From NCBI RefSeq assembly GCF_009745975.1, contig NZ_WHOL01000121.1, positions 124,001-188,000 of the forward strand: a stretch of 64,000 nt of DNA, written 5' to 3'. This document shows, one piece after another, positions 1 to 64,000 of this stretch. Numbering within the stretch: the first letter of the stretch is position 1; every line of letters starts with the position of its first letter. Under the pieces are notes generated by a model. The model was not told the origin of the DNA. It searched no databases and saw only the letters and a list, made by a program, of their open reading frames with translations. The position numbers and the translations under genes were made by a program. The stretch comes from Actinokineospora pegani. GTDB lineage: Bacteria > Actinomycetota > Actinomycetes > Mycobacteriales > Pseudonocardiaceae.

Positions 1-249
1 CCGGTCGAGGTCGACGCCCCGGACGACCCGCACGGCTCGCACCTGGCGGGCCTGGCCCTGTCCCGGGCGTGGTGCTGGAGCGGCGTCGCCGCCGCGCTGC
101 CCCCGGGCCACCGGCACGCCGTGCTGGCCGACGCCGCCCACCTGGCGCACTCGGCGGCGGGCGCGCGGCACGTGTTCGGCCACGGGTACGCCGCCGAGCA
201 CTGGCTGGGCACCTTCGCCGTCTACCTGGCCGTCGGCGCGCTCTGCTGA
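1..249 (+). CDS. DUF2891 family protein, C-terminal fragment
   Basis: The first 82 codons are open from the window edge and end at TGA. The text LAGLALSRAWCWSGVA followed by a tail containing GYAAEHWLGTFAVYL matches the C-terminal end of DUF2891 proteins, which carry a conserved LxGLxLSRAW block and a final HWL(A/G)(S/T)FA segment. The family is a cytosolic helical protein of unknown function; no catalytic role can be assigned. The start codon and most of the protein lie outside the window. Its last 28 bases overlap the end of the convergent downstream gene. Identity to the family is from recall of the motif, not a search. Confidence 0.7.
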   Translation, partial: PVEVDAPDDPHGSHLAGLALSRAWCWSGVAAALPPGHRHAVLADAAHLAHSAAGARHVFGHGYAAEHWLGTFAVYLAVGALC

Positions 250-2333
250 CGCCCCACCCGCTGATCCCCCACCCGCTGCTCCCCCGCGTGGCGCAGCACC
301 CGCCGCAACGGGTTGCGCGCCGCCTTGTGCACGCGCGCGCCGACGTCGACCACGAGCGCGAGGACGGCGGCCCCGGCGACCGGGACGACGACGGCCGAGA
401 CGGGGTCGTCGGGAACGAGCAGCAGGAAGACCGACACCAGGTGCGCCCCCAGCGCGGGCAGCGCCGCCCGGCGCCAGAACAGGACGGCGACGAGCTCGAC
501 GACCCCCGCGAGCGCGAACGGCAGGCCCGGGTCGAGGAACAGGACCTCGGCGATGACGGCGAGCCCGAAGGCGAGGGCCAACGCGCGGTGCGGGAGGGTG
601 CCCGCGAAACCTGGGTCGCGCGACGGGGTGGCCAGGTCGGCCCAGAGCACCTCCCTCGACCGCCGGGGCGGCGGCCTGCGCAGGCCGGGCACGAGCGCGC
701 TGTCGGCGTCGGCGAACAGCACCAGGGCCAAGCCCACGCGGGGGTCGACCCGGCCGAGGTCGGCGGGGGGCGCCGAGGACGCGCACAAGTCGATGACGCG
801 GGCGGCGATCGTGGTCAGCCCCGGCCGGTCCGGGTCGTGGAAGGGCAGCCAGCGCCCGGGGTCGTCCTCGAGCCGGTCAGTGGTGAGGGTGGCGGCGACG
901 AGCGGGTCGGCGAGCAGGGCCGCCAGCCGCCAGGCCACCCCGGTGGCGATCTGGCCGTCCCGCCACAGCAGCGGCACGAGGGCCTGGGCCGCGGCCGGGG
1001 TGCCGATCGCGGCCAGGACATCGACGACCACCCCGGCCCCGGTGTCGCGGTCGAGCCTGGGCGCCAGGGCGGGCACCGCTTGGTCGCCCATGACGGCGAG
1101 CGCGTCGGCGGTGTCGGGGAGCTGGTCGGCGAGCACGCGCACGGCACGGGGCAGACCGGTCGCGGCGAGCGCCTGCCGGGCGACGGGGTTGCCGTCCTGG
1201 GCCGCGGCGATGAGGAACGCGAGCACCACCTGGCCGCGCTGCCGGGGATCGGCGGCCAGCGCGCCCAGCGCGCGGGTGGCGGCCGGGTCCCGCCCGCCCG
1301 CCAGCAGCGCGCGGGCCCGCTCGGTGACCGCGTCGACGACGCCCGCCTCGACCTTGCCCGCCTCGGCCAGGCACTCGGCGGCCAGCACCGGGTCCAGCGC
1401 GGCGATGACCGGCCCGGGCCTGCGGGCCGAGGCGCACCAGGCGATCACCGTGTCGCGGGTGGCGGCCGGGTCGGCGGCGTGCCGGGCCAGCAGCGCGTCG
1501 GGTTCGGCGCGCAGGGCCTCGGCCTCGGTGGTGTCGACGAGGTCGGCGCGCGAGCGGGGGACCTCGTCGGGGGCCAGCCGGGCGTAGGCCCGCAGCAGCG
1601 CCGGTTCCCGCACCAGCCGCAGCGCGGCCGGGTCGGCGACGAGGGCGGCCATCCTGCGCTCGGCGGAGGTGGGGTCGACCGCGTGCAAGTACCGGCGGAC
1701 GCGCTGGTCGTCGAGCGGGCGCACCGGCGCGACCGCGGCGAAGTCCGGGCCGAGGGCGGTGGCCGCCGCCGCGGTGCGGCAGGCGACGACCATCCGGCAG
1801 CCGGGGTGCCGGTCGGCGAACGACCGCACCGCCCGCGCCGCCCGCTGCCGGTCGGCGGGGTCGACGGCGTCGAGGCCGTCGACGAGCACCACCAGCCTGC
1901 CCGCGGCCAGGCCGCGCCGGGCGAACGGGCCCGCGGCGGCGACCTCGTCGGCCAGCGCCCGGCCTGCCGCGGCGACCAGGACCGGGACGGGCAGCCGCCG
2001 CCAGCCCGGGTCGCGCGCCCACGCCGCGGGCAGGGACCGCAGCAGCGCGGACGCCCCCGCGCCCACGACGACCACTCGGTCGTGGTGAGTCAGGTCACCC
2101 GCCGTCGGGACCGGCTCGATCTCGCGCCCGGCGGCGCGCAGCAGGTGCTCGCGGTGCGCCGCCAACGACGGGGCCCGGCGGGCCCGCACCAGGCGCACGG
2201 CCGTGACCAGGGCCGGGAGCCAGCCCCGCACGGCCTCCCAGAGCACGATGACGACGACCGCGGCGAGGGCGGCCGTCCAGGGGGACAAGGCGTCGAGGTC
2301 CATCACGACCCAGTGAATCGCCCACCGGGCCAC
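222..2333 (-). CDS. NACHT/STAND-like membrane protein with HEAT-type repeats
   Basis: A 703-residue protein starting at GTG 2333 (weak GGTGG upstream); an ATG ten codons in (2303) is the alternative. A membrane segment sits near residues 15-30. A P-loop-like strand VVVVGAGASALL follows at about 86-97, then a good Walker B-like LVVLVDGLDAVD near 150 and a sensor-like MVVACRT near 180. This is the layout of STAND/NACHT NTPases, but the Walker A lysine and Ser/Thr are absent (GAGAS in place of GxxGxGK[ST]). The middle is alanine-rich helical repeats resembling HEAT repeats, and the C-terminus has three or four hydrophobic helices (about 580-670). The N-terminal membrane anchor followed by a cytosolic NTPase-like core suggests a sensor or scaffold at the membrane. 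Function unknown; ATP hydrolysis is doubtful. Confidence 0.75.
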   Translation of the reverse strand: MARWAIHWVVMDLDALSPWTAALAAVVVIVLWEAVRGWLPALVTAVRLVRARRAPSLAAHREHLLRAAGREIEPVPTAGDLTHHDRVVVVGAGASALLRSLPAAWARDPGWRRLPVPVLVAAAGRALADEVAAAGPFARRGLAAGRLVVLVDGLDAVDPADRQRAARAVRSFADRHPGCRMVVACRTAAAATALGPDFAAVAPVRPLDDQRVRRYLHAVDPTSAERRMAALVADPAALRLVREPALLRAYARLAPDEVPRSRADLVDTTEAEALRAEPDALLARHAADPAATRDTVIAWCASARRPGPVIAALDPVLAAECLAEAGKVEAGVVDAVTERARALLAGGRDPAATRALGALAADPRQRGQVVLAFLIAAAQDGNPVARQALAATGLPRAVRVLADQLPDTADALAVMGDQAVPALAPRLDRDTGAGVVVDVLAAIGTPAAAQALVPLLWRDGQIATGVAWRLAALLADPLVAATLTTDRLEDDPGRWLPFHDPDRPGLTTIAARVIDLCASSAPPADLGRVDPRVGLALVLFADADSALVPGLRRPPPRRSREVLWADLATPSRDPGFAGTLPHRALALAFGLAVIAEVLFLDPGLPFALAGVVELVAVLFWRRAALPALGAHLVSVFLLLVPDDPVSAVVVPVAGAAVLALVVDVGARVHKAARNPLRRVLRHAGEQRVGDQRVGRQQSAPTAR

Positions 2334-2372
2334 GCCGCCACCGGTCGGTCAGCCCGTCGTGTCGCCGGCGAC

Positions 2373-3215
2373 CTAGACCTCGGCGTGCTCGAGCAGGGCG
2401 CCCACGTCGTGTCCCGTCCTGGCCTTGGCCACGGCCACGACCGGGGCCAGCGCCCGGCACCACGCGCCCAGCCGCCCGGCGTCCAGCGACGGCAGCGCGG
2501 CCGCCAGGGCGTCGAGCCGGGCGGGGACGTCCGGCCCGGCGAGGACGAAGTCGACCGCGTCGAACTCCGGGTCGCCCACGCACGGTCTGGGATCGATGAC
2601 CCGGCGGCGGCCCACGACGTTGGTCGCGTGCAGGTCGCCGTGCAGCAGCACCGGCGCGGGACCGGGGTCGGCCAGTAGTGCGCCGACCCGGGAGCGGGCC
2701 AGCGCCAGGTGCGCGGCGGTGACCGGGCCGGTCGGGGTGAAGCGCGGCAGGAACTCCTCGGTCCACGCCGCCAGGTCGGGCCAGTCGCGCACCGGTCCCG
2801 GGTCGGCAGAGTGCAGGTCGCGCAGCAGCGCGCCGAAGGCGTCGGGCTCGGGCCAGCCCGCGCCGCCCTCGACCAGCTCCAGCAGCAGCGCGCCCTCGTC
2901 GAGGTCGACCGCGTGCACGCCGGGCACCCGGCCGGTGGGGGCGAACACCCGCAGCGCGGTCAACTGCGCCGCGGCGAAGGCCGGGTCCGGCGACACCCTG
3001 AGCACCGCGGGCCCCTCGGCGCGCTCGACCCGCAGCGCCACCCCCGAGCCGCCGCCGGGGAAGGCCCGGCCCAGGGTCAGGCCCCAGGCCGCGGCCAGCC
3101 GGTCGAGCCGGGCGGGCAGCGCCTCCGCCCACGACAGCGCCCCGTCGCCGAACCTGCGCCGCATCCGCTCGGCGACGGTGCCGCCGAGAGCGCCATTGCC
3201 CTGCGGGTCGTCCAC
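2373..3215 (-). CDS. APH(6)/hydroxyurea phosphotransferase-like kinase
   Basis: A 280-residue protein of the aminoglycoside 6-phosphotransferase / hydroxyurea kinase family. The kinase catalytic loop is HGDLHATNVV, followed by the metal-binding IDPRPCVGDPEFDAVDF. Family members transfer phosphate from ATP to streptomycin-like aminoglycosides or to hydroxyurea, but many chromosomal actinobacterial copies have no known substrate. I place the start at GTG 3215 because an excellent AAAGGGGG sits six bases upstream; an in-frame upstream ATG (3251) would add 12 residues with no ribosome site. The gene lies in a minus-strand run between the STAND protein and an amidase, so it may share a transcript with them. 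Confidence 0.8.
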   Translation of the reverse strand: MDDPQGNGALGGTVAERMRRRFGDGALSWAEALPARLDRLAAAWGLTLGRAFPGGGSGVALRVERAEGPAVLRVSPDPAFAAAQLTALRVFAPTGRVPGVHAVDLDEGALLLELVEGGAGWPEPDAFGALLRDLHSADPGPVRDWPDLAAWTEEFLPRFTPTGPVTAAHLALARSRVGALLADPGPAPVLLHGDLHATNVVGRRRVIDPRPCVGDPEFDAVDFVLAGPDVPARLDALAAALPSLDAGRLGAWCRALAPVVAVAKARTGHDVGALLEHAEV

Positions 3216-3258
3216 AGCGAACCCCCTTTCAGCGGCGACAGTCCACCACAAGGGCAGC

Positions 3259-4635
3259 TCACGCGCCCCCTGATCCGGCGAGGGGCGGACGATCCATCGC
3301 CCACGGGTGGGCCCGTTCGTACTGCGCGGCGAGCGAGAGCAGCAGCGCCTCGCTGTGCTGCGCGCCGATCAGCTGCACCGCCGTGGGCAGTCCCTCCGGC
3401 GCGCGGCCCACGGGGACGGTGGCGACCGGCATGCCCAGCACGTTCCACGTCGGGAAGTACGGCATGAGCGGGAGGATGCCCAGGAAGGTGGTGATCATGC
3501 CGCGGCCGTGCAGCGTGCCCACCGGCAGCGGGGTGCGGGTCCAGGTGGGCTGCAGGATGACGTCGTAGCGGTCCAGGAACGGCGCCAGCCGGGCGTGCAG
3601 GCCCGCCTCGGCCCGGCGGGCCCAGCCGAGCACGGCGGCGGGGACGCGGCGGCCGACGGCGGCGATGCGCCGGGTGCGCGGTTCGAGCCACTCGGGGTGC
3701 GGCAGCGTGTCGACGTCCTCGGCGACGCCCGCGAAGTAGCGGGTGATGAACTGCGGGGTCGGGCGCGGGCCCAGGCCGGGGTCGTCCTCGGTGACGGTGT
3801 GGCCGAGCGCGCGCAGGCGGTCGGCGGCGGTGGTGACCGCGGCCCGCCACGCCGGGTCCATCGGCGGCCTGCCCATCGGGCACTTCCACACCAGGGCGAC
3901 GCGCAGCGGCCCCGGGTCGGTGTCGACGGCGGCCCGGTAGGTGTCGGCGCCGGTCATGGCGTCGAGCAGCAGGGCGGAGTCGGCGACGGCGCGGCTGAGC
4001 GGGCCGGGGACGCCGAGGCCCGCCCAGCCCGGCGCCTGTCCGGGTATCAGGTCCCGGGTGGTCTTGAGGCCGAAGATGCCGGTGGCCGCGGCGGGCATCC
4101 GGATCGACCCGCCGCCGTCGGAGCCGGTGGCGGCGCCGACGATCCCGGCTGCCACCGCGGCGGCCGAGCCGCCGGAGGACCCGGCCGGGGTGCGGGAGAG
4201 GTTCCACGGGTTGCGGGTCGCGCCGTAGGTGAGGCTCTCGGTGAACGGCCACAGGCACCGCTCGGGCGTCAGGGTGTGGCCCACGATCACCGCCCCGGCG
4301 GCCCGCAGCCCGGCGACGAGGGGGTTGTCCGCCTCGGCGGGCGGGAACTGCGGCCTGCCGCCCTTGGCCGTCAGGTCGCCCTCGACGTCGGTGTCGTCCT
4401 TGACCGCGATGGGCACGCCCAGCAGCGGCAGCCGCTCCCCCGCGTCCAGCCTGCGCTGGGCCTGCTCGGCCGCCGCCCGCGCGGAGTCGGTGTAGAGCAC
4501 GCGGAAGGCGTTGAGGCCGCCCGAGAGCGCCGCCGCCCTGGCGAGCACGGCCTCGAGCAGCTCGGGTGCGGTGACGGCGCCGGACCGCAGCGCCTGGGCT
4601 TGGGCGTCGGCGCCCGCCCACAGCAGATCGTCCAT
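3259..4635 (-). CDS. Amidase signature family enzyme
   Basis: A 458-residue amidase. The Ser-cisSer-Lys triad region is visible: [10 protein letters not shown] holds the lysine, and [13 protein letters not shown], continuing into [11 protein letters not shown], holds the two serines and the Gly/Ser-rich amidase signature. It would hydrolyse a carboxamide to acid and ammonia in the cytosol; the natural amide is not predictable. Length is normal. Start: ATG 4635 lies six bases after TATGTT, which reads as a -10 box and suggests a leaderless mRNA; the alternative is an in-frame GTG at 4653. No ribosome site precedes either. Confidence 0.85.
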
Positions 4636-4685
4636 GGCGTGAACATAGTTCACCTCGGGCTCGGTCCTCGACCGTCACACGGCCC

Positions 4686-5711
4686 TCACCCGAAGAAGAC
4701 CTCCGCCTCGGCGTAGCGCTCGGCCGGGACCGTCTTGAGCCTGGCGGTGGCCTCGGCGAGCCGGACCCGGACGATGTCGGTGCCGCGCAGCGCCACCATC
4801 ACCCCGAAGTCGCCGTCGGCCACCGCGTCCACCGCGTGCAGGCCGAAGCGGGTGGCCAGGACCCGGTCGTAGGCGGTGGGCACGCCGCCACGCTGGGTGT
4901 GGCCGAGGACGACCGCGCGCGACTCGTTGCCGGTCCTGGCGGCGATCTCGTCGGCCAGCCAGGTGCCGACGCCGCCGAGGCGGACGTGGCCGAAGGCGTC
5001 CTTCTCCCCGGTCTGCAGCACCGCCTCGCCGCCCTCGGGCAGCGCGCCCTCGGCGACGACGATGATCGGCGCGTACTCGCGCTCGAACCGGCTGGCGACC
5101 CACTCGATGACCTTGTCGACGCTGAACGCCCGCTCCGGGACGAGGATGACGCTGGCGCCGCCCGCGAGGCCCGAGTGCAGCGCGATCCAGCCCGCGTGCC
5201 TGCCCATCACCTCCACCACCAGCGCCCGGCGGTGCGACTCGGCCGTGGTGTGCAGCCGGTCGATGGCCTCGGTGGCGATGTGCACGGCGGTGTCGAAGCC
5301 GAACGTGTAGTCGGTGGCGTCGAGGTCGTTGTCGATCGTCTTGGGCACCCCGACGACGCCGATCCCGTCGTCGGTGAGCCGCTTGGCCACGCCCAGGGTG
5401 TCCTCGCCGCCGATCGCGATGAGCGCGTCCACGCCCTGCTCGGCCAGGACCGCGCGGATGCGGTCCACACCGCCCTCCACCGCGTAGGGGTTGGTGCGCG
5501 AGGACCCGAGGATCGTGCCGCCCCTGGTGAGGATGTCCTCCACGTCGTCGAGGCCCAGGGGCCTGCTGCGCCCCTCGACCGGGCCCTGCCAGCCGTTGCG
5601 GAAACCCACCACCTCCCAGCCGTTGACCTCGACGCCCTTGCGGACGACGGCCCGGATGACCGCGTTGAGACCGGGGCAGTCCCCGCCCCCGGTGAGTACT
5701 CCGACGCGCAT
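4686..5711 (-). CDS. pfk: 6-phosphofructokinase, PPi-type signature
   Basis: A 341-residue phosphofructokinase that phosphorylates fructose 6-phosphate in glycolysis. The N-terminus MRVGVLTGGGDCPGLNAV is the standard family start, at ATG 5711 with AAGGTGG upstream. At the phosphoryl-donor site it reads GGEDT and PKTIDND. These correspond to Asp and Lys at the E. coli positions Gly104 and Gly124, the combination associated with pyrophosphate-dependent enzymes such as that of Amycolatopsis methanolica (340 residues). ATP-dependent Streptomyces enzymes keep Gly at 104. Other conserved parts include MGRHAGWIA. Donor use is therefore inferred to be PPi, making the step reversible. The gene ends a minus-strand run and shares a 361-base upstream region with the divergent secreted protein gene. 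Confidence 0.9.
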   Translation of the reverse strand: MRVGVLTGGGDCPGLNAVIRAVVRKGVEVNGWEVVGFRNGWQGPVEGRSRPLGLDDVEDILTRGGTILGSSRTNPYAVEGGVDRIRAVLAEQGVDALIAIGGEDTLGVAKRLTDDGIGVVGVPKTIDNDLDATDYTFGFDTAVHIATEAIDRLHTTAESHRRALVVEVMGRHAGWIALHSGLAGGASVILVPERAFSVDKVIEWVASRFEREYAPIIVVAEGALPEGGEAVLQTGEKDAFGHVRLGGVGTWLADEIAARTGNESRAVVLGHTQRGGVPTAYDRVLATRFGLHAVDAVADGDFGVMVALRGTDIVRVRLAEATARLKTVPAERYAEAEVFFG

Positions 5712-5903
5712 GCAAGCCCACCTTCCACCTCCGGGGCAGTGATCGGCGTCACTGCCTCCGTGCCCCACCCTGCCAGGGACTGAATCGGTGTAGCAACCGC
5801 TGACCGGACCACCCGATTGGCGCACGCGCTGCTCACGGCGTCATAGAACCATCCATCAAATATATGGGGACTGGAGCGAAAAATCGAATGCACTAATCGT
5901 CCG

Positions 5904-5936
5904 GTACATCCCAGTACTCCCGGTACAAGCGTGTAC
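5904..5936. promoter_or_regulatory. Four GTAC palindromes at helical spacing
   Basis: GTAC occurs at 5904, 5914, 5923 and 5933, about one DNA turn apart, in the noticeably AT-richer 361-base divergent region between the phosphofructokinase and the secreted histidine-rich protein. Same-face phasing of a short palindrome is what a multimeric or cooperative regulator site looks like. The rest of 5712-6072 holds no gene that I can support. Confidence 0.35.
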
Positions 5937-6030
5937 CCCATAACAAGCTCGCACCCGGGGTTTGTAAGGTCAGCGCAGACGTTTCGCCAGTTCTGCGGCC
6001 GGTCTTGTGGGATGAGAGGGCACTCTGTAA

Positions 6031-6062
6031 TTTCCCGGAAAGTAAGGGTTTTTCCGGGGAAA
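6031..6062 (+). promoter_or_regulatory. Hairpin overlapping the ribosome-binding region
   Basis: TTTCCCGGAAA (6031-6041) can pair with TTTTTCCGGGGAAA (6049-6062) with one bulge and a short loop. The 3' arm runs into the AAAGGAG (6060-6066) that serves the GTG start at 6073. If formed in RNA it would partly mask the ribosome site, so it may tune translation of the secreted protein. Alternatively it is a DNA palindrome for a repressor. Confidence 0.4.
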
Positions 6063-6072
6063 GGAGACTCTG

Positions 6073-7197
6073 GTGCGCCAGAGAAAATTCGGACGGCGAA
6101 AGGGCGTGCTCGCGGTCCTGGCCGCTGTCGCGGTCGGCGCGTCGCTCATCGTCGCCTCGGGTAGCGCGGGCGCGGGCCAGAGCGCCCAGCCCGCGGCGCC
6201 CAAGGCAGCCTCCTCGCTGGCGTCCAACGGACAGCCGGTCGCCAAGGAGATCAACACCACCGGGGTCCCCGCGGGCTCGGTGAAGAACGCGGACGGCTCG
6301 ACCACCACCAAGGTCAAGCTCGGTCCGTTCAAGCTGGCCCCGATGCCCGACGACGGCGACGACCACGAGCACCCCTCGTCCGGCGGCGTCGGCGCGCAGC
6401 ACGGCCCGGACATGCCGGGCGGGCACCACGGCGCGATGACCCGCACGGTCGCGCTCATGCTGCCCCCGTGCACCAACTGCTACATCACCGGCATCAGGCC
6501 CGACCTGACGTTCCCTGACGGCTCGAACGCGAACTACGACGGCGGCGTCATGCTGCACCACGCGGTGTTCTTCGACCGCTCGAAGTCGGACATCACCTGC
6601 CCCGGCGGCTGGCCGGGCATGGCGGGCCAGCGCTTCTACGCCTCGGGCAACGAGCGCACCGGCGGGACGCTGCCGGAGGGCTACGGCCTGAAGTTCGGCT
6701 ACATCCCGCTGACCTGGATGATGATCGAGCTCATGTCGATGAGCCACGAGGAGAAGGAGGTCGCCGTCACCGTCGACCTCAAGTGGCTGCCGGGCAACAC
6801 CCCCAACATGAAGCCGGTCACCCCGCTGTGGCTCGACGCGGACAACTGCGGGCTGTCCGAGCACTACGTGCCCGAGGGCGAGTCGATGACGCAGTGGAAG
6901 TGGAAGTCCACCGTCTCCGGCAACTTCGTGGGCGCGGGCGGTCACCAGCACGACGGTGGCGACAACATCAAGCTGGTCAACGACACCACCGGGCAGGAGA
7001 TCTGCACCTCGACGGCGGGCTACGACACCAAACCCGACTTCCAGGGGCACATCGAGTCGATGAGCACGTGCCTGTCGCCCAGCCTCGGCCGGGTGGAGAA
7101 GGGCGAGACGCTGCGGCTCGACAGCCTGTACCACACGCACATGGCCGACGACCACGCCATGTCGATCATGGTCGCGTTCATCGACGAGAAGGGCTGA
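6073..7197 (+). CDS. Secreted histidine-rich protein, copper type II monooxygenase-like fold possible
   Basis: A 374-residue exported protein starting at GTG 6073 with AAAGGAG seven bases upstream. RRKG then a hydrophobic stretch (residues 11-30) ending near ASGSAGAG is a signal peptide. A His/Asp-rich linker follows (residues 92-120). The body has ligand-like histidines in the order HH (162-163), HQH (291-293), and HTHM plus H361/M363. That order resembles the HH...HxH...M copper ligands of peptidylglycine monooxygenase-type two-domain proteins. Six cysteines are present, including PPCTNC. I infer a secreted copper-binding protein; enzymatic activity is not established. A strong hairpin terminator follows, and a PepSY membrane protein gene comes next on the same strand. 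Confidence 0.75.
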   Translation: MRQRKFGRRKGVLAVLAAVAVGASLIVASGSAGAGQSAQPAAPKAASSLASNGQPVAKEINTTGVPAGSVKNADGSTTTKVKLGPFKLAPMPDDGDDHEHPSSGGVGAQHGPDMPGGHHGAMTRTVALMLPPCTNCYITGIRPDLTFPDGSNANYDGGVMLHHAVFFDRSKSDITCPGGWPGMAGQRFYASGNERTGGTLPEGYGLKFGYIPLTWMMIELMSMSHEEKEVAVTVDLKWLPGNTPNMKPVTPLWLDADNCGLSEHYVPEGESMTQWKWKSTVSGNFVGAGGHQHDGGDNIKLVNDTTGQEICTSTAGYDTKPDFQGHIESMSTCLSPSLGRVEKGETLRLDSLYHTHMADDHAMSIMVAFIDEKG

Positions 7198-7253
7198 GCC
7201 AGCCCCCTCCCCGGTGACGGGCCGTCGGTGACGGCCTGACCCGAAGCACCACC

Positions 7254-7296
7254 ACGGCCCGGCGGCCCGGTCCACCAGACCTCGCCGCCGGGCCGT
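7254..7296 (+). terminator. Hairpin terminator after the secreted protein gene
   Basis: A perfect 12-bp stem ACGGCCCGGCGG / CCGCCGGGCCGT with a 19-base loop starts 57 bases after the stop codon. It lacks a U-tract, as is usual in high-GC actinobacteria. It separates the secreted protein from the PepSY gene, which has its own ribosome site. Confidence 0.65.
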
Positions 7297-7354
7297 CCCT
7301 TCGGCTTTGGGCCCCTCGTTGGCCTGCCGCTCCCCGACGAGAAAGGTCCGGGCG

Positions 7355-8785
7355 ATGACCCGTGCCCGCTCCACGCGGACCGCCGTCCTGCTCCTGGCCA
7401 GGCGGGTCCACTACCTGGCCGGTCTGGCCATCGCCCCGTTCCTGCTCCTGCTGGCGCTCACCGGCCTGTGCTACGCCTGCGCCCCGCAGCTCGGCGACGT
7501 GCTCCACGCCGACCAGCTCTTCGCCGCCGACACCGCCGAGCCGCCGTACCCGGTCGGCGAGCAGGTCCGCGCCGCGCTGGCCGCCCACCCCACCGACTCC
7601 GTGCGCCAGGTGACGGCCTACGCCGACCCCGAGCGCACCACCCAGGTCCTCCTCGCCGACCGCGACCTGCCCGCCGGGCAGAGCCTCGCGGTGCACGTCG
7701 ACCCGTACACCGCCGTCGTCACCGGCGACTACCCCACCGTGGACGGCCGCGCGCCCGTGCAGACCTGGCTCGGCCAGATGCACACCAACCTGCACCTGGG
7801 CCAGGCGGGCAGGCTCTACGCCGAGTTCGCCGTGAGCTGGCTGCCCGCGGTGATGCTCTTCGGCGTCCTGCTCTGGGCGCTGGGCCCCAAGAAGCGCAAG
7901 CAGCGCCTCAAGTCCACCAACCGCAAGATCCGCGTCCGGGCCTGGCACGGCCTGGTCGGGCTCATCGTGGTGGCGGGCCTGTTGGCCATCAACTTCTCCG
8001 GCCTCACCCGGTCGGTGGTCGCGGGCGAGCGCGTGCAGTCCGCGCTCGGCACCCGCCCCGGCGCCATCGAGCAGGTGGACGTCGTGCCCGGGCCCACCGG
8101 CCCCATCGGCTACGACCAGGTCCTGGCCACCGCCAGGGACAACGGCCTCACCGGCGACCTCACCGTGTCCCCGCCCAAGGCCTACGACCAGCCGTTCAAG
8201 GTCTCCGAGACCTCCGTCGGCCTGCCCATGCGCAAGGGCGTCGTCCTGATCGACCAGTACCGGGGCACCGTGGTCGGCGAGCAGAGCTTCGCGGACTACT
8301 CGCCGCTGGGCAAGCTGCGCCTGCTGGCGATGGCCGCCCACCACGGCACGCTGTTCGGCGTCGTCAACCAGGTCCTGCTGGTCGTGCTGGCGGTGGCGAT
8401 CATCGCGGTGCTGGTCATGGGCTACCGGATGTGGCAGCAGCGCAAGCCCGCCCCCACCCCGCCGCGGGCGCTGTCGAAGCTGCCCGGGAAGGTGCTGGTG
8501 CCGCTGGTGTTGATCTGCGCCGCGCTGGGGTGGCTGATGCCGGTGTTCGGGGTGACGCTGGTGGTGTTCCTGCTGTGGGACACCGCCGCCCAGGCCGCCG
8601 CGCGGGCCAAGGCGGGCAGACCGCCGCGGCGGCGGCCCAGCCACGCGATGCCGCGCCGGGTCAGCGGCCTGGGCGCCCCGGTGATCGCGTCGGGCCAGGG
8701 TCGGCGGCGGCGGTCGTCGGGGACGCCGGTCACGCCGCACCCGCGACGGCCCGCGCGCGATCCCCGGATCCGGACCCCGGTCTGA
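7355..8785 (+). CDS. PepSY-associated membrane protein (PiuB-like)
   Basis: A 476-residue integral membrane protein of the PepSY-TM family. Helix 1 (residues about 17-45, ending in LTGLCYACAP) is followed by an extracytoplasmic PepSY-like segment. Further helices lie near 165-185, 205-225, 345-375 and 390-420, and the C-terminal tail is Arg/Pro-rich and basic. Conserved histidines HTNLHLG and AAHHGTLFG sit at membrane edges, as in family members linked to iron or flavin-dependent metal reduction at the cell surface. Start ATG 7355 has GAAAGG eight bases upstream. Its position beside a secreted metal-ligand-rich protein suggests a joint role in copper or iron handling; that is inference. Confidence 0.8.
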   Translation: MTRARSTRTAVLLLARRVHYLAGLAIAPFLLLLALTGLCYACAPQLGDVLHADQLFAADTAEPPYPVGEQVRAALAAHPTDSVRQVTAYADPERTTQVLLADRDLPAGQSLAVHVDPYTAVVTGDYPTVDGRAPVQTWLGQMHTNLHLGQAGRLYAEFAVSWLPAVMLFGVLLWALGPKKRKQRLKSTNRKIRVRAWHGLVGLIVVAGLLAINFSGLTRSVVAGERVQSALGTRPGAIEQVDVVPGPTGPIGYDQVLATARDNGLTGDLTVSPPKAYDQPFKVSETSVGLPMRKGVVLIDQYRGTVVGEQSFADYSPLGKLRLLAMAAHHGTLFGVVNQVLLVVLAVAIIAVLVMGYRMWQQRKPAPTPPRALSKLPGKVLVPLVLICAALGWLMPVFGVTLVVFLLWDTAAQAAARAKAGRPPRRRPSHAMPRRVSGLGAPVIASGQGRRRRSSGTPVTPHPRRPARDPRIRTPV

Positions 8786-8800
8786 GGAACGGGCAGGCGC

Positions 8801-9304
8801 TCAGCGCATCTTGCGACGCCAGTGCTCCTGGATGACCCGCCACCTGGTGAGGTTGTGCCGGGCGTCGGCCAGGGCGTCGTGGGCGTCCGCCGGGGGTGAG
8901 GGCAGCGCGGGTTTGCCGACGTCGTCCCAGCGCTGGCGCAGGTCCCGGGTGAAGCGGGGGATGGCGCGGGGCAGGGCGGGCATCGCACCCCAGAGCTGGC
9001 CGATGGCGACGTGGTCGTAGGCGCCGAACCAGGCCCAGAGCTCGATCTTGTCCCGGTTCGAGGTGCCCTCGGTGAGGAACTCCAGCAGGGTGCTGCGGAT
9101 GGCCGCGCGGTCGCGCCAGGCCTGGTCGGCGGGGGATGGGAGCTTGTCCAGGACGTTGGCGCGCACCCAGGGGCCCGCCCGGTCGGGGTCGAACTCGGTG
9201 GAGACGGCGTAGTACTCGCGGCCGTCCTCGTCCACGACGCCGATGGAGACCAGGTCGATGGTCCGGCCGTCCTCGATGAACTCGGTGTCGTAGAAGAAAC
9301 GCAT
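8801..9304 (-). CDS. 3'-exoribonuclease, DEDDh family (Rv2179c-like)
   Basis: A 167-residue nuclease. The N-terminus MRFFYDTEFIEDG gives the DEDD motif I Asp/Glu pair, KIELWAWFGAYDH the second block, and HDALADARHNL the terminal DxH..D block. Length and the DTEFIEDG start match M. tuberculosis Rv2179c, a 3'-5' exoribonuclease (polyadenylate-specific exoribonuclease AS). It would trim single-stranded RNA overhangs. It converges on the PepSY gene with 15 bases between stops, and lies 26 bases downstream of the acyltransferase, so the two minus-strand genes probably form a transcript. Confidence 0.88.
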   Translation of the reverse strand: MRFFYDTEFIEDGRTIDLVSIGVVDEDGREYYAVSTEFDPDRAGPWVRANVLDKLPSPADQAWRDRAAIRSTLLEFLTEGTSNRDKIELWAWFGAYDHVAIGQLWGAMPALPRAIPRFTRDLRQRWDDVGKPALPSPPADAHDALADARHNLTRWRVIQEHWRRKMR

Positions 9305-9330
9305 CCGTTCAGCCTAGATCAGCGGGCCGG

Positions 9331-10056
9331 TCAGCCCGCCTCGGACCGGGGGAGGCGGTCGAGCTCGCGGGCGTCCTCGACGCCGAACTCCTTGGCCTTG
9401 GCGGCGTAGACGTCGACGTACTCCTGGCCGGAGAGCTCCATCAGCGCGTACATGACCTCGTCGGTGATGGAGCGCTCGACGAACCGGTCGCCCTGCAGGC
9501 CCTCGTAGCGGGAGAAGTCCATCGGCGGGCCGACCTTGATCCGGATGGGGTAGGGCCGCCACATCTTGGAGCCGATCGGGTTGGCCTTGTCGGTGCCGAA
9601 CATGGCCACCGGGACGACCGGGACGCCCGCCTCCAGCGCGATGCGGGCCACGCCGGTCTTGCCCTTGAACAGCCTGCCGTCCGGCGAGCGGGTGCCCTCC
9701 GGGTAGATGCCCATGACCTTGCCCTCGCGCAGCAGCCGCACGCCGGTCTCCAGCGCGGCCTGGGAGGCCGAGCCGCCGGAGCGGTCGATGGGGATCTGGC
9801 CGACGCCGGTGAAGAACCACCTCTTGACCGCGCCCTTGACGCCGGGCGCGGTGAAGTACTCCATCTTCGCCGGGAAGGTGACCCTGCGGTCGATCATCAG
9901 CGGCAGGAAGAACGAGTCGGACACGGCGAGGTGGTTGCTGGCCAGCAGGACACCGCCGGTGGCCGGGATGTGCTCGGCCCCCTCGATCCTCGGGCGGAAG
10001 AACACGCGCAGCAGCGGCCCCAGGAAGACGTGTTTCATCCACCAGTAGAACAACAC
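9331..10056 (-). CDS. plsC: 1-acylglycerol-3-phosphate acyltransferase (PlsC)
   Basis: A 241-residue acyltransferase of the PlsC/LPLAT family that makes phosphatidic acid from lysophosphatidic acid at the membrane. NHLAVSDSFFLP is a variant of the HxxxxD catalytic motif, with His-to-Asp spacing kept. IYPEGTRSPDGRLFKGKTG is the substrate-phosphate binding motif. A hydrophobic N-terminus (FYWWMKHVFLGPLLRVFF) gives membrane association. I choose GTG 10056 (GGGAG just upstream); an in-frame opening further upstream has no homology-like content. The M. tuberculosis counterpart by neighbourhood is Rv2182c. Confidence 0.88.
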   Translation of the reverse strand: MLFYWWMKHVFLGPLLRVFFRPRIEGAEHIPATGGVLLASNHLAVSDSFFLPLMIDRRVTFPAKMEYFTAPGVKGAVKRWFFTGVGQIPIDRSGGSASQAALETGVRLLREGKVMGIYPEGTRSPDGRLFKGKTGVARIALEAGVPVVPVAMFGTDKANPIGSKMWRPYPIRIKVGPPMDFSRYEGLQGDRFVERSITDEVMYALMELSGQEYVDVYAAKAKEFGVEDARELDRLPRSEAG

Positions 10057-10253
10057 GCTCTCCCGTCTCCGTGATCTCCCCGAGCCCCGAGGGTACGAAG
10101 CAGGCCCGACCCGCACAACGCGCTGTGGGCCACAGCAGTTGTCCACAGCTCGGTGCAACGCGCCGCACGCTGCCCGCGATCCATGCGACGATGGCTGCGG
10201 GTGCGAGCATACCCGCGCCCTGATCATAGGAGCCTTGAACCGAGGAGGCCGGG

Positions 10254-11021
10254 TTGCCGTCGGTGGCTGGCGCGGAGGCGTTCGCGCACGAGGGGACGAC
10301 CGGGGTCGGTGTCCTGCTCAGCCACGGGTTCACCGGTTCGCCGGTGAGCATGCGCCCGTGGGCGGACAGGATGGTCGAGGAGGGGCACAGCGTGCGGCTG
10401 CCGCTGCTGCCCGGCCACGGCACGCACTGGCGGGAGATGAACGGCACGACGTGGCCGCAGTGGTACAGCGCGCTGGAGACCGCCCTGGGCGAGCTGCGCG
10501 CCTCCTGCGACGCGGTGTTCGTCTTCGGCCTCTCGATGGGCGGCACACTCGCCCTCCGGTTGGCCCAGAGCCATCCCGACATCGCCGGGCTGGTGCTGGT
10601 CAACCCGTCGGTGATGTCCTCGCGCAAGGAGCTGCGGGTGGTCGGCCCGCTGTCGCGGGTGCTGGCCTCGGTGGCCGCGATCGGCGACGACATCGCCAAA
10701 CCGGGGGTGAGCGAGCAGGCGTACCCGCGAACCCCGTTGCGCGCGCTGGCCAGCCTCGCCAAGCTGTGGGTGACGGTGCGCGGGGACCTGCCCAAGGTCA
10801 CCCAGCCCTTGCTGCTGCTGCGCTCAGCGGTCGACCACGTCGTCGAGCCGGAGAACTCGGCGATCGTGCTGGCCGAGGTGTCCAGCGCGGACGTCGCCGA
10901 GGTCGTGTTGGCCAACAGCTACCACGTGGCCACGCTGGACCACGACGCACCGGTGATCTTCGACCGGAGCGCCGAGTTCGTCCGGCGGGTGCGTGCCGAG
11001 CGGGCGGGAGACGGGGTGTGA
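10254..11021 (+). CDS. Alpha/beta hydrolase, carboxylesterase/monoacylglycerol lipase-like
   Basis: A 255-residue serine hydrolase. LLSHGFTGSP is the oxyanion strand, GLSMGG holds the nucleophilic serine, SAVDHVVEP the acid, and SYHVATLDHDAP the histidine, matching Est30-type carboxylesterases and bacterial monoglyceride lipases. The start is TTG 10254, supported by GAGGAGG five bases upstream. It ends in GTGA shared with the next gene, so the two are translationally coupled. Lipid-ester hydrolysis in the cytosol is likely. It stands divergently next to the PlsC gene, suggesting lipid turnover. Confidence 0.88.
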   Translation: MPSVAGAEAFAHEGTTGVGVLLSHGFTGSPVSMRPWADRMVEEGHSVRLPLLPGHGTHWREMNGTTWPQWYSALETALGELRASCDAVFVFGLSMGGTLALRLAQSHPDIAGLVLVNPSVMSSRKELRVVGPLSRVLASVAAIGDDIAKPGVSEQAYPRTPLRALASLAKLWVTVRGDLPKVTQPLLLLRSAVDHVVEPENSAIVLAEVSSADVAEVVLANSYHVATLDHDAPVIFDRSAEFVRRVRAERAGDGV

Positions 11022-11488
11022 CCAGGGGTCGTGCCGGCGGTGGACCAGAGGACTTCGACGCCGCCTTCGCCGAGATCGTCGCGGACCTGCGCCGCGAGGG
11101 CGTCGGGCTGAACCCGCCGTCCGAGGCCGAGGTGACCCGCGAGCGCGCCGAGTCGGCAGCCGACGCCGAGGACCCACCCCCACCCCAGCCCAAGCCCCCC
11201 GCCTCGACGTGGCGCGCCCACGAGACCGACATCGATTGGTCCGACGACAACGAGACAGAGCACTACGAGCCCCCCGAACCTCCCCCGCTCCCCAAGCTCC
11301 ACCCGATCAGCGTCGCCGCCATCGCCGCGATCGTCGTCGGAGTGGCACTCCTGGTCCTGACCTCCTGGCTCATCCCAGTCGTCTGGACCCCCGTAGGCCT
11401 GGCCTGCCTGGCCACAGGCGTAGGCACCCTCCTACTCCGCTCCCGCCGCTCCCCCCGCAACGACGACGACAACGGCGCCCAGGTCTAG
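11018..11488 (+). CDS. Small membrane protein with proline/acid-rich cytosolic part
   Basis: A 156-residue protein starting at GTG 11018 inside the GTGA that ends the upstream hydrolase gene. Residues 1-90 are charged and Pro-rich (FAEIVADLRREGV, DPPPPQPKPP, DIDWSDDNE), followed by two hydrophobic helices at about 98-120 and 122-142 and a short Arg/Asp tail. Proteins of this shape follow the hydrolase in related actinobacteria (the Rv2183c position), but I recognise no functional domain. The 188-base region beyond it up to the convergent glucokinase is C-rich and holds no recognisable element. Confidence 0.7.
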   Translation: MTRGRAGGGPEDFDAAFAEIVADLRREGVGLNPPSEAEVTRERAESAADAEDPPPPQPKPPASTWRAHETDIDWSDDNETEHYEPPEPPPLPKLHPISVAAIAAIVVGVALLVLTSWLIPVVWTPVGLACLATGVGTLLLRSRRSPRNDDDNGAQV

Positions 11489-11676
11489 CCCCCAGCCCCA
11501 CCCACTCAGCTTCACACCCAACCCCCGCAACCCAGCGCCCCACCACGACACCACACCCCACAGAACAAGCCGGTCATCCCTGGGCCTAGACCCAGTCCTG
11601 GCCGCTTGTAGCTCTACGAGACCGGTGTCAAGGGACAGGCCCCACCAGCCACAGCGGGCCCAGAGGCAGCCCCATC

Positions 11677-12618
11677 TCACACTTCAGCAGCCAACGCAGC
11701 AGCCCCCACCAGCCCCGCGTCATCCCCGAGATGCGCCGCCCGCAACCGCAACAACGGCCGATGCCCCCCACCGGTCACCAACCGGTGGTACCGGTCTCGC
11801 GCGTCATCGAGGAACAACGGCGCCGACTCCCCCACACCACCCCCCAGGACCACCAAATCCGGGTCATAGACATCCGCGACAAGCGCGAGCCCCACCGCCA
11901 GCCACTCCGCCATCTCCCCCACAGCCGCCAACGCCACCGCATCCCCCTCCCGCGCCGCGGCAGCGACCTGGCGCCCGGTGATCCGCCCCGGGTCCCCGGC
12001 AGCCTCCCTGGCCAGCACCGAACTCCGCGCCCCCGGCGCCGCGAGCAGGTCGACAGCGGTCGAAGCCAGCGCCGTGCCGCTGCAATAGCGCTCCCAGCAC
12101 CCGGCCTTCCCGCACTCGCACGGCCGACCCCCCGGCACCAGCGGTAGGTGCCCCAATTCCGGCGCGACCCCGTGCGCCCCCCGGTACAGCACCCCGTCGA
12201 CCATCAACGCCGCGCCGATCCCCGTCCCCAGCGCCAACAACAACCCCACACCCGCCCCGCGCAACGCCCCGAACCGGTGCTCAGCCACCCCGGCCGCGTT
12301 CGCGTCGTGCTCCAGCACCACCGGTAACCCCAACCGGGCCGAGATCCGGTCGGCCACCGGCGCCGACCGCCAGGCCAGGTGCGGGGCGAACAGCACGGTA
12401 CGCCGGTCAGTCCCGATGAACCCCGCGACGGCCAGTCCCACGGCCGACACCGGGTGCCGCTCCAGCAACTCCCCCACCACCGAGCAGATGGCGTCTTCCA
12501 GAGCCGCCTCGTCAGCAGGCGTGCTGCCCCGGGCGGTGTCCAGGACCGTGCCGTGCTCGTCGACGACACCCGCGCGGATGCTGGTGCCACCCACGTCGAC
12601 GCCGATGGTCCGGGTCAC
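11677..12618 (-). CDS. glk: ROK-family glucokinase
   Basis: A 313-residue ROK sugar kinase. DVGGTSIRAG near the start is the phosphate-binding loop, EHDANAAGVAE carries the catalytic aspartate, and ELGHLPLVPGG plus CECGKAGCWE give the ROK zinc site (His-Cys-Cys-Cys). It phosphorylates glucose with ATP, and in actinomycetes this family also takes part in carbon catabolite repression. Start GTG 12618 overlaps the stop of the upstream small gene by 4 nt. The arrangement (SRPBCC, ArsA, small protein, glucokinase) corresponds to the SCO2126-SCO2127 neighbourhood of Streptomyces, where the gene upstream of glkA influences glucose repression. Confidence 0.88.
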   Translation of the reverse strand: MTRTIGVDVGGTSIRAGVVDEHGTVLDTARGSTPADEAALEDAICSVVGELLERHPVSAVGLAVAGFIGTDRRTVLFAPHLAWRSAPVADRISARLGLPVVLEHDANAAGVAEHRFGALRGAGVGLLLALGTGIGAALMVDGVLYRGAHGVAPELGHLPLVPGGRPCECGKAGCWERYCSGTALASTAVDLLAAPGARSSVLAREAAGDPGRITGRQVAAAAREGDAVALAAVGEMAEWLAVGLALVADVYDPDLVVLGGGVGESAPLFLDDARDRYHRLVTGGGHRPLLRLRAAHLGDDAGLVGAAALAAEV

Positions 12619-12995
12619 GGCGCCGGGGGGCGGCGACGCACGGGGATGCGCTGCACGCGCTCCGAGGTCTCGCGGTCGGCAGGCGGTTCGGGGCGGAAGC
12701 CGGGCATGTGCGGCGGGCCCGGCTCCCAGCGGTCGGCCAGGACCGCGCGCAGCAGGGCGACGATGTCGGCCAGGCGCTCCAGCGTCGTGGCGGCCAGGGC
12801 GTTGGGCTCGCCGCGCAGCAGGGCGATCACCGCGCACACCGGGCAGCTGTCGCAGATGGGCGAGCGCTCACCGTGCTCGTCGTGCGCGCTGGCGGCGACG
12901 CGGTCCAGCCACGGGCCCGCCTGTTCGGCGACGGCGGCCAGCAGCAGGGCCAGCTCGTCGGTGAGGCGGGACCCCGGGTCCTGCGCGGTGGTCAC
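12615..12995 (-). CDS. DUF5304-like small protein coupled to glucokinase
   Basis: A 126-residue mostly helical protein (LTDELALLLAAVAEQAGPWLDRVA) with a central CDSCPVC pair of cysteine doublets that could bind zinc, then LERLADIVALLRAVL and a Pro-rich basic tail. Start GTG 12995 has GGGGGAGGAAAGG upstream and overlaps the end of the ArsA-like gene; its stop overlaps the start of the glucokinase. It occupies the place of Streptomyces SCO2127. Biochemical function unknown; co-translation with both neighbours argues for a shared pathway. Confidence 0.72.
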   Translation of the reverse strand: MTTAQDPGSRLTDELALLLAAVAEQAGPWLDRVAASAHDEHGERSPICDSCPVCAVIALLRGEPNALAATTLERLADIVALLRAVLADRWEPGPPHMPGFRPEPPADRETSERVQRIPVRRRPPAP

Positions 12996-14152
12996 GGCCT
13001 TTCCTCCCCCGGTGTGAACCGGACGACCAGCCCGGTGTGGTCGGCCTCGGCGTCGAGCACCCGGTGGCGGTGCAGCAGCGGCGGCAGCGCCACCAGCCTG
13101 CGCGAGCCGTCGACGGTGATCGCGAGGTCGTCGCCGACCCGGGCCAGGTCGAGGCCGGAGCCGTCGGTCAGCGGCAGGGCGACGGTGAGCAGCAGGTCGG
13201 CGCCGTCCTCGCGCACGGCCAGCAGCGGGGCGCCCGGCGGGGTCGCCCGGCGCAGCGGGTCGTCGTCGCCGTAGAGGTCGTCGGCGAGGGCGACCAGCGC
13301 CGGGGCGCCGACCGGCTCGGCGGCGCGGTGCTCGACGCGGTGCACCGGCAGCGTCGTGGCGGCCTCGAGTTCGGCGAGCACGGCGTCCTGCTCGGCGCGG
13401 CGCACGCGCATCCAGTTCGCGGCCGGACCGCGCCACCGGCTGGACTTGGGCACCAGCCGGTTGGCCACCAGCGAGTCGACGTGCACGCCGCGCAGCGCCA
13501 GGGCGCCCAGCGTGCGGCGGGTCTCGGCGACGACGACGCGCTCCGGGGTCAGCACCAGCCGCACGGTGGTGGTGTCGGGGTCGGTGAGCAGGGCGCGCAG
13601 CTCGGTGAGGTGCGTGGCCAGCGAGCGCACCGACTCGGCCACCGAGCGGACCTCGCCGCCCGCGAGCAGGCCCCTGGGGCCGCCCAGCGCCCGGTCGAGG
13701 TAGCCGGAGACGGCCTCGGGCAGCGACAGCAGGCGCAGCGTCTCGGCGGTGGGGCCGCAGTCGACGACCACGGCCGACCAGGGGCCCGCGGCGGCCAGCC
13801 GGGCCACCTCCGACAGCGCCAGCAGCTCGTCGACGCCGGGCAGCACCGTCAGCTCCTCGGCGTCGAGGGCGTCCAGGCCGGTCCGGGCGAGCAAGGCGCG
13901 CAACGACTTGCGCAGCACCGGCCAGGAGCGGTCGGCCAGCACCCGCGCGTCGATGTGCGCGGCGAACAGCGCCCTGTCCACTTCGGACGGATCAGGGCCG
14001 AGCGCGGCGCCGTAGGCGTCGGCCAGCGAGTGCGCCGGGTCGGTGGACACGACGAGGGTCTTGGCGCCGCGCACGGCCAGCCGGGCCGCCGTGGCCGCGG
14101 CCAGGGTGGTCTTGCCGACCCCGCCCTTGCCGGTGAACAGGAGTATCCGCAC
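12992..14152 (-). CDS. ArsA/GET3-family ATPase
   Basis: A 386-residue deviant Walker ATPase: FTGKGGVGKTTLAAATAA at residues 6-23, STDPAHSLADAYG as switch I, and VVDCGPTAETLRLLSLP as switch II. A C-terminal beta-rich segment (about 305-375, LLLTVALPLTDG) resembles the HSP20-like extension found in actinobacterial ArsA homologues. No CxxxC arsenite site is seen, so arsenite transport is unlikely; a client-handling role is inferred. It corresponds to Rv2184c by position. The stop overlaps the next gene (GTGA), and the SRPBCC gene lies 9 bases upstream. Confidence 0.85.
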   Translation of the reverse strand: MRILLFTGKGGVGKTTLAAATAARLAVRGAKTLVVSTDPAHSLADAYGAALGPDPSEVDRALFAAHIDARVLADRSWPVLRKSLRALLARTGLDALDAEELTVLPGVDELLALSEVARLAAAGPWSAVVVDCGPTAETLRLLSLPEAVSGYLDRALGGPRGLLAGGEVRSVAESVRSLATHLTELRALLTDPDTTTVRLVLTPERVVVAETRRTLGALALRGVHVDSLVANRLVPKSSRWRGPAANWMRVRRAEQDAVLAELEAATTLPVHRVEHRAAEPVGAPALVALADDLYGDDDPLRRATPPGAPLLAVREDGADLLLTVALPLTDGSGLDLARVGDDLAITVDGSRRLVALPPLLHRHRVLDAEADHTGLVVRFTPGEERP

Positions 14153-14161
14153 CGCCGCCGC

Positions 14162-14599
14162 TCAGCCCCGCTCGACGCGCCGCTTGAGCTCCTTGAGCGC
14201 GGTGTCCATGATCATCTTTTCGGCCTTGCGCCGGAACAGGCCGATCATCGGCACCGCGAGCTGCACCGACAGCGTGTAGACCACCTCGGTGGACGCGCCC
14301 GCGGGGCGCAGCTCGTAGCGGCCCTTCTGTGCCTTCTGCATCTGGCCCTTGACCAGGTCCCAGTCGACGGCGAGCCCGTCGCCCGCCCAGGAGTAGGCCA
14401 GGGTGTAGACGTCCTTGATCGGACCGGCGTCGAGGGTGAAGGTCACCTGCTCGCCGCGGCCGTCGGCGTCGGTGGACAGGATCTCCGCGGCCTTCACCGC
14501 GCCCGTCCACTCCGGGTACGCCGCGAAGTCCGCGATCACCGCCATGACGGCCTCGGGCGCAGCGTCAACGGTGATGGACTGTGTGGACTCGTCGGCCAT
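14162..14599 (-). CDS. SRPBCC (polyketide cyclase/START-like) protein
   Basis: A 145-residue SRPBCC-fold protein. ITVDAAPEAVMAVIADFAAYPEW is the classic N-terminal strand-helix, and the C-terminal helix FRRKAEKMIMDTALKELKRRVE closes the hydrophobic pocket. The family binds lipids or other hydrophobic ligands. Position corresponds to Rv2185c. ATG 14599 is chosen over an upstream opening because the motif begins immediately after it. It precedes the ArsA-like ATPase by 9 bases; pairing of an SRPBCC protein with an ArsA ATPase recurs across actinobacteria, consistent with handling of a hydrophobic client. Confidence 0.85.
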   Translation of the reverse strand: MADESTQSITVDAAPEAVMAVIADFAAYPEWTGAVKAAEILSTDADGRGEQVTFTLDAGPIKDVYTLAYSWAGDGLAVDWDLVKGQMQKAQKGRYELRPAGASTEVVYTLSVQLAVPMIGLFRRKAEKMIMDTALKELKRRVERG

Positions 14600-14653
14600 G
14601 ACAACGCAGGCTACCCGGTCAGCCGCACCCCGGCCGGGGCCCGTCCACAACAC

Positions 14654-15442
14654 TCACCAGCGCAACACGTACGGGCGCTCGGTCCGCTGAAAGTGCCCCA
14701 CGTTGACGCACTCGGTCCCCCGGTAGCGCAGCCGCGGCGCCAGCGGCTGGTGCACGTGCCCGAACAGCGACCACCTCGGCCGCTGCCGCTGGATCAGCCC
14801 CACCAGCGCCGCCGAGCCCAGCTCCGCCCGGCGCGCCACGACATCGTAGGTCAGCTCGGGGATGGCGGGTGGCACGTGCGTGCACAGCACCTCGACCCGC
14901 TTCAGCGCGGCCACCGAGGTGGCGAAGTCCTCCGGGGTGCGCAGGTAGGGGCGAAACGCCGAGCCGCGCCGGGGCGTGATGCCCTCGGGCAGCACCGTGC
15001 CGCCCGCGAACCCGAACCGCAGCCCGCCGATCTCGACGACCTCGCCGTCGAGGAAGCGCAGCCCGGCGCGGGCGAACTCCGGCCACAGGTCCGGGGTGTC
15101 GACGTTGCCGGGGGTGGCGTAGGTGGGGGTGGGCAGCGCGGCGAACAGGGTCGCGTACTGCTCGCGCACGGCCTCCTCGACCAGCTCGCGCGGATTGGCC
15201 AGGCCCGCCCACAGCTCCCGGGCGTACCCGGCGGCGGCCAGGTGCGAGCGCTGCCTGCGCATCTCGGCGTAGACGCCGACCTTCGCCGCGCCGAAGACCC
15301 GGCCCATGATCCCGCCGCCGTGGTCGTGGTAGTCGACGAAGTCGATGAGGTCGCCCAACACGACGAGCGCGTCGGCGCCGTCCCCAGCCCTGGCCAGCGC
15401 GTCGGCGTTGCCGTGCACGTCGGAGACCACATGAACCCGCAC
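14654..15442 (-). CDS. Calcineurin-like metallophosphoesterase
   Basis: A 262-residue phosphoesterase with the metal-binding motifs in order: DVHGN (residues 8-12), GDLIDF (30-35), GNVDT (about 112), THVPP (about 190) and GHVHQP (about 228). It would hydrolyse a phosphomonoester or diester using two metals; the substrate is unknown. Start is GTG 15442. It sits 55 bases upstream of the SRPBCC gene start and 10 bases downstream of another SRPBCC gene, so all minus-strand genes from 15832 down to 11677 may be one transcription unit. A metallophosphoesterase is found at the same place in Streptomyces. Confidence 0.85.
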   Translation of the reverse strand: MRVHVVSDVHGNADALARAGDGADALVVLGDLIDFVDYHDHGGGIMGRVFGAAKVGVYAEMRRQRSHLAAAGYARELWAGLANPRELVEEAVREQYATLFAALPTPTYATPGNVDTPDLWPEFARAGLRFLDGEVVEIGGLRFGFAGGTVLPEGITPRRGSAFRPYLRTPEDFATSVAALKRVEVLCTHVPPAIPELTYDVVARRAELGSAALVGLIQRQRPRWSLFGHVHQPLAPRLRYRGTECVNVGHFQRTERPYVLRW

Positions 15443-15451
15443 GGTCTCAGC

Positions 15452-15832
15452 CTAACGGGGGGTCGGGGGCTCCCCGGGGGCGCGACCGTCCTCCAGGACG
15501 GCCTTGAGCCCCAGCCCCACCGCCTTGGCCGCCAACTGGCGGGCGCGCCGCTCGCGCTCCCCCGCCCTGTCGTCGGCGGGGGCAGGCAGGTCGGCGCGCA
15601 GGAAGTAGTGCAGCAGGGTGCCGTCGAGGACCGGCTCCAGCCAGACCTCCATCGTCCCGGTCAACGGCCCCGCCACGGTCCAGCGGACGCCCTCCTCGCC
15701 CCGGTCGGCGTAGGCGGCCAGCCGCAGGTCGGGCCAGAGGCGGCGCCAAGCGGCCGGGTCGGCGAAGACGGCCGCGACGGTGGCGGGGGGCGCGACGATG
15801 AAGGTCTCGTCCACGACGTCGACATGGGGCAC
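15452..15832 (-). CDS. SRPBCC family protein
   Basis: A 126-residue second SRPBCC protein: VDVVDETFIVAPPATVAAVFADPAAWRRLWPDL is the family start, LTGTMEVWLEPVLDGTLLHYFLRAD the central sheet, and a basic helix ERERRARQLAAKAVGLGLK the C-terminal helix; a Pro-rich tail follows. It heads the minus-strand run. Promoter elements must lie in the 116 bases between its ATG and the divergent ligase gene. Corresponds to Rv2186c only by position, so homology is uncertain. Confidence 0.78.
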   Translation of the reverse strand: MPHVDVVDETFIVAPPATVAAVFADPAAWRRLWPDLRLAAYADRGEEGVRWTVAGPLTGTMEVWLEPVLDGTLLHYFLRADLPAPADDRAGERERRARQLAAKAVGLGLKAVLEDGRAPGEPPTPR

Positions 15833-15948
15833 GGGGACAGCTTGGCACGGGCCGGGTTCCCCGGGGGCGGCGGCCGGGCTAGGTTTGGGGGCGGTCCCGG
15901 CGCTGCCGGGAAGCCCCCCAGCACGTCCAGAACCCCGGGGAGGTCCGC

Positions 15949-17754
15949 GTGCGCGAGTCCGCCGAGAGCCAGTCCGCCGAGAGCCCGGTCGCGGTGCGCG
16001 GCCAGGAGAGCCTGACCGACGTGGTGTGGGCGGGCGCCGAGCGCTTCGCCGACGCCATCGGCCTGCGCCGCCGGGTCGACGGGACGTGGGTGGACGTGAC
16101 GACCCGCGACTTCGCCGCGCAGGTGCTCGCGCTGGCCAAGGGGTTCGTCGCCGCGGGCGTGGCCCCGGGCGACCGGGTCGCGCTGCTGTCGCGGGTGCGC
16201 TACGAGTGGACGCTGGTCGACTTCGCGGTGTGGGCGGTCGGCGCGGTCAGCGTCCCGGTGCCGGAGACGGCGTCGGCCGAGCAGGTGGCGTGGCTGCTGC
16301 GCGACTGCGGGGCCAGGGCCGTGGTGGTCGACGACGACGAGCACCGGGACCTGGTGGAGGGCGTGGTCGACCGGGTGGGCGACGTCGAACGGGTGTGGCG
16401 GGTCGAGCCGGGCCCGGCGCGGCGCCAGGACGAGACCGCCCCCGCGCTGGACGAGCTGGTGGCCCTGGGCGCCGGGGTGCCCGACGCCGAGGTGCGCGCG
16501 CGCAGGTTGGCGGTGGGCTCCGCGGACCTGGCGACGGTGGTCTACACGGCGGGGACGACCGGGCGGCCGCGCGGCGTGGAGCTGACCCACGGCGCGCTGC
16601 TGAGCCAGGTGCGCGCGCTGGTGGCCACCTACCCCGACCTGTTCCGCGCTGGCAACACGATGCTGCAGCAGCTCTCGCAGACCTCGGTGTTCGCGCGAGT
16701 GGTGACGCTGGCCTGCGTGCACACCCGCACGACGCTGGGCCACCTGCCCGACAGCGGCGACACCGCCGCGGACCTGGCCACGTTCCGGCCGACGTTCGTC
16801 GCGGGCGCGCCCGCGGTGTTCGAGCGGGTGCTGGCCGCGGCCAGGCGCCGCCGCGGGGGCCCGCTGTTCGCCCTGGCCGAGGGCGTGGCCGTGCGGCACA
16901 GCGAGGCCCGCTCGACCACCGGCGGGGTGCCGCTGTCGCTGGCCGCGCAGCGGCTCCTGGCGTCCCGGCTGCTCGCGCGCGACCTGCACGCGGTGCTGGG
17001 CGGGCGGTGCGTGGCGGCGCTGGCGCACGGCGCGCCGCTGGACAAGCGCCTGGCGCACCTGTTCCGCGGCGTGGGCATCCCGGTGTACCCCGGCTACGGG
17101 CTGACCGAGGCGGGCGCGCTGGTCACCGCCAACACCGAGGCCGCCTTCCGCGCCGGGACCGCGGGCCGGGCGCTGCCCGGGGTCGAGGTGCGCGTCGTCG
17201 ACGGCGAGATCCAGGTCCGCGGGACCGGGCTGATGCGCGGCTACTGGCGCGACGCGGGCGCGACGGCCGAGGCGTTCGCCGACGGCTGGCTGCGCACCGG
17301 CGACGCGGGCTCGCTCGACCCGGACGGCTACCTGCGCGTCGAGGGCCGTCTCCGGGACTCGATCCCCACCGCCGACGGCCGGGCGCTGGCGCCATCGGGG
17401 CTGGAAGAGCTGGTGCGCCGCAGCCCGCTGGTCTCGCGCTGCCTGGTGCTGGGCTCGGGGCAGCCGGGGGTGACCGCGCTGATCACCCTGTCCGAGGAGG
17501 GCGTCGCCGAGTGGGCGGCGCTGCGCAACCGGGCCGTCGTCGACGTCACCGGCGACGAGGAGTTGCGCGCGGAGCTGCACCGGGCGGTCCGGGCGGCGAA
17601 CCGGTCGGTGTCCAGGGCGGCGTCGATCACCGCGTTCGCCGTGCTGGCCCGCGACTTCACCGAGGCGGCGGGCGAGCTGACCCCGACCGGCGCGCTGCGC
17701 CGCGAGGCCATCGCCAAGACCCGCGCCGAGGACATCGCGGGGTTGACGGCCTAG
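15949..17754 (+). CDS. FadD15-like long-chain acyl-CoA/acyl-AMP ligase with altered lysines
   Basis: A 601-residue ANL-superfamily enzyme; GTG 15949 has GGGGAGG five bases upstream. YTAGTTGRPRGVELTHG is motif A3, YPGYGLTEAG is A5, and GWLRTGDAG plus GRLRDSIPTADGRALAP cover A7/A8. Positions usually lysine are changed: A3 TGRPKG is TGRPRG; the GGKNVAP block is DGRALAP; and the C-terminal A10 block, usually ELTPTxKxxR, reads ELTPTGALRR, so the catalytic lysine is missing. Family members activate fatty acids as acyl-AMP then acyl-CoA. The missing A10 lysine makes adenylation doubtful, while thioesterification could remain. The gene matches fadD15 (Rv2187) by neighbourhood. Confidence 0.82.
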   Translation: MRESAESQSAESPVAVRGQESLTDVVWAGAERFADAIGLRRRVDGTWVDVTTRDFAAQVLALAKGFVAAGVAPGDRVALLSRVRYEWTLVDFAVWAVGAVSVPVPETASAEQVAWLLRDCGARAVVVDDDEHRDLVEGVVDRVGDVERVWRVEPGPARRQDETAPALDELVALGAGVPDAEVRARRLAVGSADLATVVYTAGTTGRPRGVELTHGALLSQVRALVATYPDLFRAGNTMLQQLSQTSVFARVVTLACVHTRTTLGHLPDSGDTAADLATFRPTFVAGAPAVFERVLAAARRRRGGPLFALAEGVAVRHSEARSTTGGVPLSLAAQRLLASRLLARDLHAVLGGRCVAALAHGAPLDKRLAHLFRGVGIPVYPGYGLTEAGALVTANTEAAFRAGTAGRALPGVEVRVVDGEIQVRGTGLMRGYWRDAGATAEAFADGWLRTGDAGSLDPDGYLRVEGRLRDSIPTADGRALAPSGLEELVRRSPLVSRCLVLGSGQPGVTALITLSEEGVAEWAALRNRAVVDVTGDEELRAELHRAVRAANRSVSRAASITAFAVLARDFTEAAGELTPTGALRREAIAKTRAEDIAGLTA

Positions 17755-17853
17755 GCCGTCCGTGCAGCCGGTGTGACCGCTCGTGCAGCGGCGCTGGCCC
17801 CGGCCGCCCCGCCGCCGCGACAGTGGTCGCGACAGCGCGGAGCGGAGGCGGGG

Positions 17854-18240
17854 ATGGACCAGAAGGAGCTGGCCGGGCTCATCGAGAGGGAGCTCGGCAG
17901 GGGCGGCGGCGAGCGCGCGGACGCGAAACCGGTGGAGTCGTTCGCCGTGGACGCCGCCGCGCTGGACGAGTACGCCAGGGAGACCGCCGCGCTGGCCGAG
18001 GAGCTGCGCACCGCCGCGAAGGCCGAGGTCGGGTCGATCACCGGCAGTGGCTTCGGCCGCGTCGGCGAGGACTCCGGCTTCGCCGAGGCGCTGGCCGGGT
18101 TCGCGGGCGCGCTGCGCGCGCAGGTGACCGGGGTCGCCGACCACGCCGCCGGCCTGGGCAGGGCCACCCGCCGCACCGCCGACGCCTACCAGCGCGAGGA
18201 CGTCGGCATCGCGGGCGACTTCAGCAAGCTGTTGGGCTAA
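17854..18240 (+). CDS. EspC-like type VII secretion target
   Basis: A 128-residue helical protein, ATG 17854 with GGAGG five bases upstream. AALDEYARETAALAEELR and AEALAGFAGALRAQVTGVADHAAGLGRATRRTADAYQRED form a helix-turn-helix hairpin ending in a YxxxD-type signal (YQRED), as in EspC/DUF2580 and WXG100-related substrates of ESX secretion. It has no signal peptide. It leads a four-gene cassette and lies 12 bases before the CHAP hydrolase gene, so it is probably co-secreted or acts as a partner of that protein. The ESX machinery itself is not in this window. Confidence 0.7.
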   Translation: MDQKELAGLIERELGRGGGERADAKPVESFAVDAAALDEYARETAALAEELRTAAKAEVGSITGSGFGRVGEDSGFAEALAGFAGALRAQVTGVADHAAGLGRATRRTADAYQREDVGIAGDFSKLLG

Positions 18241-18252
18241 AGGGGAGTACCA

Positions 18253-19332
18253 GTGGACACCACACGCATCGCGCGGATGTTCGCCGACGAGATGGTCGAG
18301 CACCGCAACCGGCTGGCAGGCAAGGCCGAGGACGCGCAGCGGGCGCACGACGCCCTCACCGCGACCCAAAAGGTGCTCGCCGAGCGCCGCGACCGGCACA
18401 GGACCGGGGCGGCGGCCGCGACCGGGCGGTGGACCGGGCGGACCGCTGACGGCTTCGACAAGCGCGCCCAGCGGGTCACCAGGATCATGGGGATCACCGG
18501 GACCGCGGCCGCCGACGGGGCCAAGATCGTCGCGGGCACGGCCGCGACCCTCGACGGCGGGCACAAGGCCGTGGTGCGGCTGCTCGACGAGTACACCGCC
18601 AAGGCCGCCCGCACCCTCGACGTCGGGCTCGCGGTGACCGGGGCGGGCCAGCGCGCCGCCGTGCTCAAGGCCGTCGGCGAGGTGGCCGACATGGTCCGCG
18701 CCTACACCGCCGAGTCGGCGAAGCAGTTCCGGTCGGTGCGCGGGGAGATGACCGAGGCGGCCAAGCGGCTCAAAGCCCTGGAGCGCCGCGTCGAGCACGA
18801 CGGCGTCACCGACCCCGGGCAGCGGCGCAAACCGCTGGGCGCCGCGAAGAACAAGCCCGCCAAGGACCCCCGGCCCGCGGGCGGCGGGTCGACCAAGGCC
18901 AGCGGCAAGGCCGACAGCAAGGCCAGGGAGATCACCAGGCTCGCCCGCACGCAGCTCGGCTACCGCGAGGGCGCGGGCAACGCCAACAAGTACGGCCCGT
19001 CCGCGGCGTGGTGCTCGTCGTTCGCCACCTGGGTCTGGCGCAGGTCCGGGGTCGAGATCCCCCTGCTGCCCTTCACCGGCGACGTCTACAAGTGGGGCCA
19101 GGCCAACGGCAACTCCTACGGCCGGGGCGAGCTCAAGCAGGCCCGGCCCGGCGACGTGCTGCTGTTCGGCTCCGGCCCGCGGAGCACGGCCACCAGCACG
19201 CACATCGGCATCGTGGAGAAGGTCGACGGCGACAGGGTCACCCTGATCGAGGGCAACTCCGGCGACCAGGTGGCCCGCCGCATGCACACGCTGTCCTCGG
19301 CCACCTTCTACGGCGGGGTGCACCCCCGGTGA
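18253..19332 (+). CDS. WXG-domain CHAP peptidoglycan hydrolase
   Basis: A 359-residue two-part protein. The N-terminal half (1-185) is all helical and contains GRWTGRTADGF, a WXG-type turn. A Lys/Pro-rich linker (about 195-225) leads to a C-terminal CHAP domain: LGYREGAGNANKYG, AAWCSSFATWVWRRSG with the catalytic cysteine, THIGIVEKV with the histidine, and TLIEGNSG. CHAP enzymes cut peptidoglycan as amidases or endopeptidases. WXG plus hydrolase architecture is typical of type VII-exported effectors or cell-wall remodelling enzymes. It has no Sec signal. Stop overlaps the next start (GTGA). Confidence 0.82.
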   Translation: MDTTRIARMFADEMVEHRNRLAGKAEDAQRAHDALTATQKVLAERRDRHRTGAAAATGRWTGRTADGFDKRAQRVTRIMGITGTAAADGAKIVAGTAATLDGGHKAVVRLLDEYTAKAARTLDVGLAVTGAGQRAAVLKAVGEVADMVRAYTAESAKQFRSVRGEMTEAAKRLKALERRVEHDGVTDPGQRRKPLGAAKNKPAKDPRPAGGGSTKASGKADSKAREITRLARTQLGYREGAGNANKYGPSAAWCSSFATWVWRRSGVEIPLLPFTGDVYKWGQANGNSYGRGELKQARPGDVLLFGSGPRSTATSTHIGIVEKVDGDRVTLIEGNSGDQVARRMHTLSSATFYGGVHPR

Positions 19333-19616
19333 GCGGCCCCATCACCGGCGCGGCCCGCACCCGCGGCGTCGAGGTGCGCGTGCACCCCGGCGGCGCCCTG
19401 GCCGACCTGCGCGTCGAGGAGTCGGCGCTGCGCCAGGGCGGGCACGCCCTGGCCACGACCCTGCTCGACCTCGTCGCCCGCGCCACCGCCGAGGCCGACG
19501 CCCGCGCCGCCAACACCCTGGGCCCGCAGGTGGCCGCCGCCGCGGGCCTGGGCGCCGACGCCGCCTTGGCCGAGTCCGTCGAGGCGACCACCCCCGACTC
19601 CTGGAGGGCGCGGTGA
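19329..19616 (+). CDS. YbaB/EbfC-like small protein
   Basis: A 95-residue protein starting at GTG 19329 in the GTGA that ends the CHAP gene. RGVEVRVHPGGALADLRVEESALRQGGHALATTLLDLVARATAEAD follows the strand-strand-helix pattern of YbaB/EbfC-family proteins that accompany ESX substrates in actinobacteria. Ala-rich helices follow. Role unknown, possibly a chaperone or regulator of the upstream secreted pair. It overlaps the next gene by 4 nt. Confidence 0.65.
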   Translation: MSGPITGAARTRGVEVRVHPGGALADLRVEESALRQGGHALATTLLDLVARATAEADARAANTLGPQVAAAAGLGADAALAESVEATTPDSWRAR

Positions 19617-20017
19617 ACGCCGACCTGAGCGGCCTGGACCCCGACGAGCTGCTGGCGCTGTCCGAGACCGGCGGCGGCCTGACCGCCCGGCTCGACGCCA
19701 TCACCGGGACCGCGCGCGGGCAGCACGGCATCGCGGCCACGGTGACGCTGGCGGGCAAGCTCGTCGCCCTCGACCTGGGCCAGGCGTGCACCCGGATGAC
19801 CGCGGCCGAACTGACCGCCGAACTGCGCGAGGTCATCTGGCGCGCAACGGATTCCACCCTGGCCGAGGGGGTCGAGGTGCTGGCCCCGGTGGTCGGCCAG
19901 GAGATCACCGACGAACTGGTCCGGCTGACCGCCCGCGAACCCGGACCAGCAGAATCCACTGTGGAGGGAGAATCCCACGACGACTTCTCGGAGCAGACCT
20001 TCGCCCTGAAAGACTAG
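19613..20017 (+). CDS. YbaB/EbfC-like protein, last gene of the type VII cassette
   Basis: A 134-residue protein starting at GTG 19613 (GTGA overlap). LDPDELLALSETGGGLTARLDAITG leads to ATVTLAGKLVALDLGQACTRMTAAELTAELREVIWRA, again the YbaB-like strand-helix design as in the preceding gene, and ends in an acidic Ser-rich tail. The pair are probably partners or heterodimer subunits. Its stop overlaps by 3 nt the stop of a possible short minus-strand ORF. Confidence 0.65.
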   Translation: MNADLSGLDPDELLALSETGGGLTARLDAITGTARGQHGIAATVTLAGKLVALDLGQACTRMTAAELTAELREVIWRATDSTLAEGVEVLAPVVGQEITDELVRLTAREPGPAESTVEGESHDDFSEQTFALKD

Positions 20018-20106
20018 GCTTTCAGGTACTCGATGACGCCCTCGTGGTCGTCGGCAGGCCCGCAGTCCACGAAGTCGAAACAGGGCTGGTCGACCAGGCC
20101 ATTCAT
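20014..20106 (-). CDS. Possible 30-residue acidic small protein
   Basis: An ATG-initiated 30-codon ORF between the type VII cassette and the convergent mannosyltransferase gene. Of its 30 codons about 26 end in G or C, as expected for a real gene here. The product is acidic with two cysteines (PCFDFVDC) and ends EGVIEYLKA. The ribosome site is weak. It lies 37 bases downstream of pimB on the same strand and could be co-transcribed. I recognise no family; it may be the tail of a decayed gene. Confidence 0.35.
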   Translation of the reverse strand: MNGLVDQPCFDFVDCGPADDHEGVIEYLKA

Positions 20107-20142
20107 GTCCACATCAGACAGTCCTGACAGGACAGACGCGGC

Positions 20143-21291
20143 TCAGGCGCTGAACCGGTACGTGGTCTCGCCGTCGAGGAGTTGGGCCAGGCGGCGGGCC
20201 CGGGTGTCCCAGCTCCACTCCTTCTCCATCCACGCCCGCCCGGCCGCACCCATCGCGGCGGCCCGGTCGGGGTCGGCGAGCAGGGCGGCGACCCGGTCGG
20301 CGAGCTGGTCCACGGCGCGGCCGTCGACCACGTGCCCGGTCTCGCCCTCGAGCACGGCCTCCGGCGCGCCGCCCGAGTCGCCCGCCACCACGGGCAGGCC
20401 GGTGGCCGCGGCCTCCAGGAACACGATGCCGAGCGCCTCCACGTCCAGGCCCCGGCCGTGGGTGCGGCACGGCATGGCGAACACGTCGCCCGCCGCGTAG
20501 TGCGCGGGCAGCTCCGCCCAGGAGACCGAGCCGGTGAACACCACGTCGTCGGCGACCCCGGCGGCGGCGGCCAGCGCGGCCAGGCGGGACCGGTACGGGC
20601 CGCCACCGACCAGCAGCAGCGCCGCGCCCGGCACCGCGCGGCGGATGGCGGGCAACGCGCGGATCAGCGCGTCCTGGCCCTTCCGGGGCATCAGGCGGGA
20701 CACGCACACCACCGTCGGCCGCTCGCCGAGGCCGTGGCGGGCGCGGATCGCCGACCGGGCGGCCGGGTCCGGCCGGTAGAGCTCGGTGTCGACACCGGAG
20801 GGCAGCAGCTCCAGCGCCGCGGCGCGGCCGAAGGCGGCGGCGAAGCGGGCGCGGGTGTAGCGGCTGACGTAGGTCACGACGTCGGTCGTGGAGCCGATGC
20901 GGCGCAGCGCCTGGCGGGCGGCGGGCAGCATCGACCAGCCGACCTCGTGGCCGTGGGTGCTGGCGACGACCCGGCGCGCGCCCGCGCGGCGCAGCGCCGG
21001 GGCGAGCAGGCCCAGCGGGGCCGCGGCGCCGAACCAGACGGTGTCGCAGGACTCCGCGCGCAGGATGTCCCTGGCCCGGCGGGCGACGGCGGGGGTGGGC
21101 AGCACCAGTTCGCCGGGGTGGCGCACGACGGTGAACGGCTGCGCGGCGTCGAACTCCTCGTGGCCGCGCCACGCGGGCGCGTAGACCACCAGGTCGCGGC
21201 CGGGCACGCGGGTGGCGAAGGAGTGCAGGTAGGTCTGGATGCCGCCCGGTCGGGGCGGGAAGTCGTTGGTCACCAGCAGGGTCCTGCGCAC
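20143..21291 (-). CDS. pimB: Phosphatidylinositol mannosyltransferase PimB'
   Basis: A 382-residue GT4-family GT-B glycosyltransferase. LLVTNDFPPRPGGIQTYL is the PimB' N-terminus, STHGHEVGW the acceptor-domain loop, SRLMPRKGQDALI the GDP-mannose domain start, and EALGIVFLEAAATGLPVV the EX7E motif. It adds the second mannose to phosphatidyl-inositol mannoside at the inner face of the membrane, a step in PIM/lipoglycan synthesis. The M. tuberculosis counterpart is Rv2188c. It stands alone on the minus strand, with a 29-base gap to the upstream minus-strand peptidase-like gene. Confidence 0.88.
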   Translation of the reverse strand: MRRTLLVTNDFPPRPGGIQTYLHSFATRVPGRDLVVYAPAWRGHEEFDAAQPFTVVRHPGELVLPTPAVARRARDILRAESCDTVWFGAAAPLGLLAPALRRAGARRVVASTHGHEVGWSMLPAARQALRRIGSTTDVVTYVSRYTRARFAAAFGRAAALELLPSGVDTELYRPDPAARSAIRARHGLGERPTVVCVSRLMPRKGQDALIRALPAIRRAVPGAALLLVGGGPYRSRLAALAAAAGVADDVVFTGSVSWAELPAHYAAGDVFAMPCRTHGRGLDVEALGIVFLEAAATGLPVVAGDSGGAPEAVLEGETGHVVDGRAVDQLADRVAALLADPDRAAAMGAAGRAWMEKEWSWDTRARRLAQLLDGETTYRFSA

Positions 21292-21320
21292 CGGACCAAT
21301 CTAGGGGTTGCGCGGACGGG

Positions 21321-22661
21321 TCAGCGCAGCGCCCCGCGCAGGTGCTCCTGCCAGGCGCGCAGCAGTCCGCCCCGGTCCAGGCCGATGGCCGAGCCCAGCA
21401 GCCTGTCCGTCTCCCCCGCCGAGATCGGGCCCGCCCCGGCCAGCGACCGGTAGAGCTCGACCAGGTCCGCCTCGCCGAACCGCTCGGCGACGAACCGGGC
21501 CAGCGACCAGGACCGCTGGTAGGCGACGTCGCGGTCGCGGCCGCGGAAGTCGCGGTCCTGCGGCAGCGACCCCGGGACCGAGCCGCCGCGCACCTGCTCG
21601 GCCAGGTCCGGGGCGCCCTGGGCCAGGCTGAGGCCGCTGTCGCGGTAGCCCACGTAGTCGGCGAAGCCCTCCAGCAGCCACATCGGCGACCCGTCGACGG
21701 TGTCGACCCGGGCTGCGACGTGGGTGATCTCGTGCCGCAGCACCACCCGCAGCGAGGCGATCGACAGCGCCCGCGACCCGGTCGGGCTGAGCACGACCCG
21801 CTGCCCGGTGGTGGTGCGGCGCTGGGTGTCGAGCTTGTCGGCGACGGCCACCGCCACCACCGACTCGATCGGGAAGTCCGGGCCGACCAGGGCGCGCATC
21901 TCCGCGGGGCTGTCCGGCAGCACCAGCGCGACGCGCCGCCCCCACTGGTCGCCCCACACCGCGTCCACCGAGGCCACGGCCGGGTCCAGCTCGCGGGCCA
22001 GCCGGGTCACCATCGGCTTGTTGCCCGGGTGGGCGAGGACCATGCCGTGGGCGGTCGGGGTGACCTCGACCGGGCCGAAGTCCCACGGCCCGCGCCAGGT
22101 GCGCCTGCCCAGCTCCTCCAGGGCGGTGTCCGAGCGCAGGTACCACTGCTCGCCGCGGCGGACGAACAGGTAGCCCAGGGAGCGGTCGGTCGGGGAGCTG
22201 TCGATGCCGCGCAGCGCGTAGTTGAGCCGCACGGCGGGGGCCCACTGCTCGTCAGCGCCGGGGTCGGCCGCCGGGGCCCGCAGCGAGCGCAGGTCCAGGG
22301 TGTCCTCGGGGCTCATCGAGTACGACCAGGTGTCGAGCGGGACGGCGGCGAGGTTGGCGAACAGCTCCTGCTGCGCGCGGGTGAACGCGGGGTCGGCCGC
22401 CGGGTCGACCGTGGCCGCGAAGGCCGCCGCGTCGCGGTCCACCACCGCCGCGGCCCGGCGGTCGAGCAGGTCGGTGACCGCGGCGGCGCGCTGGGCGCCC
22501 GCCCCGTCGACCGCGGGCGGGACCGCGCCCATCGGCGCGCCCTGCCCGGTCTGCCCCTGCCTGCCCGGCTGGTCGGCGGGCAGGGAGACCGCGCCGACAC
22601 CGAACAGCGCGACCACCGCCACCGCCGCCGCCAACCACGCGCGCATCCTCGCCCTGCTCAC
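21321..22661 (-). CDS. Exported peptidase-MA-like metalloprotein (HExxH-like)
   Basis: A 446-residue protein with an N-terminal membrane anchor/signal (MRAWLAAAVAVVALFGVGAVSL). A helical Ala-rich region follows, and then a zincin-like domain: LRHEITHVAA holds an HExxH motif (HEITH) and WLLEGFADYVGY the downstream glutamate helix typical of peptidase_MA proteins. It is probably an extracytoplasmic metallopeptidase. Start GTG 22661 has no ribosome site; TACCAT lies seven bases upstream, so the mRNA may be leaderless. Neighbourhood corresponds to Rv2189c only loosely. Confidence 0.78.
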   Translation of the reverse strand: MSRARMRAWLAAAVAVVALFGVGAVSLPADQPGRQGQTGQGAPMGAVPPAVDGAGAQRAAAVTDLLDRRAAAVVDRDAAAFAATVDPAADPAFTRAQQELFANLAAVPLDTWSYSMSPEDTLDLRSLRAPAADPGADEQWAPAVRLNYALRGIDSSPTDRSLGYLFVRRGEQWYLRSDTALEELGRRTWRGPWDFGPVEVTPTAHGMVLAHPGNKPMVTRLARELDPAVASVDAVWGDQWGRRVALVLPDSPAEMRALVGPDFPIESVVAVAVADKLDTQRRTTTGQRVVLSPTGSRALSIASLRVVLRHEITHVAARVDTVDGSPMWLLEGFADYVGYRDSGLSLAQGAPDLAEQVRGGSVPGSLPQDRDFRGRDRDVAYQRSWSLARFVAERFGEADLVELYRSLAGAGPISAGETDRLLGSAIGLDRGGLLRAWQEHLRGALR

Positions 22662-22769
22662 CCGCCTGATGGTAGGGGAGGAAAGCGCCAGGACCGGAGC
22701 CCGTGGGCCCCGGTCCTGGCAAGGCACTCACCTGGGTGAGGAAAACCCAGGGGCGGTGTTGTCCGCTCG

Positions 22770-23825
22770 TCAGCCGACGATGCGCTTGGCGCCGAGGTAG
22801 TCGCGCCCGCCGCCGTCGATGCTGTCGGTCTTGACCGGCACCCCGGTGGTGGAGGCGTGCACGATCTTCCCGCCGCCGATGTACATGGCGACGTGGTGGA
22901 TGCTGCTGACGCTGTTGCCGTAGAACAGCAGGTCGCCAGGCTGCAGCTCGCTGCGCGACACCGACTTGCCGAAGCCGTACTGGGCGCGGCTGGAGTGCGG
23001 GAGGCTCACCCCCGCGGCCCGGTAGGCGTAGAGGGTCAGGCCGGAGCAGTCGAAGCTGCTCGGGCCCTCGGCGCCCCACACGTAGGGCTTGCCGCGCTGG
23101 GCCAGGGCGACGTCCATCGCCCGGCCCGCCGAGCTGGAGGGGGCCAGGTAGACGCCGTCGTCGACCGGGCCGACCAGGTCGGACTTGTCCTTGACCGAGA
23201 GCCGCTCGTGCGCCTGCTCGAGCCCCTTGGCCTGGCTGTCGAGGTCTGCCTTCTTCTTCTCGACCTCGGCGATGAGCTGCTCGGCGGCGGCCTTGGCCTC
23301 GCCCGCGCGCTTGCGGCCGTCCTCAGCCAGCCTGCGTGCCTCGGCCGCCGAGCTGACGGCCTTGGTGTAGGTGCTGAGGGCCTCGGCGTTGTCGGCCGCG
23401 AGGACGTTGAGCGCGGTGGCGCGCTCGAGGAAGTCGTCGGCGGAGGAGCCGGTCAGCAGCGCGGAGATCTTGGTGAACCGCGCGCCCTGGAAGGAGGCGC
23501 TGGCCAAGGTGTCCACCTGGCCGCGGAACTGCTCCTCGAGGGCCTGGGCCTGCTTCTCGGTCTCGATCGCCATCGCCACGTCGGCGTTGGCCTTGTCGAA
23601 GTCCGCGTTGCGGGCGTCGAGGTCGGTCCTGGCCTTGAGCAGGTCCTCGTTCACCTGCTTGACCTGCTTGGAGACCTCGTTGTAGCGCTGCAGGGCCTCG
23701 GAGGCCGTCTGCGGCGGGTTGGCCGGCTGCGCCGTGGCGGGGTTCGGGGAGAAGGTCACCACGGCCACGACCGCCGTGACGCTCATAGCGCCACGCACTG
23801 CACGTTTGAGTCGATGCGACGACAT
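22770..23825 (-). CDS. NlpC/P60 peptidoglycan endopeptidase (RipA/RipC-like)
   Basis: A 351-residue secreted cell-wall hydrolase. Signal peptide about 1-32 (AVVTFSPNPATAQ); coiled coil 45-230 (QVKQVNEDLLKARTDL, EVEKKKADLDSQAKGLEQ); NlpC/P60 domain 245-351 with SFDCSGLTLYAYRAAG (catalytic Cys), SSIHHVAMYIGGGKIVHA (His) and LPHSSRAQY. It cuts D-Glu to m-DAP bonds in stem peptides during septal or growth remodelling; the coiled coil is expected to hold the enzyme inactive until cleaved or bound. It corresponds to Rv2190c. A 250-base structured leader precedes it. Confidence 0.9.
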   Translation of the reverse strand: MSSHRLKRAVRGAMSVTAVVAVVTFSPNPATAQPANPPQTASEALQRYNEVSKQVKQVNEDLLKARTDLDARNADFDKANADVAMAIETEKQAQALEEQFRGQVDTLASASFQGARFTKISALLTGSSADDFLERATALNVLAADNAEALSTYTKAVSSAAEARRLAEDGRKRAGEAKAAAEQLIAEVEKKKADLDSQAKGLEQAHERLSVKDKSDLVGPVDDGVYLAPSSSAGRAMDVALAQRGKPYVWGAEGPSSFDCSGLTLYAYRAAGVSLPHSSRAQYGFGKSVSRSELQPGDLLFYGNSVSSIHHVAMYIGGGKIVHASTTGVPVKTDSIDGGGRDYLGAKRIVG

Positions 23826-24070
23826 GTGTCGCGCGTACTCCTTCGTCCTCTGACCGCCGACGGGCCGCGGCGCGGGGTCCGGGGTGTCACTCCTCGGACC
23901 AGCCCTGGGCGGGCGAGCGGGATTGCCGCTGCCTGCCCCTGGCACGTCGCTGACCCCACCGTGGGGGAATCCGGTCCAGGCCCCTCGGGAGGGCCTGTGA
24001 TCGGCGGCGATCCCGCGTGCCGCCCTCGGGGTGGGCGGCTTGCTGTCGTGAGATCTCGGACAGGTTACGA
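23826..24070 (-). promoter_or_regulatory. Structured 5' leader of the NlpC/P60 gene
   Basis: About 250 bases with several possible hairpins precede the start codon on the minus strand: CAGGCCC/GGGCCTG (23977-23997), a CCCCAC/GTGGGG palindrome (about 23954-23967) and GGTCCG/CGGACC (about 23869-23903). Long leaders carrying c-di-AMP (ydaO-type) riboswitches are known in front of actinobacterial cell-wall hydrolase genes. I do not see the highly conserved ydaO 3' block clearly, so the class is unassigned. From 24071 to 24276 I see only an AT-richer stretch (likely promoter) and no gene. Confidence 0.35.
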
Positions 24071-24276
24071 AAAGTAGGCTTGCGCGTCCACCAGGTCGGG
24101 AAAAAATCGGTTGCCGATCATCACGAAACACCAACGGAGCAGTGCGGACTCCGCGCTGTGACCGCCCCTACACCTGCGTCACTCCAAGCGGTGAACCGTT
24201 CGGCGACAGAAGTGACCACTCGGCGAAGGAGAGGATTGACCCCGGCTTCGCGTGTCGCGGTCCGCCGGGACCTGGA

Positions 24277-24468
24277 TCACGCTGAGCGCTCCACCGGGGT
24301 GATCCGCAGCCGCAGCCTGGGCACCATCCCGGCGTCGGCCAGCGCGTCGATCGCCCGGCGCTCCGGGGTGTCGAGCTCCACGGTGGGCGGGGCGCCGAGC
24401 AGCACGCTGATGACGCACTCCCCGCACGCGTCGCCCCTGACCTGGCAGCGGTCGCAATCAACGATCAT
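24277..24468 (-). CDS. Small CxxC zinc-binding-like protein
   Basis: A 63-residue protein: MIVDCDRCQVRGDACGECV holds four cysteines in a CxxC...CxxC arrangement suited to a zinc ribbon, followed by SVLLGAPPTVELDTPERRAIDALADAGMVPRLRL. Start ATG 24468 with AAAGGGGA about eight bases upstream. A similar short Cys protein recurs near this hydrolase locus in related actinobacteria, by recall. It lies between two cell-wall hydrolase genes on the same strand. Function unknown. Confidence 0.7.
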   Translation of the reverse strand: MIVDCDRCQVRGDACGECVISVLLGAPPTVELDTPERRAIDALADAGMVPRLRLRITPVERSA

Positions 24469-24579
24469 GGCCACGTCCCCTTTCGGTCCGTCTCGCTTTC
24501 GGACACTAAGCGGGGGGTACGACAATTCTCGATCAGGCGTTCGAGAAACCGATCGTGACGTGGCGGTGATCGGGTGGAA

Positions 24580-26346
24580 TCAGCCGCCGACGTATTCCCA
24601 GTGCCACGGTTCCTCGCGCCCGCGGCCGGGCTGCGCCCACGCCGGGTTCGACCACCCGAAGGCGGGGGCGTTGGCCTTCATCCACGCGTGCTGCGCGCTG
24701 CCGAAGGACTGGATGCCCCCACACAGGTCCACCGCGAGCCCCCACCCGTGGTTGCTGGTGCCCGGGACCGCCGCCAGGGCGGGTTTGACCTGGTAGAGCC
24801 GCACCTGGGCGCTGAACGCCCGGTAGGAGTCGGTGATGCACACCGGCCCGCCGAAGGAGCTCGCGTAGGCCGCGGAGAGCGCCTGGTAGGCCTCGGCGGC
24901 GTCGCAGCGCAGCATGTGCGAGGCGGCGCCGATCGTGCACAGCGCCGAGGGCGGGATCAGCCCGTTCGGGTAGCCGCCCCACGCGCCCGCGGCCTCGCCC
25001 GCGCCCCTGGCGGGGACGCGCACGCTGCCGCAGCGCCACTTCAGGCCGCCGTCGGTGGCCTGCGGGACGGGCTGGGCCGGGCGCTGCTCCAGCGAGGGCC
25101 TGCCGACCCCGAGCAGCGTGTCGCCGCCGGGCATGTCCGCGACCACGACCCCGGCCAGGCGGGCGTCGGCGGCCAGCATGGTGCGCTCGTCGAGCACCAG
25201 GCCCACGCCCTGCACGCCGTAGCGGGCGGGGCCGAGGAACACCAGGTCGCCGGGCTGGGCGTCGGCGGCGGCCACCGGGGCCAGCACCGCCATCTGCTCG
25301 CCGACCGCGCCGGGCACGGGCAGGCCCCCGCTGTCGTAGGCGGCCTTGACCAGCCCGTCGCAGGAGTAGGCGGTGGGCCCCTGGCCGCCGGTGCCGGGCA
25401 CGTAGGGCTTGCCCAGCGCGCCGACGGCCGTGGTCACCGCCGTGACCGTCTCGGCGGGCAGCACCAGCAGCGGCTCGGCGCCGGGCGGCAGCACCTGGGC
25501 CACGCCCGGCTGCGGGCCCGTCGAGCCCAGCACCGCGGTCATGCCCGGGGGCAGCCGGGTCGGGTCGCGCAGGGCCGCGGCCGGGGGCGGGGTGACGCCC
25601 GAGGCTGCGAGCCGGTCGGTGTAGGCCTTCCAGTTGGCCGCGGTCTGCTCGTTGCGCTCCTTCTGCGCCTTCTGCTGGGCGACGACGGCGGCGTTGGTGT
25701 CGTCGACCTGCCCGCGCAGCTCCGAGGACACCGCGGCGGCCCGGTTGCTGGCGTCGGCGTTGCGCCGGTCGAGGTCGGTCTTGCGGTCGGCGGCCGCCTT
25801 CTCCGCGGTCAGCGCCTCCCGCTCGGCGGCCAGCGCGGCGTCCTGCCTGCGCACGGCCGCGTTGAGCCTTCCGTCCTGGTCGGCGCGGACCCGGGCGATC
25901 AGGTCGTTGCCCTGCAGGAAGTCGTTGGGGTTGGCCGCGGTGAGCAGCATCTGGATCTCGCTGGGCTGGGCCAGCGCGGAGTACAGGGCCTTGGAGTAGG
26001 CGTCGACCTCGTCCTGCTGGGCGGCCACGACCGCGTCCGCGGACTGGCGCTCGGACTTGGCGCCGGAGACCCGCTCGGCGGCGACGACCAGGTCGCGCTC
26101 GGCACCGCGCACCCGCTCACCGAGGTCGGCGAGCTCGCGCTGGACGTCGGTCGCGGTGCGCTGCAGCGCGGCGACCTGCGGGTCGGCGAAGGCCTCGCCC
26201 GGCCGCGAGTCGGCGGCGCCGCCGTCGGGGCCCACGCCCGCCTCGATCTGCGGGGGTTGGGTCTCCTGGGCGCGGACGGGCCCGTCGGCCAGGACCACCC
26301 CCACCGCGAGGACCACCGCTGCCAGCACCCGGAACCTGTCGCGCAC
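24580..26346 (-). CDS. Secreted coiled-coil protein with degenerate NlpC/P60 and D,D-carboxypeptidase (VanY) domains
   Basis: A 588-residue exported protein; GTG 26346 has AGGAAGG upstream. Signal peptide 1-27. Coiled coil about 55-240. A central NlpC/P60-like part has TAYSCDGLVKAAYDSGGLPVPG (Cys kept), but the usual HVGIY strand reads VQGVGLVLDE, so the catalytic His is missing. The C-terminal domain is VanY/peptidase M15B: ITDSYRAF, SNHGWGLAVDL (SxHxxGxAxD, zinc His and Asp) and EPWHWEYVGG (second zinc His). It should trim the terminal D-Ala of peptidoglycan stems. Lying upstream of a RipA-like endopeptidase suggests the two remodel the wall together. Confidence 0.85.
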   Translation of the reverse strand: MRDRFRVLAAVVLAVGVVLADGPVRAQETQPPQIEAGVGPDGGAADSRPGEAFADPQVAALQRTATDVQRELADLGERVRGAERDLVVAAERVSGAKSERQSADAVVAAQQDEVDAYSKALYSALAQPSEIQMLLTAANPNDFLQGNDLIARVRADQDGRLNAAVRRQDAALAAEREALTAEKAAADRKTDLDRRNADASNRAAAVSSELRGQVDDTNAAVVAQQKAQKERNEQTAANWKAYTDRLAASGVTPPPAAALRDPTRLPPGMTAVLGSTGPQPGVAQVLPPGAEPLLVLPAETVTAVTTAVGALGKPYVPGTGGQGPTAYSCDGLVKAAYDSGGLPVPGAVGEQMAVLAPVAAADAQPGDLVFLGPARYGVQGVGLVLDERTMLAADARLAGVVVADMPGGDTLLGVGRPSLEQRPAQPVPQATDGGLKWRCGSVRVPARGAGEAAGAWGGYPNGLIPPSALCTIGAASHMLRCDAAEAYQALSAAYASSFGGPVCITDSYRAFSAQVRLYQVKPALAAVPGTSNHGWGLAVDLCGGIQSFGSAQHAWMKANAPAFGWSNPAWAQPGRGREEPWHWEYVGG

Positions 26347-26401
26347 CTGCTCGCCTTCCTGCTTCGCCTGCCCGCCCACCACCGATGATCCCACCGGCGG
26401 G

Positions 26402-27772
26402 TCAGACGCGTCCCAGGCGTGCCAACAACACCGCCGAGGGCACCGAGTAGGCGCCCCGGTCGCGGACGGCCTCGGCCACCGCCCGGTCGGAGGTGGCGAC
26501 CACCAGCGGCCTGCCCGTGGGCTCGTCGGCCACCAGGGTCCGGATCACGTCGTCGGCCTGCACGCCGGGGTCGCTGAAGATGACCCGGACCCCGCGCGGC
26601 TTGGCCACCGGGACCACGACCACGCCCGCGCCGTCGAAGACCAGGGTGACCTCGATGGACGTGCGGGCGGCCAGCGCGGAGAGCTGGCGGACGAGCCGCT
26701 CCCGCTGATCGGCCAGGGTCAGGTCGGAGTAGCCCGTCTTGGTGACGTTGTAGCCGTCGACGATCAGGTGCGCGGTGGGCAGCGCGAGCAGCCGGTCCAG
26801 GCCGACCGGGTCGTCCACCCGGCGCCGCTGGTCCCTGGCCGTGCGCGCCCCGGCGACCAGGTCGGCGGGGCGGGGGCCGCTGCCGTCGCCGATCATCAGC
26901 TCCCGGCGCAGCCCGGACACCGCGTTGTCCACCGTGTCGATGAGCAGGGCCAGCCGCACCTCGTCGGCCTGGCGGGCCTCGCGCGCGGCCTGGCGGGCCA
27001 GCGCGGCGTCGGCCTCGGCGCGGACGGCGCGGGCCAGCGCGGCCTCGGCCCGCTCCCGCTCCCGGTCGAGACGCTCGGTCAGCGCGGCGACCTGCCCGGA
27101 CACCCCGGAGCTGGCGGCCGCGGCCTCCGCGCGGGCCGCCGCGGCGTCGTCCTTGGCCTCGCGCAGCCGCACGCCCTGCTCGCGCAGCCGCTTGCGCAGC
27201 CGGTCCAGCTCGACCTCACCCTCGGCGCGGGCCAGGTCGGCGGCCTCGTCGGCGGCGGTGACCCGCTCGCGCACCCGCGCCAGCTCGGCCTCTGCCTTGA
27301 CCAGGCGGGCCAGCGCGTGGTCGCGCTCGGCGCGCAGCGCGGAGTCGTCGGCGCGGCGGGCCACGGCGGCCACCCGGTCGACCGCGGATTCGGCGCCGAC
27401 CAGCAGCGCGGCCGCGGCGGCGCCGACCGGGTCGCCGCCGTCGGGGTCGAGGCAGACGGGCTTGTGCTCGCGGCACCACTCGATCACGGCGGTGCGGAAG
27501 CCCGTGTGCTCGCGCAGGGCCGTGACCAGCACCGGGCCGCCCAGCTTGGCGCGCTTGGCCGGGGCGAAGCGGGCCACCGGGCGGAGCTGCTGGGGGACGT
27601 CGACCGCGGGCAGGGCGCCCACGGCGGCGGCGGCCACCTCGGCCAGGCGGGCGCGCACCGGCTCGGGCAGCACGTCCGGCCAGACCCGGGCCGGGGCGTC
27701 GTCGACCGCCGGGCCGTCCGCGTGGGACGGTCCGGGCTCGGTCGGCGGAACCGGCTCCGAGGACGGGGGCAC
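26402..27772 (-). CDS. NYN-domain (YacP-like) RNA-binding/nuclease protein
   Basis: A 456-residue cytosolic protein. Residues 30-130 are an Ala-rich helical domain, 135-290 a long charged coiled coil (ERVTAADEAADLARAEGEVELDRLRKRLREQ), and the C-terminal 170 residues an NYN/YacP PIN-like domain: LIVDGYNVTKTGYSD (first acidic strand), VTLVFDGAG (second), SDPGVQADDVIRTLV and VATSDRAVAEAVRDRGA (third). YacP proteins are ribonucleases acting in RNA maturation or decay. It is divergent from the exonuclease-UvrC fusion gene with an 81-base intergenic region. Confidence 0.85.
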   Translation of the reverse strand: MPPSSEPVPPTEPGPSHADGPAVDDAPARVWPDVLPEPVRARLAEVAAAAVGALPAVDVPQQLRPVARFAPAKRAKLGGPVLVTALREHTGFRTAVIEWCREHKPVCLDPDGGDPVGAAAAALLVGAESAVDRVAAVARRADDSALRAERDHALARLVKAEAELARVRERVTAADEAADLARAEGEVELDRLRKRLREQGVRLREAKDDAAAARAEAAAASSGVSGQVAALTERLDRERERAEAALARAVRAEADAALARQAAREARQADEVRLALLIDTVDNAVSGLRRELMIGDGSGPRPADLVAGARTARDQRRRVDDPVGLDRLLALPTAHLIVDGYNVTKTGYSDLTLADQRERLVRQLSALAARTSIEVTLVFDGAGVVVVPVAKPRGVRVIFSDPGVQADDVIRTLVADEPTGRPLVVATSDRAVAEAVRDRGAYSVPSAVLLARLGRV

Positions 27773-27853
27773 CCCTGAAGGCTAGTCTCGCCGCCGGGGC
27801 GCGCCCTCGGGAAGGGCGGGCGGAACTGTCGGTGGGCTGATCTAGCTTCGACC

Positions 27854-29578
27854 GTGATGAGCACCGAACCCGACCCGCGCGCCCAGCTCAGCTTCGACGA
27901 GCTGGGCACGCCGCTGCGCGAGACCACCTTCGTCGTGTTCGACCTGGAGACCACCGGGGGCAGCGCGGCCGAGGACGCCATCACCGAGATCGGCGCGGTC
28001 AAGGTGCGCGGCGGGGTGGTGCTGGGCGAGTTCGCGACCCTGGTCGACCCGGGTCGGGGCATCCCGCCGGAGATCGTGACGCTGACCGGCATCACCGACT
28101 TCATGGTCTCGGCGGCGCCGCGGGTCGACACGGTGCTGCCCGCCTTCCTGGAGTTCGCCGCCGGGTCCGTGCTGGTCGCCCACAACTCCGGGTTCGACGT
28201 GGGGTTCCTCAAGGCCGCCTGCGCCCGGCTGGGCTACCCGTGGCCCCGGCCCGCGGTGGTGTGCACGGTTCGGCTGGGCAGGCGGGTGCTGTCCAGGGAG
28301 GAGGCGCCGAGCTGCCGCCTCTCGGCGCTGGCCGAGCTGTTCCAGGCGGAGACGAAGCCGATCCACCGCGCCCTCGACGACGCCAAGGCCACCGTCGACG
28401 TGCTGCACGGGCTGCTGGAGCGGGTCGGGTCGCTGGGCGTGCAGTCACTGGAGGAGCTGCTCGACTACCTGCCCGAGGTCACCCCCGCCCAGCGGCGCAA
28501 GCGCACCCTGGCCGAGGACCTGCCCAACGAACCCGGCGTGTACCTGTTCCGCGGCCCGTCCGACGAGGTGCTCTACGTCGGCAAGGCCTCGGACCTGCGC
28601 CGCCGGGTGCGGCAGTACTTCACCGCCTCGGAGACCCGCCGCAGGCTGCGCGAGATGGTGGCGCTGGCGAGCCGGGTCGAGGCGGTGCCGTGCGCGCACG
28701 TGCTCGAGGCCGAGGTGCGGGAGTTGCGGCTGATCTCCGCGCACAAGCCCGCCTACAACCGCCGGTCGAAGAACCCGCGCGAGGCGTGGTGGGTCGTGCT
28801 GACCGACGAGCCGTTCCCCCGGCTGTCGGTGGTGCGCGCCGCCCGCGAGGGCGCGCTGGGCCCGTTCCGCCGCCGGGGCCACGCCGAGGAGGCGATGCAC
28901 GCGTTGCAGCAGGCCACCGGCACCCGACCGTGCACGGTGCGCATCCCGGCGGTGAACCCGAGCGCGCCCCCGTGCGCGCTGGCCGAGCTGGAGCGCTGCG
29001 CGGCGCCGTGCGCGGGCAAGCAGTCGGCCGAGGAGTACGCCCCGGCCGTCGTGGCGGTCGACGACCTGGTGTCCGGCCGCGCGACCCACCCGCTGCGGCG
29101 CCTCGCCGACCGGCTGGCCGAGCTGGCGGACGAGCGCCGGTTCGAGCAGGCCAGGCTCGACCGCGACCGGCTGCGCATCCTGATCCGCGGTTTGGACCGG
29201 GGCCAGCGGCTGGCGTCGCTGGCGGCGATCCCCGAACTGGTCGCCGCCCGCCCGGACACCCTCGGCGGCTGGGACTTCGCCGTGGTCCGGCACGGCAGGC
29301 TGGCCTCGGCCGGGTCCGCGGCGCGGGGGGTGGCGCCGATGCCGGTGGTCGACGCCCTGGTCGCCTCGGCGGAGACGGTGCTGCCCGGCCCCGGCCCGCT
29401 GCGCGGGGCGGTGGCCGAGGAGACCGCGGTGGTGCTGCGCTGGCTGGACCGGCCGGGCACCCGCATCGTCGCCACGGCCATCCCGTGGGCGGTGCCGCTG
29501 CACTCGGCCGCGACCTGGCGGCCGTGGCTGGAACGCGCCGACGCGGCCAAGAGCTCGGAGCACCCGGCCGACTTCTGA
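27854..29578 (+). CDS. DEDDh exonuclease fused to UvrC-type GIY-YIG nuclease
   Basis: A 574-residue two-nuclease protein starting GTG-ATG at 27854. Residues 20-190 are a DnaQ-like 3'-5' exonuclease: VVFDLETTGG (Exo I), HNSGFDVGFL (Exo II) and HRALDDAKATVDVL (Exo III, His and Asp). A UvrC N-terminal GIY-YIG domain follows (NEPGVYLFRG ... VLYVGKASDLRRRVRQYF), then a cysteine cluster APPCALAELERCAAPC and a UVR-like helix RLAELADERRFEQARLDRDRLR. The UvrC RNase-H/HhH half is absent. The same fusion is Rv2191 in M. tuberculosis. It is thought to act in DNA repair on branched or damaged ends; direct evidence is limited. Confidence 0.9.
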   Translation: MMSTEPDPRAQLSFDELGTPLRETTFVVFDLETTGGSAAEDAITEIGAVKVRGGVVLGEFATLVDPGRGIPPEIVTLTGITDFMVSAAPRVDTVLPAFLEFAAGSVLVAHNSGFDVGFLKAACARLGYPWPRPAVVCTVRLGRRVLSREEAPSCRLSALAELFQAETKPIHRALDDAKATVDVLHGLLERVGSLGVQSLEELLDYLPEVTPAQRRKRTLAEDLPNEPGVYLFRGPSDEVLYVGKASDLRRRVRQYFTASETRRRLREMVALASRVEAVPCAHVLEAEVRELRLISAHKPAYNRRSKNPREAWWVVLTDEPFPRLSVVRAAREGALGPFRRRGHAEEAMHALQQATGTRPCTVRIPAVNPSAPPCALAELERCAAPCAGKQSAEEYAPAVVAVDDLVSGRATHPLRRLADRLAELADERRFEQARLDRDRLRILIRGLDRGQRLASLAAIPELVAARPDTLGGWDFAVVRHGRLASAGSAARGVAPMPVVDALVASAETVLPGPGPLRGAVAEETAVVLRWLDRPGTRIVATAIPWAVPLHSAATWRPWLERADAAKSSEHPADF

Positions 29579-29692
29579 GCGGTCCTGCGCGACTGCTTCA
29601 CCCTTACGCCATGGGCGGGGTCGACCAGCGCGGCTGGGGCCAGGGTGGCTGGTTCTGCTAAACGGCCGGTCCTGATCACTCAGGTCCACCAG

Positions 29693-29724
29693 CACCCCGG
29701 GTGGTCGCGCGGCCGTCCGGGGTG
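29693..29724 (+). terminator. Possible hairpin terminator
   Basis: CACCCCGG / CCGGGGTG form a perfect 8-bp stem with a 16-base loop, 115 bases after the exonuclease-UvrC stop and before the DUF4232 gene. It has no U-tract. The remaining bases of 29579-29803 show no recognisable gene. Confidence 0.4.
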
Positions 29725-29803
29725 TGACCCGGCGCTCACCGCTTACGTTTCCCCGTCCAGTGGTCCATGTTGGTGGACAGATCACCGGATGGAGGAGGAC
29801 GCG

Positions 29804-30277
29804 ATGACGATGAGGTCCGCTCTCGGCCTGGCAGCGCTGGGTCTCGCACTGGTCCCGGTGCCCGCGGGTGCCGCCGTCCCCCCGCCCTGCGACGCGAGCC
29901 AGCTCGAGATCACCACCGGCGCCCGCCCCGACCCGGTGTTCAGCCAGCGGATGCACTACGTGCGGTTCGTCGCCCAGCCCGGCGTCACCTGCGTCCTCAA
30001 GGGCCCCCTGCGCGACCTGTCGTTCTTCGCGGGCGACGGCGCCGCGATCGACGTCCCCCAGGAGCCCCCCGCCGCCCCCGGCAGCCACGCGGTGGTCACC
30101 GACTCCTCGCCGAAGCAGGCCTACATCCTGCTCCCGGACACCGTCTTCGGGCCGACCGCCGCCAGGATCACCTTCACCCTGCCCTCGGACGGGTCCGACC
30201 AGGCCGTGGACGTCCCGTTCGCGGGCGTCGTCACCGGCACCGCCCGCCTGGGCAACGTGACCGACCCCGCCGCCTAG
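29804..30277 (+). CDS. Secreted DUF4232-like protein
   Basis: A 157-residue exported protein; ATG 29804 with GGAGGAGG five bases upstream. Signal peptide MRSALGLAALGLALVPVPAGA. The mature part has two cysteines (PPCDASQLEITTG and PGVTCVLKG), the disulphide pair of DUF4232 beta-sandwich proteins, and an Ile/Phe-rich C-terminal strand (ARITFTLPSDG). Function unknown; typical of abundant secreted actinobacterial proteins. It converges on the next gene with overlapping stops. Confidence 0.75.
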   Translation: MTMRSALGLAALGLALVPVPAGAAVPPPCDASQLEITTGARPDPVFSQRMHYVRFVAQPGVTCVLKGPLRDLSFFAGDGAAIDVPQEPPAAPGSHAVVTDSSPKQAYILLPDTVFGPTAARITFTLPSDGSDQAVDVPFAGVVTGTARLGNVTDPAA

Positions 30278-31509
30278 GGCAGTTCGTCCAGCAGCCAGGA
30301 CACCTGGGCGTCGTCGAGCCTGCCGTGCGGCAGGTTGGTCGAGGCGCAGCGGAAGGCGTGGAACGGCCCCGTGCGGTCGCCGACCGGGGTGTGCGGGTCG
30401 TCGTCGCCGAGGGCGGCGGCGCTGGTCGAGGGCACGAAGCAGGTCGCGCGGTGCGCGTCGGGGATGGCGGCGCCGAGGGCGTCGGCGGCCTGGCCGAAGA
30501 ACTCCGCGGTGCCGCCGGGCGCGGTGTCGTAGGCGGGAACGCCGGTCGTGGTGAGGCGGCGCAGCTCCGACAGGGCGCTCACCACCCCGATGGGGGCGTC
30601 GGTGCCGCCCGACGGCTGGAAGCGGACCACGGCACGGGCCAGGCCGCCCAGGCTCCAGGCGAAGGCGGGGGCGCCCGCGGTCAGCTCGGGCCCCGTTCCG
30701 TCGCCGCGCCCGCTGGACAGGCCGATCAGCCGGGGGCGGCGGGGGAAGTCGCCGACCCGGCGCAGGTCCGCGAGGAACGCCCGGCGCAGCGGCGCGGCGA
30801 CGGGCCCGGAGTACTTGGCGTCGCGCACCCAGGCGGCGAACACCTGCTGGGCGGCCGGTCCGCGCAGCAGCTCCGCTGTCGCGGCGCCCGCGGGGAAGCG
30901 CTCGAAGTAGTACGCGAGCTGCTGCAGGACCAGCGGCGCCCAGGCGCCGTCGTGCGGGGTGTCGACGGACAGGTAGGCGGCTGCCGCGTGGTCGGCGCCC
31001 TCGTGCTCGAGCAGGGACAACGCGTAGCGCGCCATCAGACCGCCCACGCCCACCCCGCCCACCACCAGCGGCCCGCGCGCCTCGCGGCGGACCTGGTCCA
31101 GGACGTCGAGCAGGACGCCCGCGTTGGCCTGCACGTGGGTGTGCCGCTCGGCGAAGCCGACGAGGACGAGGTCGCGGCCGGAGTCCAGCAGGGCGTCGAG
31201 CGGCCCGTCGCCGGTCAGCGCCGCGACCGGGTGGTCGGCGGGGCCGTGGCCGAGCCCGTCGGCCAGGACGACCGGGCGGGTCAGGGCGGTGTTGCCCCGG
31301 CCCAGGTGGACGTGGGCGCGGCCGCGCGCGTGCGCGCCGCCGTAGCCGCGCGGGTCGGTCGCGGCCCACACCGCGTGCGCGGGCCGCGGCCGGGGCCGGG
31401 CCGACGCCGCGTCGAACCACCGCCCCGGGGCGAGCGCGCACCCGACGGCGGCCGCGTCACCCGGCTCCGCTGGGGTGGCCAGCTCGACATCGACCCGCGC
31501 CCCGACCAT
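30274..31509 (-). CDS. Alpha/beta-hydrolase-like protein lacking the nucleophile serine
   Basis: A 411-residue protein with a lipase-like fold. DLVLVGFAERHTHVQANAGVLLDVLDQV followed by LVVGGVGVGGLMARYALSLL matches the nucleophile-elbow region (usually GHSMGGLVARYAL), but the GxSxG serine is a valine (GVGVG). AYLSVDTPHDGAWAPLVLQ continues the lipase pattern, and FHAFRCASTNLPHG may hold the histidine. The missing serine suggests a non-catalytic binding role or another mechanism. No signal peptide is seen. No clear partner nearby. Confidence 0.6.
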   Translation of the reverse strand: MVGARVDVELATPAEPGDAAAVGCALAPGRWFDAASARPRPRPAHAVWAATDPRGYGGAHARGRAHVHLGRGNTALTRPVVLADGLGHGPADHPVAALTGDGPLDALLDSGRDLVLVGFAERHTHVQANAGVLLDVLDQVRREARGPLVVGGVGVGGLMARYALSLLEHEGADHAAAAYLSVDTPHDGAWAPLVLQQLAYYFERFPAGAATAELLRGPAAQQVFAAWVRDAKYSGPVAAPLRRAFLADLRRVGDFPRRPRLIGLSSGRGDGTGPELTAGAPAFAWSLGGLARAVVRFQPSGGTDAPIGVVSALSELRRLTTTGVPAYDTAPGGTAEFFGQAADALGAAIPDAHRATCFVPSTSAAALGDDDPHTPVGDRTGPFHAFRCASTNLPHGRLDDAQVSWLLDELP

Positions 31510-31659
31510 CCCCGCCCCCGTGTGCCGCCGCTCCGGCCGTCGACACTAGCCACGGGGGCGGGCACCACGCACGGAGATCTTCGGGTGACACCGGGCCACC
31601 AATGGTCCAACCAACCACAGCGGAGCGTCACCGCACAGCGCGGACCACCGGGCACCCGA

Positions 31660-31678
31660 ATGGTCCGAAGAGGACCAT
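31660..31678. repeat. GGACCAT inverted repeat in a gene-free stretch
   Basis: ATGGTCC, GAAGA loop, GGACCAT forms a perfect 7-bp hairpin; further ATGGTCC copies lie at about 31602 and 31779. It lies in the 253-base region (31510-31762) between the hydrolase-like gene start and the NUDIX stop, where I see no supported gene. It may end the NUDIX/LysR transcript or be an operator. Confidence 0.3.
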
Positions 31679-31762
31679 GGGTCAGCGGAAGCGGTGGCCG
31701 AGGCCGTCGAAGAGGGAGAACCGCACGCCGTCGAGGAGCCCTCACCGTCAAAACGCACGTCC

Positions 31763-32293
31763 CTACGACGGATCAAATGGTCCGCACCCGGCCGCCCGGT
31801 AGCGGCGGAGCGCCTCGCGGCCGTCGGGGGTGAAGCCGAAGGAGGGGTCGTCGAGTCGGGCCACCAGGTCGGGCCAGGGCATCCACCAGCCCTCGGCGAC
31901 CTCTTCGGGCTGGAGCCGGATGGCGCCGTCCGCGGGTGAGTACTCGGCCTCGTAGACGGCGGCGAGGTAGTTGGCCCGGTTGTCGGCGTACCAATAGCGG
32001 AACAACGGCCGAACAGCACTGGCGACGCCCAGTTCCTCCAGCAGCTCACGCCGCGCGGAAGCATCTATGCCCTCACCGGCGGTCACCACTCCCCCGGCCC
32101 AGACATCGTGCAATCCCGGATAGACGTCCTTGGTCTCAGTGCGTCGGTGCACATAGACCGATCCGTTGTGCCACAGCACTGTCTGCGTCGCCGCGTGCGG
32201 GAGGTTGTCGCGTCGCACAACACTGCGCGGCGCTGTCCCGATGACCCTGCCGTCGAGATCACCCTCCGCGTAGAGGTCCACCAACTCGTCCAC
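31763..32293 (-). CDS. NUDIX hydrolase
   Basis: A 176-residue NUDIX protein. The full Nudix box is GGVVTAGEGIDASARRELLEELGV (positions of G, E, REL and EE conserved, about residues 67-90). VWAGGV and the IPP-isomerase-like TKDVYPGLHDVW place it near the IDI/YfcD type, which hydrolyse nucleotide-linked diphosphates; substrate unknown. The start GTG shares one base with the LysR stop (TAGTG), so it is translated from the LysR message. Confidence 0.85.
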   Translation of the reverse strand: MDELVDLYAEGDLDGRVIGTAPRSVVRRDNLPHAATQTVLWHNGSVYVHRRTETKDVYPGLHDVWAGGVVTAGEGIDASARRELLEELGVASAVRPLFRYWYADNRANYLAAVYEAEYSPADGAIRLQPEEVAEGWWMPWPDLVARLDDPSFGFTPDGREALRRYRAAGCGPFDPS

Positions 32294-33171
32294 TATGGAT
32301 TCAACCTTCCCCTAGCCATGTCCACCAACGCGCGCCCCGCCACCGTCGTGGCACCCCGCCCGCGCCACGCGAACGCCAGCCGCCCCCGCAGCGGCGGATC
32401 AACGATCGCCACCGGCGCCAACCCGGGCCGAGACCGCGCGACCGGGTCCGGCAGCACCGCCACCCCCAGCCCCTTGACCGCCAACGCGGCCACCTGCGCC
32501 GGGTCGCCCGCCTCGAACGCCACCCTCGGCACGAACCCCGCCGCCGCGCACGCCGCCTCCAGGTGCGACCGCACCCCCGTGCCCGGCGGCAGCCCGACCA
32601 ACGGGACGTCGCGCAACTCAGCCAGCCGCACCGACTCCCGCCCCGCCCACGGGTGCCCCTCAGCCACCCCCGCGGTGATCGCCTCATCAGCCACCACGAC
32701 CACTTCGAGGTCCAGCGGCGGCACCGGCCCCAGCGACACCACGGCCGCGTCCAACGTCCCCTCCCGCAAACGCTTGACCAACTCGTCTGACGTCGCCTCC
32801 ACCAGGGTGATCTCCACCGCCGGATAGGTCTCGTGGAAGGCCGCGAGCAGCCCGGGGACGTCGACCGCGTGCGAGGTCACCGCCCCCACCGCCACCCGCC
32901 CCCGCACCAACCCCGACAGTTCCTCCACCGCGAGCCGCGCCCCCTTGACCGCCTCCAACGCAGCCCGCGCGTAGGGCAGAACCGCCGCCCCCGCCTCGGT
33001 CAACCGAACCCGCTTCCCGGACCGGTCGATCAACTCCTGCCCCAACTCCCGCTCCAACCGCCGCACCTGCGCACTCACCCCCGGCTGCGCGACATGCACC
33101 CTGGCCGCGCCCCGAGTGAACCCACCCTCCTCGACAACCGCGACGAAGTACTCCAACTGCCGAAGCTCCAT
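32293..33171 (-). CDS. LysR-family transcriptional regulator
   Basis: A 292-residue LTTR. MELRQLEYFVAVVEEGGFTRGAARVHVAQPGVSAQVRRLERELG is the winged helix-turn-helix with the linker helix; the rest is the two-lobed effector domain (VAVGAVTSHAVDVPGLLAAF, LREGTLDAAVVSLG). LTTRs usually control a divergent gene: the SnoaL-like gene begins 95 bases away on the other strand. The downstream NUDIX gene is coupled by a 1-base overlap. Confidence 0.88.
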   Translation of the reverse strand: MELRQLEYFVAVVEEGGFTRGAARVHVAQPGVSAQVRRLERELGQELIDRSGKRVRLTEAGAAVLPYARAALEAVKGARLAVEELSGLVRGRVAVGAVTSHAVDVPGLLAAFHETYPAVEITLVEATSDELVKRLREGTLDAAVVSLGPVPPLDLEVVVVADEAITAGVAEGHPWAGRESVRLAELRDVPLVGLPPGTGVRSHLEAACAAAGFVPRVAFEAGDPAQVAALAVKGLGVAVLPDPVARSRPGLAPVAIVDPPLRGRLAFAWRGRGATTVAGRALVDMARGRLNP

Positions 33172-33266
33172 GCCCTCAACCTAACCCCCCAGCCATAACC
33201 ATCGCTTCTGATCACCAGACGATCCAGCTCTTCGACTTCTGCCCGCTCCCCGAGCAAGCTGGACCC

Positions 33267-33620
33267 ATGCGCCCCAAGGCCACCACCCCCGAAGACCTCG
33301 CCCGCCTCTTCGTCGAACGCGCCAACGCCCGCGACGCCGAGGGCCTGTCCCTGCTCTACGAACCCGACGCCGTCCTGGCCTTCCCACCCGGCTCCACCAC
33401 CAGGGGCCGCGAAGCGATCCAGGCCGTCTGCGAACAACTCCTGACCCACGGCGGCGAGTTCACCACCGAGAAGGCCCTCCCCACCATCCACCACGGCGAC
33501 CTGGCCCTGACCTCCACCCACCCCGCCGACGGCACCGGCGGCCGCACCCAGATCGCCCGCCGCCAACCCGACGGCACCTGGCTCCGCGTCATCGACCGCC
33601 CCGAGATCCCCCCGTCCTAA
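33267..33620 (+). CDS. SnoaL/NTF2-like protein
   Basis: A 117-residue protein of the NTF2/SnoaL superfamily: DLARLFVERANARDAEGLSLLYEPDAVLAFPPG is the typical helix pair and strand, followed by RGREAIQAVCEQLL and GTWLRVIDRPEI. Such proteins are small pocket enzymes or binding proteins. Divergent from LysR, so it is the likely regulated target. 38 bases upstream of the endonuclease V gene. Confidence 0.8.
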   Translation: MRPKATTPEDLARLFVERANARDAEGLSLLYEPDAVLAFPPGSTTRGREAIQAVCEQLLTHGGEFTTEKALPTIHHGDLALTSTHPADGTGGRTQIARRQPDGTWLRVIDRPEIPPS

Positions 33621-33658
33621 ACTCCCAACACCACCCCTCATCCCCCAGGAGCCCCCTC

Positions 33659-34324
33659 ATGCGATCCCCCCTCACCCCCGAGGAAGCGATCGCCGAACAA
33701 CAAGCCCTGGCCCCCCAAGTCAACGAACACCCCCCGCCCCACTTCACCCCCAGAACCGCCGCAGGCCTGGACGTCGCCTACGCAGGCGAGACCGGCCACC
33801 TGGTCGCCGCAGCCACGGTCATAGACCTCGACACCCTCACCCTCATCGACTCAGCCGTAGTAGAAGGCCACACGGACTTCCCCTACATCCCAGGCCTCTT
33901 CGCCTACCGAGAACTCCCCTCCCTCCTCAAAGCCCTAACCCTCCTCACCACCACCCCCGACGTCTTGGTCTGCGACGCCCAAGGCAAGGCCCATCCTCGC
34001 CGCTTCGGCCTCGCCTGCCACCTGGGCCTCACCACAGGCATCCCCACCCTCGGCGCGGGCAAGACCCCCATGGGCCCCTACACCCCGCCCGCACCCACCC
34101 GAGGCTCCTGGACCCCTTTGGCCGACGATGACGAAGAAGTCGGCCGAGCCCTCAGAACCCAGGACAACGTCAAACCCCTCTTCATCTCCATAGGCCACAA
34201 CCTCAACCTTGCGACTGCGACGGACCTAGTCCTCAGACTCACCCCCACCTACCGCCAACCCGAGACCACCCGCACCGCCGACCACCTCTGCCGCCAAGCA
34301 CTCAAGTTCCACACAATGGGGTGA
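33659..34324 (+). CDS. nfi: Endonuclease V
   Basis: A 221-residue deoxyinosine-specific nuclease that nicks the second phosphodiester 3' to a deaminated adenine. Conserved parts: AAGLDVAYAG (first catalytic Asp), FPYIPGLFAYRELP (wedge loop and catalytic Glu), VLVCDAQGKAHPRRFGLACHLG (second Asp, His-Pro) and TLGAGKT. ATG 33659 has AGGAG upstream. It probably shares transcription with the SnoaL-like gene. Confidence 0.9.
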   Translation: MRSPLTPEEAIAEQQALAPQVNEHPPPHFTPRTAAGLDVAYAGETGHLVAAATVIDLDTLTLIDSAVVEGHTDFPYIPGLFAYRELPSLLKALTLLTTTPDVLVCDAQGKAHPRRFGLACHLGLTTGIPTLGAGKTPMGPYTPPAPTRGSWTPLADDDEEVGRALRTQDNVKPLFISIGHNLNLATATDLVLRLTPTYRQPETTRTADHLCRQALKFHTMG

Positions 34325-34415
34325 AGGTGGTAACACGCTCACCCTCGCGGCGATCTACCTCGCACGGGTGACTGCCCCCTGGTCGCCCGCCAGGCACCGA
34401 GAAGGGCAGCAGTCG

Positions 34416-35525
34416 ATGGACATCGCGGAGCGGGCACAGGCACTGGCGCAGAAGATCCGGCAGCACAAGGCCGGGATCGAGACCGAGGAGGCGACCAAGA
34501 ACGCCTTCGTCATGCCGTTCATCAGCATGGTCCTCGGCTACGACGTGTTCAACCCCGCCGAGGTCATCCCCGAGTTCACCGCCGACGTGGGGACCAAGAA
34601 GGGCGAGAAGATCGACTACGCCATCGTCCACGACGGCCAGGTCCAGATCCTCATCGAGGCCAAGCGGGTCGGCGACCCGCTGCGCCTCGAGCACGCCTCG
34701 CAGCTCTTCCGCTACTTCGCCGCCACCAACGCGCGGATCGCCGTCCTCACCAACGGTGAGGTGTACCAGGTCTTCACCGACCTCGACGCCCCGAACCGGA
34801 TGGACGCCAAGCCGTTCCTGGTCCTGGACTTCGCCGACATGGACGAGACGCTCCTGCCGGAGCTGGCGAAGCTGACCAAGGAGACCTTCGACCTGGACTC
34901 GGTGCTCAGCGCCGCGGGCGAGCTGAAGTACATCGGCCAGCTCAAGCGCATCCTCGCCGCCCAGTTCAAGCAGCCCGAAGACGAGTGGGTCCGCTTCCTC
35001 ACCACCCGGGTCTACGACGGCCCGATCACCCAGAAGGTGCGCGACCAGTTCGCGCCCCTGGTCGAGAAGGCCGCGCGGCAGTTCCTCAACGAGCAGGTCA
35101 ACGACCGCCTCAAGAACGCACTCGGCCAGTCCGACGCGATCCTCACCGTCCCGGCCAACCCGGCCCCGGCCGTCGAGCTCGACACCGCCGCCGAGATCGG
35201 CGGCGACGTCGTGACCAGCGACGAGGAACTGGAGGGCTTCCGGGTCGTCCGCGCCATCGTGTGCAGCGAGGTGCCCAGCGCCCGCGTCGTCGCCCGGGAC
35301 ACCAAGACCTACTTCGGCGTGCTCTTCGACGACAACAACCGCAAGCCGATCGCCCGCCTGTGGTTCAACCGCTCGAAGAAGTACCTGGGCCTGTTCGACG
35401 ACAACAAGAACGAGACCCGCATCCCCATCGACACCGTTGAGGACATCTACGCCCACGCCGCCCACCTGCGCACCACCGTGACCCGCTACCTCGGCGCCGC
35501 GACGGTGCCCGACCCGGTCGCCTGA
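34416..35525 (+). CDS. Orphan HsdR N-terminal (PD-(D/E)xK) nuclease-like protein
   Basis: A 369-residue protein. The N-terminal 150 residues match the type I restriction HsdR_N domain in COG4748-like stand-alone proteins: NAFVMPFISMVLGYDVFNPAEVIPEF, then KIDYAIVHDGQVQILIEAK with the catalytic Asp and ExK. LFRYFAATNARIAVLTNGEVYQVF follows. The remainder is a helical region and a C-terminal beta domain (TYFGVLFDDNNRKPIARLWF). No HsdS, HsdM or helicase is adjacent. Start ATG 34416 with GAGAAGGG upstream; a GTG at 34368 is less likely. Such singletons are widespread; a role in DNA damage or defence is unproven. Confidence 0.82.
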   Translation: MDIAERAQALAQKIRQHKAGIETEEATKNAFVMPFISMVLGYDVFNPAEVIPEFTADVGTKKGEKIDYAIVHDGQVQILIEAKRVGDPLRLEHASQLFRYFAATNARIAVLTNGEVYQVFTDLDAPNRMDAKPFLVLDFADMDETLLPELAKLTKETFDLDSVLSAAGELKYIGQLKRILAAQFKQPEDEWVRFLTTRVYDGPITQKVRDQFAPLVEKAARQFLNEQVNDRLKNALGQSDAILTVPANPAPAVELDTAAEIGGDVVTSDEELEGFRVVRAIVCSEVPSARVVARDTKTYFGVLFDDNNRKPIARLWFNRSKKYLGLFDDNKNETRIPIDTVEDIYAHAAHLRTTVTRYLGAATVPDPVA

Positions 35526-35530
35526 CGCGC

Positions 35531-35555
35531 CCCCGCCGGGATCGAGGCAGCGGGG
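35531..35555. terminator. Possible bidirectional hairpin between convergent genes
   Basis: CCCCGC / GCGGGG (6 bp) with a 13-base loop fills the 31-base gap between the HsdR_N-like stop and the sortase stop. A short stem without U-tract. Confidence 0.35.
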
Positions 35556-35556
35556 A

Positions 35557-36114
35557 TCAGACGTCAATGGCGGCGTAGACCAGGATGTTGTCCAGGTAGT
35601 TGCGATTGGCGGCGTCGTACTCGCCGCCGCAGGTGATCAGGCGGATCTCGGGCCGGTCGGTGTCGCCGTAGACGGCGTCGGTGGGGAACGAGTCCTTCGC
35701 GACCTGGTCCACTTTGTACACCGTGAAGAACACACTGGTCCCGTCGGCACGACCAACCTCGACGCGGTCGCCGACCTCGACTTCGCGGAGCCGGAAGAAG
35801 ATGCCCGGCTGCTTGTTCCCATCCACGTGCCCGAGCACGACCGCGGGCCCGGTGTCACCCGGCGGCGGACTGTCCTCGTACCACCCCGCCTGCATCGGCT
35901 GCCCCACCGGCGGCACCTCGACGGTCCGGTCGGCGTTCAACCCCAGCCGCACCAGCGTCGACCGCGCCCCGATGCTCGGCACGTCGATCCACAACGGCAC
36001 CGACGACGTCTCAGCCGCCGAAACAGGCGGAGCCGCAGCAGGCTGCCCACTCCCACACGAGACCAGCGCGAGAAGCGCCGCAATACCGATGCCCCAGCCC
36101 TTCCAGCGTCTCAC
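35557..36114 (-). CDS. Class F sortase
   Basis: A 185-residue transpeptidase: N-terminal membrane anchor or lipobox-like MRRWKGWGIGIAALLALVSCGSG, then the sortase core with LGHVDGN (catalytic His), LITCGG (catalytic Cys) and NRNYLDNILVYA (Arg). The short size and LGHVDG motif indicate class F (actinobacterial). It would join a sorting-signal protein to the wall. It is translated directly after the choice-of-anchor P gene (GTGA overlap), which is presumably its substrate. Confidence 0.87.
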   Translation of the reverse strand: MRRWKGWGIGIAALLALVSCGSGQPAAAPPVSAAETSSVPLWIDVPSIGARSTLVRLGLNADRTVEVPPVGQPMQAGWYEDSPPPGDTGPAVVLGHVDGNKQPGIFFRLREVEVGDRVEVGRADGTSVFFTVYKVDQVAKDSFPTDAVYGDTDRPEIRLITCGGEYDAANRNYLDNILVYAAIDV

Positions 36115-36905
36115 CGCAGCCCCGCGTCCCCGGTCTGCGGCGCGCCTTCAGGCACAACCGCGACCTGGCGCCCAGCCTCGACCCGAGGCGTGGGCGACGA
36201 CGAGCGCACAGGCGGCGCGGCGTCAGCACGACCGCACGTCGCCGACCCGAGCACCAGGTCACCCGACCCCAGACGCCCCGTCTCCGAGCCCCCGAGCAGC
36301 CGCAGCCGCATCGCGTTGACCGTCAAACTCCCGTCAGCAGCCGGAACCTGCTCGTTCACCACAACCTCAACCACCCCCGGCACCCCAACCGCCTGTTCGG
36401 CGGCGCGTCGACCGGCACCGCCCCCAGCGTCCCCAGGTCCCACGCCCGTCAACGTCGCGGACCCCAAAACCCCGTCAGGCCCAGACACGCACTCAGCCCG
36501 CAACACCCCCGCCGACGGCGCCCGTCCCACAAGCCCGGCGAGCACCGGCAACGAAGCGCCAGCAACCGCCCCCGTAGACCGCACCCCACCAGTCTCGGGA
36601 TACACGACCACCGAACTGGTCACAGCCTTGGCCACCACCAACCCACCCAACGGCGGATCAACCACAGAAGCCGCCAACGGCCCCCCACTGCGCGACGGCG
36701 CCAACTCCCCGGAGTCGACGGCCAGCCGCTTGTCCCCCAACACACCAGGCAACAACGTCACCGACGCCGAGGCCCCGAACGCAGCCCCAGCCCCCGGCGC
36801 GGCCTCAGCCGCCGCGACCCCGATCAGGCCACCCGAGAAGACCGCGACCGCAGCAACAACGCCGGCGACCCGCAGATGTACGTCCGACCGCATCAGCGTC
36901 GCCAA
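36111..36905 (-). CDS. Choice-of-anchor P family surface protein
   Basis: A 264-residue exported protein: signal peptide VAGVVAAVAVFSGGLIGVAAAEAA, then a beta-rich body with SAGVLRAECVSGPDGVLGSATLTGV, GVVEVVVNEQVPAADGSLTVNAMRLRLLG and DLVLGSATCG, characteristic of choice-of-anchor P proteins (two conserved Cys). The C-terminus reads GAPQTGDAGLR, a sorting-like PQTG followed by no membrane helix. The TTG at 36905 or ATG at 36893 are both possible starts. It overlaps the class F sortase gene by 4 nt. From 36906 to 37153 I see no gene or element. Confidence 0.78.
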   Translation of the reverse strand: MATLMRSDVHLRVAGVVAAVAVFSGGLIGVAAAEAAPGAGAAFGASASVTLLPGVLGDKRLAVDSGELAPSRSGGPLAASVVDPPLGGLVVAKAVTSSVVVYPETGGVRSTGAVAGASLPVLAGLVGRAPSAGVLRAECVSGPDGVLGSATLTGVGPGDAGGGAGRRAAEQAVGVPGVVEVVVNEQVPAADGSLTVNAMRLRLLGGSETGRLGSGDLVLGSATCGRADAAPPVRSSSPTPRVEAGRQVAVVPEGAPQTGDAGLR

Positions 36906-37153
36906 AAACCCGAGCTGACCGCTGAACCGAATGACACCACCTCGGGCGCATTCCGCAGATCAATCACTTGGAGTCACCTCAAGCCTTCACCCTCACTCAC
37001 ACAGCCATACCCATTCACTCGTTGCTGTGGACGTACGAAAAACGCACGATTGCGTGACCCACACCACAGCCCACCCTCGCTTCGTGGCGTGCCGCCCCCG
37101 CGCGGCGCCCACGCACCCATCCGGGCAACCCGCCACCCCGCACAGCCTTCTCA

Positions 37154-37705
37154 CTACGCATCGACTACACGACGATGCAGACGGATCGCCGAGACGAGGA
37201 AGAAGACACCACCCAACGCCGCGTACCCGACGACGTTGGTGAGCGACGCATTCGCCCCGCCAGCCTGCACGATGAAGCTAGCGCCCGCGAGGGTGGAAAT
37301 CCCACCACTGAGGATCATCGCCCACTGACCACCAAGCCGGCGCCGCAAGATCGCGACGATCAACTGCACGCCCCCAGCGGCGATCGCCCAGGCACCCCAC
37401 ACCCGCAGCACACCCGCAATGCCGGAACTGACGACAACGGCCAATCCGACAGCGGTGAGCAGACTCAGTGCCATGTTGATGCACAACGGCACTCGCGGTC
37501 GCGCGGCGCCCGAGGACCGGAAGTCGACCACAGCCGCGGCGAAGTCGAACAGCGGGTAGACCACCAGCAGGGCGATGCTGACCGGAGTGAGCGTCGAGGC
37601 GGTCAGCAGCATCAGAACGGCCCAGACAACGGCGAAGCCGAAGCGCGCATAGTACAGGTCCCGCAACCCCTTGGGCGCGCCGGCAACCTGGATGGAACTC
37701 GACAT
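37154..37705 (-). CDS. Multi-pass membrane protein (DUF308-like)
   Basis: A 183-residue protein with about six helices (VVWAVLMLLTASTL, SIALLVVYPLFDFAAAVV, LSLLTAVGLAVVV, VWGAWAIAAGGVQLIVAI, MILSGGISTLAGASFIV, VGYAALGGVFFLVSAIRL). Start ATG 37705 with AAGGA six bases upstream. The repeated-hairpin pattern resembles HdeD/DUF308 proteins. It is divergent from a TetR regulator with a paired operator between them, so it is probably the regulated gene. Function unknown. Confidence 0.75.
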   Translation of the reverse strand: MSSSIQVAGAPKGLRDLYYARFGFAVVWAVLMLLTASTLTPVSIALLVVYPLFDFAAAVVDFRSSGAARPRVPLCINMALSLLTAVGLAVVVSSGIAGVLRVWGAWAIAAGGVQLIVAILRRRLGGQWAMILSGGISTLAGASFIVQAGGANASLTNVVGYAALGGVFFLVSAIRLHRRVVDA

Positions 37706-37784
37706 CAGATCCTTCTTTCGATCAGCGAGAGCGGTGATCCGCCCATCCCGCCGATCCACCTCGGAAGTCAGAGCGGCATCGACA

Positions 37785-37853
37785 AGACAGAACGATCGGT
37801 ACACCAGAGCCTGGGCCATTAACGCGGCGATGTCAAGACCGATCGTTCTGTCT
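37785..37853. promoter_or_regulatory. Paired TetR operator
   Basis: AGACAGAACGATCGGT (37785-37800) is repeated exactly in inverted orientation as ACCGATCGTTCTGTCT (37838-37853), 37 bases apart, between the divergent membrane protein and TetR genes. Each copy is itself an imperfect palindrome (AGAC...GTCT). This is the expected layout for a TetR dimer binding both promoters and repressing itself and its neighbour. Confidence 0.7.
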
Positions 37854-37889
37854 GCTAGCCTGGAGCCAGCATCGCGACGGGAGAGGCGG

Positions 37890-38462
37890 ATGTCGGAAGC
37901 ACGAACACGACTGCTCAACACGGCCAGCGCCCTGTTCTACGCCGAGGGCCTCCATTCCGTCGGCATCGACCGCATCATCGCCACCGCGGGCGTGACACGA
38001 GCCACCCTGTACCGCCACTTCCCCAGCAAGGACGACCTCGTCGTCACCTACCTGACCCAAGCCGACGAGACGATCCGCACCCGAGTAAGAACCGCTCAAA
38101 CCCAGAACACCTCCCCCGACGAGATCATCCGAACCGTCGGCCGTTCCATAGCCGACGACATCCAGACCCCCGGCTTCCGAGGCTGCGCGTTCCTCAACGC
38201 CGCCGCCGAGTACCCCGATCCAGCCCACCCGGTCCACCAAGCGGTCCTCGAACACCGCCACTGGTTCCTGTCCGCGATCACCGAACTCTTCAGCCAAACC
38301 GGAAAACCAGACCCAGAACCCGCCGCCCGCCACTTCACCATGCTCAGAGACGGCGCCATGACCGCGGGCTGCCTGACCAACCCACAACCCATTTGCGAAA
38401 CATTCCTACGCGGCGTCGAAGGACTCCTCAAGTACCGCAGTCGTCAGCAACCAGATTTCTAA
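37890..38462 (+). CDS. TetR-family repressor
   Basis: A 190-residue regulator. RTRLLNTASALFYAEGLHSVGIDRIIATAGVTRATLYRHFPSKDDLVVTYL is the TetR helix-turn-helix. The ligand domain has RGCAFLNAAAEYPDPAHPVHQAVLEHRHWF, common to a group of TetR regulators of membrane proteins. ATG 37890 follows GGGAGAGG. It probably represses the divergent membrane protein gene and itself through the operator at 37785-37853. The 191-base region downstream (38463-38653) holds no supported gene. Confidence 0.88.
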   Translation: MSEARTRLLNTASALFYAEGLHSVGIDRIIATAGVTRATLYRHFPSKDDLVVTYLTQADETIRTRVRTAQTQNTSPDEIIRTVGRSIADDIQTPGFRGCAFLNAAAEYPDPAHPVHQAVLEHRHWFLSAITELFSQTGKPDPEPAARHFTMLRDGAMTAGCLTNPQPICETFLRGVEGLLKYRSRQQPDF

Positions 38463-38653
38463 CCGCGCCGGATACGTAGCGGGTGACCGCCGCCTGCTGC
38501 GAGCCGAGGCGCTTGACTTGGGTGCCGTCAACGATGTATCACGGCGACACCGCAGCACCCTTCGCGAGTTGATCCGCCGCTGTCCTGGGCAAAGGGATCC
38601 AAGTGATCGGTAGCTCTTGCAGTCGCGGTGGTGTTCGGGTCCACTGTCGGACC

Positions 38654-40243
38654 ATGGTGAACATTGGCACTGGTCCGCTGGCCACAAGCCCGCCGCCGGG
38701 CGGCGCGCCCCCCGTCCTCGCTGCGGAGGGTGGGACCCTGGGCTCCATCGAGAACTGGATCAACAGCGTTTTCGATCCGGTGTCCGAGGCGCTGTCCGCA
38801 TTCGTCTTCGCCGAGATCTCCGTTTTCGGCATAGAATTTCCCTGGATCGTCGCCTGGCTGGTCGCCGCCGCGACCATCTTCAGCATCTATTTCGGATTCA
38901 TCCAGTTCCGCGGGTTCAAGATGGCGCTGGACCTGGTGCGTGGGAAGTACAGCAAGCCGGATGATCCCGGTGAGATCTCGCATTTCCAGGCGCTCAGTTC
39001 CGCGGTGTCCGGCACGGTCGGTCTCGGCAACATCGCGGGTGTCGGCGTCGCGGTGACCATCGGTGGCGCGGGTGCCACGTTCTGGATGATCGTCGCCGGA
39101 CTGCTGGGCATGTGCACCAAGTTCGTCGAGTGCACGCTCGGTGTGCGCTACCGGGAGATGCACGAGGACGGCACCGTCTCCGGCGGCCCCATGCACTACC
39201 TGCGCAACGGCATGGCCGAGAGGTTCGGTGGCGGCGGCAAGGCCGTCGGCCGAGTCCTCGCGGTGCTGGCGGCGGTGATGATCCTGTTCTTCGCCATCTC
39301 CGGTGGCAACATGTTCCAGGCCAACCAGGCCTTCGCCCAGCTGCGCGACGTCACCGGCGGCAGCGAGGGCTTTCTCGGTGGCGACGGCGCCGCTCTGATC
39401 TTCGGCGTCCTGCTCGCCGTCGCTGTCGGTGCCGTGATCTTCGGCGGCATCAAGTCCATCGGCAGGGTGACCAGCAAGCTGGTCCCCTCGATGGGCATCA
39501 TCTACATCACAGCCTGCCTGATCGTCATCGGCGTCAACATCTCCGGGGTGCCCGCCGCGGTCGGTGCCATCGTCTCCGGCGCCTTCTCGCCGGAGGGCGT
39601 GGTCGGCGGCGCTATCGGCGCGCTGATCGTCGGCTTCCAGCGAGCGGCGTTCTCCAACGAGGCCGGCCTGGGCTCCGCGCCGATCGCGCACTCGGCGGTC
39701 AAGACCAGGAACCCGGTCACCGAGGGCTACGTCGCCCTGCTCGAGCCGTTCATCGACACCGTCGTCGTCTGCACCATGACCGCGCTGACGATCGTCATCG
39801 CCAAGACCCAGTTCTGGACCGACGCCCAGGCCAGCGTGTTCGCGGGCGGTGACGTCCCGGACGGCGTCACCGTGACCTCGGGGTCCTTCGAGACCGTGCT
39901 GCCCTGGTTCCCCTACGTGCTCACCGTCGCGGTGGCCCTGTTCGCCCTGTCCACGCTGATCACCTGGGCCTACTACGGCCAGAAGGCGTGGACATACCTG
40001 TTCGGCAAGTCGCAGGTCAGCGAGCGCGTCTACCAGTTCATCTTCTGCCTGTTCATCGTCGCCGGGTCGGTGCTGAGCCTGAGCAGCGTGCTCAGCTTCG
40101 CCGACGCGGTGCTGTTCCTGCTCGCCCTGTTCAACATCATCGGCTTGTACCTGCTGGCCCCCGTGGTGAAGCAGGAGCTGAAGAGCTTCCGAGAGAAGAT
40201 CAGTTCCGGAGAGGTCCGGAAGAACGAGGAATCGAATCTGTGA
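38654..40243 (+). CDS. AGCS sodium:amino-acid symporter
   Basis: A 529-residue membrane carrier with about 11 helices. Family signatures: GTVGLGNIAGVGVAVTIGGAGATFWMIVAGLLGM, TKFVECTLGVRYRE, FSNEAGLGSAPIAHSAVKT and TFITWAYYG-like STLITWAYYGQKAW. It imports alanine or glycine with Na+. The N-terminus before WINSVF is unusually long and Pro/Gly-rich, so the true start is unsure; no good ribosome site precedes ATG 38654. A strong terminator hairpin follows 8 bases after the stop. Confidence 0.87.
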   Translation: MVNIGTGPLATSPPPGGAPPVLAAEGGTLGSIENWINSVFDPVSEALSAFVFAEISVFGIEFPWIVAWLVAAATIFSIYFGFIQFRGFKMALDLVRGKYSKPDDPGEISHFQALSSAVSGTVGLGNIAGVGVAVTIGGAGATFWMIVAGLLGMCTKFVECTLGVRYREMHEDGTVSGGPMHYLRNGMAERFGGGGKAVGRVLAVLAAVMILFFAISGGNMFQANQAFAQLRDVTGGSEGFLGGDGAALIFGVLLAVAVGAVIFGGIKSIGRVTSKLVPSMGIIYITACLIVIGVNISGVPAAVGAIVSGAFSPEGVVGGAIGALIVGFQRAAFSNEAGLGSAPIAHSAVKTRNPVTEGYVALLEPFIDTVVVCTMTALTIVIAKTQFWTDAQASVFAGGDVPDGVTVTSGSFETVLPWFPYVLTVAVALFALSTLITWAYYGQKAWTYLFGKSQVSERVYQFIFCLFIVAGSVLSLSSVLSFADAVLFLLALFNIIGLYLLAPVVKQELKSFREKISSGEVRKNEESNL

Positions 40244-40251
40244 TCAGGTCG

Positions 40252-40285
40252 GTCACCCGCGGACTCGACATGGTCCGCGGGTGAC
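40252..40285 (+). terminator. Strong hairpin terminator of the symporter gene
   Basis: A perfect 13-bp stem (GTCACCCGCGGAC / GTCCGCGGGTGAC) with an 8-base loop starts 8 bases after the symporter stop. No U-tract, as usual in this GC range. Confidence 0.75.
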
Positions 40286-40429
40286 TCGTCCTCGTGCTGG
40301 GCCTGAGTGCGGCTGGCGGCGACGTTGGAGCAGGCGGTTCATCCACGGCAGCGCACCGCTCCCGTGGAACAACCGGAACTGCCGCGGCCAGAATGTCTAC
40401 AGTGGATCTCGCACAGCGGCACTGTTCGC

Positions 40430-40625
40430 CTACACCGGCGTGCCGATGGTGACCACCGAGAACGGGACGGTGCGGACGTGCGCGGTTATCGGCGTGGTTG
40501 CTGATTGACAACTTCGAGTGGGGTTGCGGCTACGCCGAGCGGTTCGGCATCGTCCGCGTCGAGAACGCACACTGAAGCAGAGCGCACTGTGGTTGCGCGA
40601 CCTGATCCCCCGGCCACACGGGTAG
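40430..40625 (+). pseudogene. Decayed GH1 beta-glucosidase C-terminus
   Basis: Three pieces of a glycoside hydrolase family 1 C-terminus lie in order but in different frames: YTGVPMVTTENG (the catalytic-Glu ITENG block), LLIDNFEWGCGYAERFGIV (the hallmark DNFEW-GY-RFGI block) and KQSALWLRDLIP (the terminal SALWYR block). Stops and frame changes separate them, and the N-terminal 350 residues are gone. It is a relic; it follows the symporter terminator. Confidence 0.7.
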
Positions 40626-40689
40626 GTCCCGATCCCGGCCCGGTCGTCGCGGCATCTCTGCGCCCCGCGGCGACCGGGCCGGTCCCACG

Positions 40690-40947
40690 TCACGCCACGG
40701 CGAACAGCAGCGCGGCCGTGACCGCCTCCACCCCGAAGTAGAACCAGACCGGGTAGAACCGCGTAGGGGCGTCGCCGAGCCGGGAGACGAGTCGGCCCAG
40801 CGCCATCCCGGCCAGGGCGGCCGCGACCGTGACGACCACTCCGGCGCGCAGGTCGTCGAGGAACAGCGCTGTGATGAGCACGGCGGCGATCGCCAGCCCG
40901 AAGCCGCCGTAGACGGCCCGGACCTCCGATCGGCTGTCGTCATGCAC
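40690..40947 (-). CDS. Small membrane protein (DUF4345-like)
   Basis: An 85-residue protein with three hydrophobic helices (GGFGLAIAAVLITALFL, AGVVVTVAAALAGMALG, FGVEAVTAALLFAV). The pattern resembles DUF4345 proteins. GTG 40947 lies within the end of the upstream gene (8-bp overlap), so the two are co-translated. Function unknown. Confidence 0.65.
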   Translation of the reverse strand: MHDDSRSEVRAVYGGFGLAIAAVLITALFLDDLRAGVVVTVAAALAGMALGRLVSRLGDAPTRFYPVWFYFGVEAVTAALLFAVA

Positions 40948-41344
40948 CCTCCCCGGACGTCCGCCCCAGCGCCGCTCCCGCCGCCAGGAGCAGCAGCGCC
41001 ACGGCGTCGACCTGCGCCACCCGGAGCACCTGCGCGTTCACCGGCGTCGTGGTCAGCGCCAGGAGCAGGAACGCGCCCATGCTGACGGCGCTGCCGGTGA
41101 TCGCGGCACGGCGCAGTGCCGGGCGGAACGCCGACACGATCACGAACGCGCCGGTCAGCGCGAGCAGGACCGCCCGGTGCCGCAGCAACACCTCCAGGTC
41201 CGCACTCCCGATCTCGACCCCGTACGCCGATCGCATCGACCCCGGCGACACCGCTCCCGCCCCTGGCACGACATTGATCAGGCCCACCGCCACAAGCAAC
41301 GCCTGCCCAAGCCCCGTTCGTCTGGTCTGCACACGTGGAATCAT
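40940..41344 (-). CDS. Four-helix membrane protein
   Basis: A 134-residue protein: LLVAVGLINVVPGAGAVSP, then YGVEIGSADLEVLLRHRAVLLALTGAFVIVSAF, SVSMGAFLLLALTTTPVNAQVL and DAVALLLLAAGAALG. The family recurs in actinobacteria beside a DUF4345 protein and an AraC-type regulator; a truncated AraC remnant lies divergently just upstream. Start ATG 41344 lacks a clear ribosome site. Function unknown. Confidence 0.65.
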   Translation of the reverse strand: MIPRVQTRRTGLGQALLVAVGLINVVPGAGAVSPGSMRSAYGVEIGSADLEVLLRHRAVLLALTGAFVIVSAFRPALRRAAITGSAVSMGAFLLLALTTTPVNAQVLRVAQVDAVALLLLAAGAALGRTSGEGA

Positions 41345-41351
41345 CGGGCGC

Positions 41352-41490
41352 GTGGACGACGCCGCGCTTCCAGAAACATGCTGCCCACACGACCGGCCTA
41401 CGATCTGGCTCGGCCCCGGCCACGCCGCCTACCTAGGCCCATCACTCAACCTCAACCCCCACTTCGGCTCCGTACACTGCTGCGCTATCC
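41352..41490 (+). pseudogene. AraC-type regulator N-terminal remnant
   Basis: About 45 codons from GTG 41352 read TIWLGPGHAAYLGPSLNLNPHFGSVH, the sensor-cupin start of small AraC regulators. Similarity then stops and the reading frame loses meaning. The break marks the left edge of the accessory island, whose insertion probably truncated the gene. Confidence 0.5.
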
Positions 41491-41513
41491 CTACTCCTCG
41501 GCGTCGTCCGAGG

Positions 41514-41655
41514 TTGAATCGCCAGGTTCCAGTTTTCGGCAATGCTTTCGGCGTGGTCGAAGTTGGACTGGATCGCCGGTAGTGGGGTGGTCGTCGTCGA
41601 GTACCCGACGGCGATCGGTGAAGGCCTGCTTATAGAGGGGGATGGCCTCGCCCAC
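41514..41655 (-). pseudogene. Tetratricopeptide repeat fragment
   Basis: On the minus strand, VGEAIPLYKQAFTDRRRVLDDDHP (41580-41655) is a clear TPR consensus of the kind in NB-ARC/TPR regulators. A shifted frame continues with SNFDHAESIAENWNLAIQ (41514-41577), matching the next helix pair. The frame change and small size show a relic. Confidence 0.55.
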
Positions 41656-41779
41656 CCGCACCGCAGTCCCGGAGCGGGACAACACCCTCCGGGACCTACT
41701 GGGCGTCTCCGCCGCCCCGCGCGAGAGAGCACGGGTGGAAACGATTCGTGCCCGCAGGGCGACAGCGTAGGAACGGACG

Positions 41780-42048
41780 AAGAACCTCCTCAACCTCGCC
41801 GAACGCGGCGTGGAGATGGACGCCCTCGTGGACCGGATCAACAGCGCCCAACAGAGATCAACCTTGCATCCGAGCAACTAGCGCGCACCCCGACAGACCG
41901 CCGGATCGAACGGGAGGAGATCGAAGCCCGCATGCACATGCTCACCGAGCGGACCCATGCACTACACCAGACCGATCCCGCTGACCTGCGAGATCTCTAC
42001 GAAGCCCTCGACCTCAAAGCCCTCTGCACAGCAGAAGAGTTCGAGTGA
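41780..42048 (+). pseudogene. Serine recombinase C-terminal remnant
   Basis: KNLLNLAERGVEMDALVDRINSAQQR reads in one frame, then after a shift INLASEQLARTPTDRRIEREEIEARMHMLTERTHALHQTDPADLRDLYEALDLKAL reads in another. This is the coiled-coil tail and the LYxALGL ending of large serine recombinases/integrases. Catalytic and zinc domains are gone. It immediately precedes the Dpd-like operon and is a plausible trace of the enzyme that brought the island in. Confidence 0.6.
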
Positions 42049-42149
42049 AAATTCCCCCGCCAATAGCGCGTCGCCGCGTTACTTTCTGTCACTGCGACAC
42101 GCGAACCCGTACCCACGAACGCATGACGTGGGACCGATGTAGTAACAAT

Positions 42150-42164
42150 GATGCTTGAAGCATC
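42150..42164. promoter_or_regulatory. 15-bp perfect palindrome upstream of the Dpd-like operon
   Basis: GATGCTT-G-AAGCATC is a perfect dyad 92 bases before the first operon start codon. The surrounding 42049-42256 is gene-free and less GC-rich than the flanks, so it probably holds the operon promoter; the dyad is a candidate operator. Confidence 0.4.
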
Positions 42165-42256
42165 GATGTGAGCACAAGCAGTACACGGCCGTGGCGGCAC
42201 CACAGGGGTGAACGACATCGCCGCCGACCATCAGCACGGAAAAACCTGGGGGTGTT

Positions 42257-45200
42257 GTGGACTCGCTCGGCACTGCTGGCCGCCGGACCAGCGGATGGGC
42301 TACGAGGTTGGTCGGGCACCAATTCGCTGTCGACTCCGAACTGGGGTGGGGACGATTGCACCCGAATGGGGGGAAAATCTCGTTCTTCGAGAGCCCGGCA
42401 AGCGCCGAGGTGGCGCTCGAGACGGCAGACCGGGAGTTGGAGGCGTCGTTCCTGCCTGCACAGGAGAGGGTCTGGTGGTTCGAGGGCGATCGTTGGATGG
42501 TTGGCCGAGTCAACATCCGCCACTCAAAAAGTGCGGGAGGTCACGAAGAGCAATACTATGTAGATTTTCCCAACGAGCGGACCGAACTGCTTCCTGCGGC
42601 CGAGTTGCGCGTGCGCTGGTCACTTCCCCTGTCGCGCCCTCTTGAGATGCTCAAAGAGGGCACCGTCGAGACCCGGTTTTTCCATTCCAACCGCACCCGC
42701 TTTCTGCACGGCGTGACCAACCAACACAGCGCGTCCTACGGGCTCAAAGGGCTGATGTCATCCGCGGTGGAGATCCACGAGCACCAGATCGGCGCCGCCC
42801 GTCGCGTGCTGTCCGACCCGGTCCCGCGCTACCTGTTGGCAGACGAGGTCGGGCTCGGCAAGACGATCGAGGCGGGAATGGTCTTGCGGCAATTTCTGCT
42901 TGACAGTCCCGGCGACGCCTTGGTCGTCACGCCCCAATCGGTCGCGGGCCAGTGGGAGTCAGAACTGGTGTCGAAGTTCCGGGTCGACCAGTTCCCCGGA
43001 CGGGTGAAGGTCGTCGCGCACGGCGAGATCGATCGGCAACCGCATGGCAAGCGACTGCTGACCATCGTGGACGAGGCCCACCGCTTGACCGACAACGTCG
43101 ACTACGAAGGGGACGGCGAGCGGGAACAGCGGTTCCAGGCGCTGCGCGACATCGCCCACTCATCCCATGCTCTCCTGCTGCTCAGCGCCACCCCCGTGCG
43201 CAGCAACGAAGACGGTTTCCTGGGGCTGTTGCACCTGTTGGACCCGCTCAACTACCCCCTGTCAGAGAAGGCGTCGTTCCACCGCCGCGTAGAAATTAGG
43301 GACGATCTGGCCGAGGTGATGTCGGCGCTGAGCAGCGGACTGTCGTTGCGCTACCTGGTCGAACCGCTGGAGGAGGTCGTCCACCTGCTGCCCAACGACG
43401 CAACTGTGCTTCGGACAGCCGAGGCGGCTCGTTTGCACATCACCGCAGGTGACTCCCGCGGCGCCGAGGTCGAGGTCAGCCGCCTGCGCGCGCACCTGTC
43501 GGAGACCTACCGGCTTCACCGGAGGATGATCCGCAGCAGGCGTGACTCAGTAGCCAAGAACGGGTTCCCGGCGCGCGGGAGGCAATTGGCGGCAGGTCAA
43601 AGCCCTCTGGTGGATGTTGATCCGCGTAGGGCGCGACTTCTCGAACTCCTCGACGAAGCCCGGTTGGAATTGGAACTGTCCGGGCTCCGCGAAGCAGGCC
43701 GCGTGCTCCAAGTCCTTGTAGGACGTTTCCAGGCACCCGTGCGTTCCTTGTCCGACCTCGTCGCGGCATTGCGCCTTGAGTCGGGCCATGACCTGTCCGC
43801 GGACGAAGCCGAAGCGGCCCGCGTGCTGCGCGAGACGGATTGGGGCGAGCAGTGGGCAGCCCGCTTGGGCGATGTGCTTTCCAACCCCGCGGAACAGGAC
43901 CGGATCAAGGCAGCAGTGGAGTGGGTCCGCCCGCGAGTGGTGCGGCGCAAGACAGCCATTGCCTGCACCCACCCGAACACCGCCCTGGCCGCAGCCGACC
44001 TGCTGGTACGGGAGTTCGGGAGCCATAGGGTCACAGCGCTACTCGAGGGGCAGAGCAAGGCTGAGCGCAAGAGCCTCGTTGCGGCCGCCGAATGCAGCAG
44101 CGAGAAGACCATAATCGTCATGGACCGGTCGGTCGAGGAGGGTGTGAACCTCCAGTTCATCGACGACGTGGTGCACCTCGACCTGCCCACGTCGGTTTCA
44201 CGCCTGGAGCAGCGGCTCGGTCGGTTCGACAGGTGGAGCCAGTTGAACTCCCCCGTCACCTCGCACCTGTTCGCCGAGCCCCCCGGCCCGCTCCGCGACC
44301 ACCTAGGGGCCTGGGGAACCCTGGTGTCCGAGGTGTTCAAAGTGTTCGAGACCTCCACCGCGACGCTGCAGTACGTCATAGCCGACATGGAGGCGAACTT
44401 CTTCACCACCGCGGTGGCCGAGGGGCTGGCGAGGGCCCGAGTCACAGTCGGCGACAACGCGGCGCTAGAGGGCCAGCGCAAGCGGATCGTGGGCCAAGAC
44501 CTACTGGACAGCATCGAGGACCGAGCCGACGACGCCGCGTTCGTCGACCGCATCGTCAAGATCGACTCACTCAGTAGGGAGATCGAACGCGAGTCGACGC
44601 GGTACGTACACGACATGCTCGGGTTCGCCGTGCGCCAGGACGAGTCGGAACTCCGATTCAGCGTCAACCCCAAGCACCCACCGCTGCTCTCCGAGCGCAC
44701 GGTGGACCGCCTGGACAAGAAGATCTTCGACCGCGCCTACACCTCCGACAGGATCGATGCGGGCACCGGGAAGGGGTTGCTGCGCGTCGGCGAGCCGTTT
44801 GTCGACGTCTTCGCCGACCTGGCCTCTCGGGACGACCGCGGGCGCGTGTTCGCCGTGGAGATGCGGTTCCAGTCGCAGAACCCGGATGCCAGGCCCACCG
44901 CAGCGTTCTGCTTCGACTTCAAGATCGGCCCTGCGAATGTCGCTGCCCCGGCTGGCGACACCGACATCGCGCGAGCGGTGCGGGCGCGGACGGCACGACT
45001 GCTCCCCACCACAATCGAGCGGGTGTGGTGGTCGCTGGCAGGCTTTGAGTGCACGCCCGAGCAGGTCGGGCAGCTTGAGGGCCCCCGGTGGAAGAACCTT
45101 GGCAGCGAACCGGAACGTTTCCGAGAACTGACGGCACCGATGGGCTGGCGCGCTGCTTGCGACAAGGCACTCGATGCAGCGGCCGGGGCCATTCGGGTCC

Positions 45201-45415
45201 GCGCCGACGTCGGCGGCAGGATCGAGACGGCCAGGAAGCGCGCGGCGCAGGAGCGGACGCGCGACGAGGCGATCTTGAACGCGCGCCCGATCTCGGAGCA
45301 GGTCGGCGGCTACGACAGCGTCGTCGCGAACGCTGTCGACGAGGCACTCGCGGTGCCGCAGTTCGCCCTGGAGAGTTGCGGCGCCGTGTTGATCACATGG
45401 GCTCCCGCACGATGA
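42257..45415 (+). CDS. dpdE: SNF2-family helicase, DpdE-like
   Basis: A 1052-residue SNF2-type ATPase. An N-terminal beta-rich domain (FAVDSELGWGRLHPNGGK ... FFESP) precedes the helicase core: DEVGLGKTIEAG (Walker A, 196-207), LTIVDEAHRL (DEAH-type Walker B, 269-278), LLLSATPVRSNEDG (motif III), then TIIVMDRSVEEGVNLQFIDDVVHLDLP and RLEQRLGRFDRW (motifs V/VI). The C-terminal 350 residues are unassigned. The enzyme would translocate on double-stranded DNA. With the next seven genes it matches DpdE of the 7-deazaguanine DNA restriction-modification system; DrmD of DISARM is a related SNF2 protein. The GTG start is chosen for GGGGGTG upstream. Stop overlaps the next ATG (ATGA). Confidence 0.78.
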   Translation: MDSLGTAGRRTSGWATRLVGHQFAVDSELGWGRLHPNGGKISFFESPASAEVALETADRELEASFLPAQERVWWFEGDRWMVGRVNIRHSKSAGGHEEQYYVDFPNERTELLPAAELRVRWSLPLSRPLEMLKEGTVETRFFHSNRTRFLHGVTNQHSASYGLKGLMSSAVEIHEHQIGAARRVLSDPVPRYLLADEVGLGKTIEAGMVLRQFLLDSPGDALVVTPQSVAGQWESELVSKFRVDQFPGRVKVVAHGEIDRQPHGKRLLTIVDEAHRLTDNVDYEGDGEREQRFQALRDIAHSSHALLLLSATPVRSNEDGFLGLLHLLDPLNYPLSEKASFHRRVEIRDDLAEVMSALSSGLSLRYLVEPLEEVVHLLPNDATVLRTAEAARLHITAGDSRGAEVEVSRLRAHLSETYRLHRRMIRSRRDSVAKNGFPARGRQLAAGQSPLVDVDPRRARLLELLDEARLELELSGLREAGRVLQVLVGRFQAPVRSLSDLVAALRLESGHDLSADEAEAARVLRETDWGEQWAARLGDVLSNPAEQDRIKAAVEWVRPRVVRRKTAIACTHPNTALAAADLLVREFGSHRVTALLEGQSKAERKSLVAAAECSSEKTIIVMDRSVEEGVNLQFIDDVVHLDLPTSVSRLEQRLGRFDRWSQLNSPVTSHLFAEPPGPLRDHLGAWGTLVSEVFKVFETSTATLQYVIADMEANFFTTAVAEGLARARVTVGDNAALEGQRKRIVGQDLLDSIEDRADDAAFVDRIVKIDSLSREIERESTRYVHDMLGFAVRQDESELRFSVNPKHPPLLSERTVDRLDKKIFDRAYTSDRIDAGTGKGLLRVGEPFVDVFADLASRDDRGRVFAVEMRFQSQNPDARPTAAFCFDFKIGPANVAAPAGDTDIARAVRARTARLLPTTIERVWWSLAGFECTPEQVGQLEGPRWKNLGSEPERFRELTAPMGWRAACDKALDAAAGAIRVRADVGGRIETARKRAAQERTRDEAILNARPISEQVGGYDSVVANAVDEALAVPQFALESCGAVLITWAPAR

Positions 45416-47856
45416 GTGCGATGGACCTCGAACAGTTGGCCGGGACGTCCAAGCGACTGGCACGCAGACTCACGCAGCCAGCCACACCTGCGGCTGAACT
45501 ACTCGCTCTGCTGAGATCAGCGCTGGTCGCACGAGGCTACCTGGCGGTGTGGGCGAGCGAGCCGCCGCTCGACACGATCCCGGACACCGCTTGGGCTGCA
45601 CACGGATTCACGCGTGCGGGCGACTCGCAGTGGAAGCCGGCCCGGTGGCTGCCTGCTTGGCTGGACACCCGCGGCACGGCACCCGACGAGGCAGCGGCGC
45701 AGCGGGCACCACGTCGTCCGAACTGGATGCTGGACGCGGACCAGTTCTACACCGACATCACCGGGCGCGAGCAGTATCTCAGCCCCGGGCAGAAAGCAGC
45801 GGTCCGCGCCGTCAGCGCAGCTGAGCCCGGCGACTCGGTTATCTGCGTGCTGCCGACCGGCTCAGGCAAGACCGACGTGGTGCTGACGCGGGCGCTGCGC
45901 AGGCGCCCTCTCCAGACCTGTCTGGTCGTCCCGACGGTTGCGCTGGCCATCGACCTGGAGCGGCGGGCACGCGTGATGGCGGGCGAGGCCACGGCCCACT
46001 TCACCTACCACGGCCAGCTTGGCGACGAAGCCAAGCGCGAATTGGCCATACGGTTCCGCGAGGGCTCCCAGTGGCTGGTTATCGCCTCGCCGGAGGCGGT
46101 CTGCACCGTCTTGTCGGGCCCGTTGGAGACTGCTGCCGCAGAGGGCAGGCTGGACCTGGTTGCCATCGACGAGGCACACATCGTGGCCGAGTGGGGGGAC
46201 GACTTCCGCCCGGCCTTTCAAACGCTGGCGGGCCTGCTCGCCCGTCTCGCGCAGCGTGCCCCCGTCGGGCAGCAGCCCGTCACCGCCATGCTCACCGCAA
46301 CGTTGGACAACCACGGTCTGAGGACCTTGAAACGGCTGTTCCCTGGCCGCCACGAACTGGTCGTGTCCGCGCAGGCGACACGGCCGGAGCCCTCTTGGTG
46401 GGCGATCAAGTGCGCCTCCGAGGACGACAAACGAGCAAGGTTCCTGGAGGCCTGCCGCCACCTGCCTCGGCCCCTGCTCGTCTACACGACCCTGCACAAC
46501 TCCGAGCGGTCGACGAACGTGACCACCGCGCTGCGATGGCTGCGCGAAGCGGGTTATCACGCGGTCAGCGGCGTGAGCGGCAGCACCCGGGCGTCCGACC
46601 GCGGGGCCGTCGCCGACGGCCTGCGCATGGCGGGACCTGTCAGCCGGGACCTCGACGTCGTCGTGGCGACCTCCGCCTTCGGCCTCGGCGTCGACCTGCC
46701 CGATGTGCGCGGGGTCGTCCACCTGTGCCTGCCGGAATCAATTGACCGCCTCTACCAAGAGGTCGGTCGGAGCGGCCGCGACGGCGCCGCGTCGACCTCG
46801 CTGGTGCTGTGGACCGATGCCGACGCCGACATGGCCAGGGGGCTCGCCGACGCACGCCTGATCGGCGACGCGAAGGCGTGGAAGCGGTGGCGGAGCATGC
46901 GGGCGGGGATGACCGGCGGCCCGGCTCCCCAGGTCGACCTCACCGCCGCCACCGACGACGTCACCTACCCGTGGAGCGACGCTAACCGCTACTGGAACCT
47001 GCAGACGCTCAGTGGTATGGCCCGCGCCGGGATGATCGCGCTGGACTGGCCGACACCGCCGCAGGTGCCCGCGGACTGCACCGACGAGCAACTCGAGAAC
47101 ATCTTCGCCGCCCATCGGCGGACCACGGCCGTGCGCATCCTTGACAGCGACTTGGGCGACGAGGCCCAGTTCCGCGCGCGGTTCCGCGCGGGCCAGTCGA
47201 CGGCAAGGACCGCAGGCTCGGCCTCGTTGGACTCGGCCCTGTCCCTGGTCAGCGGCGCGGGAACGTGCGTCAACAGCGTGCTCGCCGAGCACTACCGCTT
47301 GGCCTCCGGGACGAGCAGGCTCGACGCGGTGCGCCAGTGCGGTGGGTGCCCGGCGTGCCGCGCCGCGGGCAGGACCGCGACCGCGTCGACCACCCCCGCC
47401 GAGGCGCTGTTCGACGGCGGTTTGGCGGTGCGGCCACGACGCGTCCTCGACGGCCTCGCCCTTGATGGCAAGCTCTGCGTCTGGACCGACGGCGACCAGG
47501 CTGATGCCGAGGACGAACTGATCCGACGGCTGCACGCTGCGGGCGTGGTGGCCTTCATCCCTCCTGGCCTGCCGCCGCGCCCGGCCAAGACGGCGGCAGG
47601 CTTGTGGTGGCAGGACCAGCCCGCAGAGCTGTCACGCACGGTGATCGAGGCCCTCCGCGTACCCACGCTCGTCCGCATCCGCGGCGACGACTGGGACCCG
47701 AGTCAAGCGGGCCTGCTGCTGAGCAGGCTCGCCCCCGGACCATTGACCGTCGTGCTGACCACCCGCGACCACCCGAGCCCCTTCGACAGCAGAAAGCTGC
47801 TCAAGGAATCATGGGGCCGCCAACACCGAATCGACCACTTGCTGCGGAGGCTGTGA
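45412..47856 (+). CDS. dpdF: RecQ-like helicase, DpdF-like
   Basis: An 814-residue superfamily 2 helicase. LSPGQKAAVRAV (Q-like motif), CVLPTGSGKTDVVL (Walker A, about 145-158), LVAIDEAHIVAEWGDDFRP (DEAH, 249-267), AMLTATLD (motif III), FGLGVDLPDVRGVVHLCLPESIDRLYQEVGRSGRDG (motifs V/VI of RecQ type). After the core, four cysteines (TCVNS, CGGCPAC) may form a zinc site. The C-terminus ends in a degenerate phosphoribosyl-like fold. It would unwind DNA 3'-5'. ATG 45412 overlaps the DpdE stop; the next ATG follows its stop directly. Confidence 0.78.
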   Translation: MSAMDLEQLAGTSKRLARRLTQPATPAAELLALLRSALVARGYLAVWASEPPLDTIPDTAWAAHGFTRAGDSQWKPARWLPAWLDTRGTAPDEAAAQRAPRRPNWMLDADQFYTDITGREQYLSPGQKAAVRAVSAAEPGDSVICVLPTGSGKTDVVLTRALRRRPLQTCLVVPTVALAIDLERRARVMAGEATAHFTYHGQLGDEAKRELAIRFREGSQWLVIASPEAVCTVLSGPLETAAAEGRLDLVAIDEAHIVAEWGDDFRPAFQTLAGLLARLAQRAPVGQQPVTAMLTATLDNHGLRTLKRLFPGRHELVVSAQATRPEPSWWAIKCASEDDKRARFLEACRHLPRPLLVYTTLHNSERSTNVTTALRWLREAGYHAVSGVSGSTRASDRGAVADGLRMAGPVSRDLDVVVATSAFGLGVDLPDVRGVVHLCLPESIDRLYQEVGRSGRDGAASTSLVLWTDADADMARGLADARLIGDAKAWKRWRSMRAGMTGGPAPQVDLTAATDDVTYPWSDANRYWNLQTLSGMARAGMIALDWPTPPQVPADCTDEQLENIFAAHRRTTAVRILDSDLGDEAQFRARFRAGQSTARTAGSASLDSALSLVSGAGTCVNSVLAEHYRLASGTSRLDAVRQCGGCPACRAAGRTATASTTPAEALFDGGLAVRPRRVLDGLALDGKLCVWTDGDQADAEDELIRRLHAAGVVAFIPPGLPPRPAKTAAGLWWQDQPAELSRTVIEALRVPTLVRIRGDDWDPSQAGLLLSRLAPGPLTVVLTTRDHPSPFDSRKLLKESWGRQHRIDHLLRRL

Positions 47857-48852
47857 ATGGCGCTGCTGACCTCGCCGGACATGCTTCCCGAGGGCACGCG
47901 GTTCTTGACGCGCGCGCTCGTGGCCACCAAGGGCAAGCCCGTTGACAGGGACGAACTCACTGCCCTGGTGGCGCCGCCCGGCCTCGCTGAGGCGATGACC
48001 ACCCTGGTAGCAGTGATCGACGACGACGCTCCCGACGACGCCGACGAGAGGGAGCAGGCCACAACGGGCGATGCGGGGAACGAGGCTGCGCAGCGGTCCC
48101 TGGACGCTTTGCGCACCCTCGGGGTCGTCGACATCGCCAAGAATGAGGTGGCCCTGTCCGAGGTCACTGCCCGGTTGTGGTCACGACCAGAACACGTCAC
48201 CCCGCGCGCCTTCCGCGCTTTCATGCTGGACCGGTTCCTGCAGACCGCCGACCCGCAGGCTGCGCCGGACAGCATCGAGGGTGTGATGGACTTGGTGCAC
48301 GCCCTTGACCTGTTCTATACTGCGGAAGAGCCGATGCGCCCGATGGCGCGGTTCAAATCTGGGCCGAAGGGGCCGGGTTTCGCCGCCTTGCAGACTGCGG
48401 CGCTAGGCATCGACGACGACCTGTGGCCGGTGCGCAACGCCACCCGCTGGACTCCGTTCGTTCGCTGGGCTTGCTACCTCGGCCTGGCGCGAAACGTCAG
48501 TCCGAGCGCGATGGTCCCCGACGCCAGCACCGCACTCGCCCTGCGCCTGTCCTCCCTGGAAAGCAGGACGTACCGGGCCAGCGAGTTCGTCGCGCAGTGC
48601 GCCGCCGCCGTGCCCCTGCTGGACGGAGGCGCGTTGCAGCGGACATTCACTGTTGAGTGGACGGGCGACACACAGGTCATTTCACCCGCCCTGTCAATCT
48701 CACTGCTGCAACTGGAGGCCGACGGCGCAGTCACGTTCAGCAAGCAAAGCGACTCCGGGGTGTGCGTCTTGCGCACCCGACCGGACCGGTCCACCGACAA
48801 GCCGGTCACCTCGATCGAGTGGACGGCCAACGCCGAGAGGGGGGCCGCATGA
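47857..48852 (+). CDS. dpdG: DpdG-like protein
   Basis: A 331-residue protein with no known catalytic motif. The N-terminus (TRALVATKGKPVDRDELTALV) is winged-helix-like. The middle repeats a helical theme around ARLWSRPEHVTPRAFRAFMLDRFLQ and LWPVRNATRWTPFVRWACYLGLARNV, and the C-terminus is a mixed region. ATG directly follows TGA of DpdF. Order, size and position match DpdG; identification rests on operon context. It could be a DNA-binding or adaptor subunit. Confidence 0.62.
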   Translation: MALLTSPDMLPEGTRFLTRALVATKGKPVDRDELTALVAPPGLAEAMTTLVAVIDDDAPDDADEREQATTGDAGNEAAQRSLDALRTLGVVDIAKNEVALSEVTARLWSRPEHVTPRAFRAFMLDRFLQTADPQAAPDSIEGVMDLVHALDLFYTAEEPMRPMARFKSGPKGPGFAALQTAALGIDDDLWPVRNATRWTPFVRWACYLGLARNVSPSAMVPDASTALALRLSSLESRTYRASEFVAQCAAAVPLLDGGALQRTFTVEWTGDTQVISPALSISLLQLEADGAVTFSKQSDSGVCVLRTRPDRSTDKPVTSIEWTANAERGAA

Positions 48853-51845
48853 GCGGCAACCTGGTCTGCTGGAACCGTGAGGCTGTCGATACCGCCACGC
48901 AGGTCGACGTCGGAGGTCTGCAGGTCGACGACGCCCACGCCGACGCGGTGTTCGCCGCGATCCACCAGCCCCTGCCGCTCAAGCGGGTCCGCGACGTCCG
49001 CCAGAACCAGACCTCCCCGGCGACCGAGAGCGACCTGCTGGCGGAGTTCACCAAGCCGATTAACGCCAATGAGCCAAGGCTGGTGTTCGTCACCGGCCCC
49101 AAGGGCAGCGGCAAGAGCCACCTTGTGCGCTGGCTGAAGTCGCAGATCGGTCCCCGGCCCTTGTGGCACGTGGTCTACATCGAAAAGCGCAACACCAACC
49201 TTCGCCGTGTCATCGAACTGATCCTCGACGGCATCGACACACCGAGAGCCATCCAACTCCGCGCCACGCTGGCCAGAGCCAGCGCGGAGATCGCCAGCGA
49301 CGCTGAGGCGGTCAACGCGCTGCTCAGCCGACTGGACCACCTGATCCAGTTCGACCGGTCCGGCGCGCTCAAGGGCCTCGACGGAGTGCCTGAGCCGGAG
49401 ATCAAGGAGTTGCGCACGACCGCGCACCGACTGCTCGGCGACTTCACCTTCCGCCAGGAGTTGAGCAAGCAGGACGGGCCAATCCACCGACTGGTGCGAC
49501 TTGCCCGCGGCGGGGCGGGCGCGTCCGAGACCGACGAGGCCGACCTGCACGTGACCGAGGGTGACCTCGTCGTCGAGGCTTCGCACTTCGAAGACCTCGG
49601 CCAGGAAATCCAGCGCCTGGTGAAGCAGGTCAACAGCAGCAGGTCCCTGCGCGCGGACCTCGCGGCGTTGTGCGACTCGTACCTGGAGCGCGCCAAGGGC
49701 GAGGTCTTCACCGGGCCGAGCACCGACCTGCTCGAGGTGTTCGAGGACGTCCGCAAGGAGATCCACTCGCGGGGCAAGGAACTGTGCCTGTTCGTCGAGG
49801 ACCTGGTCCTGCTGCACGGCATCGACAAGCAGTTGGCGCAGGCCCTGACCATCCCCGCGAACCGGCAACTGTGCAGGCTTCGCGCGGCGATCGCCGTTAC
49901 CGACGGTTACCTGCGCTCGGTGGACACGTTCGCCGACCGGGGGAGCCACTTCGTGATCGATGTAGACATGCCGGAGATCGGCCAGTCGCGGTTGCGGGAG
50001 TTCGTCGGGCGCTACCTCAACGTCGGCCGCCTCACCGCGACGGAACTGGCCGTAGAACAGCAGCCCGCAACGACCGCCAACGCCTGCCTGCACTGCGAGC
50101 TGCGGCCCCGTTGCCACGACGCTTTCGGGGCCACGCCGCTGGGGCACGGGCTGTACCCTTTCAACGCCCATGCGGTCGACCGCCTGGTGGAGCTGGCCAG
50201 TCCGGACGAGTTCCGTCCGCGCGACATCCTGCGCCACGTGATCCGCGACTCCCTGGAAGTCGCCGAGGACGAACTGCCTCGAGACGGGGCCTTTCCCTCC
50301 TCGGCGTTCGCGCGGACCCTCGACAGCTCCCGGCGAGCGGTCCCGGTCGACGTCAGGGCCACAGTCCACAGGCAGAACCCCTCCACCGCGGAGCCCGAGG
50401 TGAGCTTGCGGGCCTTCTACGCCGACACCCCGCCAGCCGTGGACGGGCACCTGAAGAAGATCGCCGCGTACTTGCGCGTCGCCCTGAGCGACCTGCCCAG
50501 CGACTCAGGCGGCGACGCTGCAGCCGAGATAAGCTTGGATGCGTCGGCAATCGGGCCGTCGACGGCGCCGTCGAGGCAGAAATCGGCCAAGCCCGCGGTC
50601 GATAAGCCTGCGGAGAGCACGAAGCGTGACGAGTTCCAACTCTGGACCGACGGGGTCCAACTGCCCAGTGGAACAGCCAACAAGATCCGGACCTGGATCT
50701 GCAACAACATCGTCACCGTCCTGCGGGGCGGTGAGCATGGACTGTTGGTCGCCAAGACCACAAAACGCTCGTGGCGGGTCGGTGCGCACGAGTTGCGCCT
50801 GACCGATGTCAAGATCGCAAACGCCGCAGGCAGTGGCGGCATCGCGTCGGACACGCCGTTCCCCATCGCTGTGACCGACGACAACGCGCTGATGTTGAAG
50901 GGGATCGCCGCCGCCTCGGACGGCAAGCCGCTTGACGAGGTGGACGGCGGCGTCTGGTACTTCGCGGTGCAGTCGCGCATCGGCCGTTACGCCGAGCGAA
51001 TCGCGGTACTGGCCTCGCGGGACGCCGAAGCGCGTGTGGCGGAGGCCGCGCGCGCTCTCACCGTCCTACGAGGAAGCGCCGCCCGGCCCGGGACCTCGGT
51101 CGTCGAAGCGCTACCCGCGATGCTGGACCCGACTCCTCTCGCAGGGGCGAATCGGGCGTTGCGGGACTTCGCAACCGACACCAGGCCCGCCCACCGCATC
51201 TGTCTCTCGGTGCTGCGCGACCACATGACGGGTGCCAAGGGCGCGGGCAAGCCAATCATCCTCGACATCGGCCCGATTTACCGGACCATCGCGCAAACCC
51301 TGACGACCACAACCTTTGCTGAACTGGAGCAGAAACACGGCGGCGAGATCTTTGCGGGACTGCAGGTCCGGCTCGCTCGAGCGGCGGACAAGGGGTGGTC
51401 GGAGGTCGGCAACCTCACGACCGACCTCGCCGCCCGCTTGGACCCTCGGGAGGACCTGGCGGTGGCCATGTCAGTGATCGAGCAGTTGGTGGACCGAGGG
51501 CACCTTGCGGGAAAGCTGCCGAACCAACGCGCCAAGCAGGAGTACGAAGATGCCGCCTCTGATGTGTCGCCTGCGCTGATGGCGGTCTACCAGCGCGCGG
51601 CCGCCGTCCCCCCGGGGCAGCGGGGCCCGGGTGCGCTGTGGGAGTTGCGTGAGGACCCAGTGCCCGGCCTTATTAAGCTCCGCGCCTACCTGGCCGCGGC
51701 TGAGAAGATCATGTCAGGGGTGGAGAGCAAACTTCCCGAGACGCACGACGGCGAGGCCTCGATCGACACCGAACTGCTCATCCAGGAGTTCAAAGGTCTG
51801 GCGGACCAGTTGGACGCGTTGGCCAAGAGAGGGGCACGGGCATGA
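48849..51845 (+). CDS. dpdH: P-loop ATPase, DpdH-like
   Basis: A 998-residue AAA+/STAND-type ATPase. FVTGPKGSGKSHLVRWL (Walker A, about 80-96) and LCLFVEDLVLLHG (Walker B, about 312-324) are clear. A cysteine cluster ACLHCELRPRCHD (about 413-425) could bind zinc. DVRKEIHSRGKELC and SLRAFYADTPPAVDGHLKKIAAYL precede an Ala/Ser-rich linker and a large C-terminal region with no known domain. ATGA overlap with DpdG. Size and position match DpdH. It is likely the regulatory or signalling ATPase of the complex. Confidence 0.72.
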   Translation: MSGNLVCWNREAVDTATQVDVGGLQVDDAHADAVFAAIHQPLPLKRVRDVRQNQTSPATESDLLAEFTKPINANEPRLVFVTGPKGSGKSHLVRWLKSQIGPRPLWHVVYIEKRNTNLRRVIELILDGIDTPRAIQLRATLARASAEIASDAEAVNALLSRLDHLIQFDRSGALKGLDGVPEPEIKELRTTAHRLLGDFTFRQELSKQDGPIHRLVRLARGGAGASETDEADLHVTEGDLVVEASHFEDLGQEIQRLVKQVNSSRSLRADLAALCDSYLERAKGEVFTGPSTDLLEVFEDVRKEIHSRGKELCLFVEDLVLLHGIDKQLAQALTIPANRQLCRLRAAIAVTDGYLRSVDTFADRGSHFVIDVDMPEIGQSRLREFVGRYLNVGRLTATELAVEQQPATTANACLHCELRPRCHDAFGATPLGHGLYPFNAHAVDRLVELASPDEFRPRDILRHVIRDSLEVAEDELPRDGAFPSSAFARTLDSSRRAVPVDVRATVHRQNPSTAEPEVSLRAFYADTPPAVDGHLKKIAAYLRVALSDLPSDSGGDAAAEISLDASAIGPSTAPSRQKSAKPAVDKPAESTKRDEFQLWTDGVQLPSGTANKIRTWICNNIVTVLRGGEHGLLVAKTTKRSWRVGAHELRLTDVKIANAAGSGGIASDTPFPIAVTDDNALMLKGIAAASDGKPLDEVDGGVWYFAVQSRIGRYAERIAVLASRDAEARVAEAARALTVLRGSAARPGTSVVEALPAMLDPTPLAGANRALRDFATDTRPAHRICLSVLRDHMTGAKGAGKPIILDIGPIYRTIAQTLTTTTFAELEQKHGGEIFAGLQVRLARAADKGWSEVGNLTTDLAARLDPREDLAVAMSVIEQLVDRGHLAGKLPNQRAKQEYEDAASDVSPALMAVYQRAAAVPPGQRGPGALWELREDPVPGLIKLRAYLAAAEKIMSGVESKLPETHDGEASIDTELLIQEFKGLADQLDALAKRGARA

Positions 51846-52597
51846 CCGCACCAGCATTGGCGGCCCGCGCGCGCAAACTGCTCGACCGACTGGGGCAGGT
51901 CATGGAGGGGGAGGCAGACGTCCACGTCCGCACCTCCGTGGAGAGCGCCGCAGGTCGGGCCAGGTCCAGTCGAGAGGCGCTGTCGGCAATCGACGCTGCG
52001 CTGCCCCGCCTGCGAGAACATGGGATCGCCCCCGAGGGACTGCCCGCGGAGTTGATCAGGAGCGCGACGAACGCAAGAACCGCGTTGCGGACAGCCGCGA
52101 CCAACGTCGCCTCCGACGACCCTCGCAACGCCGCACGGCGCGTCGGCACCGACACGGTGGACCGGGCTTTGGAGTCCGCGGAGAAGGTGGTCCGCTCTCT
52201 CAACGACAGCTTGGCCAAGTCCGCGGAGCGCTGGCGGTTGGGAGTGCTGCCACAGGGCGTCAACCAGCCTGTGACCTCATACCCCGGCGTCAGCGACGCG
52301 CTCGTCATCAGCCTGCGCCGCATTCAGACCAAGCTGACCGCCAGGTTCGACGGCTCCCGGGGGGCTGCGGCCTTCCCGGACTGGGTCGATGAGATTCTGG
52401 AGTTGGCCGCCCGCTGGGAACGGGACCGCCCGGTCCTGGAAAAGGCCCTGCAAGATCATCATCCCGAGGTCGTGGCGTTCCTGCGGCAGGCAGCGACCGA
52501 GGCTGGTGCCTCGTGGGACCTCATCACCCCCTCTGTCCAGAAGTGGCTGGCCGACCCTGGCCACACGACGGGTTTGAAGGTCGTACTCCGATCGTGA
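51842..52597 (+). CDS. dpdI: DpdI-like helical protein
   Basis: A 251-residue all-helical protein (SSREALSAIDAALPRLREH, NARTALRTAATNVASDDPRNAARRV, EKVVRSLNDSLAKSAERW) ending in a basic tail. No enzyme motif. ATGA overlap with DpdH upstream and GTGA overlap with DpdJ downstream. It matches DpdI by length and position only and is probably a structural subunit. Confidence 0.6.
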   Translation: MTAPALAARARKLLDRLGQVMEGEADVHVRTSVESAAGRARSSREALSAIDAALPRLREHGIAPEGLPAELIRSATNARTALRTAATNVASDDPRNAARRVGTDTVDRALESAEKVVRSLNDSLAKSAERWRLGVLPQGVNQPVTSYPGVSDALVISLRRIQTKLTARFDGSRGAAAFPDWVDEILELAARWERDRPVLEKALQDHHPEVVAFLRQAATEAGASWDLITPSVQKWLADPGHTTGLKVVLRS

Positions 52598-55500
52598 GCA
52601 CCAGCATCTCCACCGACGCGCTCATGCGCGCCCTCGACGTCATCGAGGAAGCCGAGACACGCAACCTCGCCTGGGGGCTGTTCGACGAGTCGTGGACCCG
52701 CGACGGGCTCCTCGACCTGCTCGCCGCCAGGTGGCAGGAAGGCTCCGCCGAGGAGTGCCTCGACCGCTTGGTCGAGGAGCAACTGCTCCTGCAACTGCCT
52801 GCCTCCTGGCCGCAGGCTTACCGCACCCGGATGTCGGAGACGGTCCGCCTCTTCAGCAAGCTGCGGCAACTGTTCCCAAACCAGCCCTGGCAGACCGGCG
52901 CCCGCCTCGTGTCCGACATTCGCTTCACGCGGCAGCCGCGGATGTTCTCCGAGCGGGATATTGCCCCGGATGCCTGTGTCGAACGACTCGCGCAATTGGG
53001 AGTCCCCGAGACTGTCCTCGTCGAGGTCCGCCGCGTGCTAGGCGGCAGAAAGCTCTCGCGGTTCCAGTTGGCGGCGACGGCTGCGGTGGTCAACGCCACC
53101 CGCTCCAGTGAGGACCGGGGGGTTGTGGTCAGCGCGGGGACCGGTAGTGGAAAGACCCTCGCCTTCTACTTGCCCGCGCTCTCGCGGATGTCCGCGGAGA
53201 AACCAGCCTCCGGGCGCGCTGTGGCGATCTACCCGCGCAACGAACTGCTCAAGGACCAGTTCGCGACAGCCCTAGCGGAGATCCGCCGCCTGCGCCAGGC
53301 CGGGGGCAGGCAGTTGACAATCGGCGCGTACTTCGGCCCCACGCCCTTCTCCGTCAATGAGCCCCCACCGGCGTGGGGCGGGTGGCGAAAGCGCGGGAAA
53401 CGGTACATCTGCCCGTTCCTGACCTGCCCGTCGCTGGAAGACGACGGCTCCGTCTGCGCGGGCGAACTGAGCTGGGACAAGCCTCGAAACGGCGACGACG
53501 TGCTGAACTGGGGACGCTTGGTCTGCTTGCGGTGCGAGGACGCCGTCACAGGCGACGAATTGCGGTTGACGCGAACATCCATCCAGCGCGACCAACCTGA
53601 CATCCTGTTCACCACCACCGAGATGCTCAACCAACAGTTGAGCGACGGGTGGTCCAGGCACGTGTTCGGCGCGGGCGGCAACAGCAAGCGCAAGCCGAAC
53701 CTCGTGCTGCTCGACGAGATCCACACCTTCACCGGGACCAGCGGAGCCCAAGCGGCATTCCTACTACGGAGGTGGCGCAAACTGCTCGGCACGCACGTGA
53801 CCTGGGTCGGCTTGAGCGCCACCTTGGCCAACGCGGCGACCTTCTTCGCCGATCTGTGTGGGCTCAACGTGGATAGCATCGAGGACATCCGCCCCGCCGA
53901 CAGCGACCTTAAGCCCCACGGCAGCGAGTACCAACTGCTCCTGCGCGGAGACCCTGCCTCGCAGTCCGCGCTGTTGTCGACGACCATCCAGAGCCTCATG
54001 CTGCTCCGCCGCGTGCTTGGCCCCCGAGGCAGTACTGCGACCAGCCCGTACGGGTCGCGGGTGTTCGCCTTCCTGGAGAACCTGGACCTGGTCAACCGCC
54101 TCTACCGGCAGGTACTCAGCGCAGAGGGGCGCAACCCGTTCGGCGAGGTGGACACTTCGAAAAAAGTGCTCGCCGCGTTGCGCTCAGACCACGTCGTGCC
54201 TGGCGACGAGCGGATGGACCGAGACAGCGAGGGCCAGTACTGGTGGCTGCCCAGTCTGCTCGGGTTCGAGCAGCACCCCTTGCAGATCTCTCGGACGTCG
54301 TCGCAAGACAGCGGCGTCGACAGTAGCGCTGACGTGATCGTGGCGACATCCTCGCTGGAGGTCGGCTACGACGACCCTCGCGTCGGCGGCGTGCTCCAAC
54401 ACAAGGCACCGCGTGACATAGCTCAGTTCCTGCAGCGACGCGGTCGTGCGGGCCGAGTGCAGTCCCAACGCCCATGGACGGTGGTCGTTCTCTCCGACTA
54501 CGGCCGCGACCGGCTCGCATTCCAGTCCTATGAGTCAATACTAGATCCGTCCGTGCCAGCCAAAAGTCTGCCGCTGGGCAACCAGTCGGTGCGGAAGATG
54601 CAAGCCGCGATGTGCCTAGTTGACTGGATCGCTATCCGCTTGAGTGCCGACGGCAACAGGCGGTGGGATGCCCGCAAGCTCCTGCGCGAACCGAACTCGG
54701 AGAACCAGGCGATCGCCCGTCGCTGTGCCGAGCTGCTGCACGAGGTTCTGGAGGGCGGACAGGCCCAGCACGACCTCGTCGCGTTCGTGCGCGAAAGTCT
54801 CCGGCTCAGCGACGATGAGGCCGCTAGCGTCTGCTGGGAACACCCCCGCTCGCTGCTGCTGGAGGTCGTACCTACCGCTTACCGGCGCCTGGCCAGCCAG
54901 TGGGCGGCCGTCGACGAGACGCGGCAGCTACGGCAGCAGATAGACACCGTCGCGCGGCAACCGCTGCCGGAGTACATCCCGAAGACGCTGTTCAGCGACC
55001 TGGAACTACCCGAGGTCGAGGTCGCTCCACCCGACGACTACGACCCCGCAGCCGACACCTCGCTTCCCGTGGGCATGGGCTTGAGCGAGCTGGCCCCCGG
55101 CAAAGTCACGCTGCGCTGGGCGGTGCAAAAGGTTCGCGGCCTGTGGGTCGAAGTCCCGCCCGGTGGCGTCGTAGACCTCGACGACCGCCTCGCGCCCGGC
55201 GGTGAGGTGTTGCGCGATGTGGACTCTCCGGCTGGGCTCGTGCCGCTGGTGCGTCCGATACGGATCCGACCCGAATCGCCCAGCAAGGACATCGACGCCG
55301 CCTCTAACGCCCGGTTGCGGTGGCGGTACCTCATCGACGAGGGCATTGGCGGCACCGCGCTGCCACGCGCGCGAAACAGCCCGCTGGGCGACCTCGTCGC
55401 CGAGGTGACCGCGTTCCTCAACATCGACCGGGGGCCGTTGCGCACATGGCGCTACGCCCTCGACGGCACTGCGGAGATCGTCACAAGGTCAGGCGGCCGT

Positions 55501-57021
55501 GTACGCCAGGACTACACCTTCACCAGGAACGGGTCACCCGCAGCAGTTGGTTTCGCCTCGACAGTCGACGCATTGGTGGTCGTCGTCCACGCGCCTGCCT
55601 CGATCGAAAGTTTCGACCTGCTCGACGACCCGGACCGACTCCGACAACTGCGCACCGACCGCTTCCAGCACTTGGCCGTCGAAGGTTTGACGACACGGGG
55701 GCTTAACCCCTTCGCTGCGGGCTGGGTCACCGATGTCGCCGTCTCCGTCGCCGCACAGGCAGTGCTGCACGGCGGAACAGCGCAGGACTTGGTGACCGCG
55801 CCGTTGTCGCAGTGGAAGGAACTCGCGGAGCAGGTCGTGGACGGCGTGCTGTTGGCGACGTCGCACACCGACCTAGAGCAGACACCGCTGCGCGACGTCG
55901 TACTGGACACCCTCAGCGACCCGCAGATGACCGATGTGCTCCGCGCCGCGCTGTCTGTCCTCGTCACCGCTCCTGACGTGTCGTGGCTGCCGTGGCTGCG
56001 GGCCCGGTTCCTGCAGACCGTGGCGGCTGCGTGGCAGTCCGCTGCACAGCAGGTGTGCCTGGACTTCAACGTCGACACTGATGCCCTTGTCGATGTGGTC
56101 GACGAAGGTGGCCTCACCGCCCGTGTTGTGCTGTCAGACTCTGTGCCAGGCGGAGGAGGCCTGGTCGAGACGCTGGTCCGCCGCATCTCAGACGATCCCC
56201 GACGTTTCGACACGCTGGTCGCGACCGCAACGGAAGCCAGCGACACCGAAGAGGTCGATCCGTCGCTTCGCCGGGCGCTGGGCCTACTGGGAGAGGACGT
56301 CGACGTGGCTGCCGCGGCGGAGGCGTTCAGGTCCGCCCCGCACAACAACCGCTTGGCACTGTGGCAGAATTTGATCAACATGCTGGCTGACAAGGGTATC
56401 TCGCGCACGAGGATGGCCCTCTCGGCGCTCTCGGCGAGGGTTTTCCGCCCGGGATCCAGCCGCAGCAGCGACAAGTTGCTGCGGACGCTGCTGGACCAGT
56501 GGGACGCGATCGACCTGCGCGCGGGGTTCGCTATCGACCACCGGTCGGTCTGCGCGTTCCTCGCCGAAGACGGCCAGGTGCTGGCAGCCTTGCAGCAGCT
56601 GGCAGGGTCGAGCACCGGCGATGACCGACGTGCACGGGCGCAATCGGTCTTGCTCAGCTTGCTCTGGACCAGGGCATGCGCGCGGCGGCCCGAGACGCTG
56701 CGCGCCAGCAATCGCTTCGTGGCCAACCCTCCCGCAACTGAGCGCACCTTCGTCGAACACGCACTTCCCGGCCGGCCGAAGGGCGTCGATGTCGACCGGA
56801 ACGGATGGCGCGAGGACCTCATCGCGGTCTTGCGCACATGGGGAGAAGCCCGGGTCTTCAGCACCAAGGCAAACGCGTCAGCCTTGTCCGCAGCCGTGCG
56901 AAGTCTCATCGTCGACCCCCTGGAGGTCGATTGGCTGCACGCCTATCCCAAGGTGACCGGCGCGGTCAGGGACGGCGGCAGACACTCCGTGTCCGTGACC
57001 CTGCAAGAGGCGCCACAGTGA
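52594..57021 (+). CDS. dpdJ: Large DEAD/DEAH helicase with zinc insert, DpdJ-like
   Basis: A 1475-residue helicase, the largest gene here. SAGTGSGKTLAFYLPAL (Walker A, 180-196), LVLLDEIHTFTG (DEIH) and WVGLSATLANAATF (motif III). VATSSLEVGYDDPRVGGVLQHKAPRDIAQFLQRRGRAGRVQ holds motifs V/VI. Between motifs Ia and II is a cysteine insert (CPFLTCP ... CLRC, about 293-345). The C-terminal half includes VVLSDSVPGGGGLVETLVRR, reminiscent of the DUF1998 domain of DISARM DrmB. That makes it like a DrmA-DrmB fusion, as DpdJ is. GTG 52594 overlaps the DpdI stop; its stop overlaps DpdK. Confidence 0.78.
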   Translation: MSTSISTDALMRALDVIEEAETRNLAWGLFDESWTRDGLLDLLAARWQEGSAEECLDRLVEEQLLLQLPASWPQAYRTRMSETVRLFSKLRQLFPNQPWQTGARLVSDIRFTRQPRMFSERDIAPDACVERLAQLGVPETVLVEVRRVLGGRKLSRFQLAATAAVVNATRSSEDRGVVVSAGTGSGKTLAFYLPALSRMSAEKPASGRAVAIYPRNELLKDQFATALAEIRRLRQAGGRQLTIGAYFGPTPFSVNEPPPAWGGWRKRGKRYICPFLTCPSLEDDGSVCAGELSWDKPRNGDDVLNWGRLVCLRCEDAVTGDELRLTRTSIQRDQPDILFTTTEMLNQQLSDGWSRHVFGAGGNSKRKPNLVLLDEIHTFTGTSGAQAAFLLRRWRKLLGTHVTWVGLSATLANAATFFADLCGLNVDSIEDIRPADSDLKPHGSEYQLLLRGDPASQSALLSTTIQSLMLLRRVLGPRGSTATSPYGSRVFAFLENLDLVNRLYRQVLSAEGRNPFGEVDTSKKVLAALRSDHVVPGDERMDRDSEGQYWWLPSLLGFEQHPLQISRTSSQDSGVDSSADVIVATSSLEVGYDDPRVGGVLQHKAPRDIAQFLQRRGRAGRVQSQRPWTVVVLSDYGRDRLAFQSYESILDPSVPAKSLPLGNQSVRKMQAAMCLVDWIAIRLSADGNRRWDARKLLREPNSENQAIARRCAELLHEVLEGGQAQHDLVAFVRESLRLSDDEAASVCWEHPRSLLLEVVPTAYRRLASQWAAVDETRQLRQQIDTVARQPLPEYIPKTLFSDLELPEVEVAPPDDYDPAADTSLPVGMGLSELAPGKVTLRWAVQKVRGLWVEVPPGGVVDLDDRLAPGGEVLRDVDSPAGLVPLVRPIRIRPESPSKDIDAASNARLRWRYLIDEGIGGTALPRARNSPLGDLVAEVTAFLNIDRGPLRTWRYALDGTAEIVTRSGGRVRQDYTFTRNGSPAAVGFASTVDALVVVVHAPASIESFDLLDDPDRLRQLRTDRFQHLAVEGLTTRGLNPFAAGWVTDVAVSVAAQAVLHGGTAQDLVTAPLSQWKELAEQVVDGVLLATSHTDLEQTPLRDVVLDTLSDPQMTDVLRAALSVLVTAPDVSWLPWLRARFLQTVAAAWQSAAQQVCLDFNVDTDALVDVVDEGGLTARVVLSDSVPGGGGLVETLVRRISDDPRRFDTLVATATEASDTEEVDPSLRRALGLLGEDVDVAAAAEAFRSAPHNNRLALWQNLINMLADKGISRTRMALSALSARVFRPGSSRSSDKLLRTLLDQWDAIDLRAGFAIDHRSVCAFLAEDGQVLAALQQLAGSSTGDDRRARAQSVLLSLLWTRACARRPETLRASNRFVANPPATERTFVEHALPGRPKGVDVDRNGWREDLIAVLRTWGEARVFSTKANASALSAAVRSLIVDPLEVDWLHAYPKVTGAVRDGGRHSVSVTLQEAPQ

Positions 57022-57554
57022 CGACCAGGCTGATCCACCGACAAGCCGCGTCCCCCAGCCGCGAGATCGCCGAATGCCTGGAGGGGATGCTCCTGAGCGA
57101 ATTGCTGAGCCCCGGCAGGTCGCTGCTGGTGATGTCCCCGTGGATGTCCGACTTTCCTGTCGTAGACAACCGGGGAGGGCGATTCACCTCAATCGAGCAG
57201 TCGTGGACCGCCTCGCTCGTGCCGTTCTCCGCAGTGCTGCGCGCACTGCTTGTCCGAAGGGTCGAGGTCCGCCTGGCCTGTGGCCCTGGCGACCGCGACA
57301 GCGAGTTCGCCAAACGCGTCGAGCGGGGCGCCCAACTCGATGGGACATCGGCGCGCTTGTCAATCTCCCCGCTCCCGCACAGCGACAAGGCACTCAGCCA
57401 CGAGAAGGCACTGGTCGCGGACACGTGGGCAATCTACGGCTCGATGAACCTCACCTACCGCGGCGTCACCTTCAACGGTGAACTGATCACGGTGACCACT
57501 GACCTGGCCACCGTGACCAAGGTCGGGACCGAACTGCGCGGGGTGTTCGCGTGA
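57018..57554 (+). CDS. dpdK: Phospholipase D-like nuclease, DpdK-like
   Basis: A 178-residue PLD-superfamily protein with a single HKD motif: SHEKALVADTWAIYGSMNLTYRG (HxKx4D, then GSxN). One HKD per chain implies a dimer, as in PLD nucleases. VLRALLVRRVEVRLACGPGD and LLVMSPWMSDF fit the fold. It is the only clear nuclease domain in the operon and the likely DNA-cutting subunit; DISARM DrmC is its relative. GTGA overlaps on both sides. Confidence 0.8.
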   Translation: MTTRLIHRQAASPSREIAECLEGMLLSELLSPGRSLLVMSPWMSDFPVVDNRGGRFTSIEQSWTASLVPFSAVLRALLVRRVEVRLACGPGDRDSEFAKRVERGAQLDGTSARLSISPLPHSDKALSHEKALVADTWAIYGSMNLTYRGVTFNGELITVTTDLATVTKVGTELRGVFA

Positions 57555-59761
57555 GCCCGACTCCTGACGCGGAGTGGTCCGCATTCCTTGAGGGCTTCTT
57601 CGCTGACCCCAACGAACTGCGTCCCCATGGCAGCCGGAGCCTGCGGGACTTGATCGACGAGGCGCGACAAGCCTGGTTCAGCGATCCGCAGAGGCCGATG
57701 TTCCTGCCGCTGCGCGCCTCCTCCTACACCTACTGGTACGCGATCTTTCCCGACCGCAGCCAGCAACCCTGGGTGCGAGACCTGGTCCGCGCCCACGTGG
57801 GATCGTGGATCAGCACCCAGGTCGCCGTTGAGGGGGACTCCACCACAGCGGTCGACGCCCCGGTGCGCGCCCTCATCGGTGACCAAGGCGCCGCGTTCAG
57901 GTTCCTCGTGGCCCGCCACGCCGACGCGGTGTCGATGACCCGCGACAGCATCGCCCGACTTGTGCGGACCCTCGCGCAGCGTCCGCACCGCAAGGTCAGA
58001 CTCCTGCCCCCGCTCGGGATGGTGCTCGGCGATTTCGCCGACGCGTGCGCCTCTGGCGCGCAGTCGCTCGCGGCGAGTCATCTCGACCGCCTTGAACAAG
58101 ACCACAGGCTCTCCAAGACCAACAAACTGTTCTTACGGCTGCGCTACCTCGCGGTGTTCGAATGCTGGCAGGAACTGGCGGACCTTCCGGAGTTCCCGGA
58201 CCTGCTCCGCCTTGACCGCCCCGCCGCGGCGTCAGACGCCCTGGCCCGATATGCGATGGCGCGAGTGCCGCTCGATGCCGATCTGGCCGCCTTCGCCGAG
58301 CAGACGCCCGAGTTCGGCAACCTCGTGCCATCGGTGACCGCGATCAGGTCCGCCGCGGGCGCGCAATACTACGCGTTCTGGTCGGTCGCCTCCGGCGAGC
58401 GCAGCAGCGCCGTATCCGCCCGATTGGCCGAGGCGGGCTGGCTGGACCACGCCACCGACCGGCCGGGCTTGGCCCTCATTCTAGGAGGAGGACCGGACCA
58501 GGACCCGACGGCGACTGTTGAGGTCGATCCCCAGGTGCTGCACGACGCCGTGGCCAGGGGCCGTTTCGACGCCGCGATCGAACTGCTGAGCGCGTCCAAG
58601 CCCACAACTCACCTGCTGGAGGTGCTCACCGAGGTTCTGCTGTCCACCTTCCACCCGCAGGCGATCGCCTTGTTCCAACGGTGGAAGAGCGTGCTTGGCC
58701 CCGACGAGGCCACTGTCGCGCTCACGGCGCGAGGCACGCCCTCTGTCGCGCGGAAGTCGGCGGAACTGGCGACCGCTGACTTCGGAGCGGCGCTGAGGCA
58801 AGCATTCACCGACTCCAACGCTGTGCAACGGGCTGAGGCCTTTGAAGAACTCAAAGAGCACTCGATTGCACGTCTCATGAGGCCTGGGGTGCTGGCTGAT
58901 GTGTTGGCGGTGGTGCGCTCGCTGAGCGGAGACATCGACCAGTCGTTGCGCCCTGAACTGGTGGACCTGCTGCTGGACATCGAACGCGACCTGTACGCGG
59001 CGTCGAAGAACGTGCCTGGCATCCAAGACCTGCGTGTTCTGGTTATCGAGACGTGGGCGTTGAACGACGCTACGGGCGACAGGCGCCGGGTCGAGCGGGT
59101 CATCGATTTGGTGGCTCGAACCCTGGCGAGCGGTCTGGGAACCGAGACGTACAGCGACGTGGTGGACGGGCTCATCCTGGCATGGGCACCGTTCCAGACC
59201 TCAGCGGATCTCGAACTGGGACTGGAAGCTGTAGAGGTGCTCGCCGCATGGCGGCCTGATTCCGACTCCCATCTGCTCGAATTCGCCGTCCCGATCATCA
59301 GCCGGATCGGCGTACACAACGCATCGAACCTGGGGCCTTCGTGGCTACAGACCGCGGTCCGACTGGGAACCGACTTCGGCCTTGACCTCACCGGCCTGTT
59401 AGTCCCGTTCGACAGTGCCACAGACGGCGATGACGCCCTGCGGGTGCCCAGTGGGACCGTGATCGCGATCTACTCCTTGATCGAGCCTGCAGCGCGCAGG
59501 GCTGCCGACGTGCTCAAGGCCACCTTTGCGCACATCCGCGTCGACGTACTCTCGGACAAAGTCGCCACCGAGGCGCTGCGCACCGCGAGTCGGACGGCGG
59601 ATGTCATGGTGATCGCAGACAAAGCAGCGGCGCACGCCGCGACTGACGCCATTAAGGCAGCGCGCGGCACCAAGCCGCTTGCTTATGCGCGCGGAAAGGG
59701 AACTGCATCCCTACTCGACGCGGTCTACCAGGAACTCGCGAGCGCGTTCGCGAGAATTTAG
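57551..59761 (+). CDS. dpdD: DpdD-like protein
   Basis: A 736-residue protein closing the operon. Residues 1-600 are mostly helical (repeat-like, e.g. LRLRYLAVFECWQELADLPEF). The last 100 residues form an alpha/beta domain: AIYSLIEPAARRAADVLKATF, RVDVLSDKVATEALRTASRTADVMVIADKAAAHAATDAIKAARG, ending in GKGTASLLDAVY, a Rossmann-like pattern without a clear catalytic set. Length, position after DpdK and this C-terminal domain suit DpdD. GTGA overlap with DpdK. 130 bases then lead to the IS element; that gap (59762-59891) has no supported gene. Confidence 0.65.
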   Translation: MSPTPDAEWSAFLEGFFADPNELRPHGSRSLRDLIDEARQAWFSDPQRPMFLPLRASSYTYWYAIFPDRSQQPWVRDLVRAHVGSWISTQVAVEGDSTTAVDAPVRALIGDQGAAFRFLVARHADAVSMTRDSIARLVRTLAQRPHRKVRLLPPLGMVLGDFADACASGAQSLAASHLDRLEQDHRLSKTNKLFLRLRYLAVFECWQELADLPEFPDLLRLDRPAAASDALARYAMARVPLDADLAAFAEQTPEFGNLVPSVTAIRSAAGAQYYAFWSVASGERSSAVSARLAEAGWLDHATDRPGLALILGGGPDQDPTATVEVDPQVLHDAVARGRFDAAIELLSASKPTTHLLEVLTEVLLSTFHPQAIALFQRWKSVLGPDEATVALTARGTPSVARKSAELATADFGAALRQAFTDSNAVQRAEAFEELKEHSIARLMRPGVLADVLAVVRSLSGDIDQSLRPELVDLLLDIERDLYAASKNVPGIQDLRVLVIETWALNDATGDRRRVERVIDLVARTLASGLGTETYSDVVDGLILAWAPFQTSADLELGLEAVEVLAAWRPDSDSHLLEFAVPIISRIGVHNASNLGPSWLQTAVRLGTDFGLDLTGLLVPFDSATDGDDALRVPSGTVIAIYSLIEPAARRAADVLKATFAHIRVDVLSDKVATEALRTASRTADVMVIADKAAAHAATDAIKAARGTKPLAYARGKGTASLLDAVYQELASAFARI

Positions 59762-59891
59762 GGCAGCTTCTACACGCTGTTGAGAGGGGTGCCCGTTTGC
59801 GAGTCGACGACGCGCGCCCGATGAGCTACTTGGTCGTGCGCCAACTCAGCGCCGAGGGCGTCGAACAGCAGTAGACCCGCTTGCCCTTGAC

Positions 59892-60933
59892 CGGTCGAAG
59901 CATTTGATCTTGGTGTGATGGTGGTCGGCGTTCCGGGAGGATGTGCCGATGCGTCAGATGTTGACCGTGGCCGATCGGGAGGAGATCTCTCGTGGTGTGG
60001 CCCAGGGTCTGGAGTTCACCGAGATCGCGGTGGTGATCGGCCGCGATCCGTCGGTCATCTCGCGTGAGGTGGGTCGTCATGGCGGGCGGACCGCCTATCG
60101 GGCCGGGCGGGCCCAGCGGGCCGCGCGGGTGTCACGACAGCGCCCGAAGCGGCTGCGTCTGGACCGGGATCCGGTGTTGCGGGCGACCGTGGTGTCGTTG
60201 CTGCGTCAGAGTTTCTCCCCGGAGCAGGTGGCGGGCAGGTTGCGCCTGACCCACCCCGACGAGCAGGCTTGCCGGGTGTCCCACGAGGCGATCTACTCCT
60301 GGATCCACGCGCTGCCCGTGCGCGAGCTCGAACGCGCCGGCATCGCGCTGCGATCAGGGCGCACGCGTCGCCGGGGCCGGTCCCAGCCGGTCAACCGGGC
60401 GCCTCGGATCAGTGGGATCCGCTGGATCGACGAGCGTCCCGCCGAGGCTGGGGACCGTGCTGTCCCCGGCCACTGGGAGGGGGACCTTGTCGTTGGGGCG
60501 CAAGGGAAAACCGCGTGTATCACCCTGGTGGAGCGGACCTCGCGGTTCCTGGTCATGCTACCGGTCATCCGCCAGGACTCTGTGTCGGTGACCACCACCA
60601 TCGGCGAGCACGTCGTCGGGCTGCCGTTCCTGCTGCGCAAGTCACTGACCTGGGACTGCGGCAAGGAGATGGCCCGCCACGCCGACCTCACCCTCGCCGC
60701 TGACCTGCCCGTGTTCTTCGCCCACCCGCACTCCCCGTGGGAACGGGGGACCAACGAGAACACCAACCGTCTGATCCGCGAGTACCTGCCCAAGGGCACC
60801 GAGATCACCACCGACCGCGGCTACCTCGCCACCATCGCCACCGAGATCAACAGGCGACCACGCCGTATCCTGGGATTCAGAACCCCAGCAGAAGTCTTCG
60901 CCGACCTCCTCACCAGCGCGAATGCTTCGACCG
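59892..60933 (+). mobile_element. IS30-family insertion sequence
   Basis: Ends are 13-bp perfect inverted repeats, CGGTCGAAGCATT at 59892-59904 and its complement AATGCTTCGACCG at 60921-60933. The dinucleotide AC flanks both ends (59890-59891 and 60934-60935), consistent with a 2-bp target duplication. The element is about 1.04 kb and carries one transposase gene. The transposase stop codon (60936-60938) lies 3 bases outside the right repeat and is formed by flanking sequence. Inserted just downstream of the Dpd-like operon. Confidence 0.8.
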
Positions 60934-60938
60934 ACTGA
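59943..60938 (+). CDS. IS30-family transposase
   Basis: A 331-residue DDE transposase. The N-terminal helix-turn-helix MLTVADREEISRGVAQGLEFTEIAVVIGRDPSVISREV is the IS30 DNA-binding domain. The integrase core has GHWEGDLVVGAQGKTACITLVERTSRF (first Asp), LTWDCGKEMARH (second Asp) and HPHSPWERGTNENTNRLIREYLPKGT (catalytic Glu). LGFRTPAEVF is the usual IS30 C-terminus. It looks intact and probably active. The reading frame ends 3 bases past the right inverted repeat. Confidence 0.92.
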   Translation: MPMRQMLTVADREEISRGVAQGLEFTEIAVVIGRDPSVISREVGRHGGRTAYRAGRAQRAARVSRQRPKRLRLDRDPVLRATVVSLLRQSFSPEQVAGRLRLTHPDEQACRVSHEAIYSWIHALPVRELERAGIALRSGRTRRRGRSQPVNRAPRISGIRWIDERPAEAGDRAVPGHWEGDLVVGAQGKTACITLVERTSRFLVMLPVIRQDSVSVTTTIGEHVVGLPFLLRKSLTWDCGKEMARHADLTLAADLPVFFAHPHSPWERGTNENTNRLIREYLPKGTEITTDRGYLATIATEINRRPRRILGFRTPAEVFADLLTSANASTD

Positions 60939-61014
60939 AGGCGCCAACGTGTCCGAGGCGGGAGGCGCGCACTATCTACACGGTTGAGCCTGGCGCGTGA
61001 TGCTCGATAACAGC

Positions 61015-61203
61015 CTATAGCAGGTCTAGGTGCCAGCGGTGGTCTTCGCACCCGAATAGAACGATTATGATCCCCTTCGGCACGAAGAGACCAGGTGACG
61101 GAATCTGGCGGACTGCATCGGTCGTTAGGTTTCGATCCGCCTTAATCGAAGCCAAGGTGGATCGAACCAAAAATAGTCGTGCGAGAACACGTATGACGTC
61201 CAT
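61015..61203 (-). CDS. Possible 62-residue ORF
   Basis: A minus-strand ORF in the 357-base gap between the IS element and the AT-rich gene. It reads LARLFLVRSTLASIKADRN near the start and GLFVPKGIIIVLFGCEDHRWHLDLL at the end, a plausible hydrophobic C-terminus, but it has no good ribosome site and no recognised family. It may be a tail of a gene broken by island rearrangements. Nothing else is supported in 60939-61295. Confidence 0.25.
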   Translation of the reverse strand: MDVIRVLARLFLVRSTLASIKADRNLTTDAVRQIPSPGLFVPKGIIIVLFGCEDHRWHLDLL

Positions 61204-61295
61204 CAGCGTGACGGTCAGGCCACAATAGAAACCGATTCGCTAACGGATGGTTGATCTGTTGGTGCAAGTGATGGTGCGGCAAGTACTATCTGTAC

Positions 61296-62867
61296 ATGGA
61301 GAATGACGATAACACGCAACGTCCAGAGAAAACGCCCTGGGGAGTCGCCGAGGATGTTGAGTCGATCGCAATATTAGGCAGAAAGTTTACAAAATTTGTA
61401 ACAAATACAGATTCTTGGCATTTTTCAGTCGCATCACAAATGCCTGTTCTGTGCCTTCCAGAAGCGACTCTGCGAAGGCCGGAGGAAGATGTCAACTGGG
61501 ATGAACACAGAAAGATTTATCTGCACAACCCTATTCGCATGTTGATAAGTACAGACGTCTTAGAACTTGAACCAGAATCCGTCGTGACTGAACTCTACTC
61601 TCTATCGGAGACTTCGAGCTTCCAGATTTCCGCCTGTCAGGGTGACATTGCAGAATTGTGGCCACAGATTAGGCAATTCGAGTTGAACAGGGCAGTAAAT
61701 GCTGAATATGCGGGACTTTTCATAAAGTCGAGAGCAGCAGAGACTCAAGTTGGCATCTCACTTAAATCCTTGGCAGAAACGGCTGGTAGTATTGCGCATA
61801 CCTCGTCGCTCGAGCAAATATATGACGCTTTGCTACTTCATCGTGCTGCCAATAATATGCGTAGCGAGCTTTTTGTAAGCTCACTGCCGGAATTCCTCGA
61901 AGTTCGATCAGACGGATTTCGAACGCTTCCTGGTGTGGTTTCCCCAAAAGAAGCAATTCGACTCTGTTATGCAATAATGCGAAGTCGTCGCGAATATGTC
62001 ACACATCTGTCGCCCGGCCAGAGGTTTACTGCTGATACACACACATTCTATGGAACGCTTTCATCGACCATACTTCCAAAAAGTATGCAGACGCTCCGGC
62101 ACTGTTTGCGCCCAGGTTCGGAGAAGCGGAATCAGGTCGTAGCCAGGCATCTCCAAACTATAATTGCTAGATTCTCGGACCTTTTAATTTCTGCTGACGA
62201 ACTTCATCATCTTAAAGTGATGGAGGGACTATTTGGGGGAAATAACAATAGCCTGACGGAGCAGATATACCATCTCAGTGCCAGCGTGCTGAACTACTGC
62301 GGAATTCTAGAATCGCTTGCTTGGCTTGCGAAGGAGGTCGATGAATATACTGAGAATCGCGGAAAAATGTCTATCTCTTGGGGTCGGTTAGTCGGGGATA
62401 AGGGATCTGATTTCGGAGCGCGCCTTCAGGCGGATGGGCGGATCGTGAGGGATGCGGCTCGTAGGCAGCCGTCAGAATGGCTTCAATTTGTACTCGATCT
62501 CCGCGCCGTGATGCAACATCGACGTCCCCTAGAGGGTGGGGTTCTGGAAGTGAGAGAGCGGTCTGGTCAGAGATGCCGCGCGAATTTTAGCGTGATTGAT
62601 CTACCCTCTTCCTGTTCGGATGCGGCTCTTATCCCACTCGCAGTATTGGGACCAAATAACGACGGCTTGGTGCAGCCTTCGTTTTTACAGCATGAGATGG
62701 TCAAGTCGCTTTCGCCGATAATTGAAGCGACTGTCGGTTCTCTTGAGTGGAGGTCGGTTGAATGGCTTACTCGAAATCAATCCAACAAGCAGGAAATTGA
62801 ATATCTGACGAAAATTGGACGGATTCATGCCGCTCAATGGCTATGGCCTATTCCTGAGAGCCGATAA
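61296..62867 (+). CDS. AT-rich accessory protein with possible HEPN motif
   Basis: A 523-residue protein; ATG 61296. Its base composition is clearly lower in GC than all other genes, with many AAA, AAT, ATA and TTT codons rare in the rest of the window, so it was acquired from a different source. Near residue 400 the text LRAVMQHRRPL contains R-x4-H, the catalytic signature of HEPN RNases, on a predicted helix. Helical stretches before it (IIARFSDLLISADELHHLKVMEGLFGG) and LSASVLNYCGILESLAWLAKEVDEY suit an ApeA/Abi-type protein. No other domain is recognised. An abortive-infection role is a hypothesis from context beside a defence operon. Confidence 0.55.
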   Translation: MENDDNTQRPEKTPWGVAEDVESIAILGRKFTKFVTNTDSWHFSVASQMPVLCLPEATLRRPEEDVNWDEHRKIYLHNPIRMLISTDVLELEPESVVTELYSLSETSSFQISACQGDIAELWPQIRQFELNRAVNAEYAGLFIKSRAAETQVGISLKSLAETAGSIAHTSSLEQIYDALLLHRAANNMRSELFVSSLPEFLEVRSDGFRTLPGVVSPKEAIRLCYAIMRSRREYVTHLSPGQRFTADTHTFYGTLSSTILPKSMQTLRHCLRPGSEKRNQVVARHLQTIIARFSDLLISADELHHLKVMEGLFGGNNNSLTEQIYHLSASVLNYCGILESLAWLAKEVDEYTENRGKMSISWGRLVGDKGSDFGARLQADGRIVRDAARRQPSEWLQFVLDLRAVMQHRRPLEGGVLEVRERSGQRCRANFSVIDLPSSCSDAALIPLAVLGPNNDGLVQPSFLQHEMVKSLSPIIEATVGSLEWRSVEWLTRNQSNKQEIEYLTKIGRIHAAQWLWPIPESR

Positions 62868-63032
62868 TCTTTATTCTATCTGCGGTTTACACAGCGAAAC
62901 TCGCAAAGAAGGCGTGGATCGCATGTGATGCTCGAAGATCTAACTAGTTTAGGGTGTGCAAACGGGTTGAATCCAGATATAGGCGATTTCGCAGAGGGTT
63001 GCGGTGTCGCCCCAACGGTGGTCCGGCGAGAT

Positions 63033-63253
63033 TTAAATAACGGCGGCTGGATTCTGAGGGCCTTCGATGACGTGGCTTGATGAGAGGTTGTCTCGGATGA
63101 TGAGGTGGCGGTGTTCTTCCATGGCGGTGCCATGGAAGACGGCGATCTGGGAGTCGTTTTTAGCAAGGCGGAAGGTTTGGCCGTGGTAGTAGATGCGGAC
63201 GTGTGGGTGATGACGAGTTGCTTGCTGGGGGTGAGGCGGTGTGTTGTGGGCAT
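63033..63253 (-). CDS. Small accessory ORF, probably frame-disrupted
   Basis: The best start is ATG 63253 (AGGACA just upstream, MPTTHRLTPSKQLVIT). In that frame the text soon becomes low-complexity Ser/Thr. In the adjacent frame (63033-63326) the text after the same point is protein-like: VRIYYHGQTFRLAKNDSQIAVFHG then MEEHRHLIIRDN. A one-base frame change would join them into a short basic protein. Function unknown. Confidence 0.35.
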
Positions 63254-63322
63254 GGGGTGTCCTGTCGGACTGGAGGTTAGAGGCTGAGTACGTTATTTCG
63301 GTGATAGAGGAGGGCGTGGGAG

Positions 63323-63565
63323 TCAATTGGCAGTTCGGCGGATGGCGTGGACGATGACATCTAGGTCGTTGAATGCGTCGTCGCTGAAATTGTTGTTGTC
63401 TAGGGCCTTGGCGGCGGTTTGAGCGGCGTTAATGAGGTCGTGGAATTTGGTGGATTGGGGTGGGGTGAGGTGGTTTTCGGGGTCCTTCATGAGGGTGGTG
63501 AGGGCTGTGAGGACGTCGCACAGGACGGCGATGGCGATGTTGCGGGCGTCGGTGTCGGCGTTCAT
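63323..63565 (-). CDS. Small helical accessory protein
   Basis: An 80-residue protein: NIAIAVLCDVLTALTTLMKDPENHLTPPQSTKFHDLINAAQTAAKALDNNNF then AFNDLDVIVHAIRRTAN. All helical and acidic; no known family. ATG 63565 overlaps the stop of the upstream gene by 4 nt, so the small genes at the window end are one operon. Composition is lower in GC than the core. Confidence 0.6.
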   Translation of the reverse strand: MNADTDARNIAIAVLCDVLTALTTLMKDPENHLTPPQSTKFHDLINAAQTAAKALDNNNFSDDAFNDLDVIVHAIRRTAN

Positions 63566-63855
63566 GGGTTCTCTCTGGATGGTTTGGGTGGGGGCGTTCG
63601 GTACTCGGGTTGTGCGAATTCGTTGCGGAGGGCGTGGGTGTGGTGGCTGTCGGGGTGCTCTAGGAGCCAGCGGAGGCAGGTGGTGACGTCGTCTAGGGCT
63701 ATGGCTAGGTGGGTTATGTCTTTGAGGGTGAGGGTGTTGGTGAGGGCTGCTGCGATGAGGTTGTCGGGGGTGACGTTGAGGTCGATGAGGTTGCCGGGGA
63801 GGTACGGGGTTTGGGTGGGTGGTTCTGGAGTTGGATGGCGAGGATTTGATGGCAT
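63562..63855 (-). CDS. Small accessory protein, possibly a frame-shifted half
   Basis: A 97-residue ORF. From about residue 20 it is protein-like: YLPGNLIDLNVTPDNLIAAALTNTLTLKDITHLAIALDDVTTCLRWLLEHPDSH. The first 15 residues (PSNPRHPTPEPPTQ) look like out-of-frame text of the overlapping upstream ORF, so this may be the second half of one gene split by a frameshift near 63805-63825. Function unknown; it overlaps the next small gene by 4 nt. Confidence 0.5.
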   Translation of the reverse strand: MPSNPRHPTPEPPTQTPYLPGNLIDLNVTPDNLIAAALTNTLTLKDITHLAIALDDVTTCLRWLLEHPDSHHTHALRNEFAQPEYRTPPPKPSRENP

Positions 63856-64000
63856 GTTTCGAGGATTCGGGGTGTGAGGGTTTCGAGGCGTTCGACTTCG
63901 TGGGGGTTGATGCCGCGTGTTTCTAGTGCGTATTGGATTTGGGAGGCGGTGGTGGTCATGGATTGGAGGTGGGCGATGAGGGTGATTAGGTCTGTGGTGT
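63714..64000 (-). CDS. Small accessory ORF open to the window edge
   Basis: The frame is open from the window edge; ATG 63959 is an internal candidate start. Protein-like text (ASQIQYALETRGINPHEVERLETLTPRILETCHQILAIQLQNHPP) is followed by Ser/Thr/Pro-rich nonsense-like text, exactly where the overlapping ORF 63562-63855 becomes protein-like. This is best read as the 5' half of a gene with a frameshift, or a sequencing error in a run of C bases. The true start is probably outside the window. Confidence 0.45.
   Translation of the reverse strand, partial: TTDLITLIAHLQSMTTTASQIQYALETRGINPHEVERLETLTPRILETCHQILAIQLQNHPPKPRTSPATSSTSTSPPTTSSQQPSPTPSPSKT

What the first reader, a model, noticed from the sequence alone, without database searches (positions are those of the whole stretch)
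42257..59761. Dpd-like restriction operon without its modification genes
Eight consecutive genes encode a SNF2 helicase, a RecQ-like helicase, an adaptor-like protein, a P-loop ATPase, a helical protein, a large zinc-insert helicase with a DUF1998-like part, a single-HKD PLD nuclease and a helical protein with an alpha/beta tail. This is the product set and order E-F-G-H-I-J-K-D of the restriction side of the Dpd system, which in Salmonella Montevideo restricts DNA lacking 7-deazaguanine. Known clusters also carry dpdA, dpdB, dpdC and preQ0 synthesis genes; none are present from 1 to 64,000. Either the protection half lies beyond the IS30 element or elsewhere, the host tolerates the complex without the modification, or this is a distinct defence type that recognises something else. 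Helicase and PLD calls are seen in the sequence; the Dpd identity is by recall of gene order and families.
Basis: partly seen in the sequence, partly recalled or inferred. Interest (0 to 1): 0.92.

Follow-up and report, generated by a model that had tools for sequence, protein, structure and literature searches.

The report
Dpd restriction cassette with unlinked modification
The eight genes are the DNA-cutting half of a known bacterial defence system (Dpd); its self-marking half was not missing but sits elsewhere in the same genome, and comparison with relatives suggests that the cutting half is repeatedly swapped as a cassette while the marking half stays.

Summary
The window carries an intact eight-gene operon, dpdE-F-G-H-I-J-K-D, at 42257-59761. 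Curated Dpd models confirm six genes above cut-off; dpdG falls just short and dpdI rests mainly on position.

"Without its modification genes" is wrong for the genome: contig C98 carries dpdC-dpdB-dpdA-dpdB with queC, queE, queD and folE2.

Further results:

(1) DpdJ and DpdA always co-occurred in the genomes searched, but in 4 of 7 they are not in one locus as assembled; in one single-contig genome they lie 3.24 Mb apart.

(2) Modification proteins follow host relatedness (DpdA 82% identical to a same-genus species). Restriction proteins do not (DpdJ 32-36% to all 11 compared). Beside the modification cluster lie broken dpdE and dpdD pieces of another cassette.

(3) Of 99 pairs of linked actinobacterial loci with DpdA at least 85% identical, 36 carry restriction proteins under 60% identical.

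So this is a known system whose restriction cassette has probably been replaced and acts in trans.

The parts
42257..45415 (+). dpdE, SNF2-type helicase (1052 aa)
   Evidence: NF041062 753.8 bits vs cut-off 500; motif I GLGKT, DEAH, QRLGR
45412..47856 (+). dpdF, RecQ-like helicase (814 aa)
   Evidence: NF041063 619.4 bits vs 550; GSGKT, DEAH, QEVGR
47857..48852 (+). dpdG (331 aa)
   Evidence: NF041064 78.7 bits, cut-off 80, profile 1-289/290
48849..51845 (+). dpdH, P-loop ATPase (998 aa)
   Evidence: NF041065 450.7 bits vs 450; GPKGSGKS
51842..52597 (+). dpdI by position (251 aa)
   Evidence: only NF041066 E=0.017 over residues 199-240; same place as the unnamed gene between dpdH and dpdJ in L003, L004 and L091
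52594..57021 (+). dpdJ, YprA-family helicase (1475 aa)
   Evidence: NF041067 1449.4 bits vs 800, profile 1-1482/1482; GSGKT, DEIH, CLRC at residue 311
57018..57554 (+). dpdK, single-HKD PLD nuclease (start at the GTG overlapping the dpdJ stop)
   Evidence: NF041068 127.9 bits vs 100, scanned from 56805, match from residue 76; H-x-K and GSMN invariant in 7 of 7 aligned DpdK
57551..59761 (+). dpdD (736 aa)
   Evidence: NF041061 347.8 bits vs 300
   Evidence: HTH_38 and rve domains; broken relatives, 43-47% identical, beside the modification cluster at L007:7825-8753
29543..64000 (.). left part of a ~43 kb accessory region (C121:153.5-196.7 kb) that holds the operon and runs beyond the window end
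   Evidence: same-genus single-contig genome G006 is collinear on both sides and has 1.16 kb here; GC 0.67 in the operon, 0.75 left of the region, 0.70 right of the tRNA-Leu

Best explanation
The window holds the restriction half (dpdD-K) of a complete Dpd (7-deazapurine in DNA) system whose modification half sits in a separate place in the same genome. Inferred from the known families: FolE2, QueD, QueE and QueC make preQ0; DpdA with DpdB swaps it for guanine at some sites in host DNA; DpdC hydrolyses it to ADG; and DpdD-K (three helicases, one ATPase, one PLD nuclease and partners) destroys DNA lacking the mark. Shown here: the halves are on different contigs, at least about 41 kb apart. The modification half tracks host relatedness. 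The restriction half belongs to a deeply different lineage and lies in a ~43 kb accessory region. Inferred: it replaced an older cassette that had stood next to dpdB, of which broken dpdE and dpdD pieces remain. More widely, Dpd restriction halves behave as exchangeable cassettes joined to the modification half just after dpdB.
For: Dpd models for the operon. Full modification cluster on C98, DpdA keeping GDCGAF and CxCxxC...H (A1; GDCGAF). No canonical TGT found in the genome, so preQ0 from C98 has no evident tRNA use. DpdJ and DpdA over cut-off in the same 6 of 200 relatives and the same 2 of 396 phylum genomes (G000 in both samples). Not in one locus in G000, G004, G008 and G069 (3.24 Mb apart on one contig), one locus in G073, G135 and G230 (same calls). 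Identity matrices. Broken dpdE and dpdD pieces beside dpdB, closest to G073, whose intact dpdD faces dpdB the same way. Accessory region against G006, and the same left flank in G004. Pairs with near-identical modification genes and unlike restriction proteins. Restriction lineage (11 labels) needs at least 22 changes on a quick DpdA tree of 78 rows; minimum possible 10; shuffled mean 26.3, lowest 23 of 300.
Against: No modification of DNA and no restriction was measured. The distance between C121 and C98 is unknown: at least about 41 kb, and the matching sites in G006 are 88 kb apart. For G004 both halves lie within a few kb of contig ends, so closeness there cannot be excluded. The order of loss and gain is not shown. 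The broken pieces are short; beside G073, only weak matches (E 5e-5 to 0.009) to other lineages were seen. dpdG is just under, and dpdI far under, its curated score. G006 has no tRNA-Leu at the site and no long attachment repeat was found, so the mode of integration is unproven. The end of the DNA match after dpdB is not special to swaps: 13 of 34 concordant pairs also end within 235 bp of it, 4 at 864-915 bp and 17 at 6953 bp or more.
Confidence: 0.86

Rival explanations
1. Orphan restriction operon: the host tolerates DpdD-K without any 7-deazaguanine in its DNA.
For: No modification gene found within the 64 kb window.
Against: A complete dpdC-B-A-B plus queC/E/D/folE2 cluster is present on C98 of the same genome; in the genomes searched, neither DpdJ nor DpdA was over cut-off without the other.
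Confidence: 0.03
2. The window's restriction lineage recognises a different mark (for example dPreQ0 only, another deazaguanine, or something unrelated) and its pairing with the C98 cluster is incidental.
For: DpdJ is only 32-36% identical to the 11 other systems compared, the same-genus ones included; dpdG and dpdI are hardly recognisable.
Against: All eight genes and their order are kept; the nearest DpdE found (43%, L176) lies in a linked Dpd locus with dpdC-B-A-B and preQ0 genes; near-identical modification clusters pair with several restriction lineages elsewhere.
Confidence: 0.09
3. The two halves are really one locus and only split by contig breaks.
For: C121 and C98 have consistent orientation with G006 and could lie on the same chromosome arm; C98 begins in a repeated gene.
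Against: 32 kb of C121 follows dpdD and 9 kb of C98 precedes dpdB; the cis position next to dpdB holds broken dpdE/dpdD pieces instead; G069 shows true separation on one contig.
Confidence: 0.04
4. The restriction operon is an inert passenger of the accessory region.
For: A transposase gene stands directly behind dpdD.
Against: All eight frames are open; E, G, H, J, K and D profiles match over nearly their whole length and F over most of it; motifs are kept, unlike the broken pieces on C98.
Confidence: 0.08

Closest known systems
Dpd (7-deazapurine in DNA) system, as in Salmonella Montevideo
   Same: All eight restriction genes in the same order as annotated Dpd loci, plus dpdA, dpdB, dpdC and preQ0 genes in the same genome
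   Different: Halves not in one locus; two dpdB copies around dpdA (also in relatives and in Agrobacterium; extra dpdB copies are reported in PMC11888242, passages); restriction proteins of a lineage with no close relative found
Dpd locus of Actinocrinis puniceicyclus (L176)
   Same: DpdE 43% identical over 1048 aa, the nearest found
   Different: There the restriction genes stand next to dpdC-B-A-B
DISARM
   Same: Shares a YprA-family helicase and a PLD-type nuclease (PMC12458937, passages) and SNF2-helicase similarity (DrmD hits)
   Different: Drm models score far below Dpd models on every protein that they match. A DISARM methylase was not sought
Islands called 'lacking the restriction operon' in GATOR-GC (PMC11888242, passages read)
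   Same: dpdA-C without neighbouring dpdD-K, as on C98
   Different: That survey required dpdAB and looked in windows around them; here the restriction operon is in the same genome but far away

Membership tests
Dpd system | dpdD-K restriction genes | tested here: met
   six of eight over the curated cut-off, dpdG 78.7 vs 80, dpdI weak and by position
Dpd system | dpdA (TGT-like) and dpdB in the genome | tested here: met
   dpdA C98:10246-11460 (594 bits, cut-off 200); two dpdB at 516 and 400 bits (cut-off 300)
Dpd system | dpdC | tested here: met
   PADLOC PDLC02817 E=3.3e-110, L007:12578-13492; no Pfam or NCBIfam match
Dpd system | preQ0 synthesis genes | tested here: met
   queC, queE and queD over an equivalog cut-off; folE2 195.7 bits, under its cut-off of 215; L007:13538-16065
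Dpd system | modification and restriction genes in one island (usual, not obligatory) | tested here: not met
   window = C121; cluster = C98
Dpd system | dADG or dPreQ0 in host DNA and restriction of DNA without it | not testable with these tools
   needs nucleoside LC-MS and transformation assays
DISARM | DrmA/B/C as best match | tested here: not met
   best DrmD/DrmA/DrmC hits far below the Dpd hits
BRIGADE (PMC12458937, passages) | usually two YprA-like helicases; found in halophilic archaea | tested here: not met
   one DpdJ match over cut-off in the genome; genome lies in a bacterial genus (by inference)

The most novel reading that the evidence does not exclude
Dpd is not one system but a shared identity mark with interchangeable enforcers. 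A resident modification cluster is kept, while deeply different dpdD-K cassettes are swapped in behind dpdB or brought in on separate mobile regions and work in trans. The mark-reading interface would then be the one thing conserved across lineages about 30% identical, and restriction lineages would turn over under phage counter-defence.
Probability: 0.55. Interest if true: 0.72.

Novelty: new variant of a known kind. Interest (0 to 1): 0.55.

Why it matters
How Dpd tells self from foreign DNA is open: a 2025 review says of the restriction activity that it "has not been further explored" (PMC12707154, passages). Natural pairs with near-identical modification clusters but different restriction cassettes (for example L219/L220, DpdA 98%, DpdJ 34%) are ready-made tests of which subunit reads the mark. 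They also suggest that gene-neighbourhood searches around dpdAB will under-count complete systems such as this one, and that an apparent orphan operon should be checked against the whole genome.

Tried and rejected
The orphan reading was rejected after the own-genome searches. A canonical TGT search of the genome was empty and at first seemed to support it; the generic TGT model simply misses this DpdA. A tRNA-Leu call beside the G008 operon was dropped: the sequence looked coding to me and the flank shows no similarity to the G000, G004 or G006 site. G006 first seemed to place the window's left flank at 6.35 Mb, but only one gene matched there; the collinear region is at 7.48-7.53 Mb. A long direct repeat as attachment site was not found: best off-site matches were 18 bases at 94% for the tRNA-Leu region (over C121:84001-216206) and 15 bases for the tRNA-Arg region (over C98:1-40000). 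G006 has no tRNA-Leu at this site, which tells against a simple tRNA attachment site. The first genome-contig scan, with DpdJ alone, confirmed no relative. DNA identity of the window operon to relatives is limited to stretches under 250 bp. Stops of the DNA match after dpdB are not diagnostic by themselves: I chose matches that reach to within 60 bp of dpdB2's end, so the lower bound is by construction, and 13 of 34 concordant pairs stop there too. The evidence for swaps is the protein discordance.

The DpdA tree is a quick one with open forks; pairs of loci are not independent. With the three largest lineages the observed 13 changes equal the lowest of 300 shuffles. Lineages are single-linkage clusters at 45% identity, my choice. 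Rows dropped: Paenibacillus left out of the tree; loci without a long enough DpdJ or DpdE frame had no label; 29 of 99 pairs show opposite ends of the cassette and were not compared. Only the best 80 of 266 confirmed DpdA loci were returned. Linkage thresholds (bit scores 45-150) may miss a very divergent cassette, so "4 of 80 without a linked restriction gene" is an upper count for loci with full flanks.
Full report
What is there. The window 42257-59761 carries eight overlapping or abutting genes on the + strand. Curated models name them dpdE, F, G, H, (I), J, K and D. Six pass NCBIfam's cut-offs, dpdG misses by 1.3 bits, and dpdI is recognisable mainly by position. The frames are open and the helicase, ATPase and PLD motifs are intact. 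The gene order is that of annotated Dpd plasmid loci of Agrobacterium vitis and Enterobacter cloacae. That fits the single CxxC seen at residue 311.

The missing half is in the genome. The window is C121:124001-188000 of a 6.44 Mb, 128-contig, 99.4% complete assembly. QueC was found on contig C98. Around it lie dpdB2 (L007:9049-10155), dpdA (10231-11460), dpdB1 (11457-12632) and dpdC (12578-13492) on the minus strand, and queC (13538-14278), queE (about 14284-14910), queD (14865-15275) and folE2 (15268-16065) on the plus strand. dpdC rests on PADLOC alone and folE2 is under its curated score. DpdA keeps the GDCGAF motif and the CxCxxC...H residues (their roles are recalled from TGT enzymes). 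The genome has no canonical TGT over threshold. C98 belongs to this organism group: blocks beside the cluster are 73-85% identical to contig C126 of same-genus G004. The genus is Actinokineospora by inference: G004 and G008 coincide in contig length and position with records of A. spheciospongiae EG49 and A. inagensis DSM 44258.

Co-occurrence and linkage. DpdJ over cut-off: 6 of 200 relatives. DpdA over cut-off: the same 6 of 200. In 396 phylum genomes each was found in the same 2, this genome included. Of the 7 distinct genomes, 3 have the halves in one locus (G073, G135, G230) and 4 do not as assembled. G069 has them 3.24 Mb apart on one 9.17 Mb contig. G000 and G008 have them on different contigs, at least about 41 and 55 kb apart from the contig lengths. 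G004 has them on short contigs, each within a few kb of an end, so closeness cannot be excluded there. Among 80 named DpdA loci (the best of 266), 74 have a restriction gene within 10 kb, 4 have none with full flanks and 2 are cut by contig ends. Three of the 4 are Crossiella, Actinokineospora and Saccharothrix, of the same family by recall; two other Saccharothrix loci are linked. The fourth (L215) has a bare dpdA. The unlinked state looks rare.

Two histories. DpdA of this genome is 82% identical to same-genus G004, 76-77% to G008, G069 and G073, 53% to G135, 51% to G230 and 38-48% to the four plasmid systems with a DpdA. DpdB and, at lower level, DpdC fall off in much the same way (DpdC 67, 48, 59, 52, 35, 33%). 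DpdJ of this genome is 32-36% identical to all 11 others compared, same-genus ones included, although G004, G008 and G069 share 56-78% with each other. One family-level modification lineage is thus paired with at least three deep restriction lineages.

A fossil. On C98 an ~8 kb stretch (L007:1069-9048) separates dpdB2 from a tRNA-Arg(CCG) gene; in G004 and G069 dpdB2 ends about 0.35 and 0.9 kb from that tRNA gene. The stretch holds a serine recombinase gene, pieces of a transposase like the one behind dpdD, pieces of dpdE in several frames (6522-7583) and of the dpdD C-terminus (8731-9016), best matched by G073. The dpdD pieces face dpdB2 as the intact dpdD does in G073. So another restriction cassette probably once stood here in cis.

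The newcomer's address. C121 is collinear with the single-contig same-genus genome G006 on both sides of a ~43 kb stretch (C121:153.5-196.7 kb) where G006 has 1.16 kb. The operon lies in it: GC 0.67, against 0.75 to the left and 0.70 right of the tRNA-Leu. About 1.5 kb inside its right edge a serine recombinase gene overlaps a tRNA-Leu(GAG). G004 has the same left flank followed, 27 kb on, by its own, different restriction operon in the opposite orientation, and then a short stretch like the end of that recombinase gene. The site thus seems reused by unlike cassettes; the right border in G004 is on another contig, so this is supported, not proven. In G006 the sites matching the two loci are 88 kb apart.

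A general pattern. Among linked, labelled loci, 99 pairs have DpdA at least 85% identical. Of these, 36 have DpdJ or DpdE under 60% identical (20 of them under 45%), 34 have 60% or more, and 29 cannot be compared because opposite ends of the cassette are visible. In the 36 discordant pairs the nucleotide match through the modification genes ends between 7 bp before and 188 bp after the end of the dpdB2 match. Matches were chosen to reach to within 60 bp of that end; as a control, 13 of the 34 concordant pairs stop within 235 bp as well, 4 at 864-915 bp, and 17 run on for 6953 bp or more. Examples: L219/L220, 94% over 8077 bp of modification genes, DpdJ 34%; L171/L173, 92% over 8100 bp, DpdE 31%. 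Faster evolution of restriction proteins does not easily explain this, since the 27 DpdJ pairs with DpdA at 90% or more have median DpdJ identity 90%, with 2 under 45%. On a quick DpdA tree of 78 loci, restriction lineage (11 labels) needs at least 22 changes; 10 is the minimum possible, and shuffled labels give mean 26.3, lowest 23 of 300. With the three largest lineages alone (68 rows) it needs 13, minimum 2, shuffled mean 16.2, lowest 13. So lineage follows DpdA only weakly.

Mechanism. From established Dpd work (recalled, and passages of PMC12839542 and PMC11888242): preQ0 is made by FolE/QueD/QueE/QueC, inserted by DpdA with DpdB, and hydrolysed by DpdC to ADG; DpdD-K is the restriction operon. 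[quoted passage not shown] I infer that the window's operon does the same job in trans, and that swaps succeed because the lineages spare the same mark. A cassette entering a cell that already marks its DNA would be harmless, which would explain why the modification half is the stable one.

What is new. Paper searches (no paper; 33: 29 listed; 73: 20 of 36 listed; 74: 8 listed; 86: 10 of 44 listed) showed none that I recognised as describing unlinked halves or cassette exchange in Dpd. I saw the listings, and passages of PMC11888242, PMC12458937, PMC6884629, PMC12839542, PMC12707154, PMC12137116 and PMC13329287. The two most relevant works, the 2016 PNAS paper and the 2024 review, are not held, so this is no claim that it is unpublished.

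Noticed in passing
L092 (Paenibacillus sp. 37 plasmid pART37), 16404-43356: One plasmid locus carries two genes annotated dpdJ and what look like two restriction cassettes in tandem, with dpdA and preQ0 genes nearby.
   Followed up: no
L091 (Nostoc sp. C057 plasmid p057_I): dpdE-J, then six small genes before dpdK and dpdD; the plasmid is not among the 25 plasmid records with a DpdA match, so its modification half may also be in trans.
   Followed up: partly
L215 (Actinomadura sp. J1-007): dpdA with queC, queE and queD but no dpdB, dpdC or restriction gene found within 10 kb.
   Followed up: no
L065 (G008): In the 20 kb fetched the modification cluster lacks dpdB1, queE and queD, and dpdB2 is cut at a run of N, although dpdE, F, H, J, K and D are present on another contig.
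   Followed up: partly
L122:9687-10706 (G006): A same-genus genome has a canonical TGT gene next to DNA like queC/E/D, about 15 kb from the same tRNA-Arg(CCG) where dpd sits in this genome.
   Followed up: no
window 33659-34324 and 34368-35525: Endonuclease V and an HSDR_N-type gene side by side in the accessory region; both have counterparts in the G004 accessory region, there not side by side.
   Followed up: no
L005:8655-9695: A gene with MrcB_N and NOV_C domains between the tRNA-Leu and the flank shared with G006.
   Followed up: no
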